DNA of 64,000 bases, taken from NCBI GenBank assembly GCA_020048985.1, contig JAIFLR010000020.1, positions 40,108-104,107 on the forward strand, read 5' to 3'. The DNA is from Halobacteriovorax sp. (GTDB lineage Bacteria; Bdellovibrionota; Bacteriovoracia; Bacteriovoracales; Bacteriovoracaceae). The position numbers and the translations under genes were made by a program. A model generated the notes under the pieces. The model was given only the letters and a program-made list of their open reading frames with translations, had not been told where the DNA came from and ran no database searches. Position 1 is the stretch's first letter. Each line of letters opens with the position of its first letter. Positions 1 through 64,000 of the stretch are shown piece by piece.

Positions 1-765
1 CCAGGTATCTGAAAAGGTACGATCGTAAAGATAGAGAACGGATAGTTTATCGAAAGAGCTCTCTTTCAGAATTAAACGGTAAAACATCTTCTCTGCAACA
101 TTGTTTTGTTTGTTGATCTCGAGAAGAGAGGAGAGCGACTTCTTTGATGCCTCAAAATCGTTTAATGAATAATTGAGAAAAGTGAGATACTCTGCGGATC
201 TTTCTTTTTCAAAGTTTTTTTCAAAACTGGCCAAGAAATTTTCTCTTGCTGCTTGGTAATCTCTCTTCTTGTAGAAAGCTTGGCCAAGGAGAAATTGAAT
301 TTCTGGTGTTTTTTCAATCGTTAATCGATTGAGTTTAACTAGTTGCTCCCAGTTTGATTCGTAAAAGTAGGAACGTGCGACAAGCGTCCAGGCCGATTTT
401 AGATCTGCTGATTGATTTTGTATAATTTCAAAAAGAATCACTCGCGACTCTTCGTACTTCGTTTGATCACAATAGGATTGGGCAAGGACAAGATTAATAG
501 GAGCTGAAAGTGGATTGAGTTTCCGAAATGACTCAAGTTCTTTATTACCAGCTTCAATTTGGTCGAGTTTATAATAACTATTTGCTGCCAAAATTGATAA
601 ATCTGATGTGTAGTTGTTAGATTTTTTTAAATGAGAAACTTCGCTTAGAGTTTGTTCGTAGTCTTGAGAATTGTAAAAATGATGGGCGCGGGAGACACGA
701 AGGTCCCTGTCCAATGGCATTTGGGCGCAAGAAGCGATGATTAGGGTCAGGATGACAAATTTCAT
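1..765 (-). CDS. TPR-like lipoprotein, C-terminus beyond the left edge
   Basis: The reading frame is open from an ATG at 765 to the window edge, giving 255 residues with no stop, so the C-terminus is missing. It begins with a short signal peptide and a lipobox (LIIASC), which predicts a lipid-anchored envelope protein. The rest is helical, with repeated Tyr/Ala/Leu patterns (for example NSYYKLDQ, QSYCDQTKYEES, FLGQAFYKKRDYQAA-like segments) typical of tetratricopeptide repeats of about 34 residues. Such proteins usually act as scaffolds in envelope complexes. The specific role is unknown. It lies downstream of the flagellin gene on the same strand with a 113-base gap, so cotranscription is possible. 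Confidence 0.8.
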   Translation of the reverse strand, partial: MKFVILTLIIASCAQMPLDRDLRVSRAHHFYNSQDYEQTLSEVSHLKKSNNYTSDLSILAANSYYKLDQIEAGNKELESFRKLNPLSAPINLVLAQSYCDQTKYEESRVILFEIIQNQSADLKSAWTLVARSYFYESNWEQLVKLNRLTIEKTPEIQFLLGQAFYKKRDYQAARENFLASFEKNFEKERSAEYLTFLNYSLNDFEASKKSLSSLLEINKQNNVAEKMFYRLILKESSFDKLSVLYLYDRTFSDTW

Positions 766-878
766 ATCAATAAACACCTCAATTTAATGTTATCACCCTT
801 GCTTCTAATCTCTTAAGCAGGCGAAAAGTGCCTAGATTTGGAAAATGCTTAGTGAAATGGTCGGGATTTTTTGATTGC

Positions 879-1709
879 TTAATCTTTAAGAAGTTTCAAG
901 GCCATAGCGCTGAATTGATGAGATTGGATCAGGACGGAAGAGGCGGCTGCCAGTTTTCCTTCCGAGCGAATTTTTTCGGATGTTTCATACGCCATATCAG
1001 CATCCATGGTGCGGGACATAGCATCACTCTCGTTCACATTCTTTTGCTCAAGATTGTTAATCGCCGATTGAATACGATTCTGATACGACCCGGCCTTGGC
1101 CCTTTTTTCTGAGAGGGTCTCAATGGCCTTATCAAGATGCTCAATATTGATCTGACCTTCTTCTGCGCTCACGATGGATGAGTCAACCAGACCTAAGTTA
1201 AATTCACTAACAGAAAGTTCTTTGCCAGAAAAACTAAGCTTCGAGTTCTCATCATCATTAATGCCTATCATGAAATCACGAATATTGCCGGATTTATCCT
1301 GAAGAAGATTAGTGTTCATATAGCTTGAAGCTTTTGCCACACGTTCAACTTCTCTTCTGATTTGCATGTATTCACTGTTAAGCATGCCGCGATCTGAGTC
1401 TTGTAAATGTCCACTTGCGGCCTGAATTGAGAGTTCTTTTAATCTTATGAGCATATTACTAATTTCGCTCATTGAACCTTCTGCAACTTGGAATTGCCCA
1501 ATAGCATCGTTAGCATTTCGGATGGCTTGATATTGTGATCTGATACTTGTTTTCTGTTTGTTACCAATAGAAAGTGAAGCTGCATCATCTGAAGCATTTC
1601 GCACACGACTGCCTGAGGAAATTTTTCCTGAAGCATTTTCGATTTGTTTTGTGTGTTCACTCATCGAGCGTTGTGCGCGAAGAGCAGACACGTTGGTGTT
1701 TATCCGCAT
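879..1709 (-). CDS. fliC: Flagellin
   Basis: This is a 276-residue flagellin, the filament subunit exported by the flagellar type III apparatus. The N-terminus MRINTNVSALRAQRSM and the following helical segment (SSGSRVRNASDDAASL) match the conserved D0/D1 region, and the C-terminal 90 residues (ending AMALKLLKD) form the matching D1/D0 helix. The variable centre is short, as in the compact flagellins of Bdellovibrio relatives, which usually carry several copies. Only one copy lies here and no other flagellar gene is nearby. The ATG at 1709 has no good ribosome site at normal spacing. The best one serves a three-codon reading frame just upstream (see findings). Confidence 0.95.
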   Translation of the reverse strand: MRINTNVSALRAQRSMSEHTKQIENASGKISSGSRVRNASDDAASLSIGNKQKTSIRSQYQAIRNANDAIGQFQVAEGSMSEISNMLIRLKELSIQAASGHLQDSDRGMLNSEYMQIRREVERVAKASSYMNTNLLQDKSGNIRDFMIGINDDENSKLSFSGKELSVSEFNLGLVDSSIVSAEEGQINIEHLDKAIETLSEKRAKAGSYQNRIQSAINNLEQKNVNESDAMSRTMDADMAYETSEKIRSEGKLAAASSVLIQSHQFSAMALKLLKD

Positions 1710-1740
1710 CAGCCAAACATAATTGTCTTCCTTGAAATAA

Positions 1741-1800
1741 TTAATCCTCCATCAACCATGATAGAGAACGATGGTAACTTATCGGAATAATGAGGAAGTT
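1741..1800 (-). promoter_or_regulatory. Flagellin leader with sigma-28-like -10 element
   Basis: Read on the minus strand, TCCGATAA at 1786-1779 matches the sigma-28 (FliA) -10 box GCCGATAA in seven of eight positions. No TAAA-type -35 box is at the usual spacing, so the promoter call rests mainly on the -10 and on the gene being a flagellin. A GGAGG lies at 1750-1746. Confidence 0.4.
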
Positions 1801-1874
1801 AAGTGAGGCTTAATTTTTAGAAAAACTTGAGTGTTTTGTTTGTGAAAAAGTGCCACAAATTTTGGGCAGGCAGG

Positions 1875-4800
1875 TTAGAAATTTTCGGCAGATCCATAAG
1901 TTACATTACTTTCAGTACCAAACTTATATTCGGCTTTAATTCTGGCATCTGTTTCAATGCCCACTTTTAAGCGAATACCATCCATAGAACCATTGAAGTA
2001 TTGAGGGGCCCCACCGGTGTCACCAATGGCCCCAAATTGACTGAAAGGAGTTGTTTTAGCACCTGTCTCACTGGTTCCAGATCCATTTAAAACTCCGTTG
2101 ACGTAGAATTTCACCGCGCCGGTTGTTTCATTCCTACTCATGGTGATATGTCTCCATGAATTATCATTCACAATAAAGTTTGAAGTAGCATTGGCACCAT
2201 TACCCGTACTGATTCGGATTGTTCCACTAGCGCTAATCCAGCCAAAGAAAATATCATTCCCACCACCTGCCTGCTCAACACCGGTGATTCCTGGCGCCTG
2301 CCAAACCGTGTTACTTCCTGACTGCGCTGTTTTCATCCAAAAAGAGAGAGTGGAAGTTTTTCCGATGATTTGTGCGAGGTTATAGCTGACATCTAAGCTG
2401 GATGCTCCATTGACTGAAATGGCATTGGCACTTGGACCTGTAAGATCTGTCACAGTACCTTGCGCTACTCCGGTTTTACCTGAACCTGTTGAGTCAATGT
2501 AGTTGACCCCAGATTTTTTCATGTTCCATACACCTGAAAATCCTGTCCAGGTATTGGTTGCGTCTTGCCCATCAACAGCAGAAGAATTGTTGTAATACAT
2601 GTAAATAATTTTATCTACACTTGCGGCCATGGAAGGAACCTTGACCCAGATAAAACTTTCCCCAGACGAATTCCATGATTCAATTTCATATTTTAAAGCA
2701 GTTGTGTGATCGTCCAGCGTGAAACGAATATCGGCTCCACCAGCAAGGATGTCTGCATAACTGATTCTTGAAGCATTCAGCTTGATCATGACGGGTAAGT
2801 CAGTAAAGGCAGTTGCCTGATCTTTATTGTTCAGAATAATAGGAATTCGTTTTAAATAACTATTATTCCACCATACCAGCGCATTTACGAAATTAATGTT
2901 GGCATTCTTGGCGGTCAAAAGTGCAGCATTGTCGGTGAAATTAATATTGACTGTCTGCTGAGTAGCATCTTTTACATAAATGGTTTTGGTGGCTTCAAAC
3001 GCTGCATAGGTGAGTGATGTCGCTACACCCAGACAGTTTGAATCACTATAAAATGTCGCCGCACCATTTTGAGCAAGGTTGACTTGAACGGCAGTCGATT
3101 TTCCTACTGCTGTTCCATTGGCATCCACTAAGTTGACAACAATTGGATTGCAATCGTTGGTTTGCATCTCCACAGGAGTCGTAAAAGCAATTGCCGTTGG
3201 AGTACTTGCAGTTGTCACGTTCAACGTTGATGATACTAAGGAAGTTGGGTTGAAGATCAATGTTAAGCTTTGTGCAGTTGTCGTTGATTTAAAATAGACA
3301 ATTTTAGAACTTGTTCCAGCAGTAACGATAGTACTAGTGGCGGTTGTGGCGCACGTGTTGTTGGAGTAAAAGGTACCTGTTCCGTTGTTAACTACAAGGT
3401 TAATTGTTTGGTTTGCTGAAACATTTCCATTCACGCCTGCCGCCGTAACGGTATTAATGGTGTAGGGGATACATTGATTAATCATGATACCCGTTGGACC
3501 CGAGATACTGGTGTGAGTAGGAACAATCACTACACCTGTCCCGGTCAGATTTCTTGAAACTGATTGTAAGATTGCTCCATTGTTGTATTGAATTTGAACA
3601 GCATCATTATGAACAGCAGCCGCCGTTGGAGTATAGAGTAAAACGATTGAGCAGGTACCAGTAATGGTTGTGGTACATGTTCCACCTGTTCCAGGATATG
3701 CCCCGCCTTTAAAAGTGAAAGGAGCTGCGAGACCTATTTCCGAAATACTTGTCGCATTGGCCATACCTGATTTATTTAAGATGATAGTTACCTCGGCCGT
3801 ACCACCGACGTTGACTGAACCGAAATCATGGGTTGAAGTCACTGCGTATGTTAAGACTGCAGGAGTCACATGGGTTCGAGACAGTTGAGTGGCGGCCGTG
3901 TTGCCGTTACCGGCAGCATCAGTCGCCGAATTTGATGCTAAATTGACTGTCACAGAACCGGCACCAGCTGGAGTCACAGTAATGTCGTATAATGTTGTAG
4001 AAACCGCAGTGAAACCCGAAGCCGATCCATTTCCAATGACAAAATCAGTAATTGCCATTCCCGTTACGGCCTCATTGAAGGTTGCCCTCACAACCCATGA
4101 GGCAGCACTGGTTGTTGCAGGTTCCGCTGAGCTTAGAGCAACTGTTGGAAAGGCAGAGTCTTTAGCAACCGTGGTAGAGGCTTGAGTGGCACTATTTCCA
4201 TTTGCATCTGTATGGTTAGCAGTGATGGATACGGTTGCCGAGTCAGCCACTGAACTGACATTAAGTGCACCAGTTGTCCAGGTGAGAGACGTACATGTTG
4301 GAGTGGCAGCTACCCCTCCAACGTTAACAGATACAGTTCTCGCGTTTTCACTACAGGTCCCGCTAACAGTGTAGGCGGTTTTATTTGAGTCATTAATTCC
4401 AGGAGATGAAGTGATGGCCACTGTTGGATTAGATGTATCCTTAATTACTGTTGTTGATGCCTGAGTCGCAGCATTACCAGCAGAGTCTGTATGGTTTGCG
4501 GTAATCGCAAGGGTAAGAGAATCAGCTGCTGCAGTGACATTGATGGCTCCAGTAGTCCAAGTAAGTGAAGAACAGGTCGGAGTTGCTGCTATTCCACCAA
4601 CGTTGACTGAAACGGCACGGGTATTTTCTGAACAAGTCCCACTGACTGTGTAGGCAGCTTTGTTTGCATTATTTATAATTGGTGCTGAGGTAATGGCGAC
4701 TGTTGGAACCGCAGTATCCTTGGTAACAGTGATTCCTGCCTGAACAGCAGTATTTCCGTTCACATCGCTATGGTCTGCAGTAATAAGTAAAGTTGAAGAA

Positions 4801-7800
4801 TCTGGATTTCCTGAAACGTCAACCGTTGCAGTCCAAGTGAGAAGTGTACATGTATCAGATGTATTAACACTTCCGACATTAATCACAACCGTTTGGCCAG
4901 TTTCAGAACAAGTCCCACTTACGGTGTAAGCTGTTTTATTTGAATTACTAATAACGGGCGAAGATGTTATTGCAACCGTTGGGTTCGATGCATCTTTAAC
5001 CACAGTCGTTGAGGCTTGAGTGGCAGCGTTGCCGGCAGCATCTGTGTGATTGGCACTGATCGCTATTGCTGCACCATCGGCAACGCCTGAGACGTTGAGA
5101 GTTGCAGACCAGGCGAGCGCTGTACAGGTCGGAGTAGCGGCTACACCTCCAACATTCACAGATACAGTTCTGGTGTTTTCAGAGCAAGTTCCGCTGACAG
5201 GGTAGGCATTCTTATTCGCATTATTAATCGCAGGTGATGAAGTAATAGCGACTGTCGGGATAACAGTATCTTTGACAATTGTTATTGAAGCTTGAGTCGC
5301 TGCATTTCCAAAAGTATCTGTGTGGTTTGCAATGGCAGAAACGGAAGCACTATCTGCTACTGCTGTCAGGTTCAGAGTACTGGACCATGCAAGAGTTGTA
5401 CAAGTTGGAGTTGCTGTCACTCCACCAACATCAATTGATACGATTCTGGAATTCTCAGAGCAGGTACCACTAATTGTATAAGCTGCTTTGTTGGCATTAT
5501 TAATTAATGGTGATGATGTAATCGCTACAGTTGGAGGAGTGGCATCTTTGATAACACTGGTTGAAGCTTGAGTGGCAGCATTTGCGGCCGCATCAGAATG
5601 GTTGGCGGTAATTGAAACAGAAGCCCCATCAGCAACAGCGGTGACGTTAAGGGTTGCAGACCAAGTTAGCGTCGTACAAACAGGAGTTGAGTTCACGCCA
5701 CCAACACTTACGGATACTGCTCTGGTATTTTCAGAACACGTCCCGCTGACAGGGTAGGCGGCTTTATTCGCATTAGAGATGGCGGGAGAAGAAGTGATGG
5801 CCACTGTTGGGACAACTGTATCTTTTAACACACTGGTTGATGATTGAGTGGCAGCATTTCCTACGGAATCACTGTGGTTGGCGGTAATGGAAACAGAAGC
5901 GCCATCGGCAACAGCAGTCACATTTACAGCTGTCGTCCAAGCGAGTGCAGTACAGGTAGGAGTTGCAGTTACGCCACCAACACTTACAGATACTGCTCTG
6001 GTATTTTCTGAACATGTCCCACTTACTGGATAAGCTGCTTTATTGGAATTATTAATTACGGTCGATGATGTGACTGCCACCGTTGGAGCAGTGGTGTCTT
6101 TAAGAACAGTGTTTGAAGCTTGAGTGGCGTTGTTTCCAGCGGCATCGCTATGGTTGGCCGTGATACTGACTGATGCTCCATCAGCGACTGAAGCAACATC
6201 AAGAGTTGTCGACCATGCAAGTGTTGTACAAGTCGGAGTTGCTGTGACTCCACCAACACTGATTGATACCGTTCTCGTATTTTCAGAGCAAGTCCCGCTG
6301 ACTGCATACGCCGCTTGATTGGCGGTGTTAATGAGTGGGGCAGAGGTAATGGCCACAGTTGGAGCAGAGGTATCTTTGAGAACCGTCGTTGATGCCTGTG
6401 TGGCAGCATTTCCAGAAACATCTGAATGATTTGCTGTAACTGTGACGGAAGCTCCATCAGTCACACCGGTTACATTTAAAGTGGCTGACCAAGCGAGCGC
6501 GGTACAAACAGGAGTTGCGGTGGCGCTTCCTACAGTGATTGAAACAGATCTGGTCTCTTCAGAACAAGTTCCGCTAATTGTGTATGCGGCCTTGTTGGCA
6601 TTATTAATCACAGGACTAGAAGTGATTGCGACAGTAGGAAGGGCAGTATCTTTAGAAATGGTTGAAGTTGCTTGAAGGGCATTGTTACCAGCAGCATCTG
6701 TATGATCCGCCAAAACTGAGATGGAGGCTCCATCAGCGACACCACTGACATCAAGAGTTGTTGACCATGCAAGGGTGGAGCAAGTCGCAGTCGCCGCTAC
6801 ACCACCAACACTGACAGATACGCTCCTTGTATTTTCAGAACAAGTCCCGCTGACTGGGTAGGCAGACTTATTGGAGTTATTAATCGACGCAGATGAGGTG
6901 ACAGCGACAGTCGGAATGACTGAGTCCTTAAGAACTGTGGTTGAAGCTTGAGTGGCAGAGTTTCCGGAAACATCGGAATGGTTTGCTGTAATTGCAATGG
7001 AGGCCCCGTCGGAAACAGCTGTGACATCCAAAGTTGCAGTCCATGCAAGAGTTGTACAAGTTGGAGTAGCCGAAACACCGCCGACACTTACTGAAACGGA
7101 CCTCGTGTTTTCAGAACAAGTCCCGCTGACTGTATATGCTGCTTTATTGGCATTATTGATGGCGGAAGATGACGTAATTGTGACTGTTGGTAGCGCAGTG
7201 TCTTTGACTACAGTGCTTGAAGCCTGAGTGGCATTATTTGCGCCGGCATCAGTATGATTGGCAGTGACTGAAACTGAAGCCCCGTCAGAAACGGCCGTGA
7301 CGTTAAGTGATGTCGACCAAGTGAGTGTTGTACAAGTAGGATTGGCAGTCACTCCACCAACATTCACTGAGACCGTTCTGGTGTTCTCAGAACATGTACC
7401 AGCAACAGGGTAAGCCGCTTTATTAGTGTTGTTAATCGCCGGAGATGAAGTAATTGCTACGGTAGGAGCAACTGTATCTTTAAGAACTGTGGTTGAGGCC
7501 ATCGTTGCTGAATTCCCAGCAGCATCATCATGATTGGCGGTGATCGCAACAGAAGCTCCATCAGCAACAGCTGTGACGTTTAGAGTTGCCGACCAAGTAA
7601 GACCTGAACAAGTTGGAGTGGAGGTTACTCCCCCGACATTGATGAGAACAGTTTGTGTGTTTTCAGAACATGTCCCACTGATTGCATAGGCTGCCTTGTT
7701 GGCAATATTAACTGTTGGAGATGATGTTATGGCAACAGTTGGTAGGGCAGCATCTTTGACTACAGAGGTGGTGGCCTGGGTCGCCGAGTTTCCTGCTGCA

Positions 7801-10800
7801 TCTGTATGGTTGGCGGTAATCGAAACTGAGGCTCCGTCGGCAACAGCAGTTACGTTGAGTGTTGCTGACCAGGTAAGCGTGGTACAGGTAGGAGTTGAAG
7901 TTACACCACCCACGTTTACAGAAATCGTCCTCGTATTATCAGAGCAAGTTCCGCTGACCACATAAGCCGCTTTATTAGCACTGTTGATGAGGGGAGAAGA
8001 AGTAATAGCGACAGTTGGAATTGATGTGTCTTTTAGAACTGTTGTCGCCGCTTGGGTGGCATTGCCCCCAACTGAATTATCATGATCAGCAGTGATACTA
8101 ATTGATGCCCCATCTGCAACTGCAGTTACATTCAGAGTGGCTGACCATGTAAGCGTTGTACAGATCGGACTTGCGGTGACGCCACCTACGTTGATTGATA
8201 CGATTCTGGTATTTTCAGAACAGGTACCACTGATCACGTATGCCGCTTTGTTGGTATTATTGACGGCCGGAGATGAAGTGATTGCAACAGTTGGAAGACC
8301 TGTGTTTTTAACTACGGTTGTGGAGGCTTGAGTGGCAGAGTTTGCGGCCGCATCTGTGTGATTGGCAGTGATGGCGATGGAAGCTGCATCAGCGACTCCG
8401 GAAACATTCAGCGTGGCTGACCAGGCAAGAGTTGTACAAGTTGGAGTTGCGGTAACTCCGCCGACACTTACAGAAACTGTTCTTGTATTTTCAGAACAAG
8501 TACCACTTATTGGATAAGCAGTATTATTGGAATTATTAATACCAGGTGAAGAGGTGATCGCAATTGTTGGGATCACGGTATCTTTCACAACACTTGTTGA
8601 AGATTGTGTTGCCGAGTTTGCGGCCGCGTCTGAGTGATCAGCAGTTATTGCGACAGAGGCACCGTCCCCAACAGCGGTGACATTTAGGGTCGCAGACCAT
8701 GTCAGAGTTGTACAAGAGGGAGAGGCCGAAACTCCACCAACATTTATTGAAACAGTTCTGGTATTTTCAGAACATGTTCCGCTCACGACGTAAGCAGCTT
8801 TATTGGTATTATTAATCACTGGTGAAGAAGTGATCGACACAGTTGGAAGTGCAGTGTCTTTCAGAACAGTGTTAGAAGCCTGGGTCGCACTATTGCCGGA
8901 AACATCACTATGATTGGCCGTGATCGTGACTGAAGCACTATCTGAGACAATTGTTACGTCGAGAGTGGTTGACCAAGCAAGGGCCGTACAAGTAGGAGTC
9001 GCCGCTACACCGCCCACATTAATTGATACCACCATGGAATTTTCAGAGCATGTTCCGCTTACTACATAAGAAGTTTTATTGGCATTATTAATCACAGGAG
9101 AAGAAGTGATGGCCACAGTTGGATTTGAGGTGTCTTTGACAACAGTCGCAGAAGCCTGAGTCGCTGTATTCCCGGCAGCATCTGAATGGTTAGCGGTAAT
9201 TGAAACAGACGCTCCATCAGCGACAGCGGTCACGTTAAGAGTTGCGGACCATGCGAGAGTCGTACAAACAGGAGTTGAGGTCACGCCACCAACACTTACA
9301 GAAACTGTTCTAGTATTTTCAGAACAAGTTCCGCTAATTACATAGGCTGCCTTATTGACGTTATTAATAAGAGGAGAGGAGGTAATGGCAACTGTCGGGT
9401 TAGAGGTATCTTTTAATACAGTTGTTGTTGCTTGGGTGGCGGTGTTTCCGCTGGCATCTGAATGATCTGCTGAGATAGTGACTGAAGCACTGTCGCTCAC
9501 AGCTGTTACGTCGAGTGTTGCGGACCACGCAAGAGTTGTACATGTCGGAGTTGCGGTCACTCCACCTACGTTCACTGAAACTGATCTCGCATTTTCGGAA
9601 CAAGTCCCACTGACTGTGTAGGCAGCTTTATTGCTATTATTAATAATCGGTGAGGCAGTGATGGCAACAGTTGGCAGAGATGTATCTTTCAATACAGTGG
9701 TGGAAGCCTGGATCGCAGAGTTGCCAACGGCATCTGAATGATTGGCCGAGATGGAAACAGAGGCACTATCGGCCACAGCGGTTACGTTAAGGGTTGCAGA
9801 CCACGCTAGAGTCGTACAAGTTGGGGTTGAGGTCACGCCACCCACGTTCACTGATACTGATCTAGTGTTTTCAGAACAAGTTCCGCTGACTGTATAGGCT
9901 GATTTGTTGGCAGCATTAATCATGCCAGATGAGGTAATGGCGACTGTCGGAAGGGCCGTGTCTTTTAGAACCGTGGTTCCGGCCTGAACTACAGTATTTC
10001 CGGCAGCGTCAGTATGATCGGCAGTAATAAGTAAAGAAGCAGAATCAGGGTTTCCCGAAACATTGACTGTCACCGACCATGTGAGGAGTGTACATGTATT
10101 GGTGGCATTCACACTTCCAATATTAATTGTGACAGTCTGCCCTGTTTCCGAGCAAGTACCGCTGACGGTATAGGCATTTTTATTTGCGTTATTAATCAGT
10201 GGAGATGAAGTAATTGAAACGGTTGGATTCGAGGTATCTTTAGCCACTGTGGTCGAGGCCTGAGTTGCAGAGTTTCCGGCCGCATCTGTATGATTGGCAG
10301 TAATTGAAATTGAAGCGCTATCGGCCAGAACTGAAACATCTAAAGATGCAGACCAAGTTAAGGTCGTACAAGTTGGAGTCGCCGTAACACCACCTACGCT
10401 TACAGATACCGTTCTGGTATTTTCATTACATGTTCCGCTGATGGGATAGGCGGTTTTGTTATTATTATTAATTGCCGGAGCAGATGTAATGGCTACTGCT
10501 GGATTGATTGTATCTTTAACAACTGCGGCAGTGGCTTGAGTGGCCGAGTTCCCAGCTGTATCTGTGTGGTTAGCAGTTATCGAGACGGAAGCGCCATCAG
10601 CAAGGGCCGAAACGTTTAGTGTTGCAGACCAAGTAAGCGCTGAGCACAGAGGCGTAGCCGTCACTCCAGCAACACTTACAGAAACTGTCCTGGTGTTTTC
10701 AGAACAAGCACCACTCACTGGGTAAGCTGTTTTATTTAAATTATTGATGGATGGGGAAGATAAAATCGAAACAGTTGGAATCAGGATATCTTTTACTACT

Positions 10801-13800
10801 GAAGTCGTTGCTTGGATTGCCGCGTTTCCAATGGCATCGATGTGATCAGCAGAAATGGATACTGAAGCACCATCGGCAAGACCAGAGACATTGAGAGTTG
10901 CGGACCAGGCAAGAGCGCTACATGTAGGGGTGGCAGTTACGCCCCCTATGTTGATAGAAACTATTCTGGTATTTTCAGAACAAGTACCAGCAACTGGGTA
11001 AGCTGCTTTGTTTGAGTTATTAATCGAAGGAGCAGATGAAATCGTCACTGTCGGAAGAGCTGAACTCTTAACAACTGTGGTTGACGCTTGAGTGGCGGAA
11101 TTTCCGGCAGCATCAGTGTGGTTGGCGGTTATAGGGATGGACCCCCCATCAGCGAGTGCTGTCACGTCTAAGGTTGCCGACCAGGTAAGAGTTGTACAAA
11201 TTGGAGATGCTGTTACGCCGCCAACGCTTACTGAAACAGTTCTAGTATTTTCTGAGCATGTCCCGCTTACCGGATAAACAGCTTTGTTGGCATTACTAAT
11301 CACCGGCGAGGATGTAATGGCTACTGTCGGGTTGGTTGTGTCTTTAAGGACTGTTATTCCCGCCTGGACCGCAGTATTTCCAACTGCATCAGTATGATCA
11401 GCAGTAACAAGCAAAGTTGCCGAATCAGGATTGCCGGAAACGTTTAGTGTCGCTGACCAAGTTAACAAACTACAAAGAGTTGAAGTGTTAGTACTTCCCA
11501 CATTGACCGTGACATTTCTTCCTGTCTCTGAGCAGGTACCGCTGACAGTGTAGGCAGTTTTATTGGCATTATTTACCAGCGGTGAAGAAGAAATCGCAAC
11601 GCTCGGGTTGGAGGTATCTTTAACAATAGTGGCCGTTGCTTGAGTGGCAGAGTTCCCTGCGGCATCACTTAGGTCGGCCGTGACTGCTACTGAAAGGCTG
11701 TCTGAGAGTGCGGAGACGTTGAGAGTCGCGGTCCAGGCGGAGCTAGTGCAAGTTGGCGTAGCGGTGATTCCTCCAACAATAACTGAAACAATCCTGGTAT
11801 TTTCGTTACACGTTCCACTGACTACATAAGCCGCTTTGTTGGCATTATTAATTGCAGGCGAGGAAGTAATCGCCACGATTGGATTTGTGGCATCTTTAAC
11901 AACTGTTCTTGAAGCATTCGAGCTATTGCCACCAGAATTGGTATGAGTCGCAGTAATCGAAACTGTAGCGCTATCTGCTACTGCCGATACGTTGAGAGTC
12001 GCAGTCCACGCAAGAGCGCTACAAGTGGGAGTAGAAGTCACTCCACCAACGTTTACTGTTACGGTCCTCGTGTTCTCGCTACAGGCCCCACTTACGGTAT
12101 AAGCAGTTTTGTTTGAGCTATCAATCGCAGGGTAAGAGAGAATGGATATAGTTGGAAACTGAGTGGTTGTAGTGAGTGACATTTCATTACTGAGTACACT
12201 CGTGCCAGTTCCAATTGTGTTGTTGGCACGAACTGCAATGTAGTATGTCGTAGAGGCTGACAGACCAGTTAGTACAAATGGAGACGATCTGTTAAGAGAT
12301 GTATTTGTGTAAATTCCTGGAGAGATACCATATCTAATATCGTAGGTAGTTGCACCGGTGGCACTTCCCCAAGTAAGGTTGGCGGAACTAAATGTCGCGA
12401 CCGTTGCGCCGGTTAAGCTGAATGAACTTATTGGACGAATAGAAACTGGCGAAGAATCTGCTGAATCGAGACCATTGAAGCTTCTCACGGCATAGAAGTA
12501 AGTTGTTCCGTTGGAAACAGTTGGATCAACGTAGCTATTGGTTGCGACATTTGCATCAAGGAGTGAAAGAGGGCTCGCGCTCAAGCCCCGGTAAACTTTG
12601 TAGTTCGTTGCGCCCGCAACAGCACTCCAGGTTAAAGTAACCGATGATGGTGAGGCAGCCGCAATTAATCCAGTGGGAGCAGCTATCGCCGCAATGGGTG
12701 TGGCCGAAAGCTGATTGGATGAATACTGATTGCTCCCATTTCCAATCGCATTTTTTGCGACGACTTTAAAGTAATAAGGAACTCCACCTGTGAGGCCGCT
12801 CATAACTAAAGGGGATGACACATTCGTTGAAGTAAGATTCAAAGAACCAGAATTTGTGCCGTAACTAATATCGTAAGTTGTAGCACCTGTAGTTGCCGGC
12901 CAGTTAAGAGTCACTTGGGTTGGTGCTGGTCCAGCGACTACCGTCGTGAGATTAAAAGCGGAAATGGAGCGAGCAGATTGTGCTGATGACAAGATTGAAT
13001 CAAAGCCATTGAAAGCTTTTAAAGCATAAAAGTAAGTCGTACCGTCAGTAGTTGTTGAGTCAGTGTAGTTACTTGAAGTGATTCCACTCGCCAATTCTGT
13101 GAGAGAACCCGCTGTTGTTCCTCGGAACACTTTATAAGAAGTTGCTCCACTTAAATCATTCCAATCTAAAGCGATTTGTCCGGGAGCTGCAGTGAGGGCA
13201 AGACCAGTTGGCGCAGCGAGGGGCCCGAAGGGTTGATGATTGATCTCGTTGTTACTTGTGGCACTTCCACTATTGCTGTTAACGGCAACGATTCTAACGT
13301 AATACCTTAATCCGTTGGTTAGGCCTGATAGGACATAGGGAGAAGTCACATTACTTATGGTGCTAGGGTAGTAGCCCGAACTCGTTCCGTACATCAAGTT
13401 GTAGGAAGTTGCATTATTAGAATTGTCCCAGCTAAGAGTAATAGTTTTGTCGCCTACGCTGGATGAAGTGATGTTAAAGGATCCCACGGATAAAACTGAT
13501 CTAATGCTCGTTACTTTTTTAGAGCCAGCAGCGTTTGTTGCTTTGATGTCGAGGTAATAAATTGTATCAGGATCAAGACCCGTAATTTGACAGCTTTCCT
13601 GATTTCCAGAGCAACTAGGCACCGGAGTTGTAATTTCAGAGCTTGAAGTTCCGATGAAGAATTCATAGTTGTCGGCACGTGTTGAGGCCTGCCAAACTAT
13701 TTCAACATTTCCGTTTGAAGCTTTGACTTGAGTGAACTGAAAAGCTGCAGGGGGGTCTAAAAGTGGAGTATGGTTATAGGCAACGACAGATCCACCGCTC

Positions 13801-13865
13801 GGATTAGTACAACCAGAGCTGATTACCATCAGCAGCATTGAAAAAATAAATAAAATCTTCGTCAC
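1875..13865 (-). CDS. Giant Ig-repeat lipoprotein (3996 aa), adhesin-like
   Basis: A GTG start at 13865 leads into a signal peptide with a lipobox-like VISSGC, so the protein is probably lipid-anchored and surface-exposed. Residues about 35-570 hold six fibronectin type III-like domains. Residues about 570-3240 hold 29 tandem Ig-like repeats of 92 residues. Next come a Big-type domain, a choice-of-anchor/ASH-like domain (about 3330-3440) and two further beta domains. A DUF2341 domain (about 3655-3770) and a LamG/concanavalin-like domain (about 3775-3990) end the protein. Repeat stalks carrying a C-terminal lectin-like head are known in bacterial adhesins, so attachment to cells or surfaces is the natural inference. 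It stands alone as a transcription unit with no obvious secretion partner in the window. The frame is intact over 12 kb. Confidence 0.9.
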   Translation of the reverse strand: MTKILFIFSMLLMVISSGCTNPSGGSVVAYNHTPLLDPPAAFQFTQVKASNGNVEIVWQASTRADNYEFFIGTSSSEITTPVPSCSGNQESCQITGLDPDTIYYLDIKATNAAGSKKVTSIRSVLSVGSFNITSSSVGDKTITLSWDNSNNATSYNLMYGTSSGYYPSTISNVTSPYVLSGLTNGLRYYVRIVAVNSNSGSATSNNEINHQPFGPLAAPTGLALTAAPGQIALDWNDLSGATSYKVFRGTTAGSLTELASGITSSNYTDSTTTDGTTYFYALKAFNGFDSILSSAQSARSISAFNLTTVVAGPAPTQVTLNWPATTGATTYDISYGTNSGSLNLTSTNVSSPLVMSGLTGGVPYYFKVVAKNAIGNGSNQYSSNQLSATPIAAIAAPTGLIAAASPSSVTLTWSAVAGATNYKVYRGLSASPLSLLDANVATNSYVDPTVSNGTTYFYAVRSFNGLDSADSSPVSIRPISSFSLTGATVATFSSANLTWGSATGATTYDIRYGISPGIYTNTSLNRSSPFVLTGLSASTTYYIAVRANNTIGTGTSVLSNEMSLTTTTQFPTISILSYPAIDSSNKTAYTVSGACSENTRTVTVNVGGVTSTPTCSALAWTATLNVSAVADSATVSITATHTNSGGNSSNASRTVVKDATNPIVAITSSPAINNANKAAYVVSGTCNENTRIVSVIVGGITATPTCTSSAWTATLNVSALSDSLSVAVTADLSDAAGNSATQATATIVKDTSNPSVAISSSPLVNNANKTAYTVSGTCSETGRNVTVNVGSTNTSTLCSLLTWSATLNVSGNPDSATLLVTADHTDAVGNTAVQAGITVLKDTTNPTVAITSSPVISNANKAVYPVSGTCSENTRTVSVSVGGVTASPICTTLTWSATLDVTALADGGSIPITANHTDAAGNSATQASTTVVKSSALPTVTISSAPSINNSNKAAYPVAGTCSENTRIVSINIGGVTATPTCSALAWSATLNVSGLADGASVSISADHIDAIGNAAIQATTSVVKDILIPTVSILSSPSINNLNKTAYPVSGACSENTRTVSVSVAGVTATPLCSALTWSATLNVSALADGASVSITANHTDTAGNSATQATAAVVKDTINPAVAITSAPAINNNNKTAYPISGTCNENTRTVSVSVGGVTATPTCTTLTWSASLDVSVLADSASISITANHTDAAGNSATQASTTVAKDTSNPTVSITSSPLINNANKNAYTVSGTCSETGQTVTINIGSVNATNTCTLLTWSVTVNVSGNPDSASLLITADHTDAAGNTVVQAGTTVLKDTALPTVAITSSGMINAANKSAYTVSGTCSENTRSVSVNVGGVTSTPTCTTLAWSATLNVTAVADSASVSISANHSDAVGNSAIQASTTVLKDTSLPTVAITASPIINNSNKAAYTVSGTCSENARSVSVNVGGVTATPTCTTLAWSATLDVTAVSDSASVTISADHSDASGNTATQATTTVLKDTSNPTVAITSSPLINNVNKAAYVISGTCSENTRTVSVSVGGVTSTPVCTTLAWSATLNVTAVADGASVSITANHSDAAGNTATQASATVVKDTSNPTVAITSSPVINNANKTSYVVSGTCSENSMVVSINVGGVAATPTCTALAWSTTLDVTIVSDSASVTITANHSDVSGNSATQASNTVLKDTALPTVSITSSPVINNTNKAAYVVSGTCSENTRTVSINVGGVSASPSCTTLTWSATLNVTAVGDGASVAITADHSDAAANSATQSSTSVVKDTVIPTIAITSSPGINNSNNTAYPISGTCSENTRTVSVSVGGVTATPTCTTLAWSATLNVSGVADAASIAITANHTDAAANSATQASTTVVKNTGLPTVAITSSPAVNNTNKAAYVISGTCSENTRIVSINVGGVTASPICTTLTWSATLNVTAVADGASISITADHDNSVGGNATQAATTVLKDTSIPTVAITSSPLINSANKAAYVVSGTCSDNTRTISVNVGGVTSTPTCTTLTWSATLNVTAVADGASVSITANHTDAAGNSATQATTSVVKDAALPTVAITSSPTVNIANKAAYAISGTCSENTQTVLINVGGVTSTPTCSGLTWSATLNVTAVADGASVAITANHDDAAGNSATMASTTVLKDTVAPTVAITSSPAINNTNKAAYPVAGTCSENTRTVSVNVGGVTANPTCTTLTWSTSLNVTAVSDGASVSVTANHTDAGANNATQASSTVVKDTALPTVTITSSSAINNANKAAYTVSGTCSENTRSVSVSVGGVSATPTCTTLAWTATLDVTAVSDGASIAITANHSDVSGNSATQASTTVLKDSVIPTVAVTSSASINNSNKSAYPVSGTCSENTRSVSVSVGGVAATATCSTLAWSTTLDVSGVADGASISVLADHTDAAGNNALQATSTISKDTALPTVAITSSPVINNANKAAYTISGTCSEETRSVSITVGSATATPVCTALAWSATLNVTGVTDGASVTVTANHSDVSGNAATQASTTVLKDTSAPTVAITSAPLINTANQAAYAVSGTCSENTRTVSISVGGVTATPTCTTLAWSTTLDVASVADGASVSITANHSDAAGNNATQASNTVLKDTTAPTVAVTSSTVINNSNKAAYPVSGTCSENTRAVSVSVGGVTATPTCTALAWTTAVNVTAVADGASVSITANHSDSVGNAATQSSTSVLKDTVVPTVAITSSPAISNANKAAYPVSGTCSENTRAVSVSVGGVNSTPVCTTLTWSATLNVTAVADGASVSITANHSDAAANAATQASTSVIKDATPPTVAITSSPLINNANKAAYTISGTCSENSRIVSIDVGGVTATPTCTTLAWSSTLNLTAVADSASVSAIANHTDTFGNAATQASITIVKDTVIPTVAITSSPAINNANKNAYPVSGTCSENTRTVSVNVGGVAATPTCTALAWSATLNVSGVADGAAIAISANHTDAAGNAATQASTTVVKDASNPTVAITSSPVISNSNKTAYTVSGTCSETGQTVVINVGSVNTSDTCTLLTWTATVDVSGNPDSSTLLITADHSDVNGNTAVQAGITVTKDTAVPTVAITSAPIINNANKAAYTVSGTCSENTRAVSVNVGGIAATPTCSSLTWTTGAINVTAAADSLTLAITANHTDSAGNAATQASTTVIKDTSNPTVAITSSPGINDSNKTAYTVSGTCSENARTVSVNVGGVAATPTCTSLTWTTGALNVSSVADSATVSITANHTDANGNSATQASTTVAKDSAFPTVALSSAEPATTSAASWVVRATFNEAVTGMAITDFVIGNGSASGFTAVSTTLYDITVTPAGAGSVTVNLASNSATDAAGNGNTAATQLSRTHVTPAVLTYAVTSTHDFGSVNVGGTAEVTIILNKSGMANATSISEIGLAAPFTFKGGAYPGTGGTCTTTITGTCSIVLLYTPTAAAVHNDAVQIQYNNGAILQSVSRNLTGTGVVIVPTHTSISGPTGIMINQCIPYTINTVTAAGVNGNVSANQTINLVVNNGTGTFYSNNTCATTATSTIVTAGTSSKIVYFKSTTTAQSLTLIFNPTSLVSSTLNVTTASTPTAIAFTTPVEMQTNDCNPIVVNLVDANGTAVGKSTAVQVNLAQNGAATFYSDSNCLGVATSLTYAAFEATKTIYVKDATQQTVNINFTDNAALLTAKNANINFVNALVWWNNSYLKRIPIILNNKDQATAFTDLPVMIKLNASRISYADILAGGADIRFTLDDHTTALKYEIESWNSSGESFIWVKVPSMAASVDKIIYMYYNNSSAVDGQDATNTWTGFSGVWNMKKSGVNYIDSTGSGKTGVAQGTVTDLTGPSANAISVNGASSLDVSYNLAQIIGKTSTLSFWMKTAQSGSNTVWQAPGITGVEQAGGGNDIFFGWISASGTIRISTGNGANATSNFIVNDNSWRHITMSRNETTGAVKFYVNGVLNGSGTSETGAKTTPFSQFGAIGDTGGAPQYFNGSMDGIRLKVGIETDARIKAEYKFGTESNVTYGSAENF
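4152..12158 (-). repeat. 29 tandem 276-bp repeats coding 92-aa Ig-like domains
   Basis: The repeat period is exactly 276 bp, so the array stays in frame and about 29 copies fill 8.0 kb. Each unit carries the signatures NNANKAAYPVSGTCSENTR, SVSVGGVTATPTC, and WSATLNVTAVADGASV followed by NHTDAAGN. Two cysteines occur 20 residues apart in almost every copy, suggesting one disulfide per domain. Copies 3, 8 and 27 form a distinct subtype (CSETG, LLTW, NVSGNPDS, LLITADHTD). The regular shadow frames on the plus strand at 276-bp or 552-bp steps come from this periodicity. Confidence 0.95.
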
Positions 13866-13901
13866 AACTTAGCCCACCTTAAGGACAGCTTCATCGTTAA
13901 T

Positions 13902-13935
13902 TTTATCTTAATACTTTCTCTATCGGCTTAATATT
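13902..13935 (-). promoter_or_regulatory. Possible sigma-28-type promoter of the giant lipoprotein
   Basis: On the minus strand a GCCGATAG box lies at 13927-13920, with a TAAAAATC-like -35 element 12 bases upstream. The FliA consensus is TAAAGTTT-N11-GCCGATAA, so both boxes are close but the spacing is one base long. If real, it would put the adhesin-like gene under motility control. Confidence 0.3.
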
Positions 13936-13949
13936 TAAGGATTTTTAAT

Positions 13950-14654
13950 TCAAAATGAGTGACTGACCAGAAAACAATAACCTAGGAAATCGTGGGTAAA
14001 CTCAACGTCGGAATTGGGGGCAGTTGTTGCCTGATAAATGCCTTTAATTTGGTAGAGGGCTCCGAAGGGACCAACCCACCCGAGGCGAGCATAGGCTTCA
14101 CCGCCCACCCCAGCTTCAGTCGCAACATCCCCACCTTTGGCCGGAAAAATAGTGTAGGCCTTGGCGCCAAGTCCCCACAAAAGACCAATTCTTCTTCTTT
14201 GACCGAAGGAGAGATGAGCTCCAGATTGAATGAAACCTTTCTTCACGACTTCGAATTCTGTCGAAGTTTTTGCAAAGTAGAGTGGATGATCCTGTTGCAT
14301 GAGAAAAAATCCCAATTTTCCAATTGGTGAAAATTTATTTATGAGTTCTAGTCCAAATTGGTTAAGGACTTGATCTTCGTTTGTGAGAGTTCCATAAGCT
14401 GGTTCATCAAAGCGAACAAAATGGACGCCGCCAAAAGCCTTTAGGGCGAATTTTGAACCTAATCTCAGAGTGTAAGCGCCAAGCCAGTAGGGATTTTGGG
14501 AACTGGTTAATTTTCCTTTTGAATTATTTGCTTTCTGAACACCTTTTAAAGTGTGAAATCCCAACCCGTATTCAAAAGAAAAATCATGACTTTCCAGATT
14601 GATATCTGCGATCGCTGAAAAAGAATAGAGGAGAAAAAATACCAACGCTTTCAC
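13950..14654 (-). CDS. Exported beta-rich protein, possible outer-membrane protein
   Basis: This 234-residue protein has an N-terminal signal peptide (KALVFFLLYSFSAIADI) and alternating hydrophobic/polar segments rich in Gly and aromatics (FSFEYGLGFHTL, YTLRLGSKFALKAFGGVHF). The last residue is Phe (VSHSF), which is typical of outer-membrane beta barrels inserted by the BAM complex. No specific family was recognised. The start is GTG at 14654 with no strong ribosome site. It sits between the giant lipoprotein and sua5, all on the minus strand, but gaps of 45-85 bases leave cotranscription uncertain. Confidence 0.75.
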   Translation of the reverse strand: MKALVFFLLYSFSAIADINLESHDFSFEYGLGFHTLKGVQKANNSKGKLTSSQNPYWLGAYTLRLGSKFALKAFGGVHFVRFDEPAYGTLTNEDQVLNQFGLELINKFSPIGKLGFFLMQQDHPLYFAKTSTEFEVVKKGFIQSGAHLSFGQRRRIGLLWGLGAKAYTIFPAKGGDVATEAGVGGEAYARLGWVGPFGALYQIKGIYQATTAPNSDVEFTHDFLGYCFLVSHSF

Positions 14655-14699
14655 TTGAAGATTGTAGCCCGGATCGTCTTAAGAATTATTAAAGGAAAA

Positions 14700-15680
14700 T
14701 TATTCCAACAAAGTAAGCGAGTCAGATATTTCAAAAGTCTTGGCTTTGTTGAGTCTGTTCCAGATGCCAAGCCATTCATCAGTATTTTGGGATGAAACCC
14801 TCTTAATTAGTATCAAATCATGGCCATGCTGAGAAAAGCGTCTGAGATCCTGGTAGAGTTCTCGGCTAGCGATTCTCGGATCAGTGGAAATTTTCCACAT
14901 GATGGGGGTCTTAATTGTTTGACTCAATTTGTTTTCAATGAGCGAGCGGGATTGATCCCAATTAAAATTTTCTCCCACAATAACCAGGGGAATATTCGGC
15001 ATGTAGTGGTGTTTGAGTTGCCCAGGCGCCACGGGGCTTTCTGCGTATTCGACTGAGGCCTTAATGTTGTTATCGTCCAAAATCTTTTGCAGCGTCTGGG
15101 CAGTGTAGTGACCTGGCCGATAAATGAGAACTTTCCACTGGTCCTGATTTTTTTCAATGCCAACAACCGTTGATTCAATTCCAACTTCGCAGGCACCACC
15201 ATCAAGAATGGAAACATCGTCGCCAAACTCTTCAAAGACGTGATCCGCCTGACTTGGGGATGTTTTCCCAAACTTGTTAGCACTTGGTGCTGCCAGGCCT
15301 CCATCAATGCTTGCGAGGAGTTTGAGTGTCATCTCATGCCTTGGACAGCGAAGGCCTACAGAGTCAAGGCCTGCAGTTATTAGTGAGTTAATGGATTCAT
15401 GTTTTTTTGCAATGAGAGTCAAAGGGCCAGGCCAACAGGCACTGGCAAGTACGTTGTGAACAATGGTCCAGTCGGTGGTTAGATTTTTGGCCTTCTCAAT
15501 TGAGTCTATGTGAACAATAAGTGGGTCAAAGAAGGGTCGCTCTTTAGTTGAGAAAATTTTTCGAAGTCCCTCTTCGGAGTAGATCCATCCTGCCAGACCA
15601 TAGACTGTTTCTGTGGGAATCGCTACCACTTCACCCTTTAAAAGGAGTTCTCTCGCCTGATTGATGTTTACAGTTTTCAA
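14700..15680 (-). CDS. sua5: L-threonylcarbamoyladenylate synthase, Sua5 type
   Basis: Makes threonylcarbamoyl-AMP from threonine, bicarbonate and ATP, the first step of t6A37 modification of tRNAs reading ANN codons. The YrdC domain fills residues about 1-200, with IPTETVYGLAG, KERPFFDPLIVHI, GLRCPRHE, APSANKFGKTSP and GIESTVV. A linker with YRPGHYT leads into the C-terminal Sua5 domain, whose 326-residue total separates this long form from the short TsaC. The likely start is TTG at 15680, two bases after the stop of the upstream gene, so translation may be coupled. No strong ribosome site is visible. Confidence 0.92.
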   Translation of the reverse strand: MKTVNINQARELLLKGEVVAIPTETVYGLAGWIYSEEGLRKIFSTKERPFFDPLIVHIDSIEKAKNLTTDWTIVHNVLASACWPGPLTLIAKKHESINSLITAGLDSVGLRCPRHEMTLKLLASIDGGLAAPSANKFGKTSPSQADHVFEEFGDDVSILDGGACEVGIESTVVGIEKNQDQWKVLIYRPGHYTAQTLQKILDDNNIKASVEYAESPVAPGQLKHHYMPNIPLVIVGENFNWDQSRSLIENKLSQTIKTPIMWKISTDPRIASRELYQDLRRFSQHGHDLILIKRVSSQNTDEWLGIWNRLNKAKTFEISDSLTLLE

Positions 15681-15682
15681 TT

Positions 15683-17794
15683 CTACTCACTTACAATGCT
15701 GGCCGGCTGTCTTGATCCTACCGAACGTTTGTAGTTATCAATAACCCCCAGACCTCGGAATTGTCCAGAAGAAAAGCTGGTTAGGAACTGACCATTTTGA
15801 GGAGTTGTCGCCCTGATCTGACCATGAATGAAAGTATTTTCCTCTCCAAAAAGTACCGTTAGGTCGGACAGACTTTCTGAGCGCTTATAATACTTAGTCA
15901 GGAAGCTTTTGAATTTTGCCAGCGATGGCTTAAGCGCATTTTGAAAATAATCGATTTTAAATGCCAGAAAAGGGGCGCCAATATTTTTGACACACAATTC
16001 TGAGCCTACCTGCATTCGCTCAAGGAATTTATTGCGTTTACTTACGTTCTTCCAGTCATTGATGCGATTTGATCCGCACACTCGGGCAATGTTTTCAAAA
16101 ATTGTATCGTCTGAGAGTTTGAGTAAATATTCAAATCCAGCTTTTTCGACACGAAGATTTGATTCAACCAACATCGGGCCTTTTAGTTGGTCCTGACGAA
16201 TGATGGTTTTATAATCCTTGGGGAGAGTCGTAAAAGAATCCACAAACCAAATCATGTCGTTCTTAAACTTCTTATCAATCCAGCGGTCTGTTCTGGCAGC
16301 TTCATAACTTTGGTTCATCACAAAAGAAAATTGCTCGCTGCTTTCAACCCTTGAGATGTTGAGGTCAGCCGCCTGAGGGTGAGTGGCCTCATACTCCATA
16401 TTCACCTGACGGTTGTAGAGTGCCGCATTTTTAGTTCCCATAGGAAGTTTAAAAATCTTATAGATAACGGCAGAAAAAAGGCGACTGAAAATATTTTGCA
16501 CCACTCGCATGTTCTGGGCGTAGCTTTTAAAGAACACCTTCACCGTATTGTCTTTAATTACTCGAACTTGTTCTGTCTTACTTTTAGCGAGACGCCCCCA
16601 GACGAGGAGGCTTCCTCTTTGTGCAAGAGCCGAAGATTCATTTTCATCCAGTTCCACTACGTAAGGCTCAAGAGATCCAACCTGACCGTAGCCGTGAATA
16701 ATACTTTTGAGTTCGCGGCCTTTGGTAGGGTCCTGCACCACATGCTGCCACTCGGGTGCACTCATTCCAAGAGTAAATTCTTTGGCCGATGCATATTCAT
16801 ATGAAAGGTCATAGCTCATGATGGTGAGTTTCAGAATTTTTAAAAATTCGGCCTGCAAGGTCACGTTGACTTGGACACTGGCAGATTTCTTGGCCTTGGC
16901 CGTAAGGCGAATTTTTTCAGCGGTGGCGTCCTCAACATTTGCGTTTTGAATGGAGACCATATTTTGGTATGAGAATTGGGCCAGCACCCCGCCTGCAACC
17001 GAGAACCCGTAATAGGGTGGACTTGAAATCATCCCTCCAGCACTGGCCGTCCAGTTATCTTCGCGCTTAATAATTTCTTCATGCCCCATACCGCCGATGC
17101 CGGTGGTATTAAATTTTAAAAAAGGAAGGAACAATTTTGAAAAGTCTGCACGCAGACCTTCGTTGTAAGAATTAGCGTAATGGTAATATGTATAAACGCG
17201 TTTAAAAGTGATTCCTGCAAAGGCACCAATCTCCATATCTGTCATAGCTGTGAGGCCAGCAGCGTTGGAGCGCTCCAGAAAAGTCGTAGCTTCAATATCA
17301 AAAGTGAAAGTATCCTGAATAAGCCAGTTGCTTCCGAATAAATTTGGTGTCACTTGACGGTCGGCCCATACGTGCACAACACCGTAAGGTTTTTGCCAGC
17401 TGAATCCCGAAAAATTCTCAGTCCCCATGTTGAACTGACGATTGAGAAAATCAAGATTGGTGACTTCCCTGACTCCTATTTCACGGTGAGAAGCTTCAAG
17501 GTGGGCACGGATCTGTTCGTAAAGCAGGGACTCTTCTCCATCAGTAGGAAAAGGATTATTAAAATCACCAGCACCTGAATTTGCACCTAAAAGGTTCACT
17601 CGGATTTTTTGCGTAAATTCGTCGTTCCTCGAGTCTGAGGGAGCACTCATCGATTTGCTCGCTCGCTGGACACTTTTCAATTTGGGCTGATTAAGATATT
17701 GTTCAAACTGAGGATTTAATTTGATGTAGGTGAAGTCTGAAGCCTGAGCTTCAAACACAAATACACTAAGAATAAGCATCCATACTTGGATCAT
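15683..17794 (-). CDS. Large exported protein of unknown function (703 aa)
   Basis: The ATG at 17794 has a GGGAG ribosome site about six bases upstream and encodes a clean signal peptide (MLILSVFVFEAQASDF). Residues about 60-350 look beta-rich with many aromatic and Gly residues, while the C-terminal half is more mixed (YLLKLSDDTIFENIARVCG). There is no lipobox and no family I recognise. It ends two bases before sua5, so the pair is probably an operon, but that does not suggest a function. Location is periplasmic or outer membrane by inference. Confidence 0.7.
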   Translation of the reverse strand: MIQVWMLILSVFVFEAQASDFTYIKLNPQFEQYLNQPKLKSVQRASKSMSAPSDSRNDEFTQKIRVNLLGANSGAGDFNNPFPTDGEESLLYEQIRAHLEASHREIGVREVTNLDFLNRQFNMGTENFSGFSWQKPYGVVHVWADRQVTPNLFGSNWLIQDTFTFDIEATTFLERSNAAGLTAMTDMEIGAFAGITFKRVYTYYHYANSYNEGLRADFSKLFLPFLKFNTTGIGGMGHEEIIKREDNWTASAGGMISSPPYYGFSVAGGVLAQFSYQNMVSIQNANVEDATAEKIRLTAKAKKSASVQVNVTLQAEFLKILKLTIMSYDLSYEYASAKEFTLGMSAPEWQHVVQDPTKGRELKSIIHGYGQVGSLEPYVVELDENESSALAQRGSLLVWGRLAKSKTEQVRVIKDNTVKVFFKSYAQNMRVVQNIFSRLFSAVIYKIFKLPMGTKNAALYNRQVNMEYEATHPQAADLNISRVESSEQFSFVMNQSYEAARTDRWIDKKFKNDMIWFVDSFTTLPKDYKTIIRQDQLKGPMLVESNLRVEKAGFEYLLKLSDDTIFENIARVCGSNRINDWKNVSKRNKFLERMQVGSELCVKNIGAPFLAFKIDYFQNALKPSLAKFKSFLTKYYKRSESLSDLTVLFGEENTFIHGQIRATTPQNGQFLTSFSSGQFRGLGVIDNYKRSVGSRQPASIVSE

Positions 17795-17959
17795 AAGGGA
17801 CTCCCGTAGCCTTCATTGGCGGGTTGCCTTTACTGGATCGGCTGCTCTCCTCGGAAAACTTAATCTCGCCCCTTGGGCTTAACTCTTTGATATCTCTTCT
17901 GATGGCTCTTATTACAGGGAGTTATTCAGGGAGAGAAAATTATGGAAAATTGAAAAAGT

Positions 17960-18223
17960 ATGGATAATCAGCAGCTTCAAAAATTTATCGATTTACTGGA
18001 CCAAAGCTATCAGTGGCCTGATTACTATGAATTCAAATTCATCGTCAGCCTGGACGTGAGGTTGGAGGCGCTGGATAAGCTCCACGGCTTTACCATCACA
18101 GAGACACCGTCTAAAAAAGGCAATTATATTTCAATTAATGCGCGTAAGTTGATTAAAACCTCTCAAGAAGTTTTAGATGTTTACGAACTGATGAGTACTA
18201 CTAAAGGTATTATCAGTCTCTAA
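17960..18223 (+). CDS. DUF493/YbeD-family small protein
   Basis: This 87-residue cytosolic protein matches the DUF493 (YbeD-like) family in size and pattern: a YYEFKFIV strand, then VRLEALDKLHGFTITETPSKKGNYISI and a final helix-strand. Family members have a ferredoxin-like, ACT-related fold, and a regulatory role in lipoic-acid metabolism has been suggested for E. coli YbeD. No lipoate gene lies nearby. It sits nine bases upstream of gpsA and is probably cotranscribed with it. A three-codon frame (ATG GAA AAT TGA) starts 18 bases upstream with a better-placed AGGGAG. Confidence 0.75.
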   Translation: MDNQQLQKFIDLLDQSYQWPDYYEFKFIVSLDVRLEALDKLHGFTITETPSKKGNYISINARKLIKTSQEVLDVYELMSTTKGIISL

Positions 18224-18232
18224 GGGTATCAA

Positions 18233-19261
18233 ATGAAGTACAAGACAGCTCTGGTATTGGCCGGTGGGGCCTTCGGGACCTCAATCGGATTTGTTCTGAC
18301 TCAAAATTTCCAGAAAGTTATCATCAAAGTTAGATCTCAAGAGATTTGTGATGAAATCAACCGTGGAGAGAATACCACTTATCTTCCAGGCCAGAAGCTT
18401 CCTTCTTCACTTAAAGCCGCCATGACTTGGGATGAAGTAGAAAAACTGAAGGAAGGGGATATCGAGCTGATGGTTTCTGGGCTTCCGATGTCGGCGATTG
18501 ACGATTTCTGCCAAACAAATCTTTTAGAATTAAAAAAAATATTAGGTCAGGGAATTCCCATGGTCAGTCTGGCCAAAGGGATTGACCACGAAACACTTAA
18601 GCTTCCAGATGAAATATACAAAACCTACTTTGAAGAATATAGAAAACAGCTGATGTATTTATCAGGACCCTCATTTGCCAAAGAAATTCTGGATAAACAA
18701 ATTACAATCGTCTCCCTCGGGGGTGAGGACAAAGAATACCTCCTCAATGCTTGTGACATGTTAGGGACTCCTTTTTTTAAAGCACTCCCCACCACCGATG
18801 TGAAAGGTGTTCTTCTTGGTGGCTCACTTAAAAACGTGATCGCTATTGCGGGCGGAATCATGGAAGGCCTGGGTTATAATCACAACACTCGAGCCGCTCT
18901 TATCACTCGAGGCATTGTTGAGATGTTGCGCTTTGGAAGTTTTTTTGGTGCAAGACCGGGAACATTTTATGGTCCATCTGGAATGGGGGACTTGATTCTC
19001 ACCACAACTGGTGAACTTTCAAGAAACAAATCTTTTGGGATTGAGATTGCCAAGGGCAGAAAACCCGAAGACATCATTCGAGCTTCAAAGTCTGTCGTAG
19101 AAGGCTATAAAACAGCTAAAGCCGCTCACCTGTTAGCTGACAGAAAACACATCAGTGCCAGGATTTTTACTGGAATTTATAATGTCCTCTATGAAGGGCA
19201 TGATCCTAAGGAAGTCATTCAGGCACTAATGATGCTTCCTCCGAAGTTCGAAGACGACTAA
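18233..19261 (+). CDS. gpsA: Glycerol-3-phosphate dehydrogenase, NAD(P)-dependent
   Basis: Reduces dihydroxyacetone phosphate to sn-glycerol-3-phosphate, the backbone for phospholipid synthesis, in the cytosol. It is 342 residues, the usual length. GPSFAKEI, LLGGSLKNVIAIAGG, the NHNTRAALITRG helix and GPSGMGDLILT mark the family. The N-terminal Rossmann loop reads AGGAFG, where most members have GxGxWG, so the first Gly is Ala and the usual Trp is Phe. An AAGGG ribosome site precedes the ATG. It follows the DUF493 gene by nine bases and ends four bases before a convergent gene. Confidence 0.93.
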   Translation: MKYKTALVLAGGAFGTSIGFVLTQNFQKVIIKVRSQEICDEINRGENTTYLPGQKLPSSLKAAMTWDEVEKLKEGDIELMVSGLPMSAIDDFCQTNLLELKKILGQGIPMVSLAKGIDHETLKLPDEIYKTYFEEYRKQLMYLSGPSFAKEILDKQITIVSLGGEDKEYLLNACDMLGTPFFKALPTTDVKGVLLGGSLKNVIAIAGGIMEGLGYNHNTRAALITRGIVEMLRFGSFFGARPGTFYGPSGMGDLILTTTGELSRNKSFGIEIAKGRKPEDIIRASKSVVEGYKTAKAAHLLADRKHISARIFTGIYNVLYEGHDPKEVIQALMMLPPKFEDD

Positions 19262-19265
19262 GTCT

Positions 19266-21383
19266 TTACTCCAGGAACTTTTTAATTTCACCTACGCTAA
19301 TGGTTTCACCCAGAAAGACCACCTCTCCGTTCATTTTTTGAACAAAGTAAGCCGGAACACCTACGGCCCCATAACGTTTTAGGTATTGAGTGATATTATC
19401 GTCGCGTTTGGTCCAGTCGGCCCTGAGTAAAGTCACGCTGTGTTTCTTGGCCAGATCCTCAAAGGCATCAGTTTCTAAAACTAATTTTTTATTCACTTTG
19501 CAAGTAAGACACCATTCTGCAGTAAAATCCATGAAAACGAGTTTGCCTTTTTCATCTGCAAGTCTCGCTTCTGACCACTTTTTCCAAGGACCTTCTTTAG
19601 GAGTGACGGTTGCTGTCTCTGGTTTTAGTTCAATATTCGTTAAGAAGAAAACAGTTTGAGTTAGTGGGACAAGAAAAACGGCGGCAAGAATAATTTTATT
19701 CTTTGAGATCTTCTTCATAAAGAAAAAAGCGAAGAACCACATGGCGAAAATCAGATTGATTCTCCAACTGAGGACATCAAAATTCACCAGTCCTACAAAA
19801 ACGTCATAGAGCCAAATCACTGTTGCGAGGAGCGAGAGGCCTAGAAAATATTTAAGTTTCTCCATCCACGCGCCTGGCTTGGGAAAAAGATGAAGGCTTT
19901 TTGGAATAATCGCAGTCAATAAGAATGGGAAGGCCAGCCCTAGACCGATAAAAAAGAATACAAGGAAAATGGTGGAGGTGTTAGTGGTGAAGGCAAAAGT
20001 CAGAGCTGTTCCTAAAAATGGTGCCGAACACGGTGTCGAGAGAACAGTTGTGAGAACTCCGCCAAAAAAATCGCCAACGATACCATCTTCAGTTTTGGCG
20101 TTGCCCAGTTTTGAGCCACCAGGGGTAACGAATTCAAATAACCCAAAAAGATTCAGGCTTAGTACGAAGAGTATAAGCATCATGGAAAAAATGAAAACCG
20201 GTGATTGAAGCTGAAATCCCCATCCAACTTCTTCTCCAGTTGCTTTAAGGACTACGATGATACCGGCAAATGCCATAAAAGTAGCAATCACTCCTGCAGT
20301 GTAACTGAGGTTGTGTCTCAGTAGCTGTTTCTTCGAGTAATTTTGATGACTGATAAGACCGAAGAGCTTCAGGGATATCACGGGCAGCACACATGGCATG
20401 AGATTCAAAATCAATCCACCCAGGAAGGCAAACAGGAGATACTGAAAGAGATTCATGTCTTGGGCCGCGGATTCAGTCGAAACGGAAGAGTTTTTTTTTC
20501 CGTCTAATGGAGAAAGATTTTTATAAAACTGATCCAGAGATGGAGTGGCCAGAGAAAAATCTTTGATCTTGAGTATGACCTTTTGGATTTTGGTTGATCC
20601 AGGTGCATTTAGTAAAAAAGGAAGTTCATAGGTTTGGGGGAAACTTCCACTGGCCGGAAGTGGAACTACAGGTTCTTGGTATTCCCCGTCCCACTCAATT
20701 TCAGTTTTGCCGTACAGAGTATCCCCATCTTTAAAAAGGGATTCCCTTTTATACCCAAATGGAGCATGTGGAAAAGCTGTCATGAGATATAGTTTTCTGG
20801 GAAGCTCAGTATTTTTGATGCCTTTGATTGAGTAGTGGAGAGTGAGAAGGTTTTGGTCTTTCACACGCGTCAGGTAATACTCAAAGTTCGAAGGAAGGGC
20901 CGCATCCAATGGAAGCGCATCAAACGCAGCTGAAAGTTCACTCTCTGGGAAGGGCTTAGTATTTCGATTTGCAACAAAACTCTGGTCGCTATTTAATTGA
21001 AGTTTTGCTTCACCTGGAATGCAGATATCCTTACAGATGAGGACAGTAATATGGGCATCAATCTGTCCTTTCACATCTTCAAAGAAAAAATGCTGAATGC
21101 CTTCATAACCAATGGTCAGAATATCTCCAGCTTCAAGATGTTTTTCCGGAGCAGGCCATTCATAAGATTTTAGTGTCAGTGGCTTTTTGTCTGCCGATGA
21201 AAATTTAAATAATGAAGCGATCCCAGCATCTCCCGGATTTTTCCAGTACGTATGCCACCCTTTATCATGGTTAATTGAGACAACTAATTTATTATTAAAA
21301 CGCTGAAGGGAAACAGTGGCATTTTCCTCAGCGGCAAATAGAGAAAATGAGGTTAACATGAGACAGAACAACAACTTCAGCAT
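19266..21383 (-). CDS. DsbD/ScsB-type thiol:disulfide interchange protein
   Basis: Carries reducing power from cytosolic thioredoxin across the inner membrane to periplasmic thiol proteins. The order of parts fits the family. There is a signal peptide, then an N-terminal beta domain (residues about 20-270) with WHTYWKNPGDAG and a CKDICIPG cysteine pair. A hydrophobic core follows (about 310-560), with two conserved Cys in NLMPCVLPV and STPCSAPF. The C-terminal thioredoxin-like domain carries WCLTCK near residue 625. The 705-residue length suits DsbD-like reductases. The ATG at 21383 has AAGGA upstream. It is divergent from the next gene, with only about 20 bases between the starts. Confidence 0.88.
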   Translation of the reverse strand: MLKLLFCLMLTSFSLFAAEENATVSLQRFNNKLVVSINHDKGWHTYWKNPGDAGIASLFKFSSADKKPLTLKSYEWPAPEKHLEAGDILTIGYEGIQHFFFEDVKGQIDAHITVLICKDICIPGEAKLQLNSDQSFVANRNTKPFPESELSAAFDALPLDAALPSNFEYYLTRVKDQNLLTLHYSIKGIKNTELPRKLYLMTAFPHAPFGYKRESLFKDGDTLYGKTEIEWDGEYQEPVVPLPASGSFPQTYELPFLLNAPGSTKIQKVILKIKDFSLATPSLDQFYKNLSPLDGKKNSSVSTESAAQDMNLFQYLLFAFLGGLILNLMPCVLPVISLKLFGLISHQNYSKKQLLRHNLSYTAGVIATFMAFAGIIVVLKATGEEVGWGFQLQSPVFIFSMMLILFVLSLNLFGLFEFVTPGGSKLGNAKTEDGIVGDFFGGVLTTVLSTPCSAPFLGTALTFAFTTNTSTIFLVFFFIGLGLAFPFLLTAIIPKSLHLFPKPGAWMEKLKYFLGLSLLATVIWLYDVFVGLVNFDVLSWRINLIFAMWFFAFFFMKKISKNKIILAAVFLVPLTQTVFFLTNIELKPETATVTPKEGPWKKWSEARLADEKGKLVFMDFTAEWCLTCKVNKKLVLETDAFEDLAKKHSVTLLRADWTKRDDNITQYLKRYGAVGVPAYFVQKMNGEVVFLGETISVGEIKKFLE

Positions 21384-21407
21384 ACTGATCCTTACGGGGG
21401 AGTGAAA

Positions 21408-22199
21408 ATGAGTTTTCCGTCTAAAATTATATGCCTGACAGAGGAAACCGTCGAGACTCTCTATCTACTAGGTCGATCTGACCTAATCCAGGGAGTCAGT
21501 AAGTATGTTGAGCGCCCTCCGGAGGCCAAATCGAATCACCCCATAGTCAGTCAATTCGTTCGCTCGGATATTGAACAGATCGTTGGGATGAAGCCTGATC
21601 TAGTCATCGGGTTCTCGGACATTCAGAAAGATATCGCCCGGGAGCTCGTGGGAAGAGGTCTCAATGTTTACATCAGCAATCAGCGCTCTCTACAGGAGAT
21701 TTTGGACCAGATACTTTTATTGGGGCGCTTGATTGGGGAAGAATCCAAAGCAACTGAGCTAGTGCATAATTTCTCACAGAAACTTGAAAGCTTCAGGGTG
21801 AAAGTGCAGTCTAGACCGAGAGTGAAAGTGTATTTTGAAGAGTGGGATCAGCCGCGGCTAAGTGCCATCCAGTGGGTATCGGAATTAATCGAGGCTTCTG
21901 GTGGGGAGAATATTTTTAAACACAAAACAGGTAGTCTGGCGTCCGACAGGGCGGTGACTGATGAAGAAATTGTGGCCCTGAATCCAGACCTAATTATCGG
22001 CTGCTGGTGTGGAAAAAAAGTAAACGTAGAGTCATTCAAGCTTAGAGCGAATTACCATCAAATAAAGGCAATCCAAAACAATCAAGTCATTGAGGTCGAT
22101 CCCGCCGTTTTCCTGCAGCCGGGGCCGGCACTGTTTATTGACGGTTTGAGTCAGATGTTTGGGCTCATAGAAAAAATCTCAGTCAGCCTTGACGAGTAA
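21408..22199 (+). CDS. BtuF-like helical-backbone metal/cobalamin-binding protein without signal peptide
   Basis: The fold signature of periplasmic cobalamin/iron-siderophore binding proteins is clear: IICLTEETVETLYLLG, then LVIGFSDIQKDIARELVGRGLNVYI, ALNPDLIIGCWCGKK and a C-terminal GPALFIDGL segment. The N-terminus goes straight into the first strand with no signal peptide or lipobox, whereas transporter-associated BtuF proteins are exported. Similar non-exported homologues occur in other Proteobacteria without known function. The ATG at 21408 fits a GGGGGAG ribosome site better than the GTG six bases upstream. No ABC permease or ATPase is adjacent. It may bind corrinoid in the cytosol. Confidence 0.75.
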   Translation: MSFPSKIICLTEETVETLYLLGRSDLIQGVSKYVERPPEAKSNHPIVSQFVRSDIEQIVGMKPDLVIGFSDIQKDIARELVGRGLNVYISNQRSLQEILDQILLLGRLIGEESKATELVHNFSQKLESFRVKVQSRPRVKVYFEEWDQPRLSAIQWVSELIEASGGENIFKHKTGSLASDRAVTDEEIVALNPDLIIGCWCGKKVNVESFKLRANYHQIKAIQNNQVIEVDPAVFLQPGPALFIDGLSQMFGLIEKISVSLDE

Positions 22200-22223
22200 A
22201 AAAAACAGGTCATATTTGTTCTT

Positions 22224-22799
22224 ATGAAACGAATGTACATCACTCTTTCGGTCATTTTTATTGCCATTGTTTGGGCCTTTGGGGCCCTTAGCCAAATGAC
22301 GGACCCGCAGGCCCAGCAACAGCCTTTTGATCGCATGAAGCGGCGGATGGAGCTTAGAGAAGAAATGCATCGAAGGATCCGGGAAAAACTTCTCACAGGT
22401 AGAGGGGACGATCAGAATCTCTTCAAAGATCTTGAACAGGAATTTGAGGACACGATGTCTGATTCGTTTTCAGGGCTTGAGCCAAGCTATAAATCAGAAT
22501 GGATTGAGGATAAAAATGGCAGAACTTTGGTTATTACACCGAAGGATCCTAATCAGAAAATTAATATTGATGTAAACGCTTCAGTCATAACCATCAAAGG
22601 GGAGAGTCAGGAGAAAACGGCTACCACTTCCATGGTGTCGGCTTTCTCAAATACTTTTCCAGTGCCTGATGATTGTGATGGAACAAAAGTGAAGATGAAC
22701 TCCAAAGATGGCAAACTTCTCGTGGAGTTGCCTTATAAGAAACTAAAATCTAATCAACGCACGCCCATCTCACCAATTCCAGGTGAGGTTGAGATTTAA
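22224..22799 (+). CDS. Membrane-anchored or exported Hsp20/alpha-crystallin-domain protein
   Basis: A hydrophobic N-terminus (MYITLSVIFIAIVWAFGALS) acts as a signal anchor or signal peptide. A charged helical stretch rich in Arg, Glu and Met follows (residues about 35-80). The C-terminal 90 residues resemble an alpha-crystallin domain, with KINIDVNASVITIKGESQ, a FSNTFPVPDDCDGTKVK strand pair and DGKLLVELPYKK. Small heat-shock chaperones are normally cytosolic, so a secretory signal is unusual and suggests holdase activity in the periplasm or at the inner membrane. The stop overlaps the convergent gene by four bases. Confidence 0.7.
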   Translation: MKRMYITLSVIFIAIVWAFGALSQMTDPQAQQQPFDRMKRRMELREEMHRRIREKLLTGRGDDQNLFKDLEQEFEDTMSDSFSGLEPSYKSEWIEDKNGRTLVITPKDPNQKINIDVNASVITIKGESQEKTATTSMVSAFSNTFPVPDDCDGTKVKMNSKDGKLLVELPYKKLKSNQRTPISPIPGEVEI

Positions 22800-23551
22800 T
22801 TTCTTTGAAGACTGCGGGCCATTTGCAATATCTGGGAGCGAAGATTACTCATCATCGTTCCTTTTGTTGTTGAGAAAGGTGGAAGGTTAAACAAGTTATT
22901 AGCAGTATTGATATCAAACCCAGCAACAATTCCAGCTACAATCATCGTCTCATTAGGGCCAACTTCCTTGGCGTAAACAACAGAATAATTTCGATACATC
23001 AGCTGTGAAAAGTTAGTCATATCCAAAATAAGAAACTTTTCTGAACCCGTTCCTTTAAATCCAGCAGACTCGTCTTTAAAATAATTTGAGAGTTGAGTGC
23101 CCAGTGAACTGGCCGTGACTTCTTTTAGCTTAAGTTCAAAACTAACTTTAAATGGAATATTATAGGCCTTCACTTTGTTTGCTACAGACCATGTGTCTGC
23201 TGTCTTTTGCCTGATGCTGACTGAGTTTAGCATGGAGGAAATATAAGCCGCATTATTCATTCTCTCAAAAGAGAAGCTGGCCAATGGTTTTTTCACAATG
23301 AAAGCTATCTTGGAGATAATCATTTGATTGTTATTCGGATGAAGAGCATTGATGCGCGGACTATCCATCAGGCTCAATTCTTTTTTTCTGAAATCCTGAG
23401 GGGTGATCCACTCAAATCCCACCTGGACAGTTCCGTCTTGGATGACTCCTGGACTAACGGTAAATTCAACATTCTTTTCTTCCGTTTGAGCGTACGCCAG
23501 AGCGCCGAGCACAAGTGAAAGTAGAAGCACTAGCAGATGAATTGCCTTCAT
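22796..23551 (-). CDS. Exported protein of unknown function (251 aa)
   Basis: A typical signal peptide (LLVLLLSLVLGALAYAQ) ends at a likely cleavage site near residue 22. The mature part alternates beta segments (VEFTVSPGVIQDGTVQVGFE, KVSFELKLKEV) with a helical end (LRSQILQMARSLQ). I recognise no family. It is convergent with the alpha-crystallin-like gene and overlaps it by four bases. The start at 23551 follows AAGGACATCC. Confidence 0.7.
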   Translation of the reverse strand: MKAIHLLVLLLSLVLGALAYAQTEEKNVEFTVSPGVIQDGTVQVGFEWITPQDFRKKELSLMDSPRINALHPNNNQMIISKIAFIVKKPLASFSFERMNNAAYISSMLNSVSIRQKTADTWSVANKVKAYNIPFKVSFELKLKEVTASSLGTQLSNYFKDESAGFKGTGSEKFLILDMTNFSQLMYRNYSVVYAKEVGPNETMIVAGIVAGFDINTANNLFNLPPFSTTKGTMMSNLRSQILQMARSLQRN

Positions 23552-23754
23552 TGGATGTCCTTATATATTAAATCTTTGGCGAATTTACCCCCCATTAGAG
23601 AATTCTTCATTAGACATTTCCTTAATGTGTAAGAATTTTACTGCGTCTAAGTGATTGAATTCTATTGGGAATAAGTTCCTTTCGTTTTTCCTCATGATTC
23701 AACCGATAAGTCCGATAGGGATTGTGTGCGTAAAACCCCATTCTGGAGGCCTTT

Positions 23755-23898
23755 ATGGCAAAGACATTAGCGCTTTTCTTCGTTCTTGGTTTAATGGTTA
23801 GTTGTGCTTCTCACCACAATGAGAGAGGTATTTCTTCTGTTGATCAGGCCGAAAAAGAAGCAGGATATCGTTACGAAAGAGGATCAATGTACCGTTAA
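23755..23898 (+). CDS. Small lipoprotein, 47 aa
   Basis: The ATG at 23755 follows a GGAGG ribosome site at 23745-23749 with five-base spacing. It encodes a signal peptide with a good lipobox (LGLMVSCAS) and a short polar tail ending YERGSMYR. The mature lipoprotein would have only about 30 residues. A hairpin terminator follows within 45 bases. Ribosome site, lipobox and terminator together make it a likely real gene despite its size. Function unknown. Confidence 0.7.
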   Translation: MAKTLALFFVLGLMVSCASHHNERGISSVDQAEKEAGYRYERGSMYR

Positions 23899-23939
23899 TC
23901 GGCGCACTTTATCTAAAAGCGTTTAAAAGATTCCAAAGC

Positions 23940-23972
23940 AAGAGAGGACCTAAAAAGCCTCTCTTTCTTATT
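23940..23972. terminator. Shared terminator between convergent genes
   Basis: AAGAGAGG at 23940-23947 pairs with CCTCTCTT at 23958-23965 around a ten-base loop, followed by a T-rich tail on the plus strand. It sits between the small lipoprotein gene and the end of rsgA, so it can serve both strands. Confidence 0.65.
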
Positions 23973-23977
23973 TGTGC

Positions 23978-24940
23978 TTAAGGTTTCTTCTGCCAATCAG
24001 GAATGTCTGAAACTTCTTCCAGCACTCGTTTATAGGAATCAAGGCGGGAGAGGATAAGCTGAGATTCTTTTACTTCCGGGTCGAGCTTCTGAAAAAAACA
24101 ACCCTTATTATTTTCTTCGTGGTTACAACTCACAAATTTACATTTGGTTGCAAATTCCTGAACGTCTGAAAAACTCTGGATAAGTTCCTCTTTCGTGAGA
24201 TCACTCAAGCTCATGGAGCGGATTCCGGGAGAGTCAATAAGTGCAAAGTGCTCCCCATCAATAAGTTCCGCCCAGGTTGTTGTATGAGATCCTTTGTTCG
24301 CGCGATTTGTTTCACCACTCAGAAGCTGGATTTTACCAAGTGAAAGTTCTGTAATGAGGCGACTTTTACCTACACCAGACTGACCTACCAGAATTGCTGT
24401 TTTACCTTTGAGTTTTTCAAAGAGTTCATGAAAGCCCTGAGACAAGACACGAGGTTTATATTCGCCATTGGTGGCCGAAACCTCAAAGCACTCAACATCA
24501 AGCCACTTAAGCCTTTCAGCTTCAAAGGCGACATCAAACTCCGAGCCATCATAGAGATCCATTTTATTAAAAATGACGTAAGAGGGAATGTTCCAGTAAT
24601 CTGAGCGAACCAGGTAGCGATCAATCAGACCACGTTTATAGGCCGGAGTGCCCGCACTGGTAACTACCAAGAGCACATCAATGTTACTGGCGATGACATT
24701 TTTTTTCTGGACCCGTGGCATATTTCTGAAGATGAAATTCTTTCGTTCGATGACTTTTTCAATCACCCATTCCTGACCTTGAACCGGGGGAGGGATAAGT
24801 TCCACCCAGTCACCCACTACAATATGGTCTTCTTTAAGCAGGGTCGCCAGGGCAGTGGCCGTAACCAGTTCCTTATTGTCTGAACGCTGACAGTCAAAAT
24901 GTCGTTTGGAGGATCGAAAAATGCGTGCTCGGATAGTCAT
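23978..24940 (-). CDS. rsgA: Ribosome small subunit-dependent GTPase A
   Basis: A circularly permuted GTPase that aids late maturation of the 30S subunit. An OB domain comes first (VVGDWVELIPP). The permuted GTPase motifs follow: G4 as FNKMDL, then the P-loop GQSGVGKS, and G3 as DSPGIRS. The C-terminal zinc-finger segment has Cys and His spaced as in the family (CKFVSCNHEENNKGC). At 320 residues it is of normal length. The start at 24940 is supported by a rather distant AGGA. Confidence 0.95.
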   Translation of the reverse strand: MTIRARIFRSSKRHFDCQRSDNKELVTATALATLLKEDHIVVGDWVELIPPPVQGQEWVIEKVIERKNFIFRNMPRVQKKNVIASNIDVLLVVTSAGTPAYKRGLIDRYLVRSDYWNIPSYVIFNKMDLYDGSEFDVAFEAERLKWLDVECFEVSATNGEYKPRVLSQGFHELFEKLKGKTAILVGQSGVGKSRLITELSLGKIQLLSGETNRANKGSHTTTWAELIDGEHFALIDSPGIRSMSLSDLTKEELIQSFSDVQEFATKCKFVSCNHEENNKGCFFQKLDPEVKESQLILSRLDSYKRVLEEVSDIPDWQKKP

Positions 24941-24977
24941 ATATGCTTAGATCCTAGCATAAAAGGTGAGTCCCTGA

Positions 24978-25006
24978 TTGACAAGATTTGAACCGGTCGT
25001 TAAAGT
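24978..25006 (+). promoter_or_regulatory. Likely sigma-70 promoter of tRNA-Arg
   Basis: A perfect TTGACA at 24978-24983 and TAAAGT at 25001-25006 are 17 bases apart. The tRNA begins about 70 bases downstream, so the primary transcript would have a leader removed by RNase P. Confidence 0.6.
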
Positions 25007-25076
25007 TGTGCCCTAAATGCTCTGAATCTTAAACTCCTTGGAATCAATGGATTTTTTCGTTTTCTCGGCACAATGC

Positions 25077-25153
25077 GCACCGGTAGCTCAGCTGGATAGA
25101 GCAACCGATTTCTAATCGGTAGGTCATAGGTTCGAATCCTATCCAGTGCGCCA
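25077..25153 (+). tRNA. tRNA-Arg(UCU)
   Basis: The 77-nt cloverleaf folds fully, with D stem GCTC/GAGC, anticodon stem ACCGA/TCGGT, loop TTTCTAA, T arm ATAGG-TTCGAAT-CCTAT, and an encoded CCA. The anticodon TCT reads AGA (and AGG) as arginine. The acceptor stem GCACCGG/CCAGTGC has one C-A mismatch at pair 5-68. A strong terminator follows eight bases later. Confidence 0.93.
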
Positions 25154-25160
25154 TTTAAAA

Positions 25161-25188
25161 AAGCCCCAAGTTATTGGGGCTTTTTTTT
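25161..25188 (+). terminator. Strong intrinsic terminator after tRNA-Arg
   Basis: AAGCCCCAA and TTGGGGCTT form a nine-pair stem with loop GTTA at 25170-25173, followed by a run of T to 25188. The preceding A-run also lets it act on the minus strand for the convergent gene. Confidence 0.92.
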
Positions 25189-25198
25189 GTCCAAAAAA

Positions 25199-25666
25199 TT
25201 ACGGAAATTGTCGAACGATGATTGGTTTCTTAGGTTTGACTGGCAATTTTCTCGGAATCTTTATTCCCGAAATCGTAACTGAGCAGGCAGCTTCCGCATT
25301 TTCAAAAATCACTTCTTCAATTGGTCCTTCCGGAAACCCTTCCCCCATATAGTTTCTAACAGTAACGGTTACAGAATAAGAGCAATTTTTAGTCGCTGAT
25401 GAAGAGTGATTCATTGAGACCCTAGCAGAAACATTCATGTACTCTGGACACCCGCCATTGCCAGGATCATTTGTGAAAGTTCTCTGAAAGCCAGATGCAG
25501 AAAGGTCAGAGACATTTGATAACGAAAGATCGTTGAAACTTACTCCGTGAGCGATTAATTGATTTTTGGTATAGTTGTTATCAACTTCAATTGAGCAGGC
25601 CAAAGAGTTAACTGCTCCTAACAGAATGATAAAAAATAAGCCGATTTTTGAATTCAAATTTTTCAT
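25199..25666 (-). CDS. Small exported protein with paired cysteines (155 aa)
   Basis: The ATG at 25666 is preferred over an upstream in-frame start because AAGGGG lies four bases before it and a signal peptide (IGLFFIILLGAVNSLACS) follows at once. The mature protein has four further cysteines, a beta-rich body (NCSYSVTVTVRNYMGEG) and a basic, proline-rich tail (KIPRKLPVKPKKPI). LACS could be read as a lipobox, but signal-peptidase I cleavage is equally possible. No family recognised. Confidence 0.65.
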   Translation of the reverse strand: MKNLNSKIGLFFIILLGAVNSLACSIEVDNNYTKNQLIAHGVSFNDLSLSNVSDLSASGFQRTFTNDPGNGGCPEYMNVSARVSMNHSSSATKNCSYSVTVTVRNYMGEGFPEGPIEEVIFENAEAACSVTISGIKIPRKLPVKPKKPIIVRQFP

Positions 25667-25853
25667 ATGACCCCTTCTTGGTTGCCTCTTAATTTGACTA
25701 TAGCGAAGGCACTTTGCTTGTGAAGGGGTGAAATTCAAACAAAAAATCTTACTTTGCTAGAGCCAAAAAGAAACTAGAAGGTCTATATTTGCACCGCAAG
25801 CCGCGTCGTATAGGGGCGGCTCCCTCTCTCGAAGGGCTTTGAAAAGTAACGTG

Positions 25854-26447
25854 CTAGGATTGTTTAATTAGTTTGAAGCCTTGTCCTAAAACAAGCTTCA
25901 CTTTTAACGTGTTCCCGGCGACTTCATGTAGCTTTTGTTTCAGTCCCCAAATATGATGCTGAATTGTAGTGTTAAAAAAGAGCCCTTGAGCTTCTAGATC
26001 GGCGCGTATCATATCCCTGCCAACGACTTGACCTGTTTTTCTGGCCAGTGAGATGAGAATTGCCATTTCCATCATCCCAAGATGAAGAATGCAGTCCTTT
26101 ATTGTGACCAGTTTTTTGATAACATCTATTTTTAAATCGCCATACATAATGAATTTCTCGGACAGACTTTTTTTCTTGAGAAAGAGCTCATTCATTTTTT
26201 GTTTCAATAGAAGAAACTCAACCGGCTTAGGGACGCTCGACCATCCCTCTCTTTGATCACCAATCAGCAAAACAGGGACATCAATATTCTGATCAATCAA
26301 GAGCATGTTAATTTTTCAGTTTCCGATTATCGAAAGAGCCTCGCGTAAATTTTTTGTGGCGACGGTTGAAAAACCATTTATGGTCAAAGTCACACTAAGC
26401 ATTCTTTCAAGAAGTAAATCGTTTGATGCCACTAATATTTTTATCAT
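25854..26447 (-). pseudogene. OmpR-type response regulator interrupted by an in-frame TGA
   Basis: A well-placed AAGGGG and ATG at 26447 start a receiver-like domain (MIKILVASNDLLLERMLS) that stops at TGA (26318-26316) after 43 codons. Three codons later the same frame continues from ATG 26306 for 150 residues. These hold the rest of the receiver (MLLIDQNIDVPVLLIG, then SVPKPVEF with the conserved Lys) and a winged-helix DNA-binding domain (AILISLARKTGQVVGRDMI, HIWGLKQKLHE, VLGQGFKL). The stop and restart share one frame, so a single base change explains the break. The helix between the likely phospho-Asp and the next strand is missing. The downstream part could still be made by reinitiation. 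Confidence 0.7.
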
Positions 26448-26542
26448 CAATTCCCCTTTGTTGGTCATTTGATTGTGAGCGAAGATCAAAGTTTTATAAA
26501 GATGGTCATATTGATTCGTAAAAAGGAGTCCATACTTCTTCC

Positions 26543-26608
26543 ATGATTAAGAAAAAAACAAAGAGAGGATGGAGTATGAGGGGCAGTATTAATGTGAGGC
26601 TCCCGTAG
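26543..26608 (+). other. Possible 21-codon leader frame ending in a hairpin
   Basis: ATG at 26543 opens 21 codons (MIKKKTKRGWSMRGSINVRL plus one) whose TAG falls in the loop of the hairpin at 26596-26615. There is no ribosome site at proper spacing. This may be a short transcript rather than a gene. Confidence 0.15.
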
Positions 26609-26615
26609 GAGCCTC
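26596..26615. terminator. Perfect 8-bp hairpin downstream of csbD
   Basis: GAGGCTCC at 26596-26603 pairs with GGAGCCTC at 26608-26615 around CGTA. There is no long T run on either strand, only GTTT on the plus side, so it is a plausible but imperfect terminator for the minus-strand gene ending at 26618. Confidence 0.5.
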
Positions 26616-26617
26616 GT

Positions 26618-26866
26618 TTAAGAAACTTTTTTACGCACTTCTTCTTTTACATCCTCAGTCACTTTTACAAATTTAGAAGCAATCTTTTGTAACTTTTCTT
26701 GAGCCTCTTCTTTTTTTATTCCATATCTCTGTTGGATAATACCCGCCAGAGACGTTAGGTTTCCTGACGCTTGATCCACCTCGTTTTCTGTTAGTTTGCC
26801 CCATTGAGTTCTAATCTCGCCTTTGATTTCAGTCCATTTACCTTTGAGGGTTTGTTCGTTGAACAT
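26618..26866 (-). CDS. CsbD-family stress protein
   Basis: The 82-residue protein starts MFNEQTLKGKWTEIKG and continues GKLTENEVDQASGNL, the classic CsbD pattern of a small helical protein. Family members are induced by general stress (for example sigma-B in Bacillus), but their biochemical role is unsettled. The ATG at 26866 is chosen because AAGGAG lies seven bases upstream; an upstream in-frame ATG would add an unrelated basic segment. It is divergent from the small exported gene at 26993, and both may have sigma-54 promoters. Confidence 0.88.
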   Translation of the reverse strand: MFNEQTLKGKWTEIKGEIRTQWGKLTENEVDQASGNLTSLAGIIQQRYGIKKEEAQEKLQKIASKFVKVTEDVKEEVRKKVS

Positions 26867-26906
26867 GATGAGTCTCCTTGTTGTTGCTAGCCTATACATA
26901 CAACGT

Positions 26907-26921
26907 GCATATCTAAGGCCA
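26907..26921 (-). promoter_or_regulatory. Possible sigma-54 promoter of csbD
   Basis: On the minus strand TGGCCT-N5-ATGC spans 26921-26907. The invariant GG and GC are twelve bases apart, as required, with A in place of the first T of TTGC. It lies 40 bases before the csbD start. Confidence 0.4.
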
Positions 26922-26943
26922 ATAAATGATGCCTCCACACAGT

Positions 26944-26959
26944 TGGCACGAAGCTTGCT
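26944..26959 (+). promoter_or_regulatory. Sigma-54 promoter of the small exported gene
   Basis: TGGCACGAAGCTTGCT matches the sigma-54 -24/-12 consensus TGGCAC-N5-TTGCW in every fixed position. The start codon at 26993 is 34 bases downstream, behind a GGAGG. Use would require RpoN and an NtrC-type activator, neither encoded in this window. Confidence 0.75.
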
Positions 26960-26992
26960 CCTTACTGATCTGAATTTAAAGCAGGAGGTTAT

Positions 26993-27259
26993 ATGAAAAA
27001 TTGTACACTATTCTTAATTATGACATTACTGATGGCCGGGAATTTAAATGCGTCAGGTGACATGAAAACATCAGAAGAAAACGCTAAACAAAATATGGAA
27101 GAAGCAGTTCAAGATACAAAACGGGGGACTAAGGAAGTCGGTCGTGATGCAAAAGAAGCTGCTTGTCCTATTGTGAATGGGAAGGTCGACTGCGCATTTC
27201 AAAAAGGTAAACACAGCATTGAACGTGGAGCCGATGAAGTAGAAGATGCAATTGACTAG
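26993..27259 (+). CDS. Small exported acidic/basic helical protein (88 aa)
   Basis: The ATG follows a strong AGGAGG. A signal peptide (LFLIMTLLMAGNLNAS) precedes a highly charged helical body with repeated KEVGRDAKEA-type segments and two cysteines (AACPIVNGKVDCAFQ). The composition resembles stress-induced periplasmic helical proteins, but no named family was recognised. The neighbour is divergent csbD, and a near-perfect sigma-54 promoter sits just upstream, so a stress role is the best inference. Confidence 0.75.
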   Translation: MKNCTLFLIMTLLMAGNLNASGDMKTSEENAKQNMEEAVQDTKRGTKEVGRDAKEAACPIVNGKVDCAFQKGKHSIERGADEVEDAID

Positions 27260-27262
27260 CGT

Positions 27263-27284
27263 ACTGAGAAGTTACTCAGTTCTT
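27263..27284. terminator. Short shared hairpin between convergent genes
   Basis: ACTGAG at 27263-27268 pairs with CTCAGT at 27275-27280, followed by TCTTTT. It separates the exported protein from the convergent methyltransferase, whose stop codon lies inside the stem. Confidence 0.45.
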
Positions 27285-28055
27285 TTCTGCATGGATGATG
27301 AACTTATTATAAAAAAGTGGAACACTCTCACTTAAGACTTCATCGATGTACATTTTGAAAAACTGTCTTGAACTAAACTCGCTGCCAAAAAGTTTTATGT
27401 AGAATTCGAGTGAGTTCTCAAATCTTCCTTTCCATTGTTGCGCCTCAAGCTTACGGCCTTCCCCTTGAAAATCCATCACCTCTGTTCTCCAGGTAATATT
27501 GGAAAATCCGACACTTTTTAGTATCGAAGGGATAATACGTGCTACGTTGAGGTCGCCATCAAATGCAGCCTTTACCATTTGCATCCTCTTTAATAATTCC
27601 TTATTTTGAGTTCCTAAATTCAGAAACAGCCCATCCGGATCAATGATACAGACTTTTCCTCCATGGGACAGCGCCTGATAAAAATGGGAAAATGCCTTCA
27701 CTAGCTTCTCCTCATTTAAATGGTGAGCTACTAATCTATTAAAGATAAAGTCGTACTTCTCATCAAAAGGATTATTGACGAAATCTTGTTGGAAAAAAGT
27801 TGTCTGTAGTAATTTTTGATTTTTTTTAGCGTATTCAAGGGACGGTATACTTAAATCGCATCCTGATATTAAGGTTTGAGGATATTTGGATTCAATAAAT
27901 CGGCAAAGGACTCCAGACCCGCAGCCAGCATCGAGGACCTTTGACCCGTTCTTGAGTTGGATATCTTTTAATTCATGATCGAGCGAGAATTGGTCCATTG
28001 TCGTTTGTTCATCCAGTCGTCTCGCTTCATTATTTCCTTGTAAAATATAGCTCAT
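27276..28055 (-). CDS. Class I SAM-dependent methyltransferase
   Basis: Motif I is clear (KVLDAGCGSGVLCRFIE), followed by SGCDLSIPSLEYAK (motif II region), FIFNRLVAHHLNEEKLVKAF (post-II) and GGKVCIIDPDGLFL. This fits methyltransferases of the UbiE/Methyltransf_25 group acting on small molecules. The substrate is unknown. The ATG at 28055 has AAGGTGG five bases upstream and is preferred to the GTG nine bases before it. It is divergent from an acyltransferase-like gene with a 125-base intergenic region and may be functionally linked. Confidence 0.85.
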   Translation of the reverse strand: MSYILQGNNEARRLDEQTTMDQFSLDHELKDIQLKNGSKVLDAGCGSGVLCRFIESKYPQTLISGCDLSIPSLEYAKKNQKLLQTTFFQQDFVNNPFDEKYDFIFNRLVAHHLNEEKLVKAFSHFYQALSHGGKVCIIDPDGLFLNLGTQNKELLKRMQMVKAAFDGDLNVARIIPSILKSVGFSNITWRTEVMDFQGEGRKLEAQQWKGRFENSLEFYIKLFGSEFSSRQFFKMYIDEVLSESVPLFYNKFIIHAEKN

Positions 28056-28180
28056 TTTTACCACCTTGTTGTCCTGTTATCGGTCGGGAGTGCTTGTCAA
28101 TAAAGGTTTTTTTATTTTAATTCTATTGCTTTATATCTTGGCAAATATTCCGATATGAACCTTGCCCAAGGAGGTGCCGG

Positions 28181-28894
28181 ATGACAATTGATAAGTTACT
28201 GCGCGAGAAATACCGTATGGTTTTGATAAGATCCCCTCACGAAATCATGCATGATCATTTCACTAGCGAGCTATTCCCCAAAGTTATAAATCTTAAAACA
28301 ACTGGTTACCAAAAAGAATATGGTGAGTTTGTCTTACCCTTCGATAGTTCCGATTTTGTAGCTTCACACCTATTGCTCACGGAAATTATGACCGATGGGT
28401 CCCTGAGTCCTGTTTTAGGGTTTAAATCTGTGACTTTAAAAAGGTGTGATGATTATAAAATTCCGTTCCCCGTTCTGGGTATGGTGGAGGGCACAACTCC
28501 TAATCCGGAGTATAGAAAAAGTTTTTTGAAAATAATGAACAAATATAGGGAAGAAGGTAGGAGTGATCAATTGGCCTATAACGGATCCTTCACAATACTT
28601 CCACAGCTGAGAGAAAATAAAATACTCATGAAGTCTTTATCGACGACATTTAACGTTCATAAAAAAAAGGCTGAGCTGGGCTGGAATTTCATTGATGGCG
28701 GGAATGGTATTCTTGAGGCCTATAACTGCAAAGTTTTATGCGGATCAAGCTTTATTCCAATGGAGTTAATTGATATTAAAGCAAAAAGCCAGGAGCCCTC
28801 TAGTAAGTTCAAAGATATGTGGGACTCAAAGGTGACCTTAGATCGGGAGTCGATTGAGAAAATTTCAATTGAAAAAATTAAAAAGGCGGCTTGA
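28181..28894 (+). CDS. Unassigned protein resembling N-acyltransferases of the autoinducer-synthase fold
   Basis: A GGAGGT ribosome site five bases upstream supports the ATG at 28181. The 237-residue protein has the order of features seen in GNAT-fold acyl-homoserine-lactone-synthase-like and N-acyl-amino-acid-synthase-like proteins. These are an N-terminal Arg/Tyr helix (LLREKYRMVLIRSPHEIM), a YGEFVLPFDSSDFVASHLLL segment, and a strand with LGFKSVTLKRC. I cannot name a family and the match is only by pattern, so the substrate is unknown. It is not exported. It ends one base from the convergent XRE-type gene. Confidence 0.6.
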   Translation: MTIDKLLREKYRMVLIRSPHEIMHDHFTSELFPKVINLKTTGYQKEYGEFVLPFDSSDFVASHLLLTEIMTDGSLSPVLGFKSVTLKRCDDYKIPFPVLGMVEGTTPNPEYRKSFLKIMNKYREEGRSDQLAYNGSFTILPQLRENKILMKSLSTTFNVHKKKAELGWNFIDGGNGILEAYNCKVLCGSSFIPMELIDIKAKSQEPSSKFKDMWDSKVTLDRESIEKISIEKIKKAA

Positions 28895-28895
28895 A

Positions 28896-29783
28896 TTAGT
28901 GGTAGTTTAAATTGTGGAGATGATTTTTGGGAAAGTACGATATTTCGTATAGATCATGGTCATCTCCATTTGAAAAACTTCGAATCTGGTCACAGTGAAC
29001 AACAAAATCTCCAAACAATGTTGGCAATCCCTGCAGAAAGCCTTTTCTCAAATGTTCCATGGGACGTGACATTAGTGTTTGGGCATCAAACGTCTCAATC
29101 AACTGCTTATTAGGGCGGCCTGAAATGCAAATATAATTTGTGCTACTTTCTTCGATCTGCCAGCGGTAGTTCTTCTCAACATGGTCTGGTGCAAATTGTT
29201 CAAAGAACCATTCAAACATGTCTCTATTGGTCCTCAGGTCCTTCAAGGTTTTGGTTAAAATAGTATTGGGGGCCAAGAGTGAAGTGGAATTGGCACCCAT
29301 TGCTTCAACGGCTTTAGGCCCTTGAAAGTCATATAGGTAATGGGTAAGGTCTGTAGAAAGTAGAATGTTATTTTTAAGAGAATGATCGACAAACTGGCTT
29401 CTTCTTAACTGATGCCGCTGCATCACTAATTCCTGATAGCGTCTCCCAAAAATCTTCTCAATGTAGTCGAGCATGTAGGCGCCGGTAAAACGAGAACTCA
29501 GAGGTGCAAAGCGAGTATATTTTTCTGGTAACATGTCATGGGAATGGAATTGCGCATAAATGACGTTAAAATCAACTTTTTTTGCCACAACACTATCGAG
29601 GGTTACATTTAATGCATTAAATATTGAGAGTAGGGAAGTAACTGGTAGCTTTGAAGCTTGAGAATGGTTTTTTATACCCAGAGAATCCATAAGCTCAACG
29701 AACTTCGAGCCTAATAATACCCTAGAAAAAGAGAAAAAGAAATCGATGTTCTTATTAATTTCAGTTCTAGTGAGGTCATTCAT
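28896..29783 (-). CDS. XRE-like regulator with C-terminal sensor-like domain (295 aa)
   Basis: Residues about 30-65 (LGIKNHSQASKLPVTSLLSIFNAL then NVTLDSVV, read in parts) look like the end of an XRE helix-turn-helix. A roughly 220-residue alpha/beta domain follows, starting with a MLPEKYTRF segment. The layout parallels the C-terminal half of the hydrolase-HTH fusion immediately upstream (HTH, then LP-x-RY, then a mixed domain), so the two may be diverged paralogues. The ATG directly abuts the upstream stop (TAAATG), so translation is almost certainly coupled. The ligand is unknown. Confidence 0.6.
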   Translation of the reverse strand: MNDLTRTEINKNIDFFFSFSRVLLGSKFVELMDSLGIKNHSQASKLPVTSLLSIFNALNVTLDSVVAKKVDFNVIYAQFHSHDMLPEKYTRFAPLSSRFTGAYMLDYIEKIFGRRYQELVMQRHQLRRSQFVDHSLKNNILLSTDLTHYLYDFQGPKAVEAMGANSTSLLAPNTILTKTLKDLRTNRDMFEWFFEQFAPDHVEKNYRWQIEESSTNYICISGRPNKQLIETFDAQTLMSRPMEHLRKGFLQGLPTLFGDFVVHCDQIRSFSNGDDHDLYEISYFPKNHLHNLNYH

Positions 29784-31394
29784 TTAGACTGCGACTTTTA
29801 TAAAGATTTGATCTTTTTCAATTTTGGTTTCAAATTGATATTGCTGGCCAGTAATGGTGTTCAGGATTTCCTGTAGGGAATCAGTTTTGGTGCCCAAGAA
29901 ATGGCGAAATTCATCAAATGAGAAATGCTCAAGTGCCTCACCCGTCGGACTTATAGAGAAGGTTGAAACTTCATCTTCAGAAACTAATTTTCCGGTAAAT
30001 ACTCTGTGGTAATAAGGTTGGTTATCAAACAGAGACTTGATTAGAGAAAATCTTTTTTGTTTCTTCCCATAATCGTTTTGGAGTATGCCATGGTTCTCTA
30101 GAATGGCGGAATACTTCTTGGAGGACTTGATTAAGTCAAAATTGTTCTTGTTACACCATTTAATTAAATCATTAAGAAAATTAAGCGAGAGTTGAAAGTC
30201 GTACACGTAAAACATCTCCGGAACGACCTTGGCTTCCTTAAGAAATTCTGACCATATCTCTTCACCCAGCTCCGTAATGATACAATGTTTGTATGGAATC
30301 AATTCTCTGATTTTGAGCAGGAAATCTACTCGGTAGCGCATGGGGAGAGTAAAACTAGAATCAGCATGTAGGTGGTTTTTGTATTTTTTCATTCCATCGA
30401 TATAGCCTAGGTCCAGAGTTGCGTGAGCATCAAAACCGGCAAATTGGCAAAAGTTGTACCAGTCACTGGCACTTGGCTCTAAATGCATAGACTCGTATTT
30501 AGAAATCCCACTTTGCGATATTCCTAATGCCTTGGAGAGTTCTTTCTGCGATAAGCCTAAAAGAAGTCTTCCCGCCTTCCAAACCTGAGAGATTTTTTTT
30601 AGCTCTAGTTTTTGATTATTTATCGGACTAAATTGATGGCAAAATTTAATTAGGAGCTGATTAAAATCTACTGCATTTTCGATGTGCATATTGTGTGGCG
30701 AAGGTATTTCTTGAACAGTATTAATGTGTGCTTTTATGAATTCACCATTGATTAACGTGTCATGAGTCCCAATAAGATAAGTTTTTAGTCCCTTGTAGGT
30801 TCTAAGCAGCTCACATTCATCTTGGTATTTTCCTTCGCCAAAACTTTTTGCCATAGATTCTCTGAAGTTACTATCTGTCTTCTGGAGCTCCGAGATGTCT
30901 AAATCTGTAATGATGCGGTTTTTATAAAAAGACTTTATAAGATTTGTCACTTCTTGATATGAGAGATCATTTTTAAACAGAAGTCCGAGGTCTTTGTGAG
31001 GGAGGAACGCATTCATATCCAAAGGTTTTTTTAAAGGAGGTGCTCCAAAAAGAAAAAGCCCCAAGGGGGTTAGCTGACTTAAAGCTTGAACTGCTATATG
31101 TCCACCGAGTGAATGCCCAACCAGAATATATTTATTCACTTTAAGTCTTGCGATTAGATCTTTCAGAACGTTGACGAATAAATTCATGTCATAGTTTGCA
31201 GCAGGTGAAGATAGCCCATGTCCGGGAAGGTCAAAGGCAATCAAACGAAAAACACTTAGTGATTCATCGGCCAGTTGGTGCCTGAAGGTTCTAAGGCTGT
31301 GTGAGTTTCCATGAATGAATATTAGTGCCAACTCAGACGAACTCTGATTATCGAAATAGTTAATTTCAAGACCCTGTGATGGGAATGTTGCCAT
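29784..31394 (-). CDS. Alpha/beta hydrolase fused to XRE helix-turn-helix and sensor-like domain
   Basis: Residues about 1-255 form an alpha/beta hydrolase: the oxyanion motif FIHGNSHS, DLPGHGLSS, the nucleophile elbow GHSLGG (Ser about 95), an acid in GTHDTLI (Asp about 212) and a late His in SPHNMHIEN. Residues about 270-325 are an XRE HTH (LSQKELSKALGISQSGISKYE). The remainder, about 200 residues, is an unassigned domain resembling the C-terminal part of the next gene. All catalytic residues appear present. An enzyme and a DNA-binding domain in one chain suggests a regulator that binds or hydrolyses its own ligand. The ATG at 31394 has AGAGG five bases upstream; an ATG 15 bases earlier lacks one. 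Confidence 0.8.
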   Translation of the reverse strand: MATFPSQGLEINYFDNQSSSELALIFIHGNSHSLRTFRHQLADESLSVFRLIAFDLPGHGLSSPAANYDMNLFVNVLKDLIARLKVNKYILVGHSLGGHIAVQALSQLTPLGLFLFGAPPLKKPLDMNAFLPHKDLGLLFKNDLSYQEVTNLIKSFYKNRIITDLDISELQKTDSNFRESMAKSFGEGKYQDECELLRTYKGLKTYLIGTHDTLINGEFIKAHINTVQEIPSPHNMHIENAVDFNQLLIKFCHQFSPINNQKLELKKISQVWKAGRLLLGLSQKELSKALGISQSGISKYESMHLEPSASDWYNFCQFAGFDAHATLDLGYIDGMKKYKNHLHADSSFTLPMRYRVDFLLKIRELIPYKHCIITELGEEIWSEFLKEAKVVPEMFYVYDFQLSLNFLNDLIKWCNKNNFDLIKSSKKYSAILENHGILQNDYGKKQKRFSLIKSLFDNQPYYHRVFTGKLVSEDEVSTFSISPTGEALEHFSFDEFRHFLGTKTDSLQEILNTITGQQYQFETKIEKDQIFIKVAV

Positions 31395-31437
31395 GCAGAC
31401 CTCTTTCATAAGTTGTTAATTTATAAGATAAAATACG

Positions 31438-31465
31438 ATTATTCAATAATTCGTTTAGGAATAAT
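31438..31465. promoter_or_regulatory. Inverted repeat between divergent regulator and kinase genes
   Basis: ATTATTC at 31438-31444 and GAATAAT at 31459-31465 are perfect inverted copies 14 bases apart, in the AT-rich gap between the hydrolase-HTH gene and the histidine kinase. The size suits an operator for an HTH dimer, possibly autoregulatory. Confidence 0.4.
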
Positions 31466-31531
31466 GTTGATCATTTAAGGCTTCGTTATTACGATGATTT
31501 ATGTTTAAAAATCTTAACAAGGGCAAGTCAA

Positions 31532-32620
31532 TTGAGTGCAGGACGATTAGAATCTATTGTGGCCCATTCTGGCTTAGGTTTTTGGAACTTTAAACGAGAT
31601 CACGATCATTATTTTTCTCCCCAGATATTTACTATCCTAGGCCTTGAATCTGATGAAGCGACCGTGGAGAATTTTGTTTCTAAAATATTCAAAGAAGACT
31701 TGGAAAATTTTCAAGACTCAGCTCTTGGTACATCGATCAATAAATGGACATTGCGTGGGCCAACCCTTCAAGAAACGGTGGAATTTAGAGTTGGTCTTGC
31801 AGGGCAAGTGAGACATGTTCGGTGCTCTGGATCCATAGATTGTGATGGTGATGGCGCTCCATTAAGTGTTTTGGGTTATCTTGAGGACGTAAGTTCAGCT
31901 AAGGAAAGAGAGACGCAAGATTTGTTGCATCTCTCAAAAATGGCTACCCTCGGGGAGATGACTTCGGCTATTGTGCACGAAATAAATAATCCCCTTTCAG
32001 TACTGACAAACTACTCTCTATTTCTGCAAAAAATTTCTCCTTCCAGTCCTGATTTGGAACTTTATAACCGTTGTGTTGAAGGGATATCTAAAAATTCTAA
32101 GAGAATTGCTGAAATCGTTCATTCAGTAAAATTCTTCACTGGTGGTGGCTCTTCACAGTATTTAGAAATTTCGAGTTTAAAGGCCATCTTGAAAGAGACA
32201 TTTATTATTTGCCAGGAAAATATGAAGTGGAAGTCAGTTGCATTTGAATTTATATGTGATGAGGAAATAACATTAGAGTGCAAACCCATTCAGATTTCTC
32301 AAGTTTTAATTAATCTCATTTGTAATTCAGTGATGGCCATCAGTCATTCGGACGAAAAATGGATTAAAATCAACGTCTCCGTAGATAACGATGTCATTAA
32401 GATAGGAGTAATGGATAGTGGTAAAGGTATCTGTGACAGCATCGCCAAATCCATGACAAAGCCATATTTCACCACAAAAAAACGAGAAGATGGCACAGGC
32501 ATTGGATTGACGATATGTAAGGCAATTGCTGAACGACATCATGGCAGACTGTACTATGATGCTACTTCAAAAAATACGCTCTTTGTCCTCGAACTCCCGG
32601 TCAGGCAGCCCCTCAACTAA
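31532..32620 (+). CDS. PAS-domain sensor histidine kinase
   Basis: A soluble 362-residue kinase. Residues about 10-125 form a PAS domain (GFWNFKRDHDHYFS, LGYLEDVSSAKERE). The HisKA helix has the phospho-acceptor His149 in AIVHEINNPLSVL. The HATPase_c domain has an N box (QVLINLICNSVMAI), G1 as DSGKGI and G2 as GTGIGL. The HEINNPL form and the PAS arrangement are typical of NtrB/AtoS-like kinases that often pair with NtrC-type, sigma-54-activating regulators, but no response regulator is adjacent. No membrane segments are seen. The start is TTG at 31532 with AAGGG upstream. Confidence 0.88.
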   Translation: MSAGRLESIVAHSGLGFWNFKRDHDHYFSPQIFTILGLESDEATVENFVSKIFKEDLENFQDSALGTSINKWTLRGPTLQETVEFRVGLAGQVRHVRCSGSIDCDGDGAPLSVLGYLEDVSSAKERETQDLLHLSKMATLGEMTSAIVHEINNPLSVLTNYSLFLQKISPSSPDLELYNRCVEGISKNSKRIAEIVHSVKFFTGGGSSQYLEISSLKAILKETFIICQENMKWKSVAFEFICDEEITLECKPIQISQVLINLICNSVMAISHSDEKWIKINVSVDNDVIKIGVMDSGKGICDSIAKSMTKPYFTTKKREDGTGIGLTICKAIAERHHGRLYYDATSKNTLFVLELPVRQPLN

Positions 32621-32674
32621 GTTTACAAACTAAATCACGTATCACCAAAAAACAGCTTACATTTAGGTGCCAAC

Positions 32675-32695
32675 TTCTAGATGCTTTTTCTAGAA
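32675..32695. promoter_or_regulatory. 7-bp inverted repeat before the small exported gene
   Basis: TTCTAGA at 32675-32681 and TCTAGAA at 32689-32695 are perfect inverted copies around TGCTTTT, 16 bases before the start codon at 32712. It may be an operator, or a leader hairpin next to the ribosome site. Confidence 0.3.
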
Positions 32696-32711
32696 TGGAG
32701 TGAGGTTACAT

Positions 32712-33065
32712 ATGAAGTTCATTTTTTTGTTACCATTTTTCTTCTTAAACCTACAACTGTTTGCTCAGGAAGAGATAGATCTGGAGCCCCTAGAGCAGGT
32801 TGATGAAGTGATTACTGATGAACCTAAAGAAACAAAAAACGGTGAATGTAATTGCCCTCCACCTGCTGAGGTTCAATCAGAAGAAGCTGCGTCTACGGTG
32901 AACAGTATTTTTCCAGCGGGATCAGTCTTTCTTGTCAGCCCCGAACCAACGCCCGTTGCTCCAGTTCAAAAAGAATCAGAGCAAAAGGAGCAGATCCCTG
33001 GTCACGTTGAAAAGTTACAACGAGGATATAGTGATGACTCTTATAAACAGATCATCAGAGAATAA
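32712..33065 (+). CDS. Small exported protein, acidic and proline-rich (117 aa)
   Basis: The ATG at 32712 has GGAGTGAGG upstream and begins a signal peptide (FIFLLPFFFLNLQLFAQ). The mature chain is acidic and low-complexity (EEIDLEPLEQVDEVITDEP), with a single CNCPPP motif and Pro/Glu-rich spacers. It probably lies in the periplasm as a mostly disordered protein. No family recognised. It ends four bases from the convergent gene. Confidence 0.7.
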   Translation: MKFIFLLPFFFLNLQLFAQEEIDLEPLEQVDEVITDEPKETKNGECNCPPPAEVQSEEAASTVNSIFPAGSVFLVSPEPTPVAPVQKESEQKEQIPGHVEKLQRGYSDDSYKQIIRE

Positions 33066-33069
33066 AGAA

Positions 33070-34119
33070 TTAATCTAAGGCAACCTTATTCTTCTTATTG
33101 TTGGGGTTGTGGATCATAAATTTCATCCCAACACTATTTCCCATAAAGCCAATATTATACTTTTGAGTCCCATCTAGAAAACCATGATCTTGTTTGTAGT
33201 AAGCGAGCTTGTTTTCATAGAACAAACCAAAACGCTCCTTAGGTGTATTGATTTCAACTCGGTTTGTGATGCTTCCACCAAAACCTTGAACACCGTAAGA
33301 GTCTAAATGATCTTCAAACTCCCACCATTGGCCCTCTTTAATCATGACAGTTAAGTTTTCTCCAACCATCACACCAACACCAATGCTTGGGACATAGCTA
33401 ATTGAGCCGAATTTGGTATCAAGTAGTTTGAAGCGGTGTCCGTATCCAATTTCAAATGTCATTTGCTTATGAGTATTTTGGTTGCGAACGAGTTCGCTCT
33501 CCCCTGGAGTCTGATTATATCCATCAAAAGGCTTACTGATCTCCTGGACACCGTCTACAGCGACGCCGTCGATGGTGCCTTTCATGTATTTAACCTGATC
33601 AGTTGCCTGAAGAAATTTAGGATGGAAAGCTGAGATAAAAAATTCATGACCATTTTTTTCAATACTTGCTGTAAATGTATTCGTTGGCTCATCAATGATT
33701 TGAGCAGGATTGTTGCCTTCTTCTTTCCATGTCTCAGGGGTAAAGTATTCACGAGAACCTCTTTCTGCCCACTCGTAATCTTTGATTTCAACGTTGTAGC
33801 GAGTGGAAGAGAATTTTATATCAGTGTTAAAATAAGTCGTAAAAGAATGACTGGCATATAGACGAAATTTCCATTTATCAGTTGGTTTAGGTTCAGGACA
33901 GTCTAATGATTTATTAGGATTGGTGCCTGCCTCAAGTTTAACCACAGATTCTTTAACCTCTGCCTTCATGAATTCAGCACAAAAACCATTATCCACAATG
34001 ATCAAATCTTTTGGAATGTTCTTCCCTTGGCAGATATCTGAAAAGTCTGCTTTCTCTTGGGCCATAGCCGAAAGAGCGGTGAAAGAGATCATTAAAGCAA
34101 AAAGAATGTGTGATTTCAT
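33070..34119 (-). CDS. Predicted outer-membrane protein (349 aa)
   Basis: The start at 34119 (AGGAGTG upstream) encodes a signal peptide ending ALSAMAQ. The mature protein is rich in amphipathic beta strands with aromatic girdle residues (WKFRLYASHSFTTYFNTDI, HRFKLLDTKFGSISYVPSIG, FGLFYENKLAYY), the usual look of a beta barrel. An N-terminal plug-like part has two Cys. No specific porin family was recognised. A sigma-54-type promoter lies 27 bases upstream. Confidence 0.75.
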   Translation of the reverse strand: MKSHILFALMISFTALSAMAQEKADFSDICQGKNIPKDLIIVDNGFCAEFMKAEVKESVVKLEAGTNPNKSLDCPEPKPTDKWKFRLYASHSFTTYFNTDIKFSSTRYNVEIKDYEWAERGSREYFTPETWKEEGNNPAQIIDEPTNTFTASIEKNGHEFFISAFHPKFLQATDQVKYMKGTIDGVAVDGVQEISKPFDGYNQTPGESELVRNQNTHKQMTFEIGYGHRFKLLDTKFGSISYVPSIGVGVMVGENLTVMIKEGQWWEFEDHLDSYGVQGFGGSITNRVEINTPKERFGLFYENKLAYYKQDHGFLDGTQKYNIGFMGNSVGMKFMIHNPNNKKNKVALD

Positions 34120-34145
34120 GGTCACTCCTGTTTGCAATGAATATT

Positions 34146-34160
34146 GCAAGGTCAAGGCCA
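34146..34160 (-). promoter_or_regulatory. Sigma-54 promoter of the outer-membrane protein gene
   Basis: On the minus strand TGGCCTTGACCTTGC runs from 34160 to 34146, fitting TGGC-N7-TTGC with exact spacing. The start codon lies 26 bases downstream, giving a leader of about 15 bases with AGGAGTG. Confidence 0.65.
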
Positions 34161-34239
34161 ACTATAGGTTGTTTCAACCCGAAGGAATTGGTTTAGGACT
34201 GTGAAGTTTCTATTCACTATGTCTAAAAAATAGACACTT

Positions 34240-35307
34240 TTAATGGGGAAGGCGCAGATGGAGGGCTTGCTTACTCTGCCCGTTCTGATGGCAGCTATTG
34301 CATGTATAAATATCGAGGTAGGGCCTTGTTTTGAAGTAACCCTCGGTTTCATCTTCACCCTCTATTAAACCTTGGGCAAGGTCTTTTCTTTGGCTCAAGT
34401 GTTTAAGCATATTCCACTTTTTTGCTTTGGATTTGAAGATAAACCAGTCAACTCTTGTGTATAAGGCTTGAGCTTTTCGAGCATAGGCGATTGAAGCCTC
34501 TTTATTGCTCTTGTGTAGTTTCGCTGCCATTTTAAGATAAGAGTCCCCCATGTATACAGTGACACCCTGGTAGGCAAAAGGTGTTTTAGAAGTTGTATTA
34601 CATTTCTTGGCCTCGCCACGTCGGAAAATGAGTTGGGCACAGGGGGATTCCTTGGAATTCATGAAATCTACCATCTCTAGAAGTTTCTTTTCTCGGGCAT
34701 CTCCAAAGTCATAATCTGAAGACATGGTTAGTGCATTGAAGAGGTGAAAGATAGGAGCTCTCACTGTATTTTCTGTAATGAAATCTAGGATTGCCTCATC
34801 AACTTTGCCTTCAATGTAGAGTTGCCGCCTAAGAAGATTGGCCGAATACCAAGCTGGAATGCGGTCATCCTCAGGGGCAGTGGCCATGGCAACTTTGAGA
34901 AACCTTGCGGCCAAATCATAGCGTGCAATAACTTCTTCTCTTAAATTTCCATTTGTGGTTATTTGCCTGTGAGAAGTAATGTCTTCAAGACCAAGTTTTC
35001 CTTCAAGTGCGCCGTTATTATTATTTAAAAGCATCATTGAGGCATAGACCAGATTCATCGCTAGTTTTACGTGGGAAGAATATTTTTTTCCGGGGGCCCT
35101 GTAATCAGGATTCTCCTGCAAAAAGGTCTCAATATAGAGAGCATGATCAATAAGTTTATTTTCAAACGCAAAAATGGATTTGATTTTTTCTTTGGCCTGA
35201 TAATCAAAGAGAGAGAAATACTCGGTGCCGAGAAGGTTTTCTTTTTTGATGTCTTTGGCCCAGTTTAATGTAGGCAAAAGACATAATAGGAGAAAAAGAG
35301 TTTTCAT
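34240..35307 (-). CDS. Exported helical protein with C-terminal CxxCH heme-c motif
   Basis: The signal peptide (TLFLLLCLLPTLNWAKD) supports the ATG at 35307. The 355-residue protein is largely helical and TPR-like (YDLAARFLKVAMATAPEDD, ASIAYARKAQALYTRV). It ends with IYTCNSCHQNGQS, a single CxxCH motif of the kind that binds c-type heme in the periplasm. A cytochrome with one C-terminal heme site on a helical-repeat body is not a family I recognise. The motif could also bind metal. A sigma-54-like promoter overlaps its start region. Confidence 0.7.
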   Translation of the reverse strand: MKTLFLLLCLLPTLNWAKDIKKENLLGTEYFSLFDYQAKEKIKSIFAFENKLIDHALYIETFLQENPDYRAPGKKYSSHVKLAMNLVYASMMLLNNNNGALEGKLGLEDITSHRQITTNGNLREEVIARYDLAARFLKVAMATAPEDDRIPAWYSANLLRRQLYIEGKVDEAILDFITENTVRAPIFHLFNALTMSSDYDFGDAREKKLLEMVDFMNSKESPCAQLIFRRGEAKKCNTTSKTPFAYQGVTVYMGDSYLKMAAKLHKSNKEASIAYARKAQALYTRVDWFIFKSKAKKWNMLKHLSQRKDLAQGLIEGEDETEGYFKTRPYLDIYTCNSCHQNGQSKQALHLRLPH

Positions 35308-35320
35308 GTTTAAAGTAAAA

Positions 35321-35335
35321 GCAAAGCTCATGCCA
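35321..35335 (-). promoter_or_regulatory. Sigma-54-like promoter very close to a start codon
   Basis: TGGCATGAGCTTTGC on the minus strand (35335-35321) has all fixed positions of the -24/-12 pattern. Transcription would begin about 11-12 bases after the GC, near 35310, only a few bases before the ATG at 35307, which implies a nearly leaderless message. Confidence 0.45.
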
Positions 35336-35384
35336 TTAGCGGTCATGAAATACTAGGCAGTTGGAGATTTAAGCTATCAAGGAT

Positions 35385-35915
35385 TTAGACACTAAGAATT
35401 TTCTCATATTCTTTCAGTACGAGGTCACTTACTTTGGGCAAACCGAATTTGGGGTCATTCGCTGGAAAAGCCTCCGTTTTTCCAGTGGGCGTGTACCCTC
35501 GGCGCTCATAAAAAGCTACGAGTTCGGTTCTGGAAGGGATGACGGTGAAACGTATGCGGCTCAGACCGCGGGCCTTGGCAATACTCTCAACATGCTTTAA
35601 AAGAATTTTTCCTAGTCCCTTGCCTTGAAGCTTAGGCTCCACTGTTAGCATCCCAAAGTAGAGTGTATCCGGAGCTTCCTGAATCAGATGCACACTGCCG
35701 ATAAGTTGTTGAGAAATTTCATCAAAAGCCATTTCAATTTGATGATCGGGAGTTTGCATAATATCGCTCAAACTTTCTGCATCAGTGCGCTGCCCACCCA
35801 GAATGCTCGCCTCAGTAGTCCACCCTTGTTCAGCATATTCCCCGCGATAAGCAGAGTTGACTAAATGAGCAAGTTCCTGGGCCTGTAAGAGAGTTGCTGT
35901 TTGAAATCGGATCAT
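35385..35915 (-). CDS. GNAT-family N-acetyltransferase
   Basis: A 176-residue GNAT domain that transfers an acetyl group from acetyl-CoA. The acetyl-CoA-binding motif A is TVEPKLQGKGLGKILLKHVE (QxxGxG), and motif B is RTELVAFYERRGYTPTGKTEAF. The length and the RRGY-x-PTGKTE end match uncharacterised single-domain GNATs. Substrate unknown. Its start lies 45 bases from that of the divergent HAD gene, so they may share a control region. Confidence 0.88.
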   Translation of the reverse strand: MIRFQTATLLQAQELAHLVNSAYRGEYAEQGWTTEASILGGQRTDAESLSDIMQTPDHQIEMAFDEISQQLIGSVHLIQEAPDTLYFGMLTVEPKLQGKGLGKILLKHVESIAKARGLSRIRFTVIPSRTELVAFYERRGYTPTGKTEAFPANDPKFGLPKVSDLVLKEYEKILSV

Positions 35916-35959
35916 GGCTTCATGATAGTCAATTTGAGAATAATGAGTAAAATGAATTT

Positions 35960-36607
35960 ATGAGAAATTTGAAAGGTTTTATTTTTGATATGGATGGTGT
36001 GGTAGTGGATAATCATGGTTACCACTTCCAGGCCTGGATGGAGTTTTCAGCAAAATATAAGTTTGAACTGAATGAGAAAATCTATCGGGAAACATTCAAT
36101 GGAAAAACCAATAAAGATCTTTTTAGAATGATCTTTGGAAATATTTCTCAAGACCAGATGGACGCTTACGCTAATGAAAAAGAGTCCAATTATCAGAAAC
36201 TCTATGAGGCCGACATGAAGCCTCTTAAAGGATTGATCGATTTCCTGGAATATTTAAACCACCATAAATATAAAGTAGCGTTAGGGACATCTGCTCCCAC
36301 TTCAAACGTGGATTTCACACTGGATAAACTTTTCCTGAGAAAATACTTTCACGCTATCGTTGACGGCCCACAGGTCAATCGAGGAAAACCTGATCCAGAA
36401 GTCTATCTTAGATGTGCCACGATGTTGGATCTCGATCCTAAGAACTGTGTGGTTTTTGAGGACTCTCTTGCGGGCCTTGAATCTGGAAAAAGAGCAGAGT
36501 GTGAAATCGTGGGCGTGGCGACATCTCACCAGAGCTATGAGCTAAAGCCGCTGACTGAAAAAATTATTCATGATTTTACGGAAGCGAGAAGTCTACTTCG
36601 GATCTAG
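35960..36607 (+). CDS. HAD-family hydrolase, beta-phosphoglucomutase-like
   Basis: Motif I FDMDGVVVDN contains the nucleophile Asp and the second Asp typical of phosphatases and phosphomutases. A helical cap with the family pattern GKTNKDLFRMIFG follows. Motif II is GTSAPTSN, Lys lies in NRGKPDPEVYL, and motif III/IV is VVFEDSLAGLESGKRA. This is the beta-PGM/YqaB-like subfamily acting on sugar phosphates. The exact substrate is not decidable. The last 15 bases overlap the convergent gene. Confidence 0.88.
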   Translation: MRNLKGFIFDMDGVVVDNHGYHFQAWMEFSAKYKFELNEKIYRETFNGKTNKDLFRMIFGNISQDQMDAYANEKESNYQKLYEADMKPLKGLIDFLEYLNHHKYKVALGTSAPTSNVDFTLDKLFLRKYFHAIVDGPQVNRGKPDPEVYLRCATMLDLDPKNCVVFEDSLAGLESGKRAECEIVGVATSHQSYELKPLTEKIIHDFTEARSLLRI

Positions 36608-37357
36608 CTGCTTTTTGACATTTAAATAAACTTCTTTCACGTTTACTTTGGCATGAGTCTTTTCAAGGCTTGAGTACATTGTGACTAAAGCGATCCCAAG
36701 ATACAGAAAATCCGTGGAGATTTTTACTTTTTTCTCCAACATGAAGTCCGCTACTTTCAAAAATGATTCCTTGAAACCTTCAAGTTCAAATGACATTTCG
36801 GCCGTGAGTGAAGCACCGAAATGGGATTTAAAAAGTTCAGCAAGAATCTTTCTGTCTGCTTCTGGCCATTCATTTGAGGTGAGCCCGGAATTGATTAGAC
36901 CCTGATGAAAGAGCTTTTCATCTTCAAAGTAGAAGCCATCATAGATTTCTTTTAGACCATTAGAAAACTCAGGACTAAATTTTGTCCACATGGCGGATGG
37001 CTTAAAGTTCAGTAGGTCTTTATCGAGTTCAAAATGAGACGGACTAAGGTCGAGAAAAAGGCCATGGGGGGAGAGCAGTTGGGCGAAGTAGATTGTGAGA
37101 ATCTTTTCCGCCGCCATTTTTTGGCCTTGAAGGGTGTGGTTTTTTTCCAAATGCGTAACGAAATTCACCTTAAACGGGGCCAGAAATGCGCCCTGCAAGT
37201 CAAATAATTCAGCATATCCTTCTTTTTGAATGATACGGCGGGACAGTTTTGGGATCTCGGAGGCCAGCACATTCCATTCAACTGCTTCAAATAGCACTGT
37301 CGGGACATGCTTTAGCAACTCTTTAAGAACTCCGGGCAAAATTCTCATAAAAAACAT
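36593..37357 (-). CDS. Conserved-looking protein of unknown function (254 aa)
   Basis: A cytosolic protein with no signal peptide and no motif I recognise. It is mostly helical, with alternating hydrophobic/charged blocks (AEKILTIYFAQLLSPHGLFL, FKESFLKVADFMLEKKVKI) and a C-terminal helix LGIALVTMYSSLEKTH. There is no strong ribosome site before the ATG at 37357. Gene-like codon use and tight convergent overlap with the HAD gene support it as real. Confidence 0.6.
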   Translation of the reverse strand: MFFMRILPGVLKELLKHVPTVLFEAVEWNVLASEIPKLSRRIIQKEGYAELFDLQGAFLAPFKVNFVTHLEKNHTLQGQKMAAEKILTIYFAQLLSPHGLFLDLSPSHFELDKDLLNFKPSAMWTKFSPEFSNGLKEIYDGFYFEDEKLFHQGLINSGLTSNEWPEADRKILAELFKSHFGASLTAEMSFELEGFKESFLKVADFMLEKKVKISTDFLYLGIALVTMYSSLEKTHAKVNVKEVYLNVKKQLDPK

Positions 37358-37401
37358 AGTTTGATTATGCTACACTCGGTGAAACATTCGCTAGGGATTA
37401 A

Positions 37402-38781
37402 ATGAGAAAAATTCTTATAGCAGGCGCCAGTGGATTTATTGGGCATGCGTTAATTGATAAATTACTGCAAGAGGAAGACGTCGAGATTGTTGGACTTTCA
37501 CGAAGCCACAAGGATTCTCATCATCCACGATTGACTTGGAAGAAATGTGATCTTTTTTCGCTGAAAGATGCTTCGGACGCGATGGTGGGTTGTGAAACCG
37601 CTTATTACCTCGTTCATTCGATGCTACCTTCTGCTTCATTATCTCAGGGAACCTTCTACGATTTTGATTTAATTATGGCCGACAATTTTGTCAGAGCAGC
37701 ACTTAGACATAATCTTAGTCACATCATTTATCTGGGGGGAATGATCCCGCCGGCAACTGACCTTTCCTGGCATTTAAAAAGCCGACTGGAAGTTGAAGAA
37801 ACGTTTAAGAGTTCTCCCATTAAAACGACGGTACTGAGGGCAGGGTTGATTATTGGCCCTCACGGTTCTTCCTTCACCATATTAGAGCGGCTGATTAGAC
37901 GCCTGCCGATTATGATTTGTCCTGCATGGACTAAAACTCTCTCCCAGCCTGTTGCCCTTAGGGACATTATCAAGGCGCTTGAGAGAGCTTTTCATGATGA
38001 GAAAATCCAGGGCAAGGTTTATGACATGGGTGGGCCGGAGATTGTGACTTACCAAGGCTTGATTCAGAAGGCCGGTCGTCAAATTAAGAAGAGCAGTACC
38101 CTCATCACTCTGAATATTATTCCGCTTTCTCTTTCTCGTTTCTGGGTTTCACTAGTAACGGGAGTCCCTAAAAAGTTGGTTTATCCTCTCGTGCTAAGTT
38201 TACGCTACCAGATGCTGGCCGCAGCTGAGCGGGCCTGGCCCTATCCTGAGGATTTAAATACGCCCCTTGATGAAGCCCTTCAATTGTCTTTGCATGATGA
38301 TCCTATAAAAAAATTCAGCGGCCACGTTCCTGAAGAAAAGGACGTTAGATCCATTCAGCGTTTGGTGCTTCCGCCTGGGCGAAATGCCGAGTGGGTGGCA
38401 ACAGAGTATTTTGATTGGCTCTCAACTTTTTTTTCGACACTGATAAAGGTCCAGCTCGAAGGGGACAGATGTACATTTTATTTTTTCGATCCTTCGATAA
38501 AATTACTGATTCTTCAAAAAAGCCAGGAGCGTAGTACACCTGACAGACAGTTGCTTTATATTGTTGGTGGGCTGCTTTCTGCCAAGCAGGAGCGCGGTAG
38601 ATTGGAATTTCGTGAAGTCTTGGATCGAAAATATGTCATGGCGGCTATTCATGAATTCAGGCCGGCACTCCCGTGGTTTATTTACAGATGGTCTCAGGCG
38701 ATTATTCACCTCATTGTGATGAAAGCATTTGGTGACCATTTAAAGTGGCATGTAATCTCAAATAAAAAGGTTCTTGTATGA
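37402..38781 (+). CDS. NAD(P)-binding SDR-like protein with C-terminal DUF2867-type domain
   Basis: The N-terminal Rossmann domain (residues about 1-290) begins ILIAGASGFIGHALI, the atypical/extended SDR nucleotide-binding motif, with YYLVHSM where typical enzymes have the catalytic Tyr region. The remaining 160 residues resemble DUF2867, a START-like domain often fused to such SDRs. Substrate unknown; quinone, lipid or isoprenoid chemistry has been suggested for relatives. AGGGATTAA precedes the ATG. It overlaps the next, paralogous gene by four bases (ATGA). Confidence 0.8.
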   Translation: MRKILIAGASGFIGHALIDKLLQEEDVEIVGLSRSHKDSHHPRLTWKKCDLFSLKDASDAMVGCETAYYLVHSMLPSASLSQGTFYDFDLIMADNFVRAALRHNLSHIIYLGGMIPPATDLSWHLKSRLEVEETFKSSPIKTTVLRAGLIIGPHGSSFTILERLIRRLPIMICPAWTKTLSQPVALRDIIKALERAFHDEKIQGKVYDMGGPEIVTYQGLIQKAGRQIKKSSTLITLNIIPLSLSRFWVSLVTGVPKKLVYPLVLSLRYQMLAAAERAWPYPEDLNTPLDEALQLSLHDDPIKKFSGHVPEEKDVRSIQRLVLPPGRNAEWVATEYFDWLSTFFSTLIKVQLEGDRCTFYFFDPSIKLLILQKSQERSTPDRQLLYIVGGLLSAKQERGRLEFREVLDRKYVMAAIHEFRPALPWFIYRWSQAIIHLIVMKAFGDHLKWHVISNKKVLV

Positions 38782-39812
38782 AAGTTTTAGTTACTGGTGC
38801 GAATGGTTTTGTAGGCCATGCTCTGATAAATCGTTTACTCGAAAGTGGGCATGAAGTGACAGCACTTGTTCGTTCAATCAAACAAATCAAACATACTTCA
38901 AAAAAAGTTCATTGGATCGAAGGTGATATTCTACTTCCTGATGGCCTACCTAAACTCAAAAAAATGGATAAGGCATTTTACCTTATTCATGGTTTGAAAG
39001 AAGGAAGTCAGGTTTTTGAAAATCAAGAAGCCGTATCGGCCGTGAATTTTATTAATTGGATCAGACCTACAGGAGCATCCCTTATTTATCTAGGTGGTCT
39101 GGGTCCCAGAAATGTCCCTCTTTCTCCTCATTTACGCAGTCGTCACCTGACGGGAGCAATTTTGGGAGCTAGTGGCATTCCTACCACTGAATTTAGAGCA
39201 AGCATTGTTATGGGTGAGGGATCACTCTCTTTTGAAATGGTTAAAGCACTGTCAGAGCGCTTACCTTTCAGACCTCTGTTCGCTCTTTTGGATCAGCCTT
39301 GTCAGCCTCTGGCTTTGCAAGATTTACTAAAGTATCTTGAAGCCGCTATGGAGCGAGAACAAAAAGGTTACGAGATCTTTGAAATTGGTGGGCCAGACGT
39401 TGCGACATACGGCGAGCTCCTTGACTTGTATGTTGAGCTCGCGGGCCTAAAAAGAAAAAAAATAAAAATCCCAGAAGTAGAACTTAAAGTTCTGATGAAA
39501 GTGATGGAATACACCATCCCTGAGCACGCCAATGCTGGAAAAAAACTTGCAGAGAGTTTGGAACACCCAACCGTTGTGACCAACGCAGATGCATTGGTGG
39601 CGTTTCCAGATATTAAGCCTGAACCCCTAAGGGTAGCGATGGATGTTGCCCGGTCTGGTTCCAAAACGCATTATGCGACTTTGTGGGAGAAAGATTTTTT
39701 ACGTATTCTTCTTTCCGATAAACTGCTCACGCAATCAGGTCTTCTTTCTCCCGATCTGTTGAAGAATTTGGAGAAAGTAGGAAAATTAAAAGATCTACTA
39801 TCAAAGAGATAA
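38778..39812 (+). CDS. NAD(P)-binding SDR-like protein, paralogue of the preceding gene
   Basis: The start MKVLVTGANGFVGHALINRL aligns directly with the preceding protein, and both share IYLGG (about residue 105) and EIGGPDVATYGELLD. It lacks the C-terminal START-like domain and has instead a short helical tail (LLSPDLLKNLEKVGKLKDLL). The ATGA overlap means the two are translated together and may work as a pair. It ends one base before murI. No catalytic Tyr-x-x-x-Lys is evident, so a binding or reductase role is uncertain. Confidence 0.8.
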   Translation: MKVLVTGANGFVGHALINRLLESGHEVTALVRSIKQIKHTSKKVHWIEGDILLPDGLPKLKKMDKAFYLIHGLKEGSQVFENQEAVSAVNFINWIRPTGASLIYLGGLGPRNVPLSPHLRSRHLTGAILGASGIPTTEFRASIVMGEGSLSFEMVKALSERLPFRPLFALLDQPCQPLALQDLLKYLEAAMEREQKGYEIFEIGGPDVATYGELLDLYVELAGLKRKKIKIPEVELKVLMKVMEYTIPEHANAGKKLAESLEHPTVVTNADALVAFPDIKPEPLRVAMDVARSGSKTHYATLWEKDFLRILLSDKLLTQSGLLSPDLLKNLEKVGKLKDLLSKR

Positions 39813-39813
39813 T

Positions 39814-40605
39814 ATGAGAAAAGCGATAGGTATTTTTGATTCTGGACTAGGTGGGCTGACTGTTTTAAAAGTATTGGCCCAAAGATTCCCGAATGAATCG
39901 TTTTGTTACTTAGGTGATATTGCGCGACTACCTTATGGCAACAAATCTCCTGAAACAATCAGACGTTATGGTTTACAAATTCTTGCTTTTCTCAAAAACC
40001 AAAACGTGAAGGCCATAATCATTGCCTGTAATTCGGCTTCTACTGTTTTTCTGGGGGAAAAAGAATTTGAGGGAATCCCCTTATTGAACGTGATTGAGCC
40101 AGGAGCAGCTGCTGCACTGGCAGTGACAACTGATGATAAAATAGCGGTCCTTGGAACATCGGCCACAATCAGGTCTCATGCTTACCGGGACACTCTCAAG
40201 AGCATGGCGCCTGGGGTGGAAGTGATTGAGCAGGCCTGCCCTTTGTTAGTCCCGTTAGTTGAAGAGGGCATGGTGGATGACACGATAACCGAACAAATTG
40301 CCCGACGATACCTGTCGGAAATTAAGAGCAAAAATTTTTCGACCGTGATCCTGGGTTGCACCCATTATCCAGTCATCAAAACGGATCTGATTAAGGTTTT
40401 GGGCGAAGATGTTAAGCTTGTAGAGTCAGGGGACGCCCTGGCCGATGAGCTAAAGGCTTTATATCAGGACAATATTCTCATTCCTGATGTCGGTACCCGA
40501 CAAATCAGGGTGTGCATTACTGACCTGACTGATCACTTTGAGAGACTTGCTCATAAGCTGATGTTTCCTGAACCGATTACAGATTTAGAACGAGTAGTTC
40601 TTTAA
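39814..40605 (+). CDS. murI: Glutamate racemase
   Basis: Converts L-glutamate to D-glutamate for peptidoglycan. The two catalytic cysteines are in IIACNSAST and LGCTHYP, and the start GIFDSGLGGLTVLKVL plus GDIARLPYGNKS are diagnostic. At 263 residues it has the normal length. The ATG lies one base after the stop of the SDR gene, so it is expressed as the third gene of that run. No regulatory site is visible. Confidence 0.96.
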   Translation: MRKAIGIFDSGLGGLTVLKVLAQRFPNESFCYLGDIARLPYGNKSPETIRRYGLQILAFLKNQNVKAIIIACNSASTVFLGEKEFEGIPLLNVIEPGAAAALAVTTDDKIAVLGTSATIRSHAYRDTLKSMAPGVEVIEQACPLLVPLVEEGMVDDTITEQIARRYLSEIKSKNFSTVILGCTHYPVIKTDLIKVLGEDVKLVESGDALADELKALYQDNILIPDVGTRQIRVCITDLTDHFERLAHKLMFPEPITDLERVVL

Positions 40606-40665
40606 ATATTCCTCAGGTCGCCAATTCAAATTCCGATAGGAAGGTGAATGACCAGAGGAGAATCC

Positions 40666-41130
40666 ATGTCTGATGATAAAAAAGTAGTCGATTTTAGCCA
40701 GAAAAGAAAAGAATCCATCGAACAAAAACGTCGATCATTTGAGCGAGTTGTGTTCCAGGAATTTCTTGGCGTTTATACCGTCGTAGATGACCAGGGCTCA
40801 AGTTTCCCTATTAAACTAATCGATATTTCAGGTGATGGCTGCCAGCTGCAGCTTCCGTTTAGCCTTAAGGCCAAAAACCAGTTTAAATCTGGAACAGAAG
40901 TGTCGTTGAAACTTTATTTTACCAAAGGGACATATCTTCCAGCGGTGGTAACTGTTCGACACGCATCTGAATATATTGACCAGCAGGGTGACGCTTGGTT
41001 GCGTTTGGGTGGGGAATTCGACACAAGCCTTCCTAGTTTTCAGGCCCTTTCTCATTTTATCCAATTCATCTATCAATACGCTGAATTTTCATGCCTAGAT
41101 AAGGGTGAGAGTAAGGTTTACTTCCTTTAA
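40666..41130 (+). CDS. PilZ-domain protein
   Basis: Residues about 15-120 fit a PilZ domain, the common cyclic-di-GMP receptor: an Arg-rich segment (KRRSFERVVF), then LIDISGDGCQLQLP in place of D/NxSxxG, and later WLRLGGEF. The first motif is a variant of RxxxR, so nucleotide binding should be tested. The ATG at 40666 follows GAGGAG; another ATG 18 bases upstream also has AGGAAGG and would add six residues. A strong hairpin follows the gene. Confidence 0.75.
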   Translation: MSDDKKVVDFSQKRKESIEQKRRSFERVVFQEFLGVYTVVDDQGSSFPIKLIDISGDGCQLQLPFSLKAKNQFKSGTEVSLKLYFTKGTYLPAVVTVRHASEYIDQQGDAWLRLGGEFDTSLPSFQALSHFIQFIYQYAEFSCLDKGESKVYFL

Positions 41131-41163
41131 CCGTCGCCCTCTTAAAAGTTTTTTGTTAATATG

Positions 41164-41189
41164 AAGACCTCCTTTGGAGGTCTTTTTTT
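41164..41189 (+). terminator. Terminator whose 3' arm carries the next gene's ribosome site
   Basis: AAGACCTCC at 41164-41172 pairs with GGAGGTCTT at 41176-41184 around TTT, followed by T to 41189. The next start codon, ATG at 41190, touches the T run, and GGAGG in the 3' arm is its only ribosome site. Confidence 0.85.
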
Positions 41190-42485
41190 ATGAAGTTGGC
41201 GATACTTGGTTCATCCCCTTTGGCCCTGGAAGCTGCCCTGAGATTTCATCTCCATGGGGCATCTTTGACGTGGTTTAATGCGCCAGAAATTGAATATGAA
41301 GAATACTTCGCCCGCCATTTTCAGGCGGCGACCTATATTTCTGAAACAGGTCTGAATTTCTTGAAAGAATCGGGCAAAACTTATTCTGCAGATTCTGCAG
41401 TTAATTTTGATTACTGGAAGAATAACTATTTTCTCCCACTAGCTGAAATGATGATGCGTGAGCAGAAAGTCCGCACTCACGATGTCGTGAGCGTGACAAA
41501 AAGGTATCTGGCACCTTCAGAAACGTTAGAGAAGAGAACTCGCTTTCTGGATCTCTTCCGGGTTATGTTTCAGGTAAATCCTCAAGAGTTTATTAAAGAG
41601 CAGCAGATAACGAATCCTGAAGCGTATGAGAGACTTTCCAAAGAGTTGGTTGACTCCCTTCAGAAGAATCTGGAAATGTATGAGGATTTTGATCTCGTCT
41701 TAGATTTAAGAAGACCTTCTGAGTCCGCCTCGGTCTCTGTGACTGGGAGAGCTCTAGGCGAAGGCCGAGTCTCAAAGGATCAGCTTAAGTACGGCATTGA
41801 AGCCTTAAAACTTGCACGTGAAATTAATCTTGATGCAAACGACGTCCGTGAAGTGGCACTTGTTGGCTCCGGCCCTCTGGCAGCAGAAATACTGATGACA
41901 TTAACCGAGTGGTTAAAAGACCTACGTTCCCGTTTGTTTATCGTAAGTGAAGAAGCCTGGCCGTTTCAAAAATATCTGGAAGAGGGCGATGCTAGGAGTG
42001 TTACCGAGCTAAAAGAGCTCTTTGAATATTTCAATCAAGAATTTCAAATCGAAGTGAACGAATTCCACCATAAACTTCGCGAGTGGCAAGAGTTAGATGA
42101 TTTTGTTCAGGCCAAAATGTCAAAGCCAGTAGAACCCATACCGAGACTGGTTTTCTTCTCTGGGCATAATGCAACTGCAGTTGATCAGCTGTTAGATAAA
42201 CGAAGACTCTTTCTTACTTTAGAAAAACCGGATTTTAGAGAGGGACTCAGACAACCTGAAAACAATCCGCTTGAATTAAAAACGATCGGAGTGGACCGAA
42301 TTCTAGTTGCGAATAAAATGCAGAAGCCAAAAATCGAAACTCATCTGGCCGGTCAAGAAGTGGGTCACTTTGATGTTGATTTGGATCTTCCCAATATGGC
42401 GCGGGCCTGGTCAAAAGACCTCGAGAAATTGAAAGGTATTGAAAATGAAATTTTTAAATTGTTTAGCCCTGCTGATTCTCATTAG
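41190..42485 (+). CDS. Rossmann-type protein of unknown function (431 aa)
   Basis: The N-terminus (MKLAILGSSPLALEAALRF) and a second segment (VREVALVGSGPLAAEILM, about residue 220) both look like dinucleotide-binding Rossmann strands. This is a two-domain layout seen in flavin- or NAD-dependent oxidoreductases. The second has GSGPLA rather than GxGxxG. The remainder is helical, with no catalytic motif I can name. The gene overlaps the next lipoprotein gene by 41 bases and is probably cotranscribed with it. Translation is likely limited by the hairpin holding its ribosome site. Confidence 0.7.
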   Translation: MKLAILGSSPLALEAALRFHLHGASLTWFNAPEIEYEEYFARHFQAATYISETGLNFLKESGKTYSADSAVNFDYWKNNYFLPLAEMMMREQKVRTHDVVSVTKRYLAPSETLEKRTRFLDLFRVMFQVNPQEFIKEQQITNPEAYERLSKELVDSLQKNLEMYEDFDLVLDLRRPSESASVSVTGRALGEGRVSKDQLKYGIEALKLAREINLDANDVREVALVGSGPLAAEILMTLTEWLKDLRSRLFIVSEEAWPFQKYLEEGDARSVTELKELFEYFNQEFQIEVNEFHHKLREWQELDDFVQAKMSKPVEPIPRLVFFSGHNATAVDQLLDKRRLFLTLEKPDFREGLRQPENNPLELKTIGVDRILVANKMQKPKIETHLAGQEVGHFDVDLDLPNMARAWSKDLEKLKGIENEIFKLFSPADSH

Positions 42486-43161
42486 TTGCAGCAGTACTGG
42501 CGAAAAACAAGATATGGATCAGTCCTCGAGCTACAGAACATCTGGAGTGGAGCAGTTTTTTATTGCAGAACTCCCGACTTGGGCGAACTTTTCTTCAGAG
42601 GGAAGCTGTTTTAAATCAAACTCTTTCATCTATTTAAATTTCCCCAAAATTAAAGAATCCTATCAACTCACCTACCACCAGATGATAGAGCTTCAGGCCC
42701 AGTATAATGAACGACTTGAGAATTATTACCGATCAACTGCTGTTCGTTTTTTAAAACCGATGGAAGAGGCCAGCTTCTTCACTAATACCTTGGAGCAAGT
42801 GAGAGGGGGAGTTCGCAGCCTTAAGCTTCCTGAGGTTAAAGAAGCGGAAGTGATTTGGCTGGAAAGCTATAGTGTTGAAGAACTTAAAAAACTGGTGAAG
42901 TCTGAGCGCTTTAGCCAAAAGCTTCCGATCCTTTTCAGTAGCTGCCATTCCAAACAAAGTCTTAATCAGTGGATAGAGCAGGAGCAGTTGGAGGACGCCG
43001 GTTTTTTCACTCTAAGCGCCGAGTGGCTGAGTCCCTATTCGAGTATCGGTGAATTGCGAGCGGGACTCAAAATTGAACTCGCCGAAGTTTTAGGGAAGAA
43101 CATCAAATTACATATGAACTCATTTCTAAATAAAAAAACTAACGAATTGATTTTACCATAA
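42445..43161 (+). CDS. Lipoprotein of unknown function (238 aa)
   Basis: The ATG at 42445 begins MKFLNCLALLILISCSS, a signal peptide with lipobox, with AAAGG nine bases upstream. The mature region is mixed alpha/beta with two further Cys (GSCFKSN, SSCHSKQ). No family recognised. It starts inside the preceding gene and ends ten bases before the cyclophilin gene, so the three form a likely operon. Confidence 0.75.
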   Translation: MKFLNCLALLILISCSSTGEKQDMDQSSSYRTSGVEQFFIAELPTWANFSSEGSCFKSNSFIYLNFPKIKESYQLTYHQMIELQAQYNERLENYYRSTAVRFLKPMEEASFFTNTLEQVRGGVRSLKLPEVKEAEVIWLESYSVEELKKLVKSERFSQKLPILFSSCHSKQSLNQWIEQEQLEDAGFFTLSAEWLSPYSSIGELRAGLKIELAEVLGKNIKLHMNSFLNKKTNELILP

Positions 43162-43171
43162 GGAGAAAAAG

Positions 43172-43711
43172 ATGTTTGGAATGATGAAAAAAGACTTGGT
43201 TGATTACAAAGAAGAAGTGAAAGGCCTGACTGCAGTTTTTAAAACAACTATGGGTGACTTTGAGATTGAACTTAATGTGAAAGAAGCTCCTCTGACTGTT
43301 TGGAATTTTGTAAATCTTGCTGAAGGTCGCCAACCAACAGTTAAAGAAGGTCCTTATTATAACGGACTTGTTTTTCACCGAGTGATTCGTGGTTTTATGA
43401 TTCAAGGTGGATGCCCTGAAGGTTCTGGCCGCGGCGGTCCTGGTTACCGTTTTGCTGATGAATTTAACAGAAACCTTACCCACTCTGGGGAAGGAATCCT
43501 TTCTATGGCCAATGCTGGTCCTGGAACAAATGGCTCTCAGTTTTTCATCACTCTTGGAGCAACTCCTCATCTTGATGGTCGCCACACCGTATTTGGTAAA
43601 GTGACTAAAGGCATGGATGTCGTGAAAAAAATTGGTGACACTCCAGTAGGTGCTGGGGATCGTCCGAAGACTGATGTTGTGATTAATTCTGTCGAAATTA
43701 AACGCGCTTAA
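43172..43711 (+). CDS. Cyclophilin-type peptidyl-prolyl isomerase
   Basis: Catalyses cis-trans isomerisation of prolyl bonds. The cyclophilin core is intact: NFVNLAEG, YYNGLVFHRVIRGFMIQGG with the catalytic Arg, GPGYRFADEF, GILSMANAGPGTNGSQFFIT, and the HLDGRHTVFGKV end. At 179 residues without a signal peptide it should be cytosolic, like PpiB. AAGGAG precedes the ATG. It is probably the last gene of the run starting at 41190. Confidence 0.95.
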   Translation: MFGMMKKDLVDYKEEVKGLTAVFKTTMGDFEIELNVKEAPLTVWNFVNLAEGRQPTVKEGPYYNGLVFHRVIRGFMIQGGCPEGSGRGGPGYRFADEFNRNLTHSGEGILSMANAGPGTNGSQFFITLGATPHLDGRHTVFGKVTKGMDVVKKIGDTPVGAGDRPKTDVVINSVEIKRA

Positions 43712-43769
43712 TTTTTGAATATTCTGGGCCTGTGGAAACACAGGTCTAGAACCTGACCTTTTTGATTCA

Positions 43770-43796
43770 TAAAGATTTTAAGTTTTTTTCCGATAA
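43770..43796 (+). promoter_or_regulatory. Sigma-28 (FliA) promoter
   Basis: TAAAGATT at 43770-43777 and TCCGATAA at 43789-43796 are exactly 11 bases apart. This agrees with the FliA consensus TAAAGTTT-N11-GCCGATAA in all but two or three positions. The predicted transcript start is within a few bases of the next ATG. Confidence 0.6.
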
Positions 43797-43801
43797 ATTT
43801 G

Positions 43802-44155
43802 ATGATGATTATACGAAGACAGGAAATTAATATTCAGTTTTTGGCTTTGCAGGTCTTGAGGACTTGCCCTCGCGATCAGGGACCAGATTTCATTTTAGGA
43901 TTCACTAGTTTCACGGAATGTTTTTTTCAAGACCTGGATTTTTGTTCAGATGCCTTCACGAACAGAGATGGTACCTTTGAAGTTGATATCGTCGTAGTAA
44001 TGGATCTGTCCCTGGGCACTTTACAATCTTTTTTTAATCAACTTCCTCTTGAGCACAGAAAAAACTATTGGCTAGGAGTTATTGCTGCTGCGAAAAAGTC
44101 AGAAGAAATTTTAAAATTTGCTTTTGAAGTCAAAACCACGAATGAAGCAGCTTAA
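43802..44155 (+). CDS. Unknown small protein under a flagellar-type promoter (117 aa)
   Basis: A soluble protein with no signal peptide and no motif I recognise. It is mixed beta/alpha (IIRRQEINIQFLALQVLRTC, TFEVDIVVVMDLS) and ends in a helix. There is no ribosome site before ATG 43802 or 43805, and the sigma-28 -10 box ends five bases upstream, so the message could be leaderless. The promoter suggests a link to motility. It ends two bases from recJ, which is convergent. Confidence 0.6.
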   Translation: MMIIRRQEINIQFLALQVLRTCPRDQGPDFILGFTSFTECFFQDLDFCSDAFTNRDGTFEVDIVVVMDLSLGTLQSFFNQLPLEHRKNYWLGVIAAAKKSEEILKFAFEVKTTNEAA

Positions 44156-44156
44156 C

Positions 44157-45872
44157 CTAATTCACTTGCCCCGGAATCAACTTCTCTACCATTAACTGAA
44201 TCGTTTCATTTCCATTAAAGCGATTAATGCCTAAAGTGAATTGAATCGTGAGTCCTGATTTTGCCTGCATCTGGAATAATTCTTCCGGAGTGGCTTCATT
44301 CCATTTACCAAGATAATTAAAACTCACTCCTTGAATGGTGGATTTGTAAGCGCCGGTGCCGCTAAAAGTCCATTTAACGTGAGCATCTTTCATGATTCTG
44401 TAAGAAGAGATGTTCGCATTTTTCATGCGGAAAATGGGACGCGCGTGTCCTGGCCCAAAAGGTTCTAGTTTTTCAAGATCTTTAACTAACCCCGCAGTGA
44501 GTTCTTCGATACCAACTTCAACATCAAATGATGCTGACTTGGTTCTGAGGCTCAAGGGGATTGCTTTTAAAAGCGAATTCATTTTTTCTTTGAAGGCAGG
44601 GTAGTTTTCTTTTTTCATTGAAAGCCCGGCAGCCGCTTTATGGCCGCCAAACTTGATGAAGAGTTCCTGGCATTGCTCGAGGAGATCAAAGATATTCAGT
44701 TCGCCTGCAGTTCGGCAACTGGCCTTAATGACGCCTTCTTCTTCCGCATTAGTAAATATAATCGCCGGCACTTCAAAGGTATCAACCATTTTTGAGGCCA
44801 CAATTCCAATCACGCCTTCGTGCCAGTGAGGCTGATAGAGAATATTAATCAAGAGTTCATCGCCATTCAAAGTATCTATGACGGCCTGTTTGGCTTCAGC
44901 TACGACTTCGGCCTGAATCGTTCTGCGGTCACGGTTCGCGAGTTCAAGATGGGCATAGTGCTCACGGGCCTCGGTAAAATCTTTGGCGATTAATTGCCTG
45001 AAGGCGCGCTCCGGATGGTCGAGGCGTCCCTTGGAATTAATATGAGGTCCAACATGAAATCCGATTTTTTCACTTGAAATGCAATCCACATTCAACTCTT
45101 CAGGTGAGAAGAATGCGCGAATTCCTGGATACTGAGTTTTGGTAATCTGCTTCAGGCCATGACGAGTCAGTCTCAAGTTTAGAGATGTCATCCGGGCCAG
45201 ATCTGAAATGGTTCCGATCGCCACAAATTGCAGAAGGGGATAAAGACTTGGTGTCTCGCGTCCCATCTTTGCCAAATCATTTTTAATTTGAAGAGCTAGA
45301 GCGAAGGCCACACCCACACCGGCAAGGGCGCGTAGTGGGGATTCTTCTGGTTCGTCACGGCGGCAAGGATTGATCACTGCATAGGCGTGAGGAATATGGG
45401 GGGCAGCATCTCTATGGTGATCGGTAATAATGAGGTCGAGTTTATCTTTGGCGTAGTCGGCCGTAGCAGTCGCCGAAATACCACAGTCAACAGTGATGAG
45501 AACTTTTATATTTTTTTCGACTGCTAAATCAATTGAAGAATTATGAACACCGTAGCCTTCGATAAAGCGGCTGGGTTGGCAGATATCAACTTCTACTCCG
45601 AGCATATTGAAAAAATGCCAAAGCAGAGCGCATGAAGTTGTGCCATCGACATCATAGTCACCGTAGATTCCTACTTTTTCATTTTCGCTCATAGCACGAA
45701 TGATACGTTCAGAAGCTTTCGCTAGATCAATCATGGTGGTTAGATCAGGAATTTCTTTGAGGTTCCAAGACAGCATTTCTTGCACGGTCTGAGGGGAGAT
45801 TCCACGCTTTTGAAACAATCGAATGAGGACAGGATTAAGCTGTGTAGTCGTAGTGGCAGATGTTAGTTCCAT
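44157..45872 (-). CDS. recJ: Single-stranded-DNA-specific exonuclease RecJ
   Basis: Degrades single-stranded DNA 5' to 3' in recombination and mismatch repair. The DHH-family motifs are intact: IYGDYDVDGTTS (residues 69-80), VLITVDCG, the DHH triad at 151-153 and, in the DHHA1 part, GGHKAAAGLS. The C-terminal OB-like domain follows. At 571 residues it is of normal length. The ATG has AAAGG unusually close. Confidence 0.96.
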   Translation of the reverse strand: MELTSATTTTQLNPVLIRLFQKRGISPQTVQEMLSWNLKEIPDLTTMIDLAKASERIIRAMSENEKVGIYGDYDVDGTTSCALLWHFFNMLGVEVDICQPSRFIEGYGVHNSSIDLAVEKNIKVLITVDCGISATATADYAKDKLDLIITDHHRDAAPHIPHAYAVINPCRRDEPEESPLRALAGVGVAFALALQIKNDLAKMGRETPSLYPLLQFVAIGTISDLARMTSLNLRLTRHGLKQITKTQYPGIRAFFSPEELNVDCISSEKIGFHVGPHINSKGRLDHPERAFRQLIAKDFTEAREHYAHLELANRDRRTIQAEVVAEAKQAVIDTLNGDELLINILYQPHWHEGVIGIVASKMVDTFEVPAIIFTNAEEEGVIKASCRTAGELNIFDLLEQCQELFIKFGGHKAAAGLSMKKENYPAFKEKMNSLLKAIPLSLRTKSASFDVEVGIEELTAGLVKDLEKLEPFGPGHARPIFRMKNANISSYRIMKDAHVKWTFSGTGAYKSTIQGVSFNYLGKWNEATPEELFQMQAKSGLTIQFTLGINRFNGNETIQLMVEKLIPGQVN

Positions 45873-45891
45873 CCTTTGAAACTAGCATAGT

Positions 45892-46134
45892 TCACCACAG
45901 AACAAATAGACCTTTGATGAGATCTTCTTCATCGATTTCGTGAGCATCGGAGAAGTGTTTTTTCCAGCTTTCACCTTTAAAGTCGTGAATCTTTTCAAAA
46001 TAACGAAGGGGAAGGAAGGCTTTTTTGCAGTGCGAACATCTTTCAATTTCTTGGAAAGATTCTGTAACTTTCATACAGGTATGGCAGGCACGTATAAGTA
46101 ATTTTTCTTTATCTATGTTTTTTATTTCATTCAT
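45892..46134 (-). CDS. Small zinc-ribbon-like protein (80 aa)
   Basis: Two CxxC knuckles (CHTCMK and CSHCKK) 16 residues apart suggest a zinc ribbon, followed by an acidic helix and a hydrophobic end (LIKGLFVLW). Such proteins often bind nucleic acid or act in protein complexes. It lies 19 bases upstream of recJ on the same strand and may be cotranscribed. Function unknown. Confidence 0.65.
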   Translation of the reverse strand: MNEIKNIDKEKLLIRACHTCMKVTESFQEIERCSHCKKAFLPLRYFEKIHDFKGESWKKHFSDAHEIDEEDLIKGLFVLW

Positions 46135-46190
46135 TTAAACCATTCCTGGTGGATTAAATGGCTTTTCGGGGATTAAGAAGATTTCATGAG

Positions 46191-46223
46191 AAAAAAAATC
46201 CGCCCACTTTTGAAAGTGAGCGG
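46191..46223 (-). terminator. Terminator of the Q-rich protein gene
   Basis: On the minus strand CCGCTCACTTT (46223-46213) pairs with AAAGTGGGCGG (46210-46200) over 11 pairs including one G-U, followed by a run of eight T. It lies 40 bases after the stop at 46263. Confidence 0.88.
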
Positions 46224-46262
46224 AGAGAGTAGTTGAGTTAAGCGGTCTGTATAGGCAATTGA

Positions 46263-47279
46263 TTAAACAGTTAATCCAAAGTTATACATGAAGGGGTCAG
46301 CGCCGAAGGTCCCAGGAATCATCGGTTGCGGCATTGAATATCGAGCATCATTCATTGGTTGGTACTGATATTGACCTGACTGGAGGTTCTGTTGGTAACT
46401 TTGTTGCCCCATTTGAGGGCCCATCTGAGAATCCCCACCAATGAAGCTCTGCTGGCCTTGTTGAGCGCCCTGTCCACCCATAATGATGATGGTTGGTGAC
46501 TGATAGTAAGGGTACTGGAATTGAGGATTAACCAGAGATCCCGACATTAACCATCCTGGGATAGCATATTGCTGCTGCTGTTGTTGCGCCTGCATATTTT
46601 GATTCATCTGAACCATCATGTTACTCATGCCTAACATGGTTTCCATGATTTTCTTTTGTTCGGCCAAAAGATCTTCAACTTGCTTAGATAGAACCTTATT
46701 CTTTTCTTCTAAGTCACAAATGAGGTCATCTTTTTTAGGCCCTTCTTCTTCTTTGACCACGATCACTGGTTTTTCTTCGTCTTTTTTAACTGAGTCTTTT
46801 AAGACAGCGAGTTCATTTTCAATTTCGTCCTGAAGAAGGCTCTCTAAAGTTGTTTTAAGTTCTGCCATGGTTTTATCAGCTATCTCTTCGCCTTCAGGTA
46901 CCCATGCTTTCTTTTCTTTTAAGGCAACCATATCAACTTCTAAAGAAACTAGTCCGAGCACTAAGCCTTCAAGTCTTGCTTTTTGGCCGGCGACAGCGTC
47001 TTTTTCAACGACATCAACCTTATAGTCTTTCCTTTCTTGTAAGAGTCTTTCTCGAAGGGCCTCTCCTCTTTCGGAGAAACAATTCAGATCTAAGTCTTTA
47101 TCTATTTCAATTTTTGATCGGTCGATTTTTGAGGCCCGAGCTTCATATTTAGGGTGCGCCGAGATCACTTCAGAGGCTATAGATCTTGAAGCGTGTTTGG
47201 CTTCCATTTGCATAGGTGACATGGTCAAAATTGAGAATAATGGCAATAAGGCCAAAAAATTTGAGTGTGAACGTGACAT
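46263..47279 (-). CDS. Exported coiled-coil protein with Gln-rich prion-like tail (338 aa)
   Basis: An N-terminal signal sequence (NFLALLPLFSILTMSPMQMEA) leads to a charged helical middle (about 60-225) with heptad patterns (LICDLEEKNKVLSKQVEDLLAE). A C-terminal 110-residue tail is rich in Gln, Met, Gly, Asn and Tyr (QNMQAQQQQQQYAIPGW, GAQQGQQSFIGG). Such tails can self-assemble. Related Q-rich exported proteins occur in predatory bacteria, but the function is unknown. It is monocistronic, with its own terminator and a GGGGG ribosome site. Confidence 0.75.
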   Translation of the reverse strand: MSRSHSNFLALLPLFSILTMSPMQMEAKHASRSIASEVISAHPKYEARASKIDRSKIEIDKDLDLNCFSERGEALRERLLQERKDYKVDVVEKDAVAGQKARLEGLVLGLVSLEVDMVALKEKKAWVPEGEEIADKTMAELKTTLESLLQDEIENELAVLKDSVKKDEEKPVIVVKEEEGPKKDDLICDLEEKNKVLSKQVEDLLAEQKKIMETMLGMSNMMVQMNQNMQAQQQQQQYAIPGWLMSGSLVNPQFQYPYYQSPTIIIMGGQGAQQGQQSFIGGDSQMGPQMGQQSYQQNLQSGQYQYQPMNDARYSMPQPMIPGTFGADPFMYNFGLTV

Positions 47280-47502
47280 AAAACCCCCAATAAAAGTAAC
47301 TAATTTTCCTTTTACACTCCAAGATTTATGCCAAGTGGCACAAATTCGTAAATTGCCGCCTAAACACCCTCAGAATCCTTTCATTTCGGGGGGTTATTTT
47401 CTTGCTTCTGGCCTGTTGGATTAATAAACTTAGGGTAGGGAATTCGGCTAATTATTTCACAGTCGACCTATTACTGACTAAACTTTAGACACTAGAGAGA
47501 TT

Positions 47503-49629
47503 ATGCGCAAAAGGCGAAGTGCCTCAAGGCAACCAAAAAAGATCAATTTTAACGTCGATCCAACTCACTTTCTGAACCGGGATATTTCCTGGCTTCAGTT
47601 CAATCGCCGTGTTCTCCATGAAGCTTCAGATAAACGTAATCCTCTGCTTGAAAGGTTGCGCTTCCTAATCATCTTTTCATCCAATTTAGATGAGTTTGTG
47701 ATGAAGCGAATTGGCTACCTAAAGAATCAGATCATTTCGGGTTTCACTCATCGCTCAGTTGACGGGCAAACTCCCCAGGAGCAATTGATCGGAATCAGAA
47801 AGCATATTAATGTGGATCTAGAGAGTCAGCGTGCGATTTATATTGGGCTGGTTGCTGAGCTACAACGCCAGGATATCTTTATTTATGATTTTGAGGAATT
47901 GGCCCTCGATGATCAGGAGTTCCTGAAAAGTTATTTCAAAAGAAAAATTTTTCCCGTCCTGACTCCGTTGTCTGTTGATCCCGGGCACCCTTTCCCTTTT
48001 ATTTCCAACTTGTCGTACTCTCTGGGGATGATCTTAAAAAATCCCATGACTGACTCCATCCTTTTTTCTCGTGTGAAAATACCGGAAGTTATTCCTGGTC
48101 TGATCCAACTCCCTCGTCAAGAAGGTGAGAAGAAATACCGTTTTGTAACAACCGTGACTTTAGTTCGCTCTAATTTACATATGCTTTATCCTGGGATGGA
48201 TATTCAGCAAACTGTACCCTTTAGGGTTTCTCGAAATGCCAATTTTGATCAGCGAGAAGATGAGGCACAGGATCTTTTGATTTTGGTTGAAGAAGGAATT
48301 AAAGAAAGAAGACTTGCTGAATGCGTGCGCCTGGAAATTCATAAATCTACGGATCCGAATATTACTAGTTTTCTCAAAGAGTCCCTCGAGATCTTGGAAG
48401 AGGATATTTATGAAATGGATTTCCCTATCGATTTCATGATTCTGAAAAGTATTGTGGACCTAGACTTACCTCATCTTAAGTTCAGGCCATGGTCTCCGAT
48501 TATCCCTAAAGCTTTTGCAGAAAATCCCAATATTTTTTCCCTTATCAGACAAGGGGATGTTCTTTTGCATCACCCTTATGAAAGTTTTGTGGGGACAGTT
48601 GAGAAGTTTTTATCGGCCGCAGCGGATGATCCCCACGTACTGACGATTAAGATGACCCTCTACCGTACGGGGGATAATTCTCCGTTCATCCGTAACTTGA
48701 TCAAAGCCGCTGAAAAAGGCAAACAAGTTGTGGCACTAGTAGAGCTCCAGGCCCGATTTGATGAGCAAAGAAATATTGTATGGGCGCAGAAACTTGAAGA
48801 TGCGGGTGTCCATGTTGTTTATGGGATTCTAGGCCTAAAAACTCATACCAAAACAACTCTTGTCATTCGTCAGGAGAGTGATGGTGAAATTATGAGTTAC
48901 GCTCACATCGGAACTGGTAACTATCATTCACAAACGTCATCTCTCTATACGGATTTAGGTTTACTCACTTGTAACCAGAGGGTGTGCAGCGAAGTGATTG
49001 AAGTTTTTAATTACCTCACAGGAAGTTCCCTTAAAACTGATTACCATGAATTATTGATCGCGCCGATTAACATGAAATCAACTTTCATGAATAAAATCCG
49101 AGAGGAAATAAAAAATAAACAGGCCGGTAAACCCGCTCGCATTATAGCGAAGATGAATTCCATGGAAGATGAAATCATCACAGAAGCTCTGTATGAGGCG
49201 AGTGTCGCCGGGGTTGAAATTATTTTAATCGTCCGAGGATTTTGCTGTCTTAGACCTGGAATTAAAGGGCTGTCTGATAATATCAAAGTCATCTCAATTA
49301 TTGGAAGGTTCCTAGAGCACTCCCGCGTATTTTATTTTGCTAATGGTAGTGATACACCTTCAGAAGGGGATTATTACATCGGTTCTGCGGACTGGATGCA
49401 CCGAAACCTGCATAACCGAGTCGAGTTGATCACACCGATTTATGACCCAAAACTCAAAGACAAACTTTGGGAGTTTATCGATATTATGCTGCAGGATAAT
49501 CGCCTGGCATGGCTACTTAACGAGGATGGGTCTTATACTCAGGTTGTTCCTGAAGAAGGCACAGAAGAAAAAAGCACTCATGCCATTTTAATGAATAAAA
49601 CGATCCAGCGTGAAAAGGCCCACTCATGA
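47503..49629 (+). CDS. ppk: Polyphosphate kinase 1
   Basis: Polymerises the gamma-phosphate of ATP into polyphosphate at the inner membrane, reversibly. The N domain begins FLNRDISWLQFNRRVL. The catalytic phospholipase-D-like halves carry the autophosphorylated His (GLKTHTK, about residue 448) and the second His region (IIGRFLEHSRVFYF). Total length is 708, as usual. The last four bases overlap sixA, and ppx is convergent after it, making a polyphosphate cluster. Confidence 0.96.
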   Translation: MRKRRSASRQPKKINFNVDPTHFLNRDISWLQFNRRVLHEASDKRNPLLERLRFLIIFSSNLDEFVMKRIGYLKNQIISGFTHRSVDGQTPQEQLIGIRKHINVDLESQRAIYIGLVAELQRQDIFIYDFEELALDDQEFLKSYFKRKIFPVLTPLSVDPGHPFPFISNLSYSLGMILKNPMTDSILFSRVKIPEVIPGLIQLPRQEGEKKYRFVTTVTLVRSNLHMLYPGMDIQQTVPFRVSRNANFDQREDEAQDLLILVEEGIKERRLAECVRLEIHKSTDPNITSFLKESLEILEEDIYEMDFPIDFMILKSIVDLDLPHLKFRPWSPIIPKAFAENPNIFSLIRQGDVLLHHPYESFVGTVEKFLSAAADDPHVLTIKMTLYRTGDNSPFIRNLIKAAEKGKQVVALVELQARFDEQRNIVWAQKLEDAGVHVVYGILGLKTHTKTTLVIRQESDGEIMSYAHIGTGNYHSQTSSLYTDLGLLTCNQRVCSEVIEVFNYLTGSSLKTDYHELLIAPINMKSTFMNKIREEIKNKQAGKPARIIAKMNSMEDEIITEALYEASVAGVEIILIVRGFCCLRPGIKGLSDNIKVISIIGRFLEHSRVFYFANGSDTPSEGDYYIGSADWMHRNLHNRVELITPIYDPKLKDKLWEFIDIMLQDNRLAWLLNEDGSYTQVVPEEGTEEKSTHAILMNKTIQREKAHS

Positions 49630-50120
49630 AATTAGTTTTTATCCGCCATGGACTTGCTGAAGGGCATTTTTCTCAGAATCAATATGCCGATTTTGAAAGA
49701 GTGCTAACTGCCGATGGGATTAGTCGCCTGAACAAAACATTTAAACTTTTTAAGAAGGCCGAACCTAAAATTGACGTGATCTTTTCTTCACCTCTTTCAC
49801 GGGCGATTCAGTCAGCCGAAATTTTCTGGACCTATTACCAGGATTCAGACCTTGAAGTGATGGGGGATCTGGACATTCTGGATGACCCGACTCACTTGGT
49901 TGAATACATTTCCTTCCTCCCTTCAGACGGCTGTTACGCCTTTGTTGGGCATGATCCGCATTTAACTCGGGTTATTGCGAGTTTATTATCCCTTCACCCC
50001 GAGCATGATTTTATGAAGATTAAAAAGGGTGGCATTTGTGTTTTAGAGGGGAAGATGTGGGAAGGATTTACGATGGAATTGTTGTTTAGCCCGAAGTTTT
50101 TAAAAGCTGTTACAGACTAA
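49626..50120 (+). CDS. sixA: SixA-type histidine phosphatase
   Basis: The catalytic RHG motif appears at once (LVFIRHGLAEGHFS), with the supporting Arg in FSSPLSRAIQSA and the second His in FVGHDPHLT. This is the small, 164-residue phosphohistidine phosphatase subgroup, which can dephosphorylate HPt-type phosphohistidines. It starts with an ATGA overlap after ppk, a common arrangement, so its product may act together with polyphosphate metabolism. It overlaps the convergent ppx by four bases. Confidence 0.88.
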   Translation: MKLVFIRHGLAEGHFSQNQYADFERVLTADGISRLNKTFKLFKKAEPKIDVIFSSPLSRAIQSAEIFWTYYQDSDLEVMGDLDILDDPTHLVEYISFLPSDGCYAFVGHDPHLTRVIASLLSLHPEHDFMKIKKGGICVLEGKMWEGFTMELLFSPKFLKAVTD

Positions 50121-51067
50121 TCTTTTAAAATAAATTTTTTTGGGCGCTCATCTAACATTGAAAGCATGATGCCTTCTTTGAGACCAACCTTGGGTAAATT
50201 AATTTTTTCAAGCTTAAGCTCTTCCATCAGGATTTTGGCCAGCATGATTGCTGGTAAAATAACGTCGGCCCTGTTTTGATCCAGCTCAAGCCTTCTGATT
50301 CGGTCTACAAAGGACATACTGAAAATAGCTTCCTCCATATGGGCAATCTCTTTAAAAAGTGCCATTTGAGAAGTTGCCTGGCCCAAAATCTTTTTTCTTA
50401 TTTTTCCAATTCGTCTTAGATTGCCACCAGTCCCAACAAAGAGATCTGGTTTTTTCTTGCCCAGATGCTTTTCTATAAACAGCAGCATCTTCTGAACTTG
50501 TATTCTTATTTTACGTTCAAGGTCTTCTTGGGTTTTGTAGCGAAGAAGTCTCACTGTGCCCACGTTAAAACTGTGGATTCCTATAATTTTATCGTCTTTA
50601 ACCACTATCAGTTCAGTGCTCCCGCCGCCGATATCCATGAGGAGAGCAGTTTTTTTCTTCATAGGAAGCTGGCCTCGAACAGCTTCAAAAATCATCCTCG
50701 CTTCCTGGAGCCCAGAAATCGTCTCGATTTGTATCCCTGTGGATTGCAAAATCCTCTCTGCCAGTAGCGGTCCGTTCGTTGAATCTCTCATCGCTGAAGT
50801 TGCCATGGCAGACGCTACAGTTACGTTGTATTCAGAGAAGAGATGCAAAAGTTTGATAAAGGCTTCTTCGGTCAGGTCCATCTTTTCATCTGAAATTTTT
50901 CCAGAAGCGAAAACGTCTTCTCCCAGTCTCAGTGGAACTCGCACATTCTTAACTACTTCCAGACCATCGGGGATTTTGATCGCGATACTTGCACGCAAGG
51001 CATTTGAGCCAAGATCAATGGCGGCGATGGCTTCGCGTTGTTGGGCTTTTATGAGGAAACTAGGCAC
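50117..51067 (-). CDS. ppx: Ppx/GppA-family exopolyphosphatase
   Basis: Releases phosphate from polyphosphate and/or converts pppGpp to ppGpp. The ASKHA-fold motifs are AIDLGSNALRASIA (phosphate 1) and LLMDIGGGSTELIVV (phosphate 2). At 316 residues it is the short form with only the catalytic domain and lacks the C-terminal HD-like part of long Ppx. The start is GTG at 51067. It faces ppk-sixA tail to tail. Substrate preference cannot be read from sequence. Confidence 0.92.
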   Translation of the reverse strand: MPSFLIKAQQREAIAAIDLGSNALRASIAIKIPDGLEVVKNVRVPLRLGEDVFASGKISDEKMDLTEEAFIKLLHLFSEYNVTVASAMATSAMRDSTNGPLLAERILQSTGIQIETISGLQEARMIFEAVRGQLPMKKKTALLMDIGGGSTELIVVKDDKIIGIHSFNVGTVRLLRYKTQEDLERKIRIQVQKMLLFIEKHLGKKKPDLFVGTGGNLRRIGKIRKKILGQATSQMALFKEIAHMEEAIFSMSFVDRIRRLELDQNRADVILPAIMLAKILMEELKLEKINLPKVGLKEGIMLSMLDERPKKFILKD

Positions 51068-51087
51068 TAAATACAGCTTTTGAATAA

Positions 51088-51105
51088 GGCCCGCTTGCGC
51101 GGGCC
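51088..51105 (-). terminator. GC-rich hairpin after icd
   Basis: GGCCCGC at 51088-51094 pairs with GCGGGCC at 51099-51105 around TTGC. It lies just after the icd stop and 20 bases before ppx on the same strand. The tail is only TTATTC, so it may stabilise the icd message or end it partly. Confidence 0.55.
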
Positions 51106-51114
51106 ATGAATAAA

Positions 51115-52341
51115 TTATGCGTTAAGTTTTTTCTGAAGATTCTGATTAATCGCTTCAAGGAAGAGTTCTGTTGTTAAATACTTATCATCTGTCACTTTGT
51201 CGCCATAGATACATGCAGCAAGATCTTTCGTCATTTTTCCATCTTCCACTGTCTGAATACAAACAGCTTCTAAAGTCTCACAGAAAGAGATGAGCTCTTT
51301 GTTGCCATCAAGCTTACCACGGTGAAGAAGACCACGAGTCCAGGCAAAAATTGATGCCATTGGGTTCGTAGAAGTTGGCTTACCTTGCTGGTGCATACGG
51401 TAGTGACGAGTCACTGTACCATGAGCAGCTTCTGCTTCAACCGTTTTTCCATCTGGAGTCATAAGTACTGAAGTCATAAGTCCTAATGAACCAAAGCCTT
51501 GAGCAACCGTATCTGATTGAACATCACCATCATAGTTTTTACAGGCCCAAACGTATCCACCAGACCATTTCATACAAGCAGCAACCATATCATCGATCAG
51601 ACGGTGTTCGTACACGATGCCCTTGGCCTCAAACTTTTTCTTATAATCTTTTTCGTAGATTTCATTGAAGATATCTTTGAAGCGACCATCGTATTTTTTT
51701 AGGATCGTATTTTTCGTAGAGAGGTAAAGTGGCCAGCCCTTTACGAGTGCCATGTTAAAACATGACTCAGCAAATCCACGGATTGACTCGTCAGTGTTGA
51801 ACATACACATGGCAACGCCGTCGCCTTTATAGTTATGCACTTCCCATTCCTGAGTTTTTCCTGCTTCGTCAGTAAAACTCATTTTAAGAGTCCCTTTACC
51901 TTTGATGACAGCATCAGTGGCACGGTATTGGTCACCATAAGCATGACGACCGATCACGATAGGCTTAGTCCAACCAGGAACAAGACGAGGGATATTTTTA
52001 ATAATGATAGGTTCACGGAATACTGTTCCATCCAAGATGTTACGAATGGTGCCGTTAGGAGATTTCCACATTTGTTTAAGTTTGAATTCCTCTACGCGTT
52101 TTTCATCAGGAGTGATGGTGGCGCACTTAATCCCAACGTTATATTTTTTAATGGCTTCAGCTGCTTCAATCGTTACTTTGTCATCCGTGAGATCACGATT
52201 TTCCATTCCTAAGTCGTAATACTTAATATCGATATCAAGATAAGGAGTGATGAGTTTTTGTTTGATGAAAGTCCAGATAATGCGGGTCATTTCGTCGCCG
52301 TCGAGTTCTACGACAGGATTTGCGACTTTTATTTTGGCCAT
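51115..52341 (-). CDS. icd: Isocitrate dehydrogenase, NADP-type
   Basis: Oxidatively decarboxylates isocitrate to 2-oxoglutarate in the TCA cycle. It is the homodimeric type common in eukaryotes and some bacteria (subfamily II): it starts [14 protein letters not shown], has [56 protein letters not shown] (read in parts) and [12 protein letters not shown]. Length 408 is normal. GGAGAC precedes the ATG. The upstream gap carries no clear promoter motif. Confidence 0.95.
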
Positions 52342-52431
52342 TTTTGTCTCCAGGAATCAGTTAAAGATAGGTGTTACTATTGTGGGGAATGTTCAGTGGT
52401 TTGTCGATATTGATGCGTTGCGGTTTTTAGA

Positions 52432-53070
52432 CTATTTCGACCGAGGGGCGTCTTTAAGAACTTCCAGGCGCACATCCAAACCTCGGGCCATTAGGTCTTG
52501 ATATTGTTTTAGGACGGTTGCGGGTGAGGTCTCCAATGAGATCAATTTTAATCGGGCATTATAGTAGTACTCTTCCATTCCTTCCGCCTTGAATTGTGCT
52601 CTTAGCTCAGCATCAGCGCCTTTAACGTGAAGAATATGAGAAACCGGGAAGAGTCGTTGATTAACTGTATCAATGGCCACTGGCGAAGCTTTGAAGTTAT
52701 TCGAGGCAGATTGAAAGAACACGAGGCGACCATTTTCTGAAATCTTTTTTCCCATTTTTGATTTGTACTGATCTTTTTGAAGAGACAGGACTCCATCTAC
52801 GACACGAAATGATTTCCCTATTTTGATGGGATTTTCACCAAGCGCAACACTGATACTTCTTTTGACTCGTTTCTTTTGAACCAAGCTAGCGGGTGAGCGA
52901 AAAGGTCTGGCCGGAGGAACTGGGGGATACTTGCGAGTCACAAAATGGGTAAGGGCCTTCGATTTCGGTTTATTTGGTGCTTTTGAGATTGGATCAGAGT
53001 CTACCATCCATGCCTGGTAACTAACAAAAAACAAAACACCGACTCCAATTAACTTCCACCAGTGCTTCAT
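52432..53070 (-). CDS. Membrane-anchored partner of the subtilisin-like protease (212 aa)
   Basis: A single N-terminal transmembrane or signal segment (LIGVGVLFFVSYQAWMV) is followed by a basic, proline-rich linker (KYPPVPPARPFRSP) and a compact C-terminal region. Its ATG overlaps the protease stop (TGATG), so translation is coupled. A protease-coupled protein could be an inhibitor, chaperone or anchor. The C-terminal segment (AELRAQFKAEGMEEYYYNARL, then LISLET) resembles a small alpha/beta module, but I cannot assign it to the inhibitor I9 family. Confidence 0.65.
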   Translation of the reverse strand: MKHWWKLIGVGVLFFVSYQAWMVDSDPISKAPNKPKSKALTHFVTRKYPPVPPARPFRSPASLVQKKRVKRSISVALGENPIKIGKSFRVVDGVLSLQKDQYKSKMGKKISENGRLVFFQSASNNFKASPVAIDTVNQRLFPVSHILHVKGADAELRAQFKAEGMEEYYYNARLKLISLETSPATVLKQYQDLMARGLDVRLEVLKDAPRSK

Positions 53071-55136
53071 CAGTAGTCAGCAGCCCAAGGCGCCGAAACA
53101 ATACCGGAGGTGTTCTCCATATTATCAACTGCCCTGATGTTTAAATAATAAGTGGTGCCGTCAGTAAGTGTGAGGCCACTTAATTGAGCGTTGGTATTGT
53201 TAAGCGCGATACTAGTCCAATCTGCTACGTCAGTTAGCTCTGGGGCAGTACCAACGGAGACCTCATATCTTTCAACATCGATAGCTGTGGCATAGGTGAA
53301 GGCGATTGTCGGGGTTTCACTTGATGAAGGGAAGGATCCCGCTATGACAATAGCCGTGGGCTCATCAGGATTACTTCCATCACCGGTAATTCGGTGACCA
53401 TTAACGCGAACTTTCCAATTGTCTATTGTACCCAAGTCACCTTGGGCGGTACCGTCTAAAACAGTAAGCTTCCAGTTCCCTAAAGATTCTTCACCATAAA
53501 AAGCATTCGTGAGAAGTTTTTTACCGGCCGGGAATGAAGTCGAAGTCACCATACTATTGAAGTGCAGGAGTCGACTTTCAGTTCCGCTAGGGGAAGTTAA
53601 AATAATCCCAATATCTGAAGGTTCTGAGTGAGTGATACTTATTTCAACTTCAACTGATTCAACGAAGAAATTGTGATTCACTGCTAAAGTTGAACCAGGC
53701 ATGCCATAGGTTCCGTTGTTGTCACCTTCAGGTATCGCGACACTGATAGCTCCTGAATCGTAGTACCATTCATCTGTTTGTGGATCCGAAGTTTTTTCGT
53801 ATGGCCCAAGTGGAAAGGTATATGTATTGGCCATGAGGACTGCATTCAGAGCATTCACTCTTCCAAAACCATACCAGTTTGAAAAATCGATTCCGGCAGC
53901 GTTTTCAATCCACTTATAGTCATAGACATAAGTGACTGCATCCAGGGTAAGTGGATGAGTAATGGGAAGGATTGAATAATCAACTTCATCTGAAGTCAGT
54001 GCCAAAATATGTTTTACATCTCTCCATGTCAGATCAGGTTCTGCTTGAAGCATCAGAGCAATCACCCCAGTCAGAACAGGAGCAGCTGAAGAAGTTCCAT
54101 TCATCAAACTTGTATAGGAGCAATTGGCATTGAGAGAATTTCTTCCGCCGTTAAAGGCGTTAAGCACGTAGGTCAATTGACTGTAGCCGTGACTGCAACC
54201 GGAAATATCAGCAGTTACCATGGCAGGTGAGCTGGTTCCATATTCTCCACCTGGAGCGCTGACCCAGATACCACTTCCTGGAGTTGAGTAAGATGATTTT
54301 GTTCCAGCGGCGTTGATGGCGCCTACAATAATTTTTCCAGGCAGAGTTAAGTCGTCTGCGACGTTGGTATTCCCTGCACAGTTATCATCAGCATCGATAT
54401 AACTATTTCCAGCTGACTGGACATAGATGGCACCTTTGCCACTTCGTAAATCAGTAATCCCAAGTTCGAATGCTTCCACTGACAAGGGATCCATATCTGA
54501 GTAAGCACACTGTCCATAACCATAAGAGTAATTGAAAATATCAAAATCACCATCGGCCTGATCGACATCACGAGCGAGGAGAGAGGCAGCAGAATAATTC
54601 GCCATATAATCGCCGATATAGCGGAAAGCTGCGTATTTGGCATCCGGAGCGACACCTCGAGATCCTATCCCGTTCAATGCTTCTGCAGCAATAAGACCTG
54701 CTACAGCTGTTCCGTGGGCATCATCTCCCACAAAGTCAGGAAGGGAAGTTCTCCAGAGATTTGAATTACTCATTCCGTAGTTTCTATGTTCACCAACGAG
54801 TTGAGTACCTGTTAAATCTTCATGATCAATATCTGTGCCTGTATCCGAGATGGCGATACGAACGCCAGTTCCGGTAAAGCCTGCATCGATGGCTTCGGCC
54901 AGAGAAATATCTTCCCCTGAGGTTCCTGCGCCAGTGCTGAATGAATATTGACCCGTATTATCTAAGTGCCAGGCATATGTAGCGAGTGGATCTGGTGCAC
55001 CTGGAACTTCGGGTGAGCCGGTAGTTTCTCCACCAGTATCAGTAGCAGAGTTCCCAGACGAAACTTTTCCCTCTTCTTTAACACAAGAAGAAGCAGCGAG
55101 AAGTAGACTTAAAACTATTATGATAGAGTAGTTCAT
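53070..55136 (-). CDS. Subtilisin-like (S8) serine protease lipoprotein
   Basis: A lipobox (LLLAASSC) anchors the protein in the envelope. A linker of Gly/Ser/Thr precedes the S8 domain, with Asp98 in ISDTGTDID, His141 in DDAHGTAVAG and Ser349 in NGTSSAAP, so the triad is complete. Residues about 455-580 are a P/Homo-B (proprotein-convertase) domain (PSDIGIILTSPSGTES, GNWKLTVLDGTAQGD), and the last 90 residues are an FN3-type domain. No long propeptide is seen. Lipid-anchored convertase-like proteases suit extracellular protein turnover, and in a predator, prey digestion. Confidence 0.92.
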   Translation of the reverse strand: MNYSIIIVLSLLLAASSCVKEEGKVSSGNSATDTGGETTGSPEVPGAPDPLATYAWHLDNTGQYSFSTGAGTSGEDISLAEAIDAGFTGTGVRIAISDTGTDIDHEDLTGTQLVGEHRNYGMSNSNLWRTSLPDFVGDDAHGTAVAGLIAAEALNGIGSRGVAPDAKYAAFRYIGDYMANYSAASLLARDVDQADGDFDIFNYSYGYGQCAYSDMDPLSVEAFELGITDLRSGKGAIYVQSAGNSYIDADDNCAGNTNVADDLTLPGKIIVGAINAAGTKSSYSTPGSGIWVSAPGGEYGTSSPAMVTADISGCSHGYSQLTYVLNAFNGGRNSLNANCSYTSLMNGTSSAAPVLTGVIALMLQAEPDLTWRDVKHILALTSDEVDYSILPITHPLTLDAVTYVYDYKWIENAAGIDFSNWYGFGRVNALNAVLMANTYTFPLGPYEKTSDPQTDEWYYDSGAISVAIPEGDNNGTYGMPGSTLAVNHNFFVESVEVEISITHSEPSDIGIILTSPSGTESRLLHFNSMVTSTSFPAGKKLLTNAFYGEESLGNWKLTVLDGTAQGDLGTIDNWKVRVNGHRITGDGSNPDEPTAIVIAGSFPSSSETPTIAFTYATAIDVERYEVSVGTAPELTDVADWTSIALNNTNAQLSGLTLTDGTTYYLNIRAVDNMENTSGIVSAPWAADY

Positions 55137-55217
55137 ACTCTGGACATATCGACACTTCTAAAAACTAAATTAGATTTAGATTAAAGTTTTTGCTGGACTG
55201 AATTGGTCGGGCTCTGG

Positions 55218-55679
55218 CTACTTTTTAGCTTGGGGCCTTACCACGTAGACATCGCAGGGGGAGTACTTAACCATTTTATCTGTAAAGGAGCTGTGAAAAA
55301 GGCCTTCAAAGCCATGCTTACCTCTAGTCGAGACGACCAGAAGGTCAACATTGGTTTTTTTCAAAACTCCAATCATTTCTTCTTCAGGGCTGAAGTCGCG
55401 GGTTAAATGGAAGAAGACCTCGCCACGATATTTGTCGGGAATAATTTTCTGGGCTTCGTCTCTTAAATATTTCTCAAGCGTGGGTGCCATTTCTTGGTAG
55501 GTATTTTCATCAGGCATTTCCACCAAGCCGAACTCTAGCGGAGTGATATTCTTTTTCACGACATGAACCAAATGAACTTCTCGAACATGAGACCAGTCAA
55601 AGCGACCTCCCCACGAATAGAGGGGTTGGAGCAGACTCTCTTCCAAGGGCACAGCGATCGCAATCCTTTGTTGTGGCAT
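55218..55679 (-). CDS. Universal stress protein (UspA family)
   Basis: The 153-residue single-domain protein fits UspA: an N-terminal strand (RIAIAVPLEESLL), a middle beta-alpha section and LLVVSTRGKHGFEGLFHSS, a variant of the G-2x-G-9x-G-S/T ATP-binding loop. The second Gly-Ser part is altered (GKHGFEGLFHSSFTDKMVKYSP), so ATP binding is plausible but not sure. The ATG at 55679 has GGAGGTGG ahead of it, so the ATG 30 bases upstream is not used. It is divergent from the DUF4383 gene across a 200-base region. Confidence 0.85.
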   Translation of the reverse strand: MPQQRIAIAVPLEESLLQPLYSWGGRFDWSHVREVHLVHVVKKNITPLEFGLVEMPDENTYQEMAPTLEKYLRDEAQKIIPDKYRGEVFFHLTRDFSPEEEMIGVLKKTNVDLLVVSTRGKHGFEGLFHSSFTDKMVKYSPCDVYVVRPQAKK

Positions 55680-55829
55680 AATCCACCTCCGGTGAAAAAA
55701 TTCTCTCACTGTTGATGGAGCAAATCTAGCTTCCGATTTTCTCGGTTAAGTTGGGGCAAATCACCACGAGGGATCTATCAATGCACAACGTTCTGCACGT
55801 CATTTTGATGGCTTTATCCAGCGGCCCAT

Positions 55830-55845
55830 TGGCCCTCGCCTTGCT
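55830..55845 (+). promoter_or_regulatory. Sigma-54 promoter of the DUF4383-egtB-egtD operon
   Basis: TGGCCCTCGCCTTGCT matches TGGC-N7-TTGC with exact spacing. The predicted start of transcription is about 25 bases before ATG 55881, whose ribosome site is AAGGAG. Confidence 0.65.
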
Positions 55846-55880
55846 TAAGGTATAGCGCCCTAAGGAACAAGGAGTTGCTT

Positions 55881-56354
55881 ATGCCAATAGTAATGAACCC
55901 ACGCCGCATGCATCATCACGGAAATGTCGATCGAACTGCTGCGCAAAAAGTGTGTATGGGACTTGGTGTCGCATTTATTCTTTTTGGTTTAATTGGAACT
56001 CTTATGCCGGGCCTTCTGGGTATGCACTTGAGTATGTTGCACAATTTTGTGCACATTACCTCGGGTGTAGTGGCCATGTTGTTTGGATTCTCAAGCGCTA
56101 AGGGATCCTTTTTATACTCTCTGTGGGGCGGAACCGTTTATGCCTTCCTTGGCATTGCAGGTTTTATCCTAGGAGCACCAGGCTACCCTGAAGTGGGGAA
56201 TATGGAGGCTGATCAAAATCTATTCCGATTTATTCCGGGTTTTTTAGAATTTGGCACCACGGACCACGCAGTTCATCTATTCGTGGGTATTTTTTTGCTT
56301 CTGACCGCTGACACATTTAGAAAAGAGCGGGCCATAAAAAAAGAGTTGAAATAA
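55881..56354 (+). CDS. DUF4383-like four-helix membrane protein (157 aa)
   Basis: Four hydrophobic segments follow a His/Arg-rich N-terminus. The signature GMHLSMLHNFVHITSGVVAM and the later FIPGFLEFGTTDHAVHLFVG recur in the protein encoded at 61587, so the two are paralogues. DUF4383 proteins are small inner-membrane proteins of unknown function. Several His residues in or near membrane segments could bind metal or heme. The gene's stop is directly followed by the egtB ATG, so it is the first gene of a probable operon. Confidence 0.78.
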   Translation: MPIVMNPRRMHHHGNVDRTAAQKVCMGLGVAFILFGLIGTLMPGLLGMHLSMLHNFVHITSGVVAMLFGFSSAKGSFLYSLWGGTVYAFLGIAGFILGAPGYPEVGNMEADQNLFRFIPGFLEFGTTDHAVHLFVGIFLLLTADTFRKERAIKKELK

Positions 56355-57644
56355 ATGGGAACATCGAGTGTTCAAAACCAGCAGCACATGCAGCTATCAC
56401 ATCTACTGCAAAGGTTTTTGCTGGTGAGAAAGAAAACGGAGGATTTATGTTCACCGTTAGCGGTAGAGGATTTTTCGTTGTCCGGAACCGAGGATACATC
56501 CCCTGCTAAATGGCATTTGGCGCACACAAGTTGGTTTTTTGAAAATTTTGCTTTGAGAAATTACCAACATGCATTTGAAGGATTTCGTCCGGAGTTTAAT
56601 TTTTTATTTAACTCTTATTATAAACAAATCGGAACTTATCTCCCTAAAAACAAACGGGGAATATTAAGTCGCCCGTCGACTGATGAAATTCTTCTTTATC
56701 GACATCATGTGACGAACGAGATTCTAAACTTGGGGCATAAGATCGATCCTGAGGAAGAAGGAAATCTCATTAGGGTTTTGGAAATTGGAATCAATCATGA
56801 GCAGCAACATCAAGAGCTGCTTCTAATGGATATAAAAAGAAGTTTTTATGAAAATCCTTTGCGCCCTCACTATCATTCAGAGGTTTATTCGCGAAGTGAG
56901 GTTGAGCCCAGTGAATGGAGAACGTTTCACTCGGGCCTGGTCAAAATAGGTGTTCCCCTGGAATTTCAGGAGTTTTCATATGATAACGAAAAAGATCAGC
57001 ACCAGGTGTGGATCGAAGATTTTGCGTTGGCATCACATCTTGTAACGAACGATGAGTATATGTGCTTTATGGATGATGGCGGTTATGAAAACCCAAAATA
57101 TTGGCTTTCTGATGGATGGGAGTTCAAAGAAAAAGAAAAATGGGAACATCCGCTCTATTGGGAAAAAAATGGATCAAGATGGTGGACGATGAGCCTCTCA
57201 GGAATGGTGCCACTGGAATTATCTTCACCAGTTGTTCATGTCAGTTTTTATGAGGCGATGGCATTTGCAAAATGGAAGGGGTGCAGGCTGCCGACGGAGG
57301 CTGAGTGGGAGACCGCGGCCAGACTGGAGAGAATAGATGGTGACTTTCTCGAGAATAGCAGTCTGGAGCCAGTTGCAATACCTGATCGATATGAGGTCTT
57401 CTCTCAAATCCATGGCAGTGTTTGGGAATGGACACAAAGTTCCTTTCATCCCTACCCGAGATTTGAGCCAATCCATTTTGGTATGTCTGAATATAATGAG
57501 AAGTTTATGTGTAACCAATTTGTGATGAGAGGGGGAAGTTGCCTGACGCCAAAGGCACACTACCGCCTTACTTACCGTAATTTTTATTACCCTCACCAGA
57601 GATGGATGTACGCGGGAATAAGACTCGCCAAGGATATACTATGA
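56355..57644 (+). CDS. egtB: Ergothioneine biosynthesis sulfoxide synthase EgtB
   Basis: A non-heme iron enzyme that joins trimethylhistidine (hercynine) to a thiol donor using oxygen. The DinB-like N-terminal domain (residues about 15-160) holds the iron-binding His in KWHLAHTSWFFE and NHEQQHQELLL. The C-terminal FGE-sulfatase-type domain (about 200-429) carries the family motif LPTEAEWETAARLE and RGGSCLTPKAHYRL. The gene abuts the DUF4383 gene and overlaps egtD by four bases, so the two enzymes are produced together. Without egtA/egtC here, the thiol donor is unclear. Confidence 0.93.
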   Translation: MGTSSVQNQQHMQLSHLLQRFLLVRKKTEDLCSPLAVEDFSLSGTEDTSPAKWHLAHTSWFFENFALRNYQHAFEGFRPEFNFLFNSYYKQIGTYLPKNKRGILSRPSTDEILLYRHHVTNEILNLGHKIDPEEEGNLIRVLEIGINHEQQHQELLLMDIKRSFYENPLRPHYHSEVYSRSEVEPSEWRTFHSGLVKIGVPLEFQEFSYDNEKDQHQVWIEDFALASHLVTNDEYMCFMDDGGYENPKYWLSDGWEFKEKEKWEHPLYWEKNGSRWWTMSLSGMVPLELSSPVVHVSFYEAMAFAKWKGCRLPTEAEWETAARLERIDGDFLENSSLEPVAIPDRYEVFSQIHGSVWEWTQSSFHPYPRFEPIHFGMSEYNEKFMCNQFVMRGGSCLTPKAHYRLTYRNFYYPHQRWMYAGIRLAKDIL

Positions 57645-58594
57645 TTGAAAATGTGGAGCATGTGGCTGGAACATCCGTATTGAGGGAAGTTCTGGCCGGA
57701 TTATCAAAATGCCAAAAAAGTCTGCCGACCAAGCTGCTCTATGATAAGCGTGGATCAGAAATTTTTGAAAAAATTTGTCTACTCAAAGAATATTATCCTA
57801 CTCGAGCAGAAACAGAGATTTTAAAAACTCACTCGAATGAAATATCAAGTCTTATTGGAAAGGAAGTCATTATTATTGAACCGGGCAGTGGTGCCGGTGA
57901 TAAAATTCGCTACTTACTTCCTCACCTTGTTGATCCGGCCGGGTACGTGCCTATAGAAATTTCAAGGGACATACTGCTTCGGATGACGGAAGAGCTGCAT
58001 GAAGAATTTCCAACTCTTGATGTGATGCCTCTATGTGCAGATTTTAATCAAGAAATTAATTTGCCCCACCAACTGGATACCAAAAATTATAAAAAAGTGG
58101 TTTTTTTTCCCGGTTCAACTATTGGCAACTTTGGCCAGCAAGATGCCGTTAATTTTTTGAAGAAAATTGGACGAATAATAGGTAGTGGTGGTGGATTGGT
58201 CATAGGAGTGGATCTTAAAAAAAATCCTGAACTCTTGAAGAATGCCTATGACGACCCTCACGGAGTGACTGCTGACTTTAACATGAATCTGTTAGAAAGG
58301 CTTAACCGAGAGATATCGGCCAATTTTAACTTGGATAATTTTAAGCATGAGGCATTTTATAACGAAGACCTAGGAAGAGTTGAAATGCACCTGGTGAGTA
58401 AAATCTCTCAGCTAATTAGAGTCAATGAAACGATTTTTCGTTTTAAAGAGGGTGAGTCTATTCATACAGAAAGTTCCTATAAATATAATGTGGATGAGTT
58501 CGCAGAACTTTGCGCCAAAGCAAAGTTTAGTCTCAAATCAACATGGAAAGATAGCCAGAATCTTTTTTGCGTTTTTTATTTTGAATGGGAATAA
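57641..58594 (+). CDS. egtD: L-histidine N-alpha-methyltransferase EgtD
   Basis: Trimethylates L-histidine with SAM to give hercynine, the first step to ergothioneine. The 317-residue protein has the SAM-binding motif IEPGSGAGDKIRYLL, VPIEISRDIL, FFPGSTIGNF (family-specific) and VIGVDLKKNPELLKNAYDD. The ATG at 57641 (AAGGA upstream) gives an ATGA overlap with egtB and is preferred to the in-frame ATG at 57602 inside egtB. Both core ergothioneine genes are thus complete. Confidence 0.94.
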   Translation: MIENVEHVAGTSVLREVLAGLSKCQKSLPTKLLYDKRGSEIFEKICLLKEYYPTRAETEILKTHSNEISSLIGKEVIIIEPGSGAGDKIRYLLPHLVDPAGYVPIEISRDILLRMTEELHEEFPTLDVMPLCADFNQEINLPHQLDTKNYKKVVFFPGSTIGNFGQQDAVNFLKKIGRIIGSGGGLVIGVDLKKNPELLKNAYDDPHGVTADFNMNLLERLNREISANFNLDNFKHEAFYNEDLGRVEMHLVSKISQLIRVNETIFRFKEGESIHTESSYKYNVDEFAELCAKAKFSLKSTWKDSQNLFCVFYFEWE

Positions 58595-58619
58595 TTCCCC
58601 AACACAGAAAGGATTAATC

Positions 58620-58964
58620 ATGAAAAAAGTAATTTTACTCTTGTTGCCTCTCTATGCCTATGGGATGGATTGTCGGATTGATGGATCTTCAGAGACTAGC
58701 GGCCGGATGAACTGCTATATCCATTCGAATATGCAGGTCGAGTTGCTGGACCTTGAGTGCCGAGAGGGGCGATTTCAAATAATTTGGGCAAATAAAGTCT
58801 TTGAAGTCGATCAGGCCTACCAGGACAATCATGAGTCAGGAATGCACTCGCTGGTTTTTCAAGCCCAAGACGCTTCACTCAAGACTACAGAGTACAAATT
58901 GTATCACAAAGCAGAATTTGAAATTGACAACGTTGTATCTGATGGACTCTGTTTCAAAAAATAA
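58620..58964 (+). CDS. Small exported protein (114 aa)
   Basis: The ATG at 58620 (AAAGGA upstream) starts a signal peptide (KVILLLLPLYAYGMDC). The mature chain has four Cys and a beta-rich pattern (NMQVELLDLECREGRFQIIW). It lies 25 bases after egtD and 18 bases before the LysE-type gene, so it is probably in the same operon. No family recognised. Confidence 0.7.
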   Translation: MKKVILLLLPLYAYGMDCRIDGSSETSGRMNCYIHSNMQVELLDLECREGRFQIIWANKVFEVDQAYQDNHESGMHSLVFQAQDASLKTTEYKLYHKAEFEIDNVVSDGLCFKK

Positions 58965-58982
58965 ATACCAGGAGAGGGAGAA

Positions 58983-59687
58983 ATGTGGAGCCTATTTTTG
59001 GAAGGTCTGCTTTTGCAAGCGAGTCTTATTTTCGCCTTAGGAAGTCAAAATATATTTGTTCTCGAATCCGGGCTGAAACAACAAAATCCACTTGCTGTTT
59101 CGTTTGTGTGTTTCTTATGTGATCTGTTTTTGATCTCTCTCGGTGTTGCGGGGGCAGGGGCAGTTTTTTCAGCTTATTCCCAAGTGAAAATAGCGATTGG
59201 AATTGTCAGTGTTATCTTCCTAGTGATCTATGGTGTCTCAAAAATATGCCTTAATAATGAAACCTTTTACTGCCAAAAAAATACTTTAATTGAGTATGGA
59301 ATTAAAAGGAGCGTGTTATTAGCGATAACCTTCAGTATCTTCAACCCCCATGCGTATCTGGATGCATTTGTTTTAATCGGAGGTTATTCAACCAAGTATA
59401 GTGTTTTATTTGATCGACTTACGTTGGGATTGGGGGCAGCTTGCTTCTCTCTGCTTTGGTTTCTTTTTCTGTCCAGTGCATCCACATTAATGAAGCCAAT
59501 TTTTTCCAATGCCAAGAGCCTTAAAATTATTTCGGCCTGCTCAGGGTTGATTTTGTTGTTTTTGTCATACAGACTTGGATCAGATGTTATTAAGTGGATT
59601 GATGAGGGGCCTCATAGCCAGATCCTGGTCAAAGCAGTTTCCTATCCTTTGCACTCGGCCCTAACTTACTCAACCATCATCTATTAA
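58983..59687 (+). CDS. LysE/ArgO-family amino-acid exporter
   Basis: Six hydrophobic helices in 234 residues match the LysE superfamily. The signature near the N-terminus is FALGSQNIFVLESGLKQQ (the consensus has GPQN), followed by VSFVCFLCDLFLISLGV and a central NPHAYLDAFVLIGG, which is diagnostic of the LysE/ArgO branch. It exports basic or other amino acids, or toxic analogues. Last gene of the DUF4383-egtB-egtD run; its position suggests export of a histidine-related or related compound. Confidence 0.88.
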   Translation: MWSLFLEGLLLQASLIFALGSQNIFVLESGLKQQNPLAVSFVCFLCDLFLISLGVAGAGAVFSAYSQVKIAIGIVSVIFLVIYGVSKICLNNETFYCQKNTLIEYGIKRSVLLAITFSIFNPHAYLDAFVLIGGYSTKYSVLFDRLTLGLGAACFSLLWFLFLSSASTLMKPIFSNAKSLKIISACSGLILLFLSYRLGSDVIKWIDEGPHSQILVKAVSYPLHSALTYSTIIY

Positions 59688-59753
59688 ATTAACCGGACCC
59701 AAACATATTTGTAGTGAAACGTGGCGGTTTTTTAATCATCCCGATCTCTTTAA

Positions 59754-59778
59754 GATATTGAGAAACCTTCTCAATATC
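59754..59778. promoter_or_regulatory. Perfect 10-bp inverted repeat before a membrane-protein gene
   Basis: GATATTGAGA at 59754-59763 and TCTCAATATC at 59769-59778 are exact inverted copies five bases apart, ending 14 bases before the start at 59793. The ribosome site AAGGAG follows directly. It could be a dimeric operator or an RNA hairpin controlling translation. Confidence 0.5.
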
Positions 59779-59792
59779 AAAAAGGAGAATTT

Positions 59793-60632
59793 ATGGTTAC
59801 TGCAATATTTAAAAAAGACAGTTCTGACCCTGAAAATCTGGAGACAGAATATCAATCGATGCATCCACTTATAAGTTGGAGATCAGTGGTTGCAGGTCTG
59901 TTGATATCTTTCTTCTTTATGATCGGATTATTAGGACTTGGGATGGTGCTTGGTGGAATTGGCATGAGTGACGGCACTACTGCCAAATCAGCGGGCATCT
60001 TTACGGGTGTTTGGTTTCTTGTCTCTGCCTTGATCTCCCTTTTTGTGGGCAGTTATTTTGCCGCGAGAATTTCTAAGTTTCAGCTCGGCAGGGTCGGTTC
60101 AGCACAGGGACTAGTCATTGCCGCTTTATTCTCTGGTGTTTTTCTTTATGAAACGATTTACACCATTGGTGGTTTAAGTAAATTAACAGGTTCGGTTGTC
60201 GGCAAAACAGTTGATGCCGTTGGCACAGGCGTGGCCACAATAGGTAATAGTGCAGTCATGAATGATTTAGTGAACGAGGCAATGGGCGACTTAACACTCA
60301 AAGATAATCCTCAAACTGTAGCTACTGGTATTGTGGGTAGATTACTAAGAGGGGATGGAGTGGGAGCGAAAAACTATCTCGCTGGTGAAGCAGGGATTTC
60401 AGTGGAAGAGGCTGACCAGAGAATCGCCGGAGCAAAAGTTAAACTAGATGAGGCCCTGGTTAAAACCCGTGTTGGAGCAGCAGCAGCGCTGAAATCCGCC
60501 GGGTGGGCATTGTTCTCATTAGTCTTTCTAGGATCGATATTTGCAGTCTTAGGAGGGCTTCTTGGTTCGGTGACAAATTACAGAAAGCCACTGGCAACTA
60601 GGGAGTTCTTTTCCCGGGAACAACATGCATAG
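59793..60632 (+). CDS. Inner-membrane protein of unknown function (279 aa)
   Basis: The N-terminal half has three or four membrane helices (VVAGLLISFFFMIGLLGLG, GVWFLVSALISLFVG, GLVIAALFSGVFLYE). A soluble middle segment (residues about 120-240) of amphipathic helices follows, then a last helix (LFSLVFLGSIFAVLGGLLG). The pattern resembles small membrane proteins often seen next to stress genes, but I cannot name the family. The gene has AAGGAG upstream and a terminator after it, so it is a single transcription unit. Confidence 0.7.
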   Translation: MVTAIFKKDSSDPENLETEYQSMHPLISWRSVVAGLLISFFFMIGLLGLGMVLGGIGMSDGTTAKSAGIFTGVWFLVSALISLFVGSYFAARISKFQLGRVGSAQGLVIAALFSGVFLYETIYTIGGLSKLTGSVVGKTVDAVGTGVATIGNSAVMNDLVNEAMGDLTLKDNPQTVATGIVGRLLRGDGVGAKNYLAGEAGISVEEADQRIAGAKVKLDEALVKTRVGAAAALKSAGWALFSLVFLGSIFAVLGGLLGSVTNYRKPLATREFFSREQHA

Positions 60633-60644
60633 AATGTGCTCTTG

Positions 60645-60674
60645 GGTTGGGGACTTAGGTCCTCAACCTTTTTT
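60645..60674. terminator. Terminator shared by convergent genes
   Basis: GGTTGGGGAC at 60645-60654 pairs with GTCCTCAACC at 60659-60668 (one G-T pair) around TTAG, followed by six T. The convergent gene's stop codon falls in the T run. Confidence 0.8.
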
Positions 60675-61092
60675 ACAGTAAATTTAGGTTTTCCATTTTA
60701 ATCGTTTTGGCACCAAAGCGGTCTGAAAATTGAATCGCAAGTTCCTTGATGTTCTGATCAGCACCATAGACCTCTATGTACATATCAAAAATTTTTCGTT
60801 TGGCCCTCAATTCAATTTTTCCGTCATTATATTTCCATTTACCAGTTCCCGAACCTAAATTTGGTAAATTATAGAAAAAACGATTTTCCTGGTAGAGTGC
60901 TATTTCGATTGGATAATCGTTATTAATGAATGCCTTATCAACAGTTAGATTTGGACTAGTGGGAATCTTTTTGGCATTTATAAACTTCTCAAATTCTTGC
61001 GGCGCTTGAGCCGAGTAGAGGTCAGCACTAGCACTCCTACCCGTACATGCAGATATTGCGAGCAAAACGATTACGAGTACAATGCATCTCAT
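60673..61092 (-). CDS. Small lipoprotein (139 aa)
   Basis: The ATG at 61092 is preferred over an upstream TTG. It begins a signal peptide with lipobox (VLLAISACTG). The mature chain has beta strands with aromatic residues (FFYNLPNLGSGTGKWKYNDG). No family recognised. No strong ribosome site is visible. It lies opposite the 59793 gene and shares its terminator. Confidence 0.7.
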   Translation of the reverse strand: MRCIVLVIVLLAISACTGRSASADLYSAQAPQEFEKFINAKKIPTSPNLTVDKAFINNDYPIEIALYQENRFFYNLPNLGSGTGKWKYNDGKIELRAKRKIFDMYIEVYGADQNIKELAIQFSDRFGAKTIKMENLNLL

Positions 61093-61236
61093 TACGATTA
61101 CCAAGGTTTAGTTTATTAAATGATAATAGGCTTATAAGGGCTTGGTCATCATAAATTAGTCAGATATTTAAGAAAAAATGCCCCCCTACATTATCCTTAA
61201 CGTCCCATAACCTTTTAATTATGCAGCTTGTTCAAG

Positions 61237-61252
61237 TGGCAGGGGTTTTGCT
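61237..61252 (+). promoter_or_regulatory. Sigma-54 promoter of the 73-aa gene/DUF4383 run
   Basis: TGGCAGGGGTTTTGCT fits the -24/-12 pattern with exact spacing; the invariant GG and GC are at 61238-61239 and 61250-61251. The start codon at 61289 with AAGGAGG is 37 bases downstream. Confidence 0.65.
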
Positions 61253-61288
61253 TCGCTTTATAGAAATGATTTGAAGCAAGGAGGCACC

Positions 61289-61510
61289 ATGTTTTATATC
61301 ACGCAAGATTCGTCAGATATTTTGGGAACTAAGATCAGGGACTGGTCCGAAATGGATCCAGATGTCTCTTCCCTTGAAGACTCATCATGGGAGATTTTGA
61401 ACGTAAACAACGCCCATGAGGGAATTAAACAACATTGGTTCAAGCAAAATTATATTGATCTCATCAGGCAACAAGGCCATCAGCAAAATAGCCAAGTCCT
61501 ATGTTCTTAA
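61289..61510 (+). CDS. Small soluble protein (73 aa)
   Basis: The ATG at 61289 follows AAGGAGG at ideal spacing. The protein is acidic (DWSEMDPDVSSLEDSSWE), with a C-terminal amphipathic helix rich in Gln. No signal peptide and no family recognised. The strong ribosome site, the sigma-54 promoter and the next gene 76 bases away (DUF4383-like) support it as real and as the first gene of an operon. Confidence 0.65.
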   Translation: MFYITQDSSDILGTKIRDWSEMDPDVSSLEDSSWEILNVNNAHEGIKQHWFKQNYIDLIRQQGHQQNSQVLCS

Positions 61511-61586
61511 GGATATATTTTAGGGATCTTATTGTGCTTTATTGTAAAAATAGTCTGAAGTCTCGTTACGCGTAAAGGAGAAGGAT

Positions 61587-62084
61587 ATGCCTACAACACT
61601 TACACGCAGAACCGACCACTACGAACGGAATCTTCCAAATAAGAAAAATTACTCACAGACCTTGTCTATATCGCTGGGGTCCTTTCTCATGGTCTTGGGT
61701 TTATCAGGCATTCTTAATCCCGAATTCATGGGACTGCATTTAAGTGCGATGCATAGTTTGGTTTTGACATCGACTGGTATTTTGTCCATTTGGGTCGGTA
61801 CTACGGGCGATAAAATGAGACTTTATTATACGAGTATCGGTTTTTGCCTTTTTTTTGGACTCCATACTTTGGTAGGTTTTTTAATGGGAGAGCCCGGAAC
61901 ACCAACTGTAGGTTATGATGCTCCTGATGAATTACTGGTTCGAATTGCACCAGGTTTTTTGGAATTAGGAACAGTAGATCATGTCCTACATTTTCTGTTG
62001 GCCGTGTTTTACTTTACTGGAGCTTTATCTTTGAATAAGCATTCAAGAGAAGTGAAAAATAGGAGACGTATTAGTGGGAAATAA
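61587..62084 (+). CDS. DUF4383-like membrane protein, paralogue of the gene at 55881
   Basis: Four hydrophobic segments follow a polar N-terminus. GLHLSAMHSLVLTSTGIL and IAPGFLELGTVDHVLHFLLA line up with the first paralogue. The protein is 165 residues. AAGGAG precedes the ATG. Both paralogues are the membrane partner of a sigma-54 transcript, although the first heads the ergothioneine operon and this one follows a small protein. Function unknown. Confidence 0.75.
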   Translation: MPTTLTRRTDHYERNLPNKKNYSQTLSISLGSFLMVLGLSGILNPEFMGLHLSAMHSLVLTSTGILSIWVGTTGDKMRLYYTSIGFCLFFGLHTLVGFLMGEPGTPTVGYDAPDELLVRIAPGFLELGTVDHVLHFLLAVFYFTGALSLNKHSREVKNRRRISGK

Positions 62085-62637
62085 GAACTACCTATTTTTC
62101 CTTTCAGTTCTGCTCGTGGGCTCATGCGGAGACAGTACTCCGTTTAATGAAGACTATTGGAGTTCTTCCGGACCTAGTGAAGAGAAGGCGGAGGAAGTCA
62201 TTAGAGAAATCTCCTTTACAGCGGTGATCACAACATTTTCAGAAGACGTTGCTAATATAAGTGGAAGTGTCGAAATGAATATTAATGAGACCGATGTTAT
62301 AACGGTAACCAATTTATCTGATCTTCCTCAAAGTTTGATGGTTGGCCAAAGAAGTATTAGCAATCAGACCTGCAGTGAAATAGCAGCACTCTATCCACTG
62401 GCCCCCATTACTAATAACACTCTTGAATTTAAAAATTATAATTATGAAGATAGGGGGTCTCGGGAGGCCCTCCTCGCTGATCTTAACCAGGCGAATTCTT
62501 CTAACGGTGATTCAGTCAATTTAGAGGGGAAAAGTTATGTCATTATGGCGTATGTTGAAAATATCAACTCGCCAGCTCCGCGAACCACAGCTTTGTATCC
62601 TGTGGCCTGCGGAACTCTTGAAGTTAAAAGTGAATAA
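62074..62637 (+). CDS. Lipoprotein of unknown function (187 aa)
   Basis: A GTG start at 62074 lies inside the preceding gene (11-base overlap), so the two are translationally linked. The signal peptide has a lipobox (VLLVGSCGD). The mature part is acidic and beta-rich, with an NVSD/NINETD-type Asn/Asp pattern and three Cys. No family recognised. It converges with the TTGG-repeat lipoprotein. Confidence 0.65.
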   Translation: MGNKNYLFFLSVLLVGSCGDSTPFNEDYWSSSGPSEEKAEEVIREISFTAVITTFSEDVANISGSVEMNINETDVITVTNLSDLPQSLMVGQRSISNQTCSEIAALYPLAPITNNTLEFKNYNYEDRGSREALLADLNQANSSNGDSVNLEGKSYVIMAYVENINSPAPRTTALYPVACGTLEVKSE

Positions 62638-62642
62638 TCTGC

Positions 62643-63797
62643 TTAAATCCCGTTATCATCGCCACCGACGAATCCTCCAATAAATCCACCGACAAATCCG
62701 CCAGTAGTTGTGCCGCCAGTAGTTGTGCCGCCAGTAGTTGTGCCGCCAGTAGTTGTGCCGCCAGTAGTTGTGCCACCGGTAGTTGTGCCGCCAGTAGTTG
62801 TGCCGCCAGTGGTTGTGCCGCCAGTGGTTGTGGCGCCAGTGGTTGTGCCGCCAGTGGTTGTGCCGCCGGTAGTTGTTCCGCCGCCAGTAGTTGAGCCACT
62901 ACCAGAGCCGGTATCGTCACCCACTTCGCCTTCTTCATTTTCATTTGTGCCACCACCAGTTTCTCCGCCAGTTTCCCCCTCTGTTTCACCTTCTCCGGCC
63001 GGGGCCGGTTGATCTTGCCCCTCAATAACTTCTGCTACAGGGCCTGGGATTTCACCGCTGTCAGGTTCAGCTGGGCTTCCTTCAACCTTGGCGATAATTC
63101 CGCAGGTAATCGGCAGAGTTTGAAATGGTTTACGTTTGCCAATCCCTGCAACTGTTTCAGGTAAAATGGTCTCTTGCATGACCCCTTGAACGAGGATCAC
63201 TCTTCCTAGAAATGAGAACTTCTCATCTGGTCCAAGTTTAGTGATATGGTCTTCAGTATCTAAATCCACTGTTCGTAAATCATCAAATAATCTTCGGAAA
63301 GAGGAGACTCGCTCGTAGTGGTAGTACCCAGATAAATCCGAAATCGGGAAGAAATTTCTTCCAGACATCTGTGAATTCATGTTGGCATCCAAAGGGATGA
63401 TCATTTTCCCCACAACACTCATCGCTTCAGTGATATCGATGTATCCATCTGCATTTGTATCGTCGCTTAAATCAGGACATCTTCTGCCAAGGTAAATCCC
63501 TTGCTGGTGCCAAGTCCTCGGTCCTCCAGCAAAAAGTCTTACAAAGGTCAGAAGTCTATCCTCTTTCCGGAAAAGAGTGAGAGACCCAGGGATCGTGCCA
63601 TTTACGTGAGGGTTTAGTGTCATGAATTTTGCCATGTAAAGCCCGTCTATGGTCGCGCCATCGAGTGAGCCTTCTTCATCAGTATCTTGGTTTTGGTCAT
63701 CGTTGAGTATACCTGCGCCGGTATCAGAATTCCCACAGCCACCCAAAAGGATCAGCGAAGTTAGAACGATAGAAAAAAGAAATATCAAGTTTTTCAT
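62643..63797 (-). CDS. Lipoprotein with EF-hand-like loop and TTGGT repeat tail (384 aa)
   Basis: The lipobox is LILLGGCGN. A 12-residue calcium-loop-like segment (DDTNADGYIDIT) lies near residue 115, resembling an EF-hand or dockerin loop. The C-terminal 80 residues are low-complexity: acidic/Gly-rich, then 12 copies of a five-residue Gly/Thr unit, then an FVGGFIGG end. No family recognised for the middle part. A terminal run of Gly/Thr suggests a flexible surface stalk. The repeat is prone to copy-number change. Confidence 0.75.
   Translation of the reverse strand: MKNLIFLFSIVLTSLILLGGCGNSDTGAGILNDDQNQDTDEEGSLDGATIDGLYMAKFMTLNPHVNGTIPGSLTLFRKEDRLLTFVRLFAGGPRTWHQQGIYLGRRCPDLSDDTNADGYIDITEAMSVVGKMIIPLDANMNSQMSGRNFFPISDLSGYYHYERVSSFRRLFDDLRTVDLDTEDHITKLGPDEKFSFLGRVILVQGVMQETILPETVAGIGKRKPFQTLPITCGIIAKVEGSPAEPDSGEIPGPVAEVIEGQDQPAPAGEGETEGETGGETGGGTNENEEGEVGDDTGSGSGSTTGGGTTTGGTTTGGTTTGATTTGGTTTGGTTTGGTTTGGTTTGGTTTGGTTTGGTTTGGTTTGGFVGGFIGGFVGGDDNGI
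62701..62880 (-). repeat. 12 copies of a 15-bp tandem repeat
   Basis: Twelve uninterrupted copies of a 15-bp unit (CCAGTAGTTGTGCCG on the plus strand, with single-base variants) encode five residues each (TTGGT-type) in the lipoprotein on the minus strand. The period is a multiple of three, so copy-number change keeps the frame. Confidence 0.95.
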
Positions 63798-63818
63798 TTT
63801 TATTTTCTCACTTGGTTT

Positions 63819-64000
63819 TAAATTGTTTCATCGAATGCTTCAAGATACGCCTGCTTTACTTCCTTCATGATGAATTTATCTTTAGTGTAATTCCATGCCT
63901 CATTCATCTGAAGATCTGCGGGCTGATAGGTATACATATTTGTTCTCTGAATAAAACATTCTCCAGAGTAGGGATAGTCAGCATAATCTGAAAACTTGGT
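63819..64000 (-). CDS. C-terminal end of a protein cut by the right edge
   Basis: An open frame enters from the right edge and ends with TAA at 63819-63821, giving the last 60 residues (SDYADYPYSGECFIQ, MNEAWNYTKDKFIM, YLEAFDETI). The start lies beyond the window. No family recognised. It lies 21 bases upstream of the TTGG-repeat lipoprotein on the same strand, so they may be cotranscribed. Confidence 0.6.

Follow-up and report, generated by a model that had tools for sequence, protein, structure and literature searches.

The five exact and one variant sigma-54 sites of the 64-kb window (the whole stretch of DNA analysed) are likely promoters belonging to a set of about fifty noncoding sites, spread over the genome, with mostly exported targets, and the mRNA governed by the site at 35321 is predicted to be leaderless; we place the probability of this reading at about 0.85.

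Likely sigma-54 sites in the window and the genome

Scanning the window at the -24/-12 spacing returned five exact noncoding copies of TGGC-N7-TTGC and one TGGC-N7-ATGC, at the places and on the strands given by an earlier sequence-only reading (Table 1). That reading had expected about two chance matches per 64 kb, in line with the mean of 2.28 exact matches in shuffled windows, and as at least six were reached in 3 of 100 shuffles, the raw count of the window is only mildly unusual. Its description of the sites as all intergenic and correctly oriented was borne out for the five, which are noncoding and lie 13-37 nt before a start (counted from the motif's last base to the start codon). A sixth exact match, inside coding sequence at 3890-3904, was overlooked by that reading, which had made no claim to cover coding regions exhaustively. 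Five of the six exact matches are noncoding as against 8 of 89 copies with a wrong spacer (binomial 3e-5). With a scoring matrix trained on 47 sites, all outside the window, the sites at 34146, 55830, 35321 and 26944 were the window's top four, and 61237, the weakest of the five, ranked sixth behind a coding match of 13.6. Speaking against promoters are, for 61237, this low score together with the lack of the upstream palindrome described below and, for 26907, a score within the noise of coding matches, its conservation apart. The site at 47319 was added to the list after coming to light through its palindrome.

Table 1. Sites, predicted enhancer palindromes and genes of the window
Feature	Position	Strand	Details
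Exact motif within 3996-aa ORF, likely chance match	3890..3904	+	matrix < 9
CsbD-like protein, 82 aa	26618..26866	-	Pfam CsbD 1.2e-13
Variant sigma-54 site TGGC-N7-ATGC	26907..26921	-	one mismatch; matrix 10.3; 40 nt before csbD ATG
Sigma-54 site TGGCACG-N4-TTGC	26944..26958	+	exact; matrix 17.7; 34 nt before ATG 26993
Exported protein of 88 aa, SD-led, without a Pfam family	26993..27259	+	12 of 57 other genomes searched have a homologue
349-aa exported protein, predicted outer-membrane beta-barrel	33070..34119	-	signal peptide; AlphaFold2 model
Sigma-54 site	34146..34160	-	exact; matrix 20.9; 26 nt before ATG 34119
Predicted enhancer palindrome for 34146	34218..34238	.	score 20.9; 78 nt upstream of TGGC
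355-aa exported protein	34240..35307	-	invariant CxxCH near C-terminus
Sigma-54 site, predicted leaderless promoter	35321..35335	-	exact; matrix 19.8; TTGC ends 13 nt before ATG 35307; no SD
Predicted enhancer palindrome for 35321, half-conserved	35373..35393	.	score 15.9; at -58
338-aa protein, likely signal peptide	46263..47279	-	downstream of 47319 site
Near-consensus site TGGC-N7-TTGG, newly added	47319..47333	-	one mismatch; 39 nt before ATG 47279
Window's strongest predicted enhancer palindrome	47473..47493	.	score 23.8; 160 nt upstream of 47333 TGGC
Sigma-54 site ahead of likely DUF4383-egtB-egtD operon	55830..55844	+	exact; matrix 20.9; 36 nt before likely ATG, 30 before a TTG
DUF4383-like membrane protein	55881..56354	+	Pfam 2.8e-8
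EgtB-like protein	56355..57644	+	FGE-sulfatase domain; weak DinB_2 match, below Pfam cut-off
EgtD-like histidine-specific methyltransferase	57602..58594	+	Methyltransf_33 3.4e-106; start 57602 or 57641
Sigma-54 site	61237..61251	+	exact; matrix 12.6; 37 nt before ATG 61289
73-aa small protein, SD-led	61289..61510	+	3 homologues besides itself
Membrane protein	61587..62084	+	32% identity paralogue of DUF4383 protein at 55881

As the raw number of N7 sites in the genome (119) falls between those of N6 (56) and N8 (169), location alone is informative, and raw counts, in which N8 spacers outnumber N7, were dropped as proof. Among the 112 N7 sites examined (the remaining 7 were left out), 51 were noncoding compared with 3 of 30 N6 and 5 of 59 N8 copies (Fisher 8e-9), or 8 of 89 for the pooled controls, and orientation upstream of starts exceeded chance in the same comparison; a reversed-pattern control was misleading for this motif. 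By our gene calls, noncoding sequence makes up about 8% of the window, and noncoding site density is roughly ten times that of coding sequence, so that motif frequencies inside and outside genes, a contrast that the sequence-only reading had proposed drawing, are not equal. Transcription by sigma-54 from -24/-12 elements needs an activator and ATP hydrolysis, and the genome, which RpoN identity places in the Bacteriovoracaceae, encodes rpoN along with enhancer-binding protein genes, about 11 of them strong among 15 matches. Taken on sequence evidence, a promoter set of about fifty noncoding sites is well supported.

Exact sites precede 2 of 13 other homologues of the gene starting at 26993 (L282 and L285), TGGT variants lie upstream at L275 and L276, and in 9 of the 13 a close-upstream site was absent or doubtful, which counts against this site. 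For csbD, the retrieved loci contain 5 homologues, and 4 of them have TTGG[CT]-N7-[AG]TGC 37-40 nt upstream; in the fifth the available sequence stops 44 bp upstream. One locus (L261) carries exact sites before a 73% identical orthologue of the gene starting at 34119 and also before its tandem paralogue. No footprints for 55830 and 61237 were found among the loci gathered for other comparisons.

The exported and membrane theme noticed earlier is likewise well supported: exported or envelope proteins made up 28 of the 42 curated targets, compared with 162 of 470 genes otherwise (crude test, p = 8e-5), in a count that omits 11 of 52 noncoding sites without an assignable start and takes in one site (L023) that overlaps the gene next to it. 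A Pfam scan covered 30 of the 37 out-of-window target proteins, and those with a family were mainly secreted hydrolases. The redox-stress theme of the sequence-only reading is weak, with csbD and the one likely DUF4383-EgtB-EgtD operon as its basis. The presence of phospholipases, proteases and a lytic transglycosylase among the genome-wide targets makes it likely that a predator draws its secretome from this set. For the 349-aa protein, aligned with 31 sequences chosen from 120 homologues listed, strands predominate in the AlphaFold2 model (pLDDT 81), which weakly matches outer-membrane barrels, OmpT and OmpA among them; the modelled fold suggests a generic barrel only, and the assignment of a specific function from it was rejected. 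The alignment of the 355-aa protein covers 26 of 29 homologues, and no orthologues were found in 57 relatives or in the genome contigs searched.

Upstream palindrome and predicted leaderless mRNAs

The palindrome AGTGTCTAA-N3-TTAGACACT lies upstream of 20 of 52 noncoding N7 sites, in most cases between -57 and -97, and upstream of none of 60 coding N7, 30 N6 and 59 N8 sites. De novo search ranked a TGTC-N9-GACA dyad first in 15 of 20 random halves. Phasing of about 10 bp was detected in the genome itself (p = 2e-4, n = 21; only 0.0085 for distinct positions) and in same-genus relatives (p = 7.5e-6, n = 19); in other genera of the family the palindrome accompanies 11 of 22 loci with a gap of 12-13 nt, the phasing there not being significant (p = 0.06 at 10 bp). 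At two mismatches or fewer, the palindrome and its reversed control occur about equally often (30 vs 27 places). We consider it a likely enhancer site. In the window it is present at 34146 and 35321 (2 of 5 promoters) and absent at 26944, 55830 and 61237; as this splits the sites into two groups, the single regulon proposed from the sequence is unlikely and two or more activator groups are implied. A second, weaker copy lies at -58 for 34146. Assigning the palindrome through matches near activator genes was abandoned, as three at a score of at least 11 (L033, L040; 15 loci) compare with about 2.4 expected at the background rate, and none of 10 activators scanned scored above an NCBIfam cut-off among the matches listed. 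A second enhancer motif for the palindrome-negative promoters was also rejected: the best dyad, AATC-N8-GATT, occurred in 4 of 28, and since its copy upstream of 26944 appears to lie within csbD it was not accepted.

Within the genus, distances from site to ATG follow a bimodal distribution. A sharp peak at 12-13 nt holds 37 of 150 matches listed, compared with 6 at 17-22 and 87 at 23-34 (22 of 24 same-genus genomes including the one studied, which gave 4 of the gap-12/13 hits; a few sites with two ATGs are entered twice). A Shine-Dalgarno sequence was absent at 35 of these 37 starts, for which the search required ATG. Outside the genome studied, a signal peptide begins at 28 of 33 gap-12/13 genes, and in a one-per-genome set at 25 of 30, of which 2 were counted before or come from that genome; it is absent at 5 of 33 and 5 of 30, and some of these hits are chance. 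Orthologues of the transglycosylase (58-97% identical) all keep the 12-13 nt gap (14 of 14) with 14 different gap sequences. Across 154 genomes of the phylum 111 hits fell at 12-13 nt vs 36 at 17-18, and within Bacteriovoracaceae 50 vs 8, the relatives' sites including orthologues and not all being independent. Besides, among the genes of the genome, 18 of 111 lacking a Shine-Dalgarno sequence have a -10-like box exactly 12 nt before the ATG, vs 1 of 182 having one. The gap-12/13 genes are predicted, by promoter position, to yield leaderless mRNAs with the 5' end at the AUG, mostly for signal-peptide proteins and recurring across the family. In the window this concerns the gene at 34240-35307, with an AUG start, whose signal peptide starts at ATG 35307, aligned with the start of most homologues; ATG 35346 as a start would put the site inside the ORF. 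A strict link between leaderless starts and the palindrome was not found: 5 of 9 leaderless sites of the genome carry it at a score of at least 10. The sequence-only reading had missed both the leaderless arrangement and the palindrome.

Proposed mechanism and alternative readings

RpoN-RNA polymerase would bind the -24/-12 element while an NtrC-type activator on the palindrome, on a single DNA face about 60-90 bp upstream, would open about 40% of the promoters, including 34146 and 35321; a second activator may serve 26944/26907, 55830 and 61237. Transcription would begin about 12 nt after the GC, such that gaps of 12-13 nt would give AUG-initial mRNAs translated without a Shine-Dalgarno sequence and gaps of about 21 nt or more ordinary leaders. 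A broader proposal, to which we give even odds, is that in Bacteriovoracaceae one palindrome-reading activator switches on the predation secretome through sigma-54, with many transcripts starting at a leaderless AUG and genes swapping leaderless and SD-led forms while retaining the promoter. If true, sigma-54 governs a large share of the exported proteins in a likely predatory family, and a sigma-54 promoter joined to leaderless translation in fixed geometry would constitute a new promoter class. Start-codon calls would also be corrected, as a gene caller can carry the start of such a gene back across its promoter, and the DNA element with the roughly 11 activators would provide candidates for the switch behind the predators' secreted hydrolases.

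Chance recurrence of an eight-base pattern, with intergenic placement reflecting the reader's selection, is in keeping with the shuffles and with a raw N7 count below the N8 control, yet it is contradicted by the noncoding excess over wrong-spacer copies and by the independent matrix, orthologue footprints and palindrome, and is highly improbable. A single sigma-54 regulon for envelope and redox stress draws on the stress-type character of csbD, the likely egt operon and a neighbouring Usp-family gene; the two palindrome groups, the number of activator genes and the predominance of secreted hydrolases among Pfam-assigned targets make it quite unlikely.

Little more credible is that the palindrome binds an ordinary repressor or one-component regulator instead of a sigma-54 activator. 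Attempts to link it to an activator gene failed, the matches near activator loci being close to expectation, but among the sites tested it occurs upstream of noncoding N7 sites only, at a mostly confined distance, and is helically phased in the genus. Somewhat less doubtful, though still unlikely, is a reading with real sigma-54 promoters in which the gap-12/13 genes are not leaderless but have a short leader or start elsewhere. Published sigma-54 starts scatter, and since those of Campylobacter jejuni are found 8-13 nt downstream of the motif (PMC3847290), there is room for leaders of 0-5 nt; against this stand a gap peak merely 2 nt wide, the missing Shine-Dalgarno sequences, signal peptides that mostly begin at the gap-12/13 starts, and the parallel leaderless class with a -10 box in the same genome. 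The preferred reading remains likely sigma-54 promoters with leaderless starts at the short gaps.

Comparison with known systems

Among the titles and abstract openings listed, none described sigma-54 promoters of leaderless genes, nor did those on Bdellovibrio or Bacteriovorax describe such a class. Leaderless starts number 171 in Sinorhizobium meliloti (PMC3616915), 320 in Bradyrhizobium japonicum (PMC4842269), where the leaderless motif is TGnTA, and about 440 in Leptospira interrogans (PMC5243855). These studies resemble ours in that leaderless starts occur alongside RpoN sites, mapped or predicted, but their main-text passages do not state an RpoN promoter at a leaderless start; overlaps may be present in their supplementary tables. 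Leaderless genes of Deinococcus-Thermus likewise have a promoter element at a fixed distance from the ATG (PMC12340547), there a sigma-70-type -10 box beside the ORF and here a -24/-12 element.

QseF/GlrR is a sigma-54 activator with three upstream sites, TGTN12ACA, at envelope-homeostasis promoters (PMC6075780), similar to the palindrome here except that the latter reads TGT-N11-ACA, with a spacer of 11 and not 12; a GlrR orthologue was not found, the best of 10 activators scanned (11 strong) reaching 371 bits against a cut-off of 763. Sigma-54 has been described as a controller of the bacterial exterior (Francke et al. 2011, PMC3162934), with best sites 0-200 nt upstream of starts and the same exported and envelope theme. 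The targets there are precursors, EPS, LPS, lipoproteins and flagella, whereas here secreted hydrolases and uncharacterised exported proteins predominate, and its main text makes no mention of Bdellovibrio or leaderless genes. The attack phase of Bdellovibrio bacteriovorus (Karunker et al. 2013, PMC3627812), from a study that did not map growth-phase promoters, is alike in being a global alternative-sigma programme of a predator for surface proteins and proteases, but its promoters are those of FliA and the ones described here are likely those of sigma-54.

Probable sigma-54 sites in the window and across the genome

Besides rpoN, the genome (3.25 Mb in 138 contigs) has 15 hits for the activator domain of sigma-54-dependent regulators, of which about 11 are strong. 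The four named records closest to its RpoN share 93-94% identity with it and belong to MAGs that carry the label Bacteriovoracaceae or Bacteriovorax stolpii; a predatory way of life would be expected of the source organism from its family, Bacteriovoracaceae.

The five exact TGGC-N7-TTGC sites and the one-mismatch site proposed by the sequence-only reading were all found in the window, where the sixth exact match lay within a 3996-aa open reading frame. As shuffled windows averaged 2.28 exact matches, the count alone is weak evidence. The raw genome-wide number (119 for N7) is likewise uninformative, since the wrong-spacer controls N6 and N8 gave 56 and 169; such counts are probably dominated by coding phase. 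Surroundings were obtained for 112 of the 119 N7 sites and genes were called by a small codon-based caller, by which 51 of the 112 were noncoding as against 3/30 for N6 and 5/59 for N8 (Fisher 8e-9); 35321, scored as coding because the caller picked an upstream ATG, was reassigned by hand, giving 52. With a scoring matrix built from 47 noncoding sites, all outside the window, the top four matches in the window were four of its sites (20.9, 20.9, 19.8 and 17.7), and 61237 and 26907 fell among coding matches of 9-14.

Candidate sigma-54 sites and other features of the window (palindrome positions counted from TGGC)
Position (strand)	Site	Matrix score	Palindrome	Target or content
1875-13865 (-)				single 3996-aa ORF
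26907 (-)	one mismatch	10.3		CsbD, divergent from 26944 target
26944 (+)	exact		none	88-aa exported protein
29784-32620				alpha/beta-hydrolase fused to helix-turn-helix domain; adjoins divergent histidine kinase
34146 (-)	exact		-78	predicted outer-membrane barrel
35321 (-)	exact		-58, half conserved	exported protein with CxxCH
47319 (-)	new, near-consensus		present	protein with likely signal peptide
55830 (+)	exact		none	DUF4383 with EgtB- and EgtD-like genes
61237 (+)	exact	12.6	none	73-aa protein, then DUF4383 paralogue

Among homologues of the 26993 gene, exact sites preceded 2 of 13 other loci (L282 and L285, one in another family), TGGT variants preceded two further loci, and in four others a weaker candidate lay about 250 bp upstream, before the preceding gene. 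Homologues of csbD keep TTGG[CT]-N7-[AG]TGC 37-40 nt upstream in four of five loci (the fifth ends 44 bp upstream), so that 26907 is rescued as a conserved variant, conservation being what supports it as a putative sigma-54 site. In one homologous locus (L261), exact sites preceded the orthologue of the 34146 gene and its tandem paralogue, with gaps of 25 and 27 nt from last motif base to start codon. Judged from sequence, sigma-54 control of the five exact sites is likely, the case being strongest for 34146 and 26944 and weakest for 61237.

A predicted enhancer palindrome

When the DNA preceding the sites was searched for dyads, TGTC-N9-GACA emerged (extended form AGTGTCTAA-N3-TTAGACACT); it ranked first in 15 of 20 random halves. 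At a matrix score >=10 and within 110 bp, it accompanied 20/52 noncoding N7 sites, the set on which its matrix was trained, and 0/60 coding N7, 0/30 N6 and 0/59 N8 sites. Its positions cluster near -58, -66, -77, -88 and -97 with 10-bp phasing (Rayleigh p 2e-4 over this genome's 21 positions, or 0.0085 when only its 14 distinct positions are counted, and 7.5e-6 over 19 positions, partly orthologues, in same-genus relatives). In other genera of the family it was found at 11 of 22 leaderless-type loci, seven scoring 16-24, with positions (-49 to -88) not significantly phased (p = 0.06). Genome-wide, at up to two mismatches, its frequency was similar to that of its reversed control (30 and 27 places); with 0-1 mismatch it occurred at 16 places, of which 7 adjoin exact sigma-54 sites and 4 near-consensus ones, the new window site 47319 being one of these 4. 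The three window sites marked "none" lack it.

In L162 (1501-1644), two divergent sigma-54 sites flank a single palindrome (1572-1592), which is at -77 for a leaderless-type aminotransferase gene and at -58 for a sulfatase-like one. Another match (L040, 2071-2091; score 13.1, near chance level) lies 28 bp before an activator gene start, where autoregulation is possible. Directly after one activator gene (L039/L015, G000:C13:53000-54500) come a sigma-54 site and a gene whose 115-aa product has no Pfam family.

Functions of the target genes

A target start was assignable for 42 sites. In a crude hydropathy test that missed several obvious signal peptides and passed some non-exported proteins, 28 of these targets carried an N-terminal signal peptide or anchor; among 470 other genes the number was 162 (p = 8e-5). 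Outside the window there are 37 targets, and a Pfam scan of 30 of them gave PLD-like phospholipases (two), patatin, subtilase, trypsin, lytic transglycosylase, a sulfatase-like enzyme, aminotransferase, BON, DJ-1/PfpI and one flagellar rod protein, and for many of the 30 no family. The stress role assigned to the targets by the sequence-only reading holds in part, and the sites probably answer to more than one activator.

A candidate leaderless sigma-54 class

Transcripts from sigma-54 promoters begin about 12 nt past the GC. At 35321, the signal-peptide ATG follows TTGC by 13 nt without a Shine-Dalgarno (SD) sequence, and gaps of 12-14 with little or no SD recur at six other loci of this genome (L021, L135, L154, L155, L159 and L162), with a GTG case at L163. 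Among the 150 listed matches to TGGC-N7-TTGC-N{4,34}-ATGAAA from 22 genomes of the genus (counting this one), 13 had gap 12, 24 gap 13, 6 gaps 17-22 and 87 gaps from 23 on; SD-like sequence occurred in 2/37 at gap 12-13 vs 60/87 at gap 23-34. A signal peptide began 28 of the 33 gap-12/13 genes outside this genome. Across 154 genomes of the phylum, the pattern with TTGCT and ATGAA had gap 12-13 in 111 cases vs gap 17-18 in 36 (50 vs 8 in the 38 genomes of the own family, 61 vs 28 in 116 elsewhere), and at one locus per genome a signal peptide stood at the gene start in 25/30, the 30 including one from this genome, one repeated from the 33-gene set and four from another family. All 14 transglycosylase orthologues (58-97% identity) keep gap 12-13, and no two of them share a gap sequence. 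As some families hold both forms (e.g. gap 12-13 in three relatives vs 23-24 in two other members, including this genome's copy), it seems that a gene can gain or lose its leader with the promoter kept. The activator palindrome and this leaderless class are both new predictions from sequence.

In several genomes (same-genus G001, G020 and others), a recurring leader with GGCACAGGGG is found downstream of sigma-54 sites and just ahead of ATGAAA; in the own genome (L149) the product has an N-terminal anchor.

The gene caller runs the 34240 gene (34240-35346 instead of 34240-35307) through its sigma-54 site, read as NGMSFA. A homologue (P0128) has an N-terminal extension starting MNGTAFA, which on back-translation might prove to be a sigma-54 site taken into the reading frame. 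Promoters of the 35321 type may mislead start-codon calls.

A sigma-70-type leaderless class is also present in this genome, as judged by a TANNNT box at precisely 12 nt upstream of ATG in 18/111 genes without SD vs 1/182 with SD (L001-L163). For C. jejuni a distance of 8-13 nt from sigma-54 motif to start is reported, consistent with about 12 nt from GC to start, and the leaderless genes described there have sigma-70 promoters (PMC3847290).
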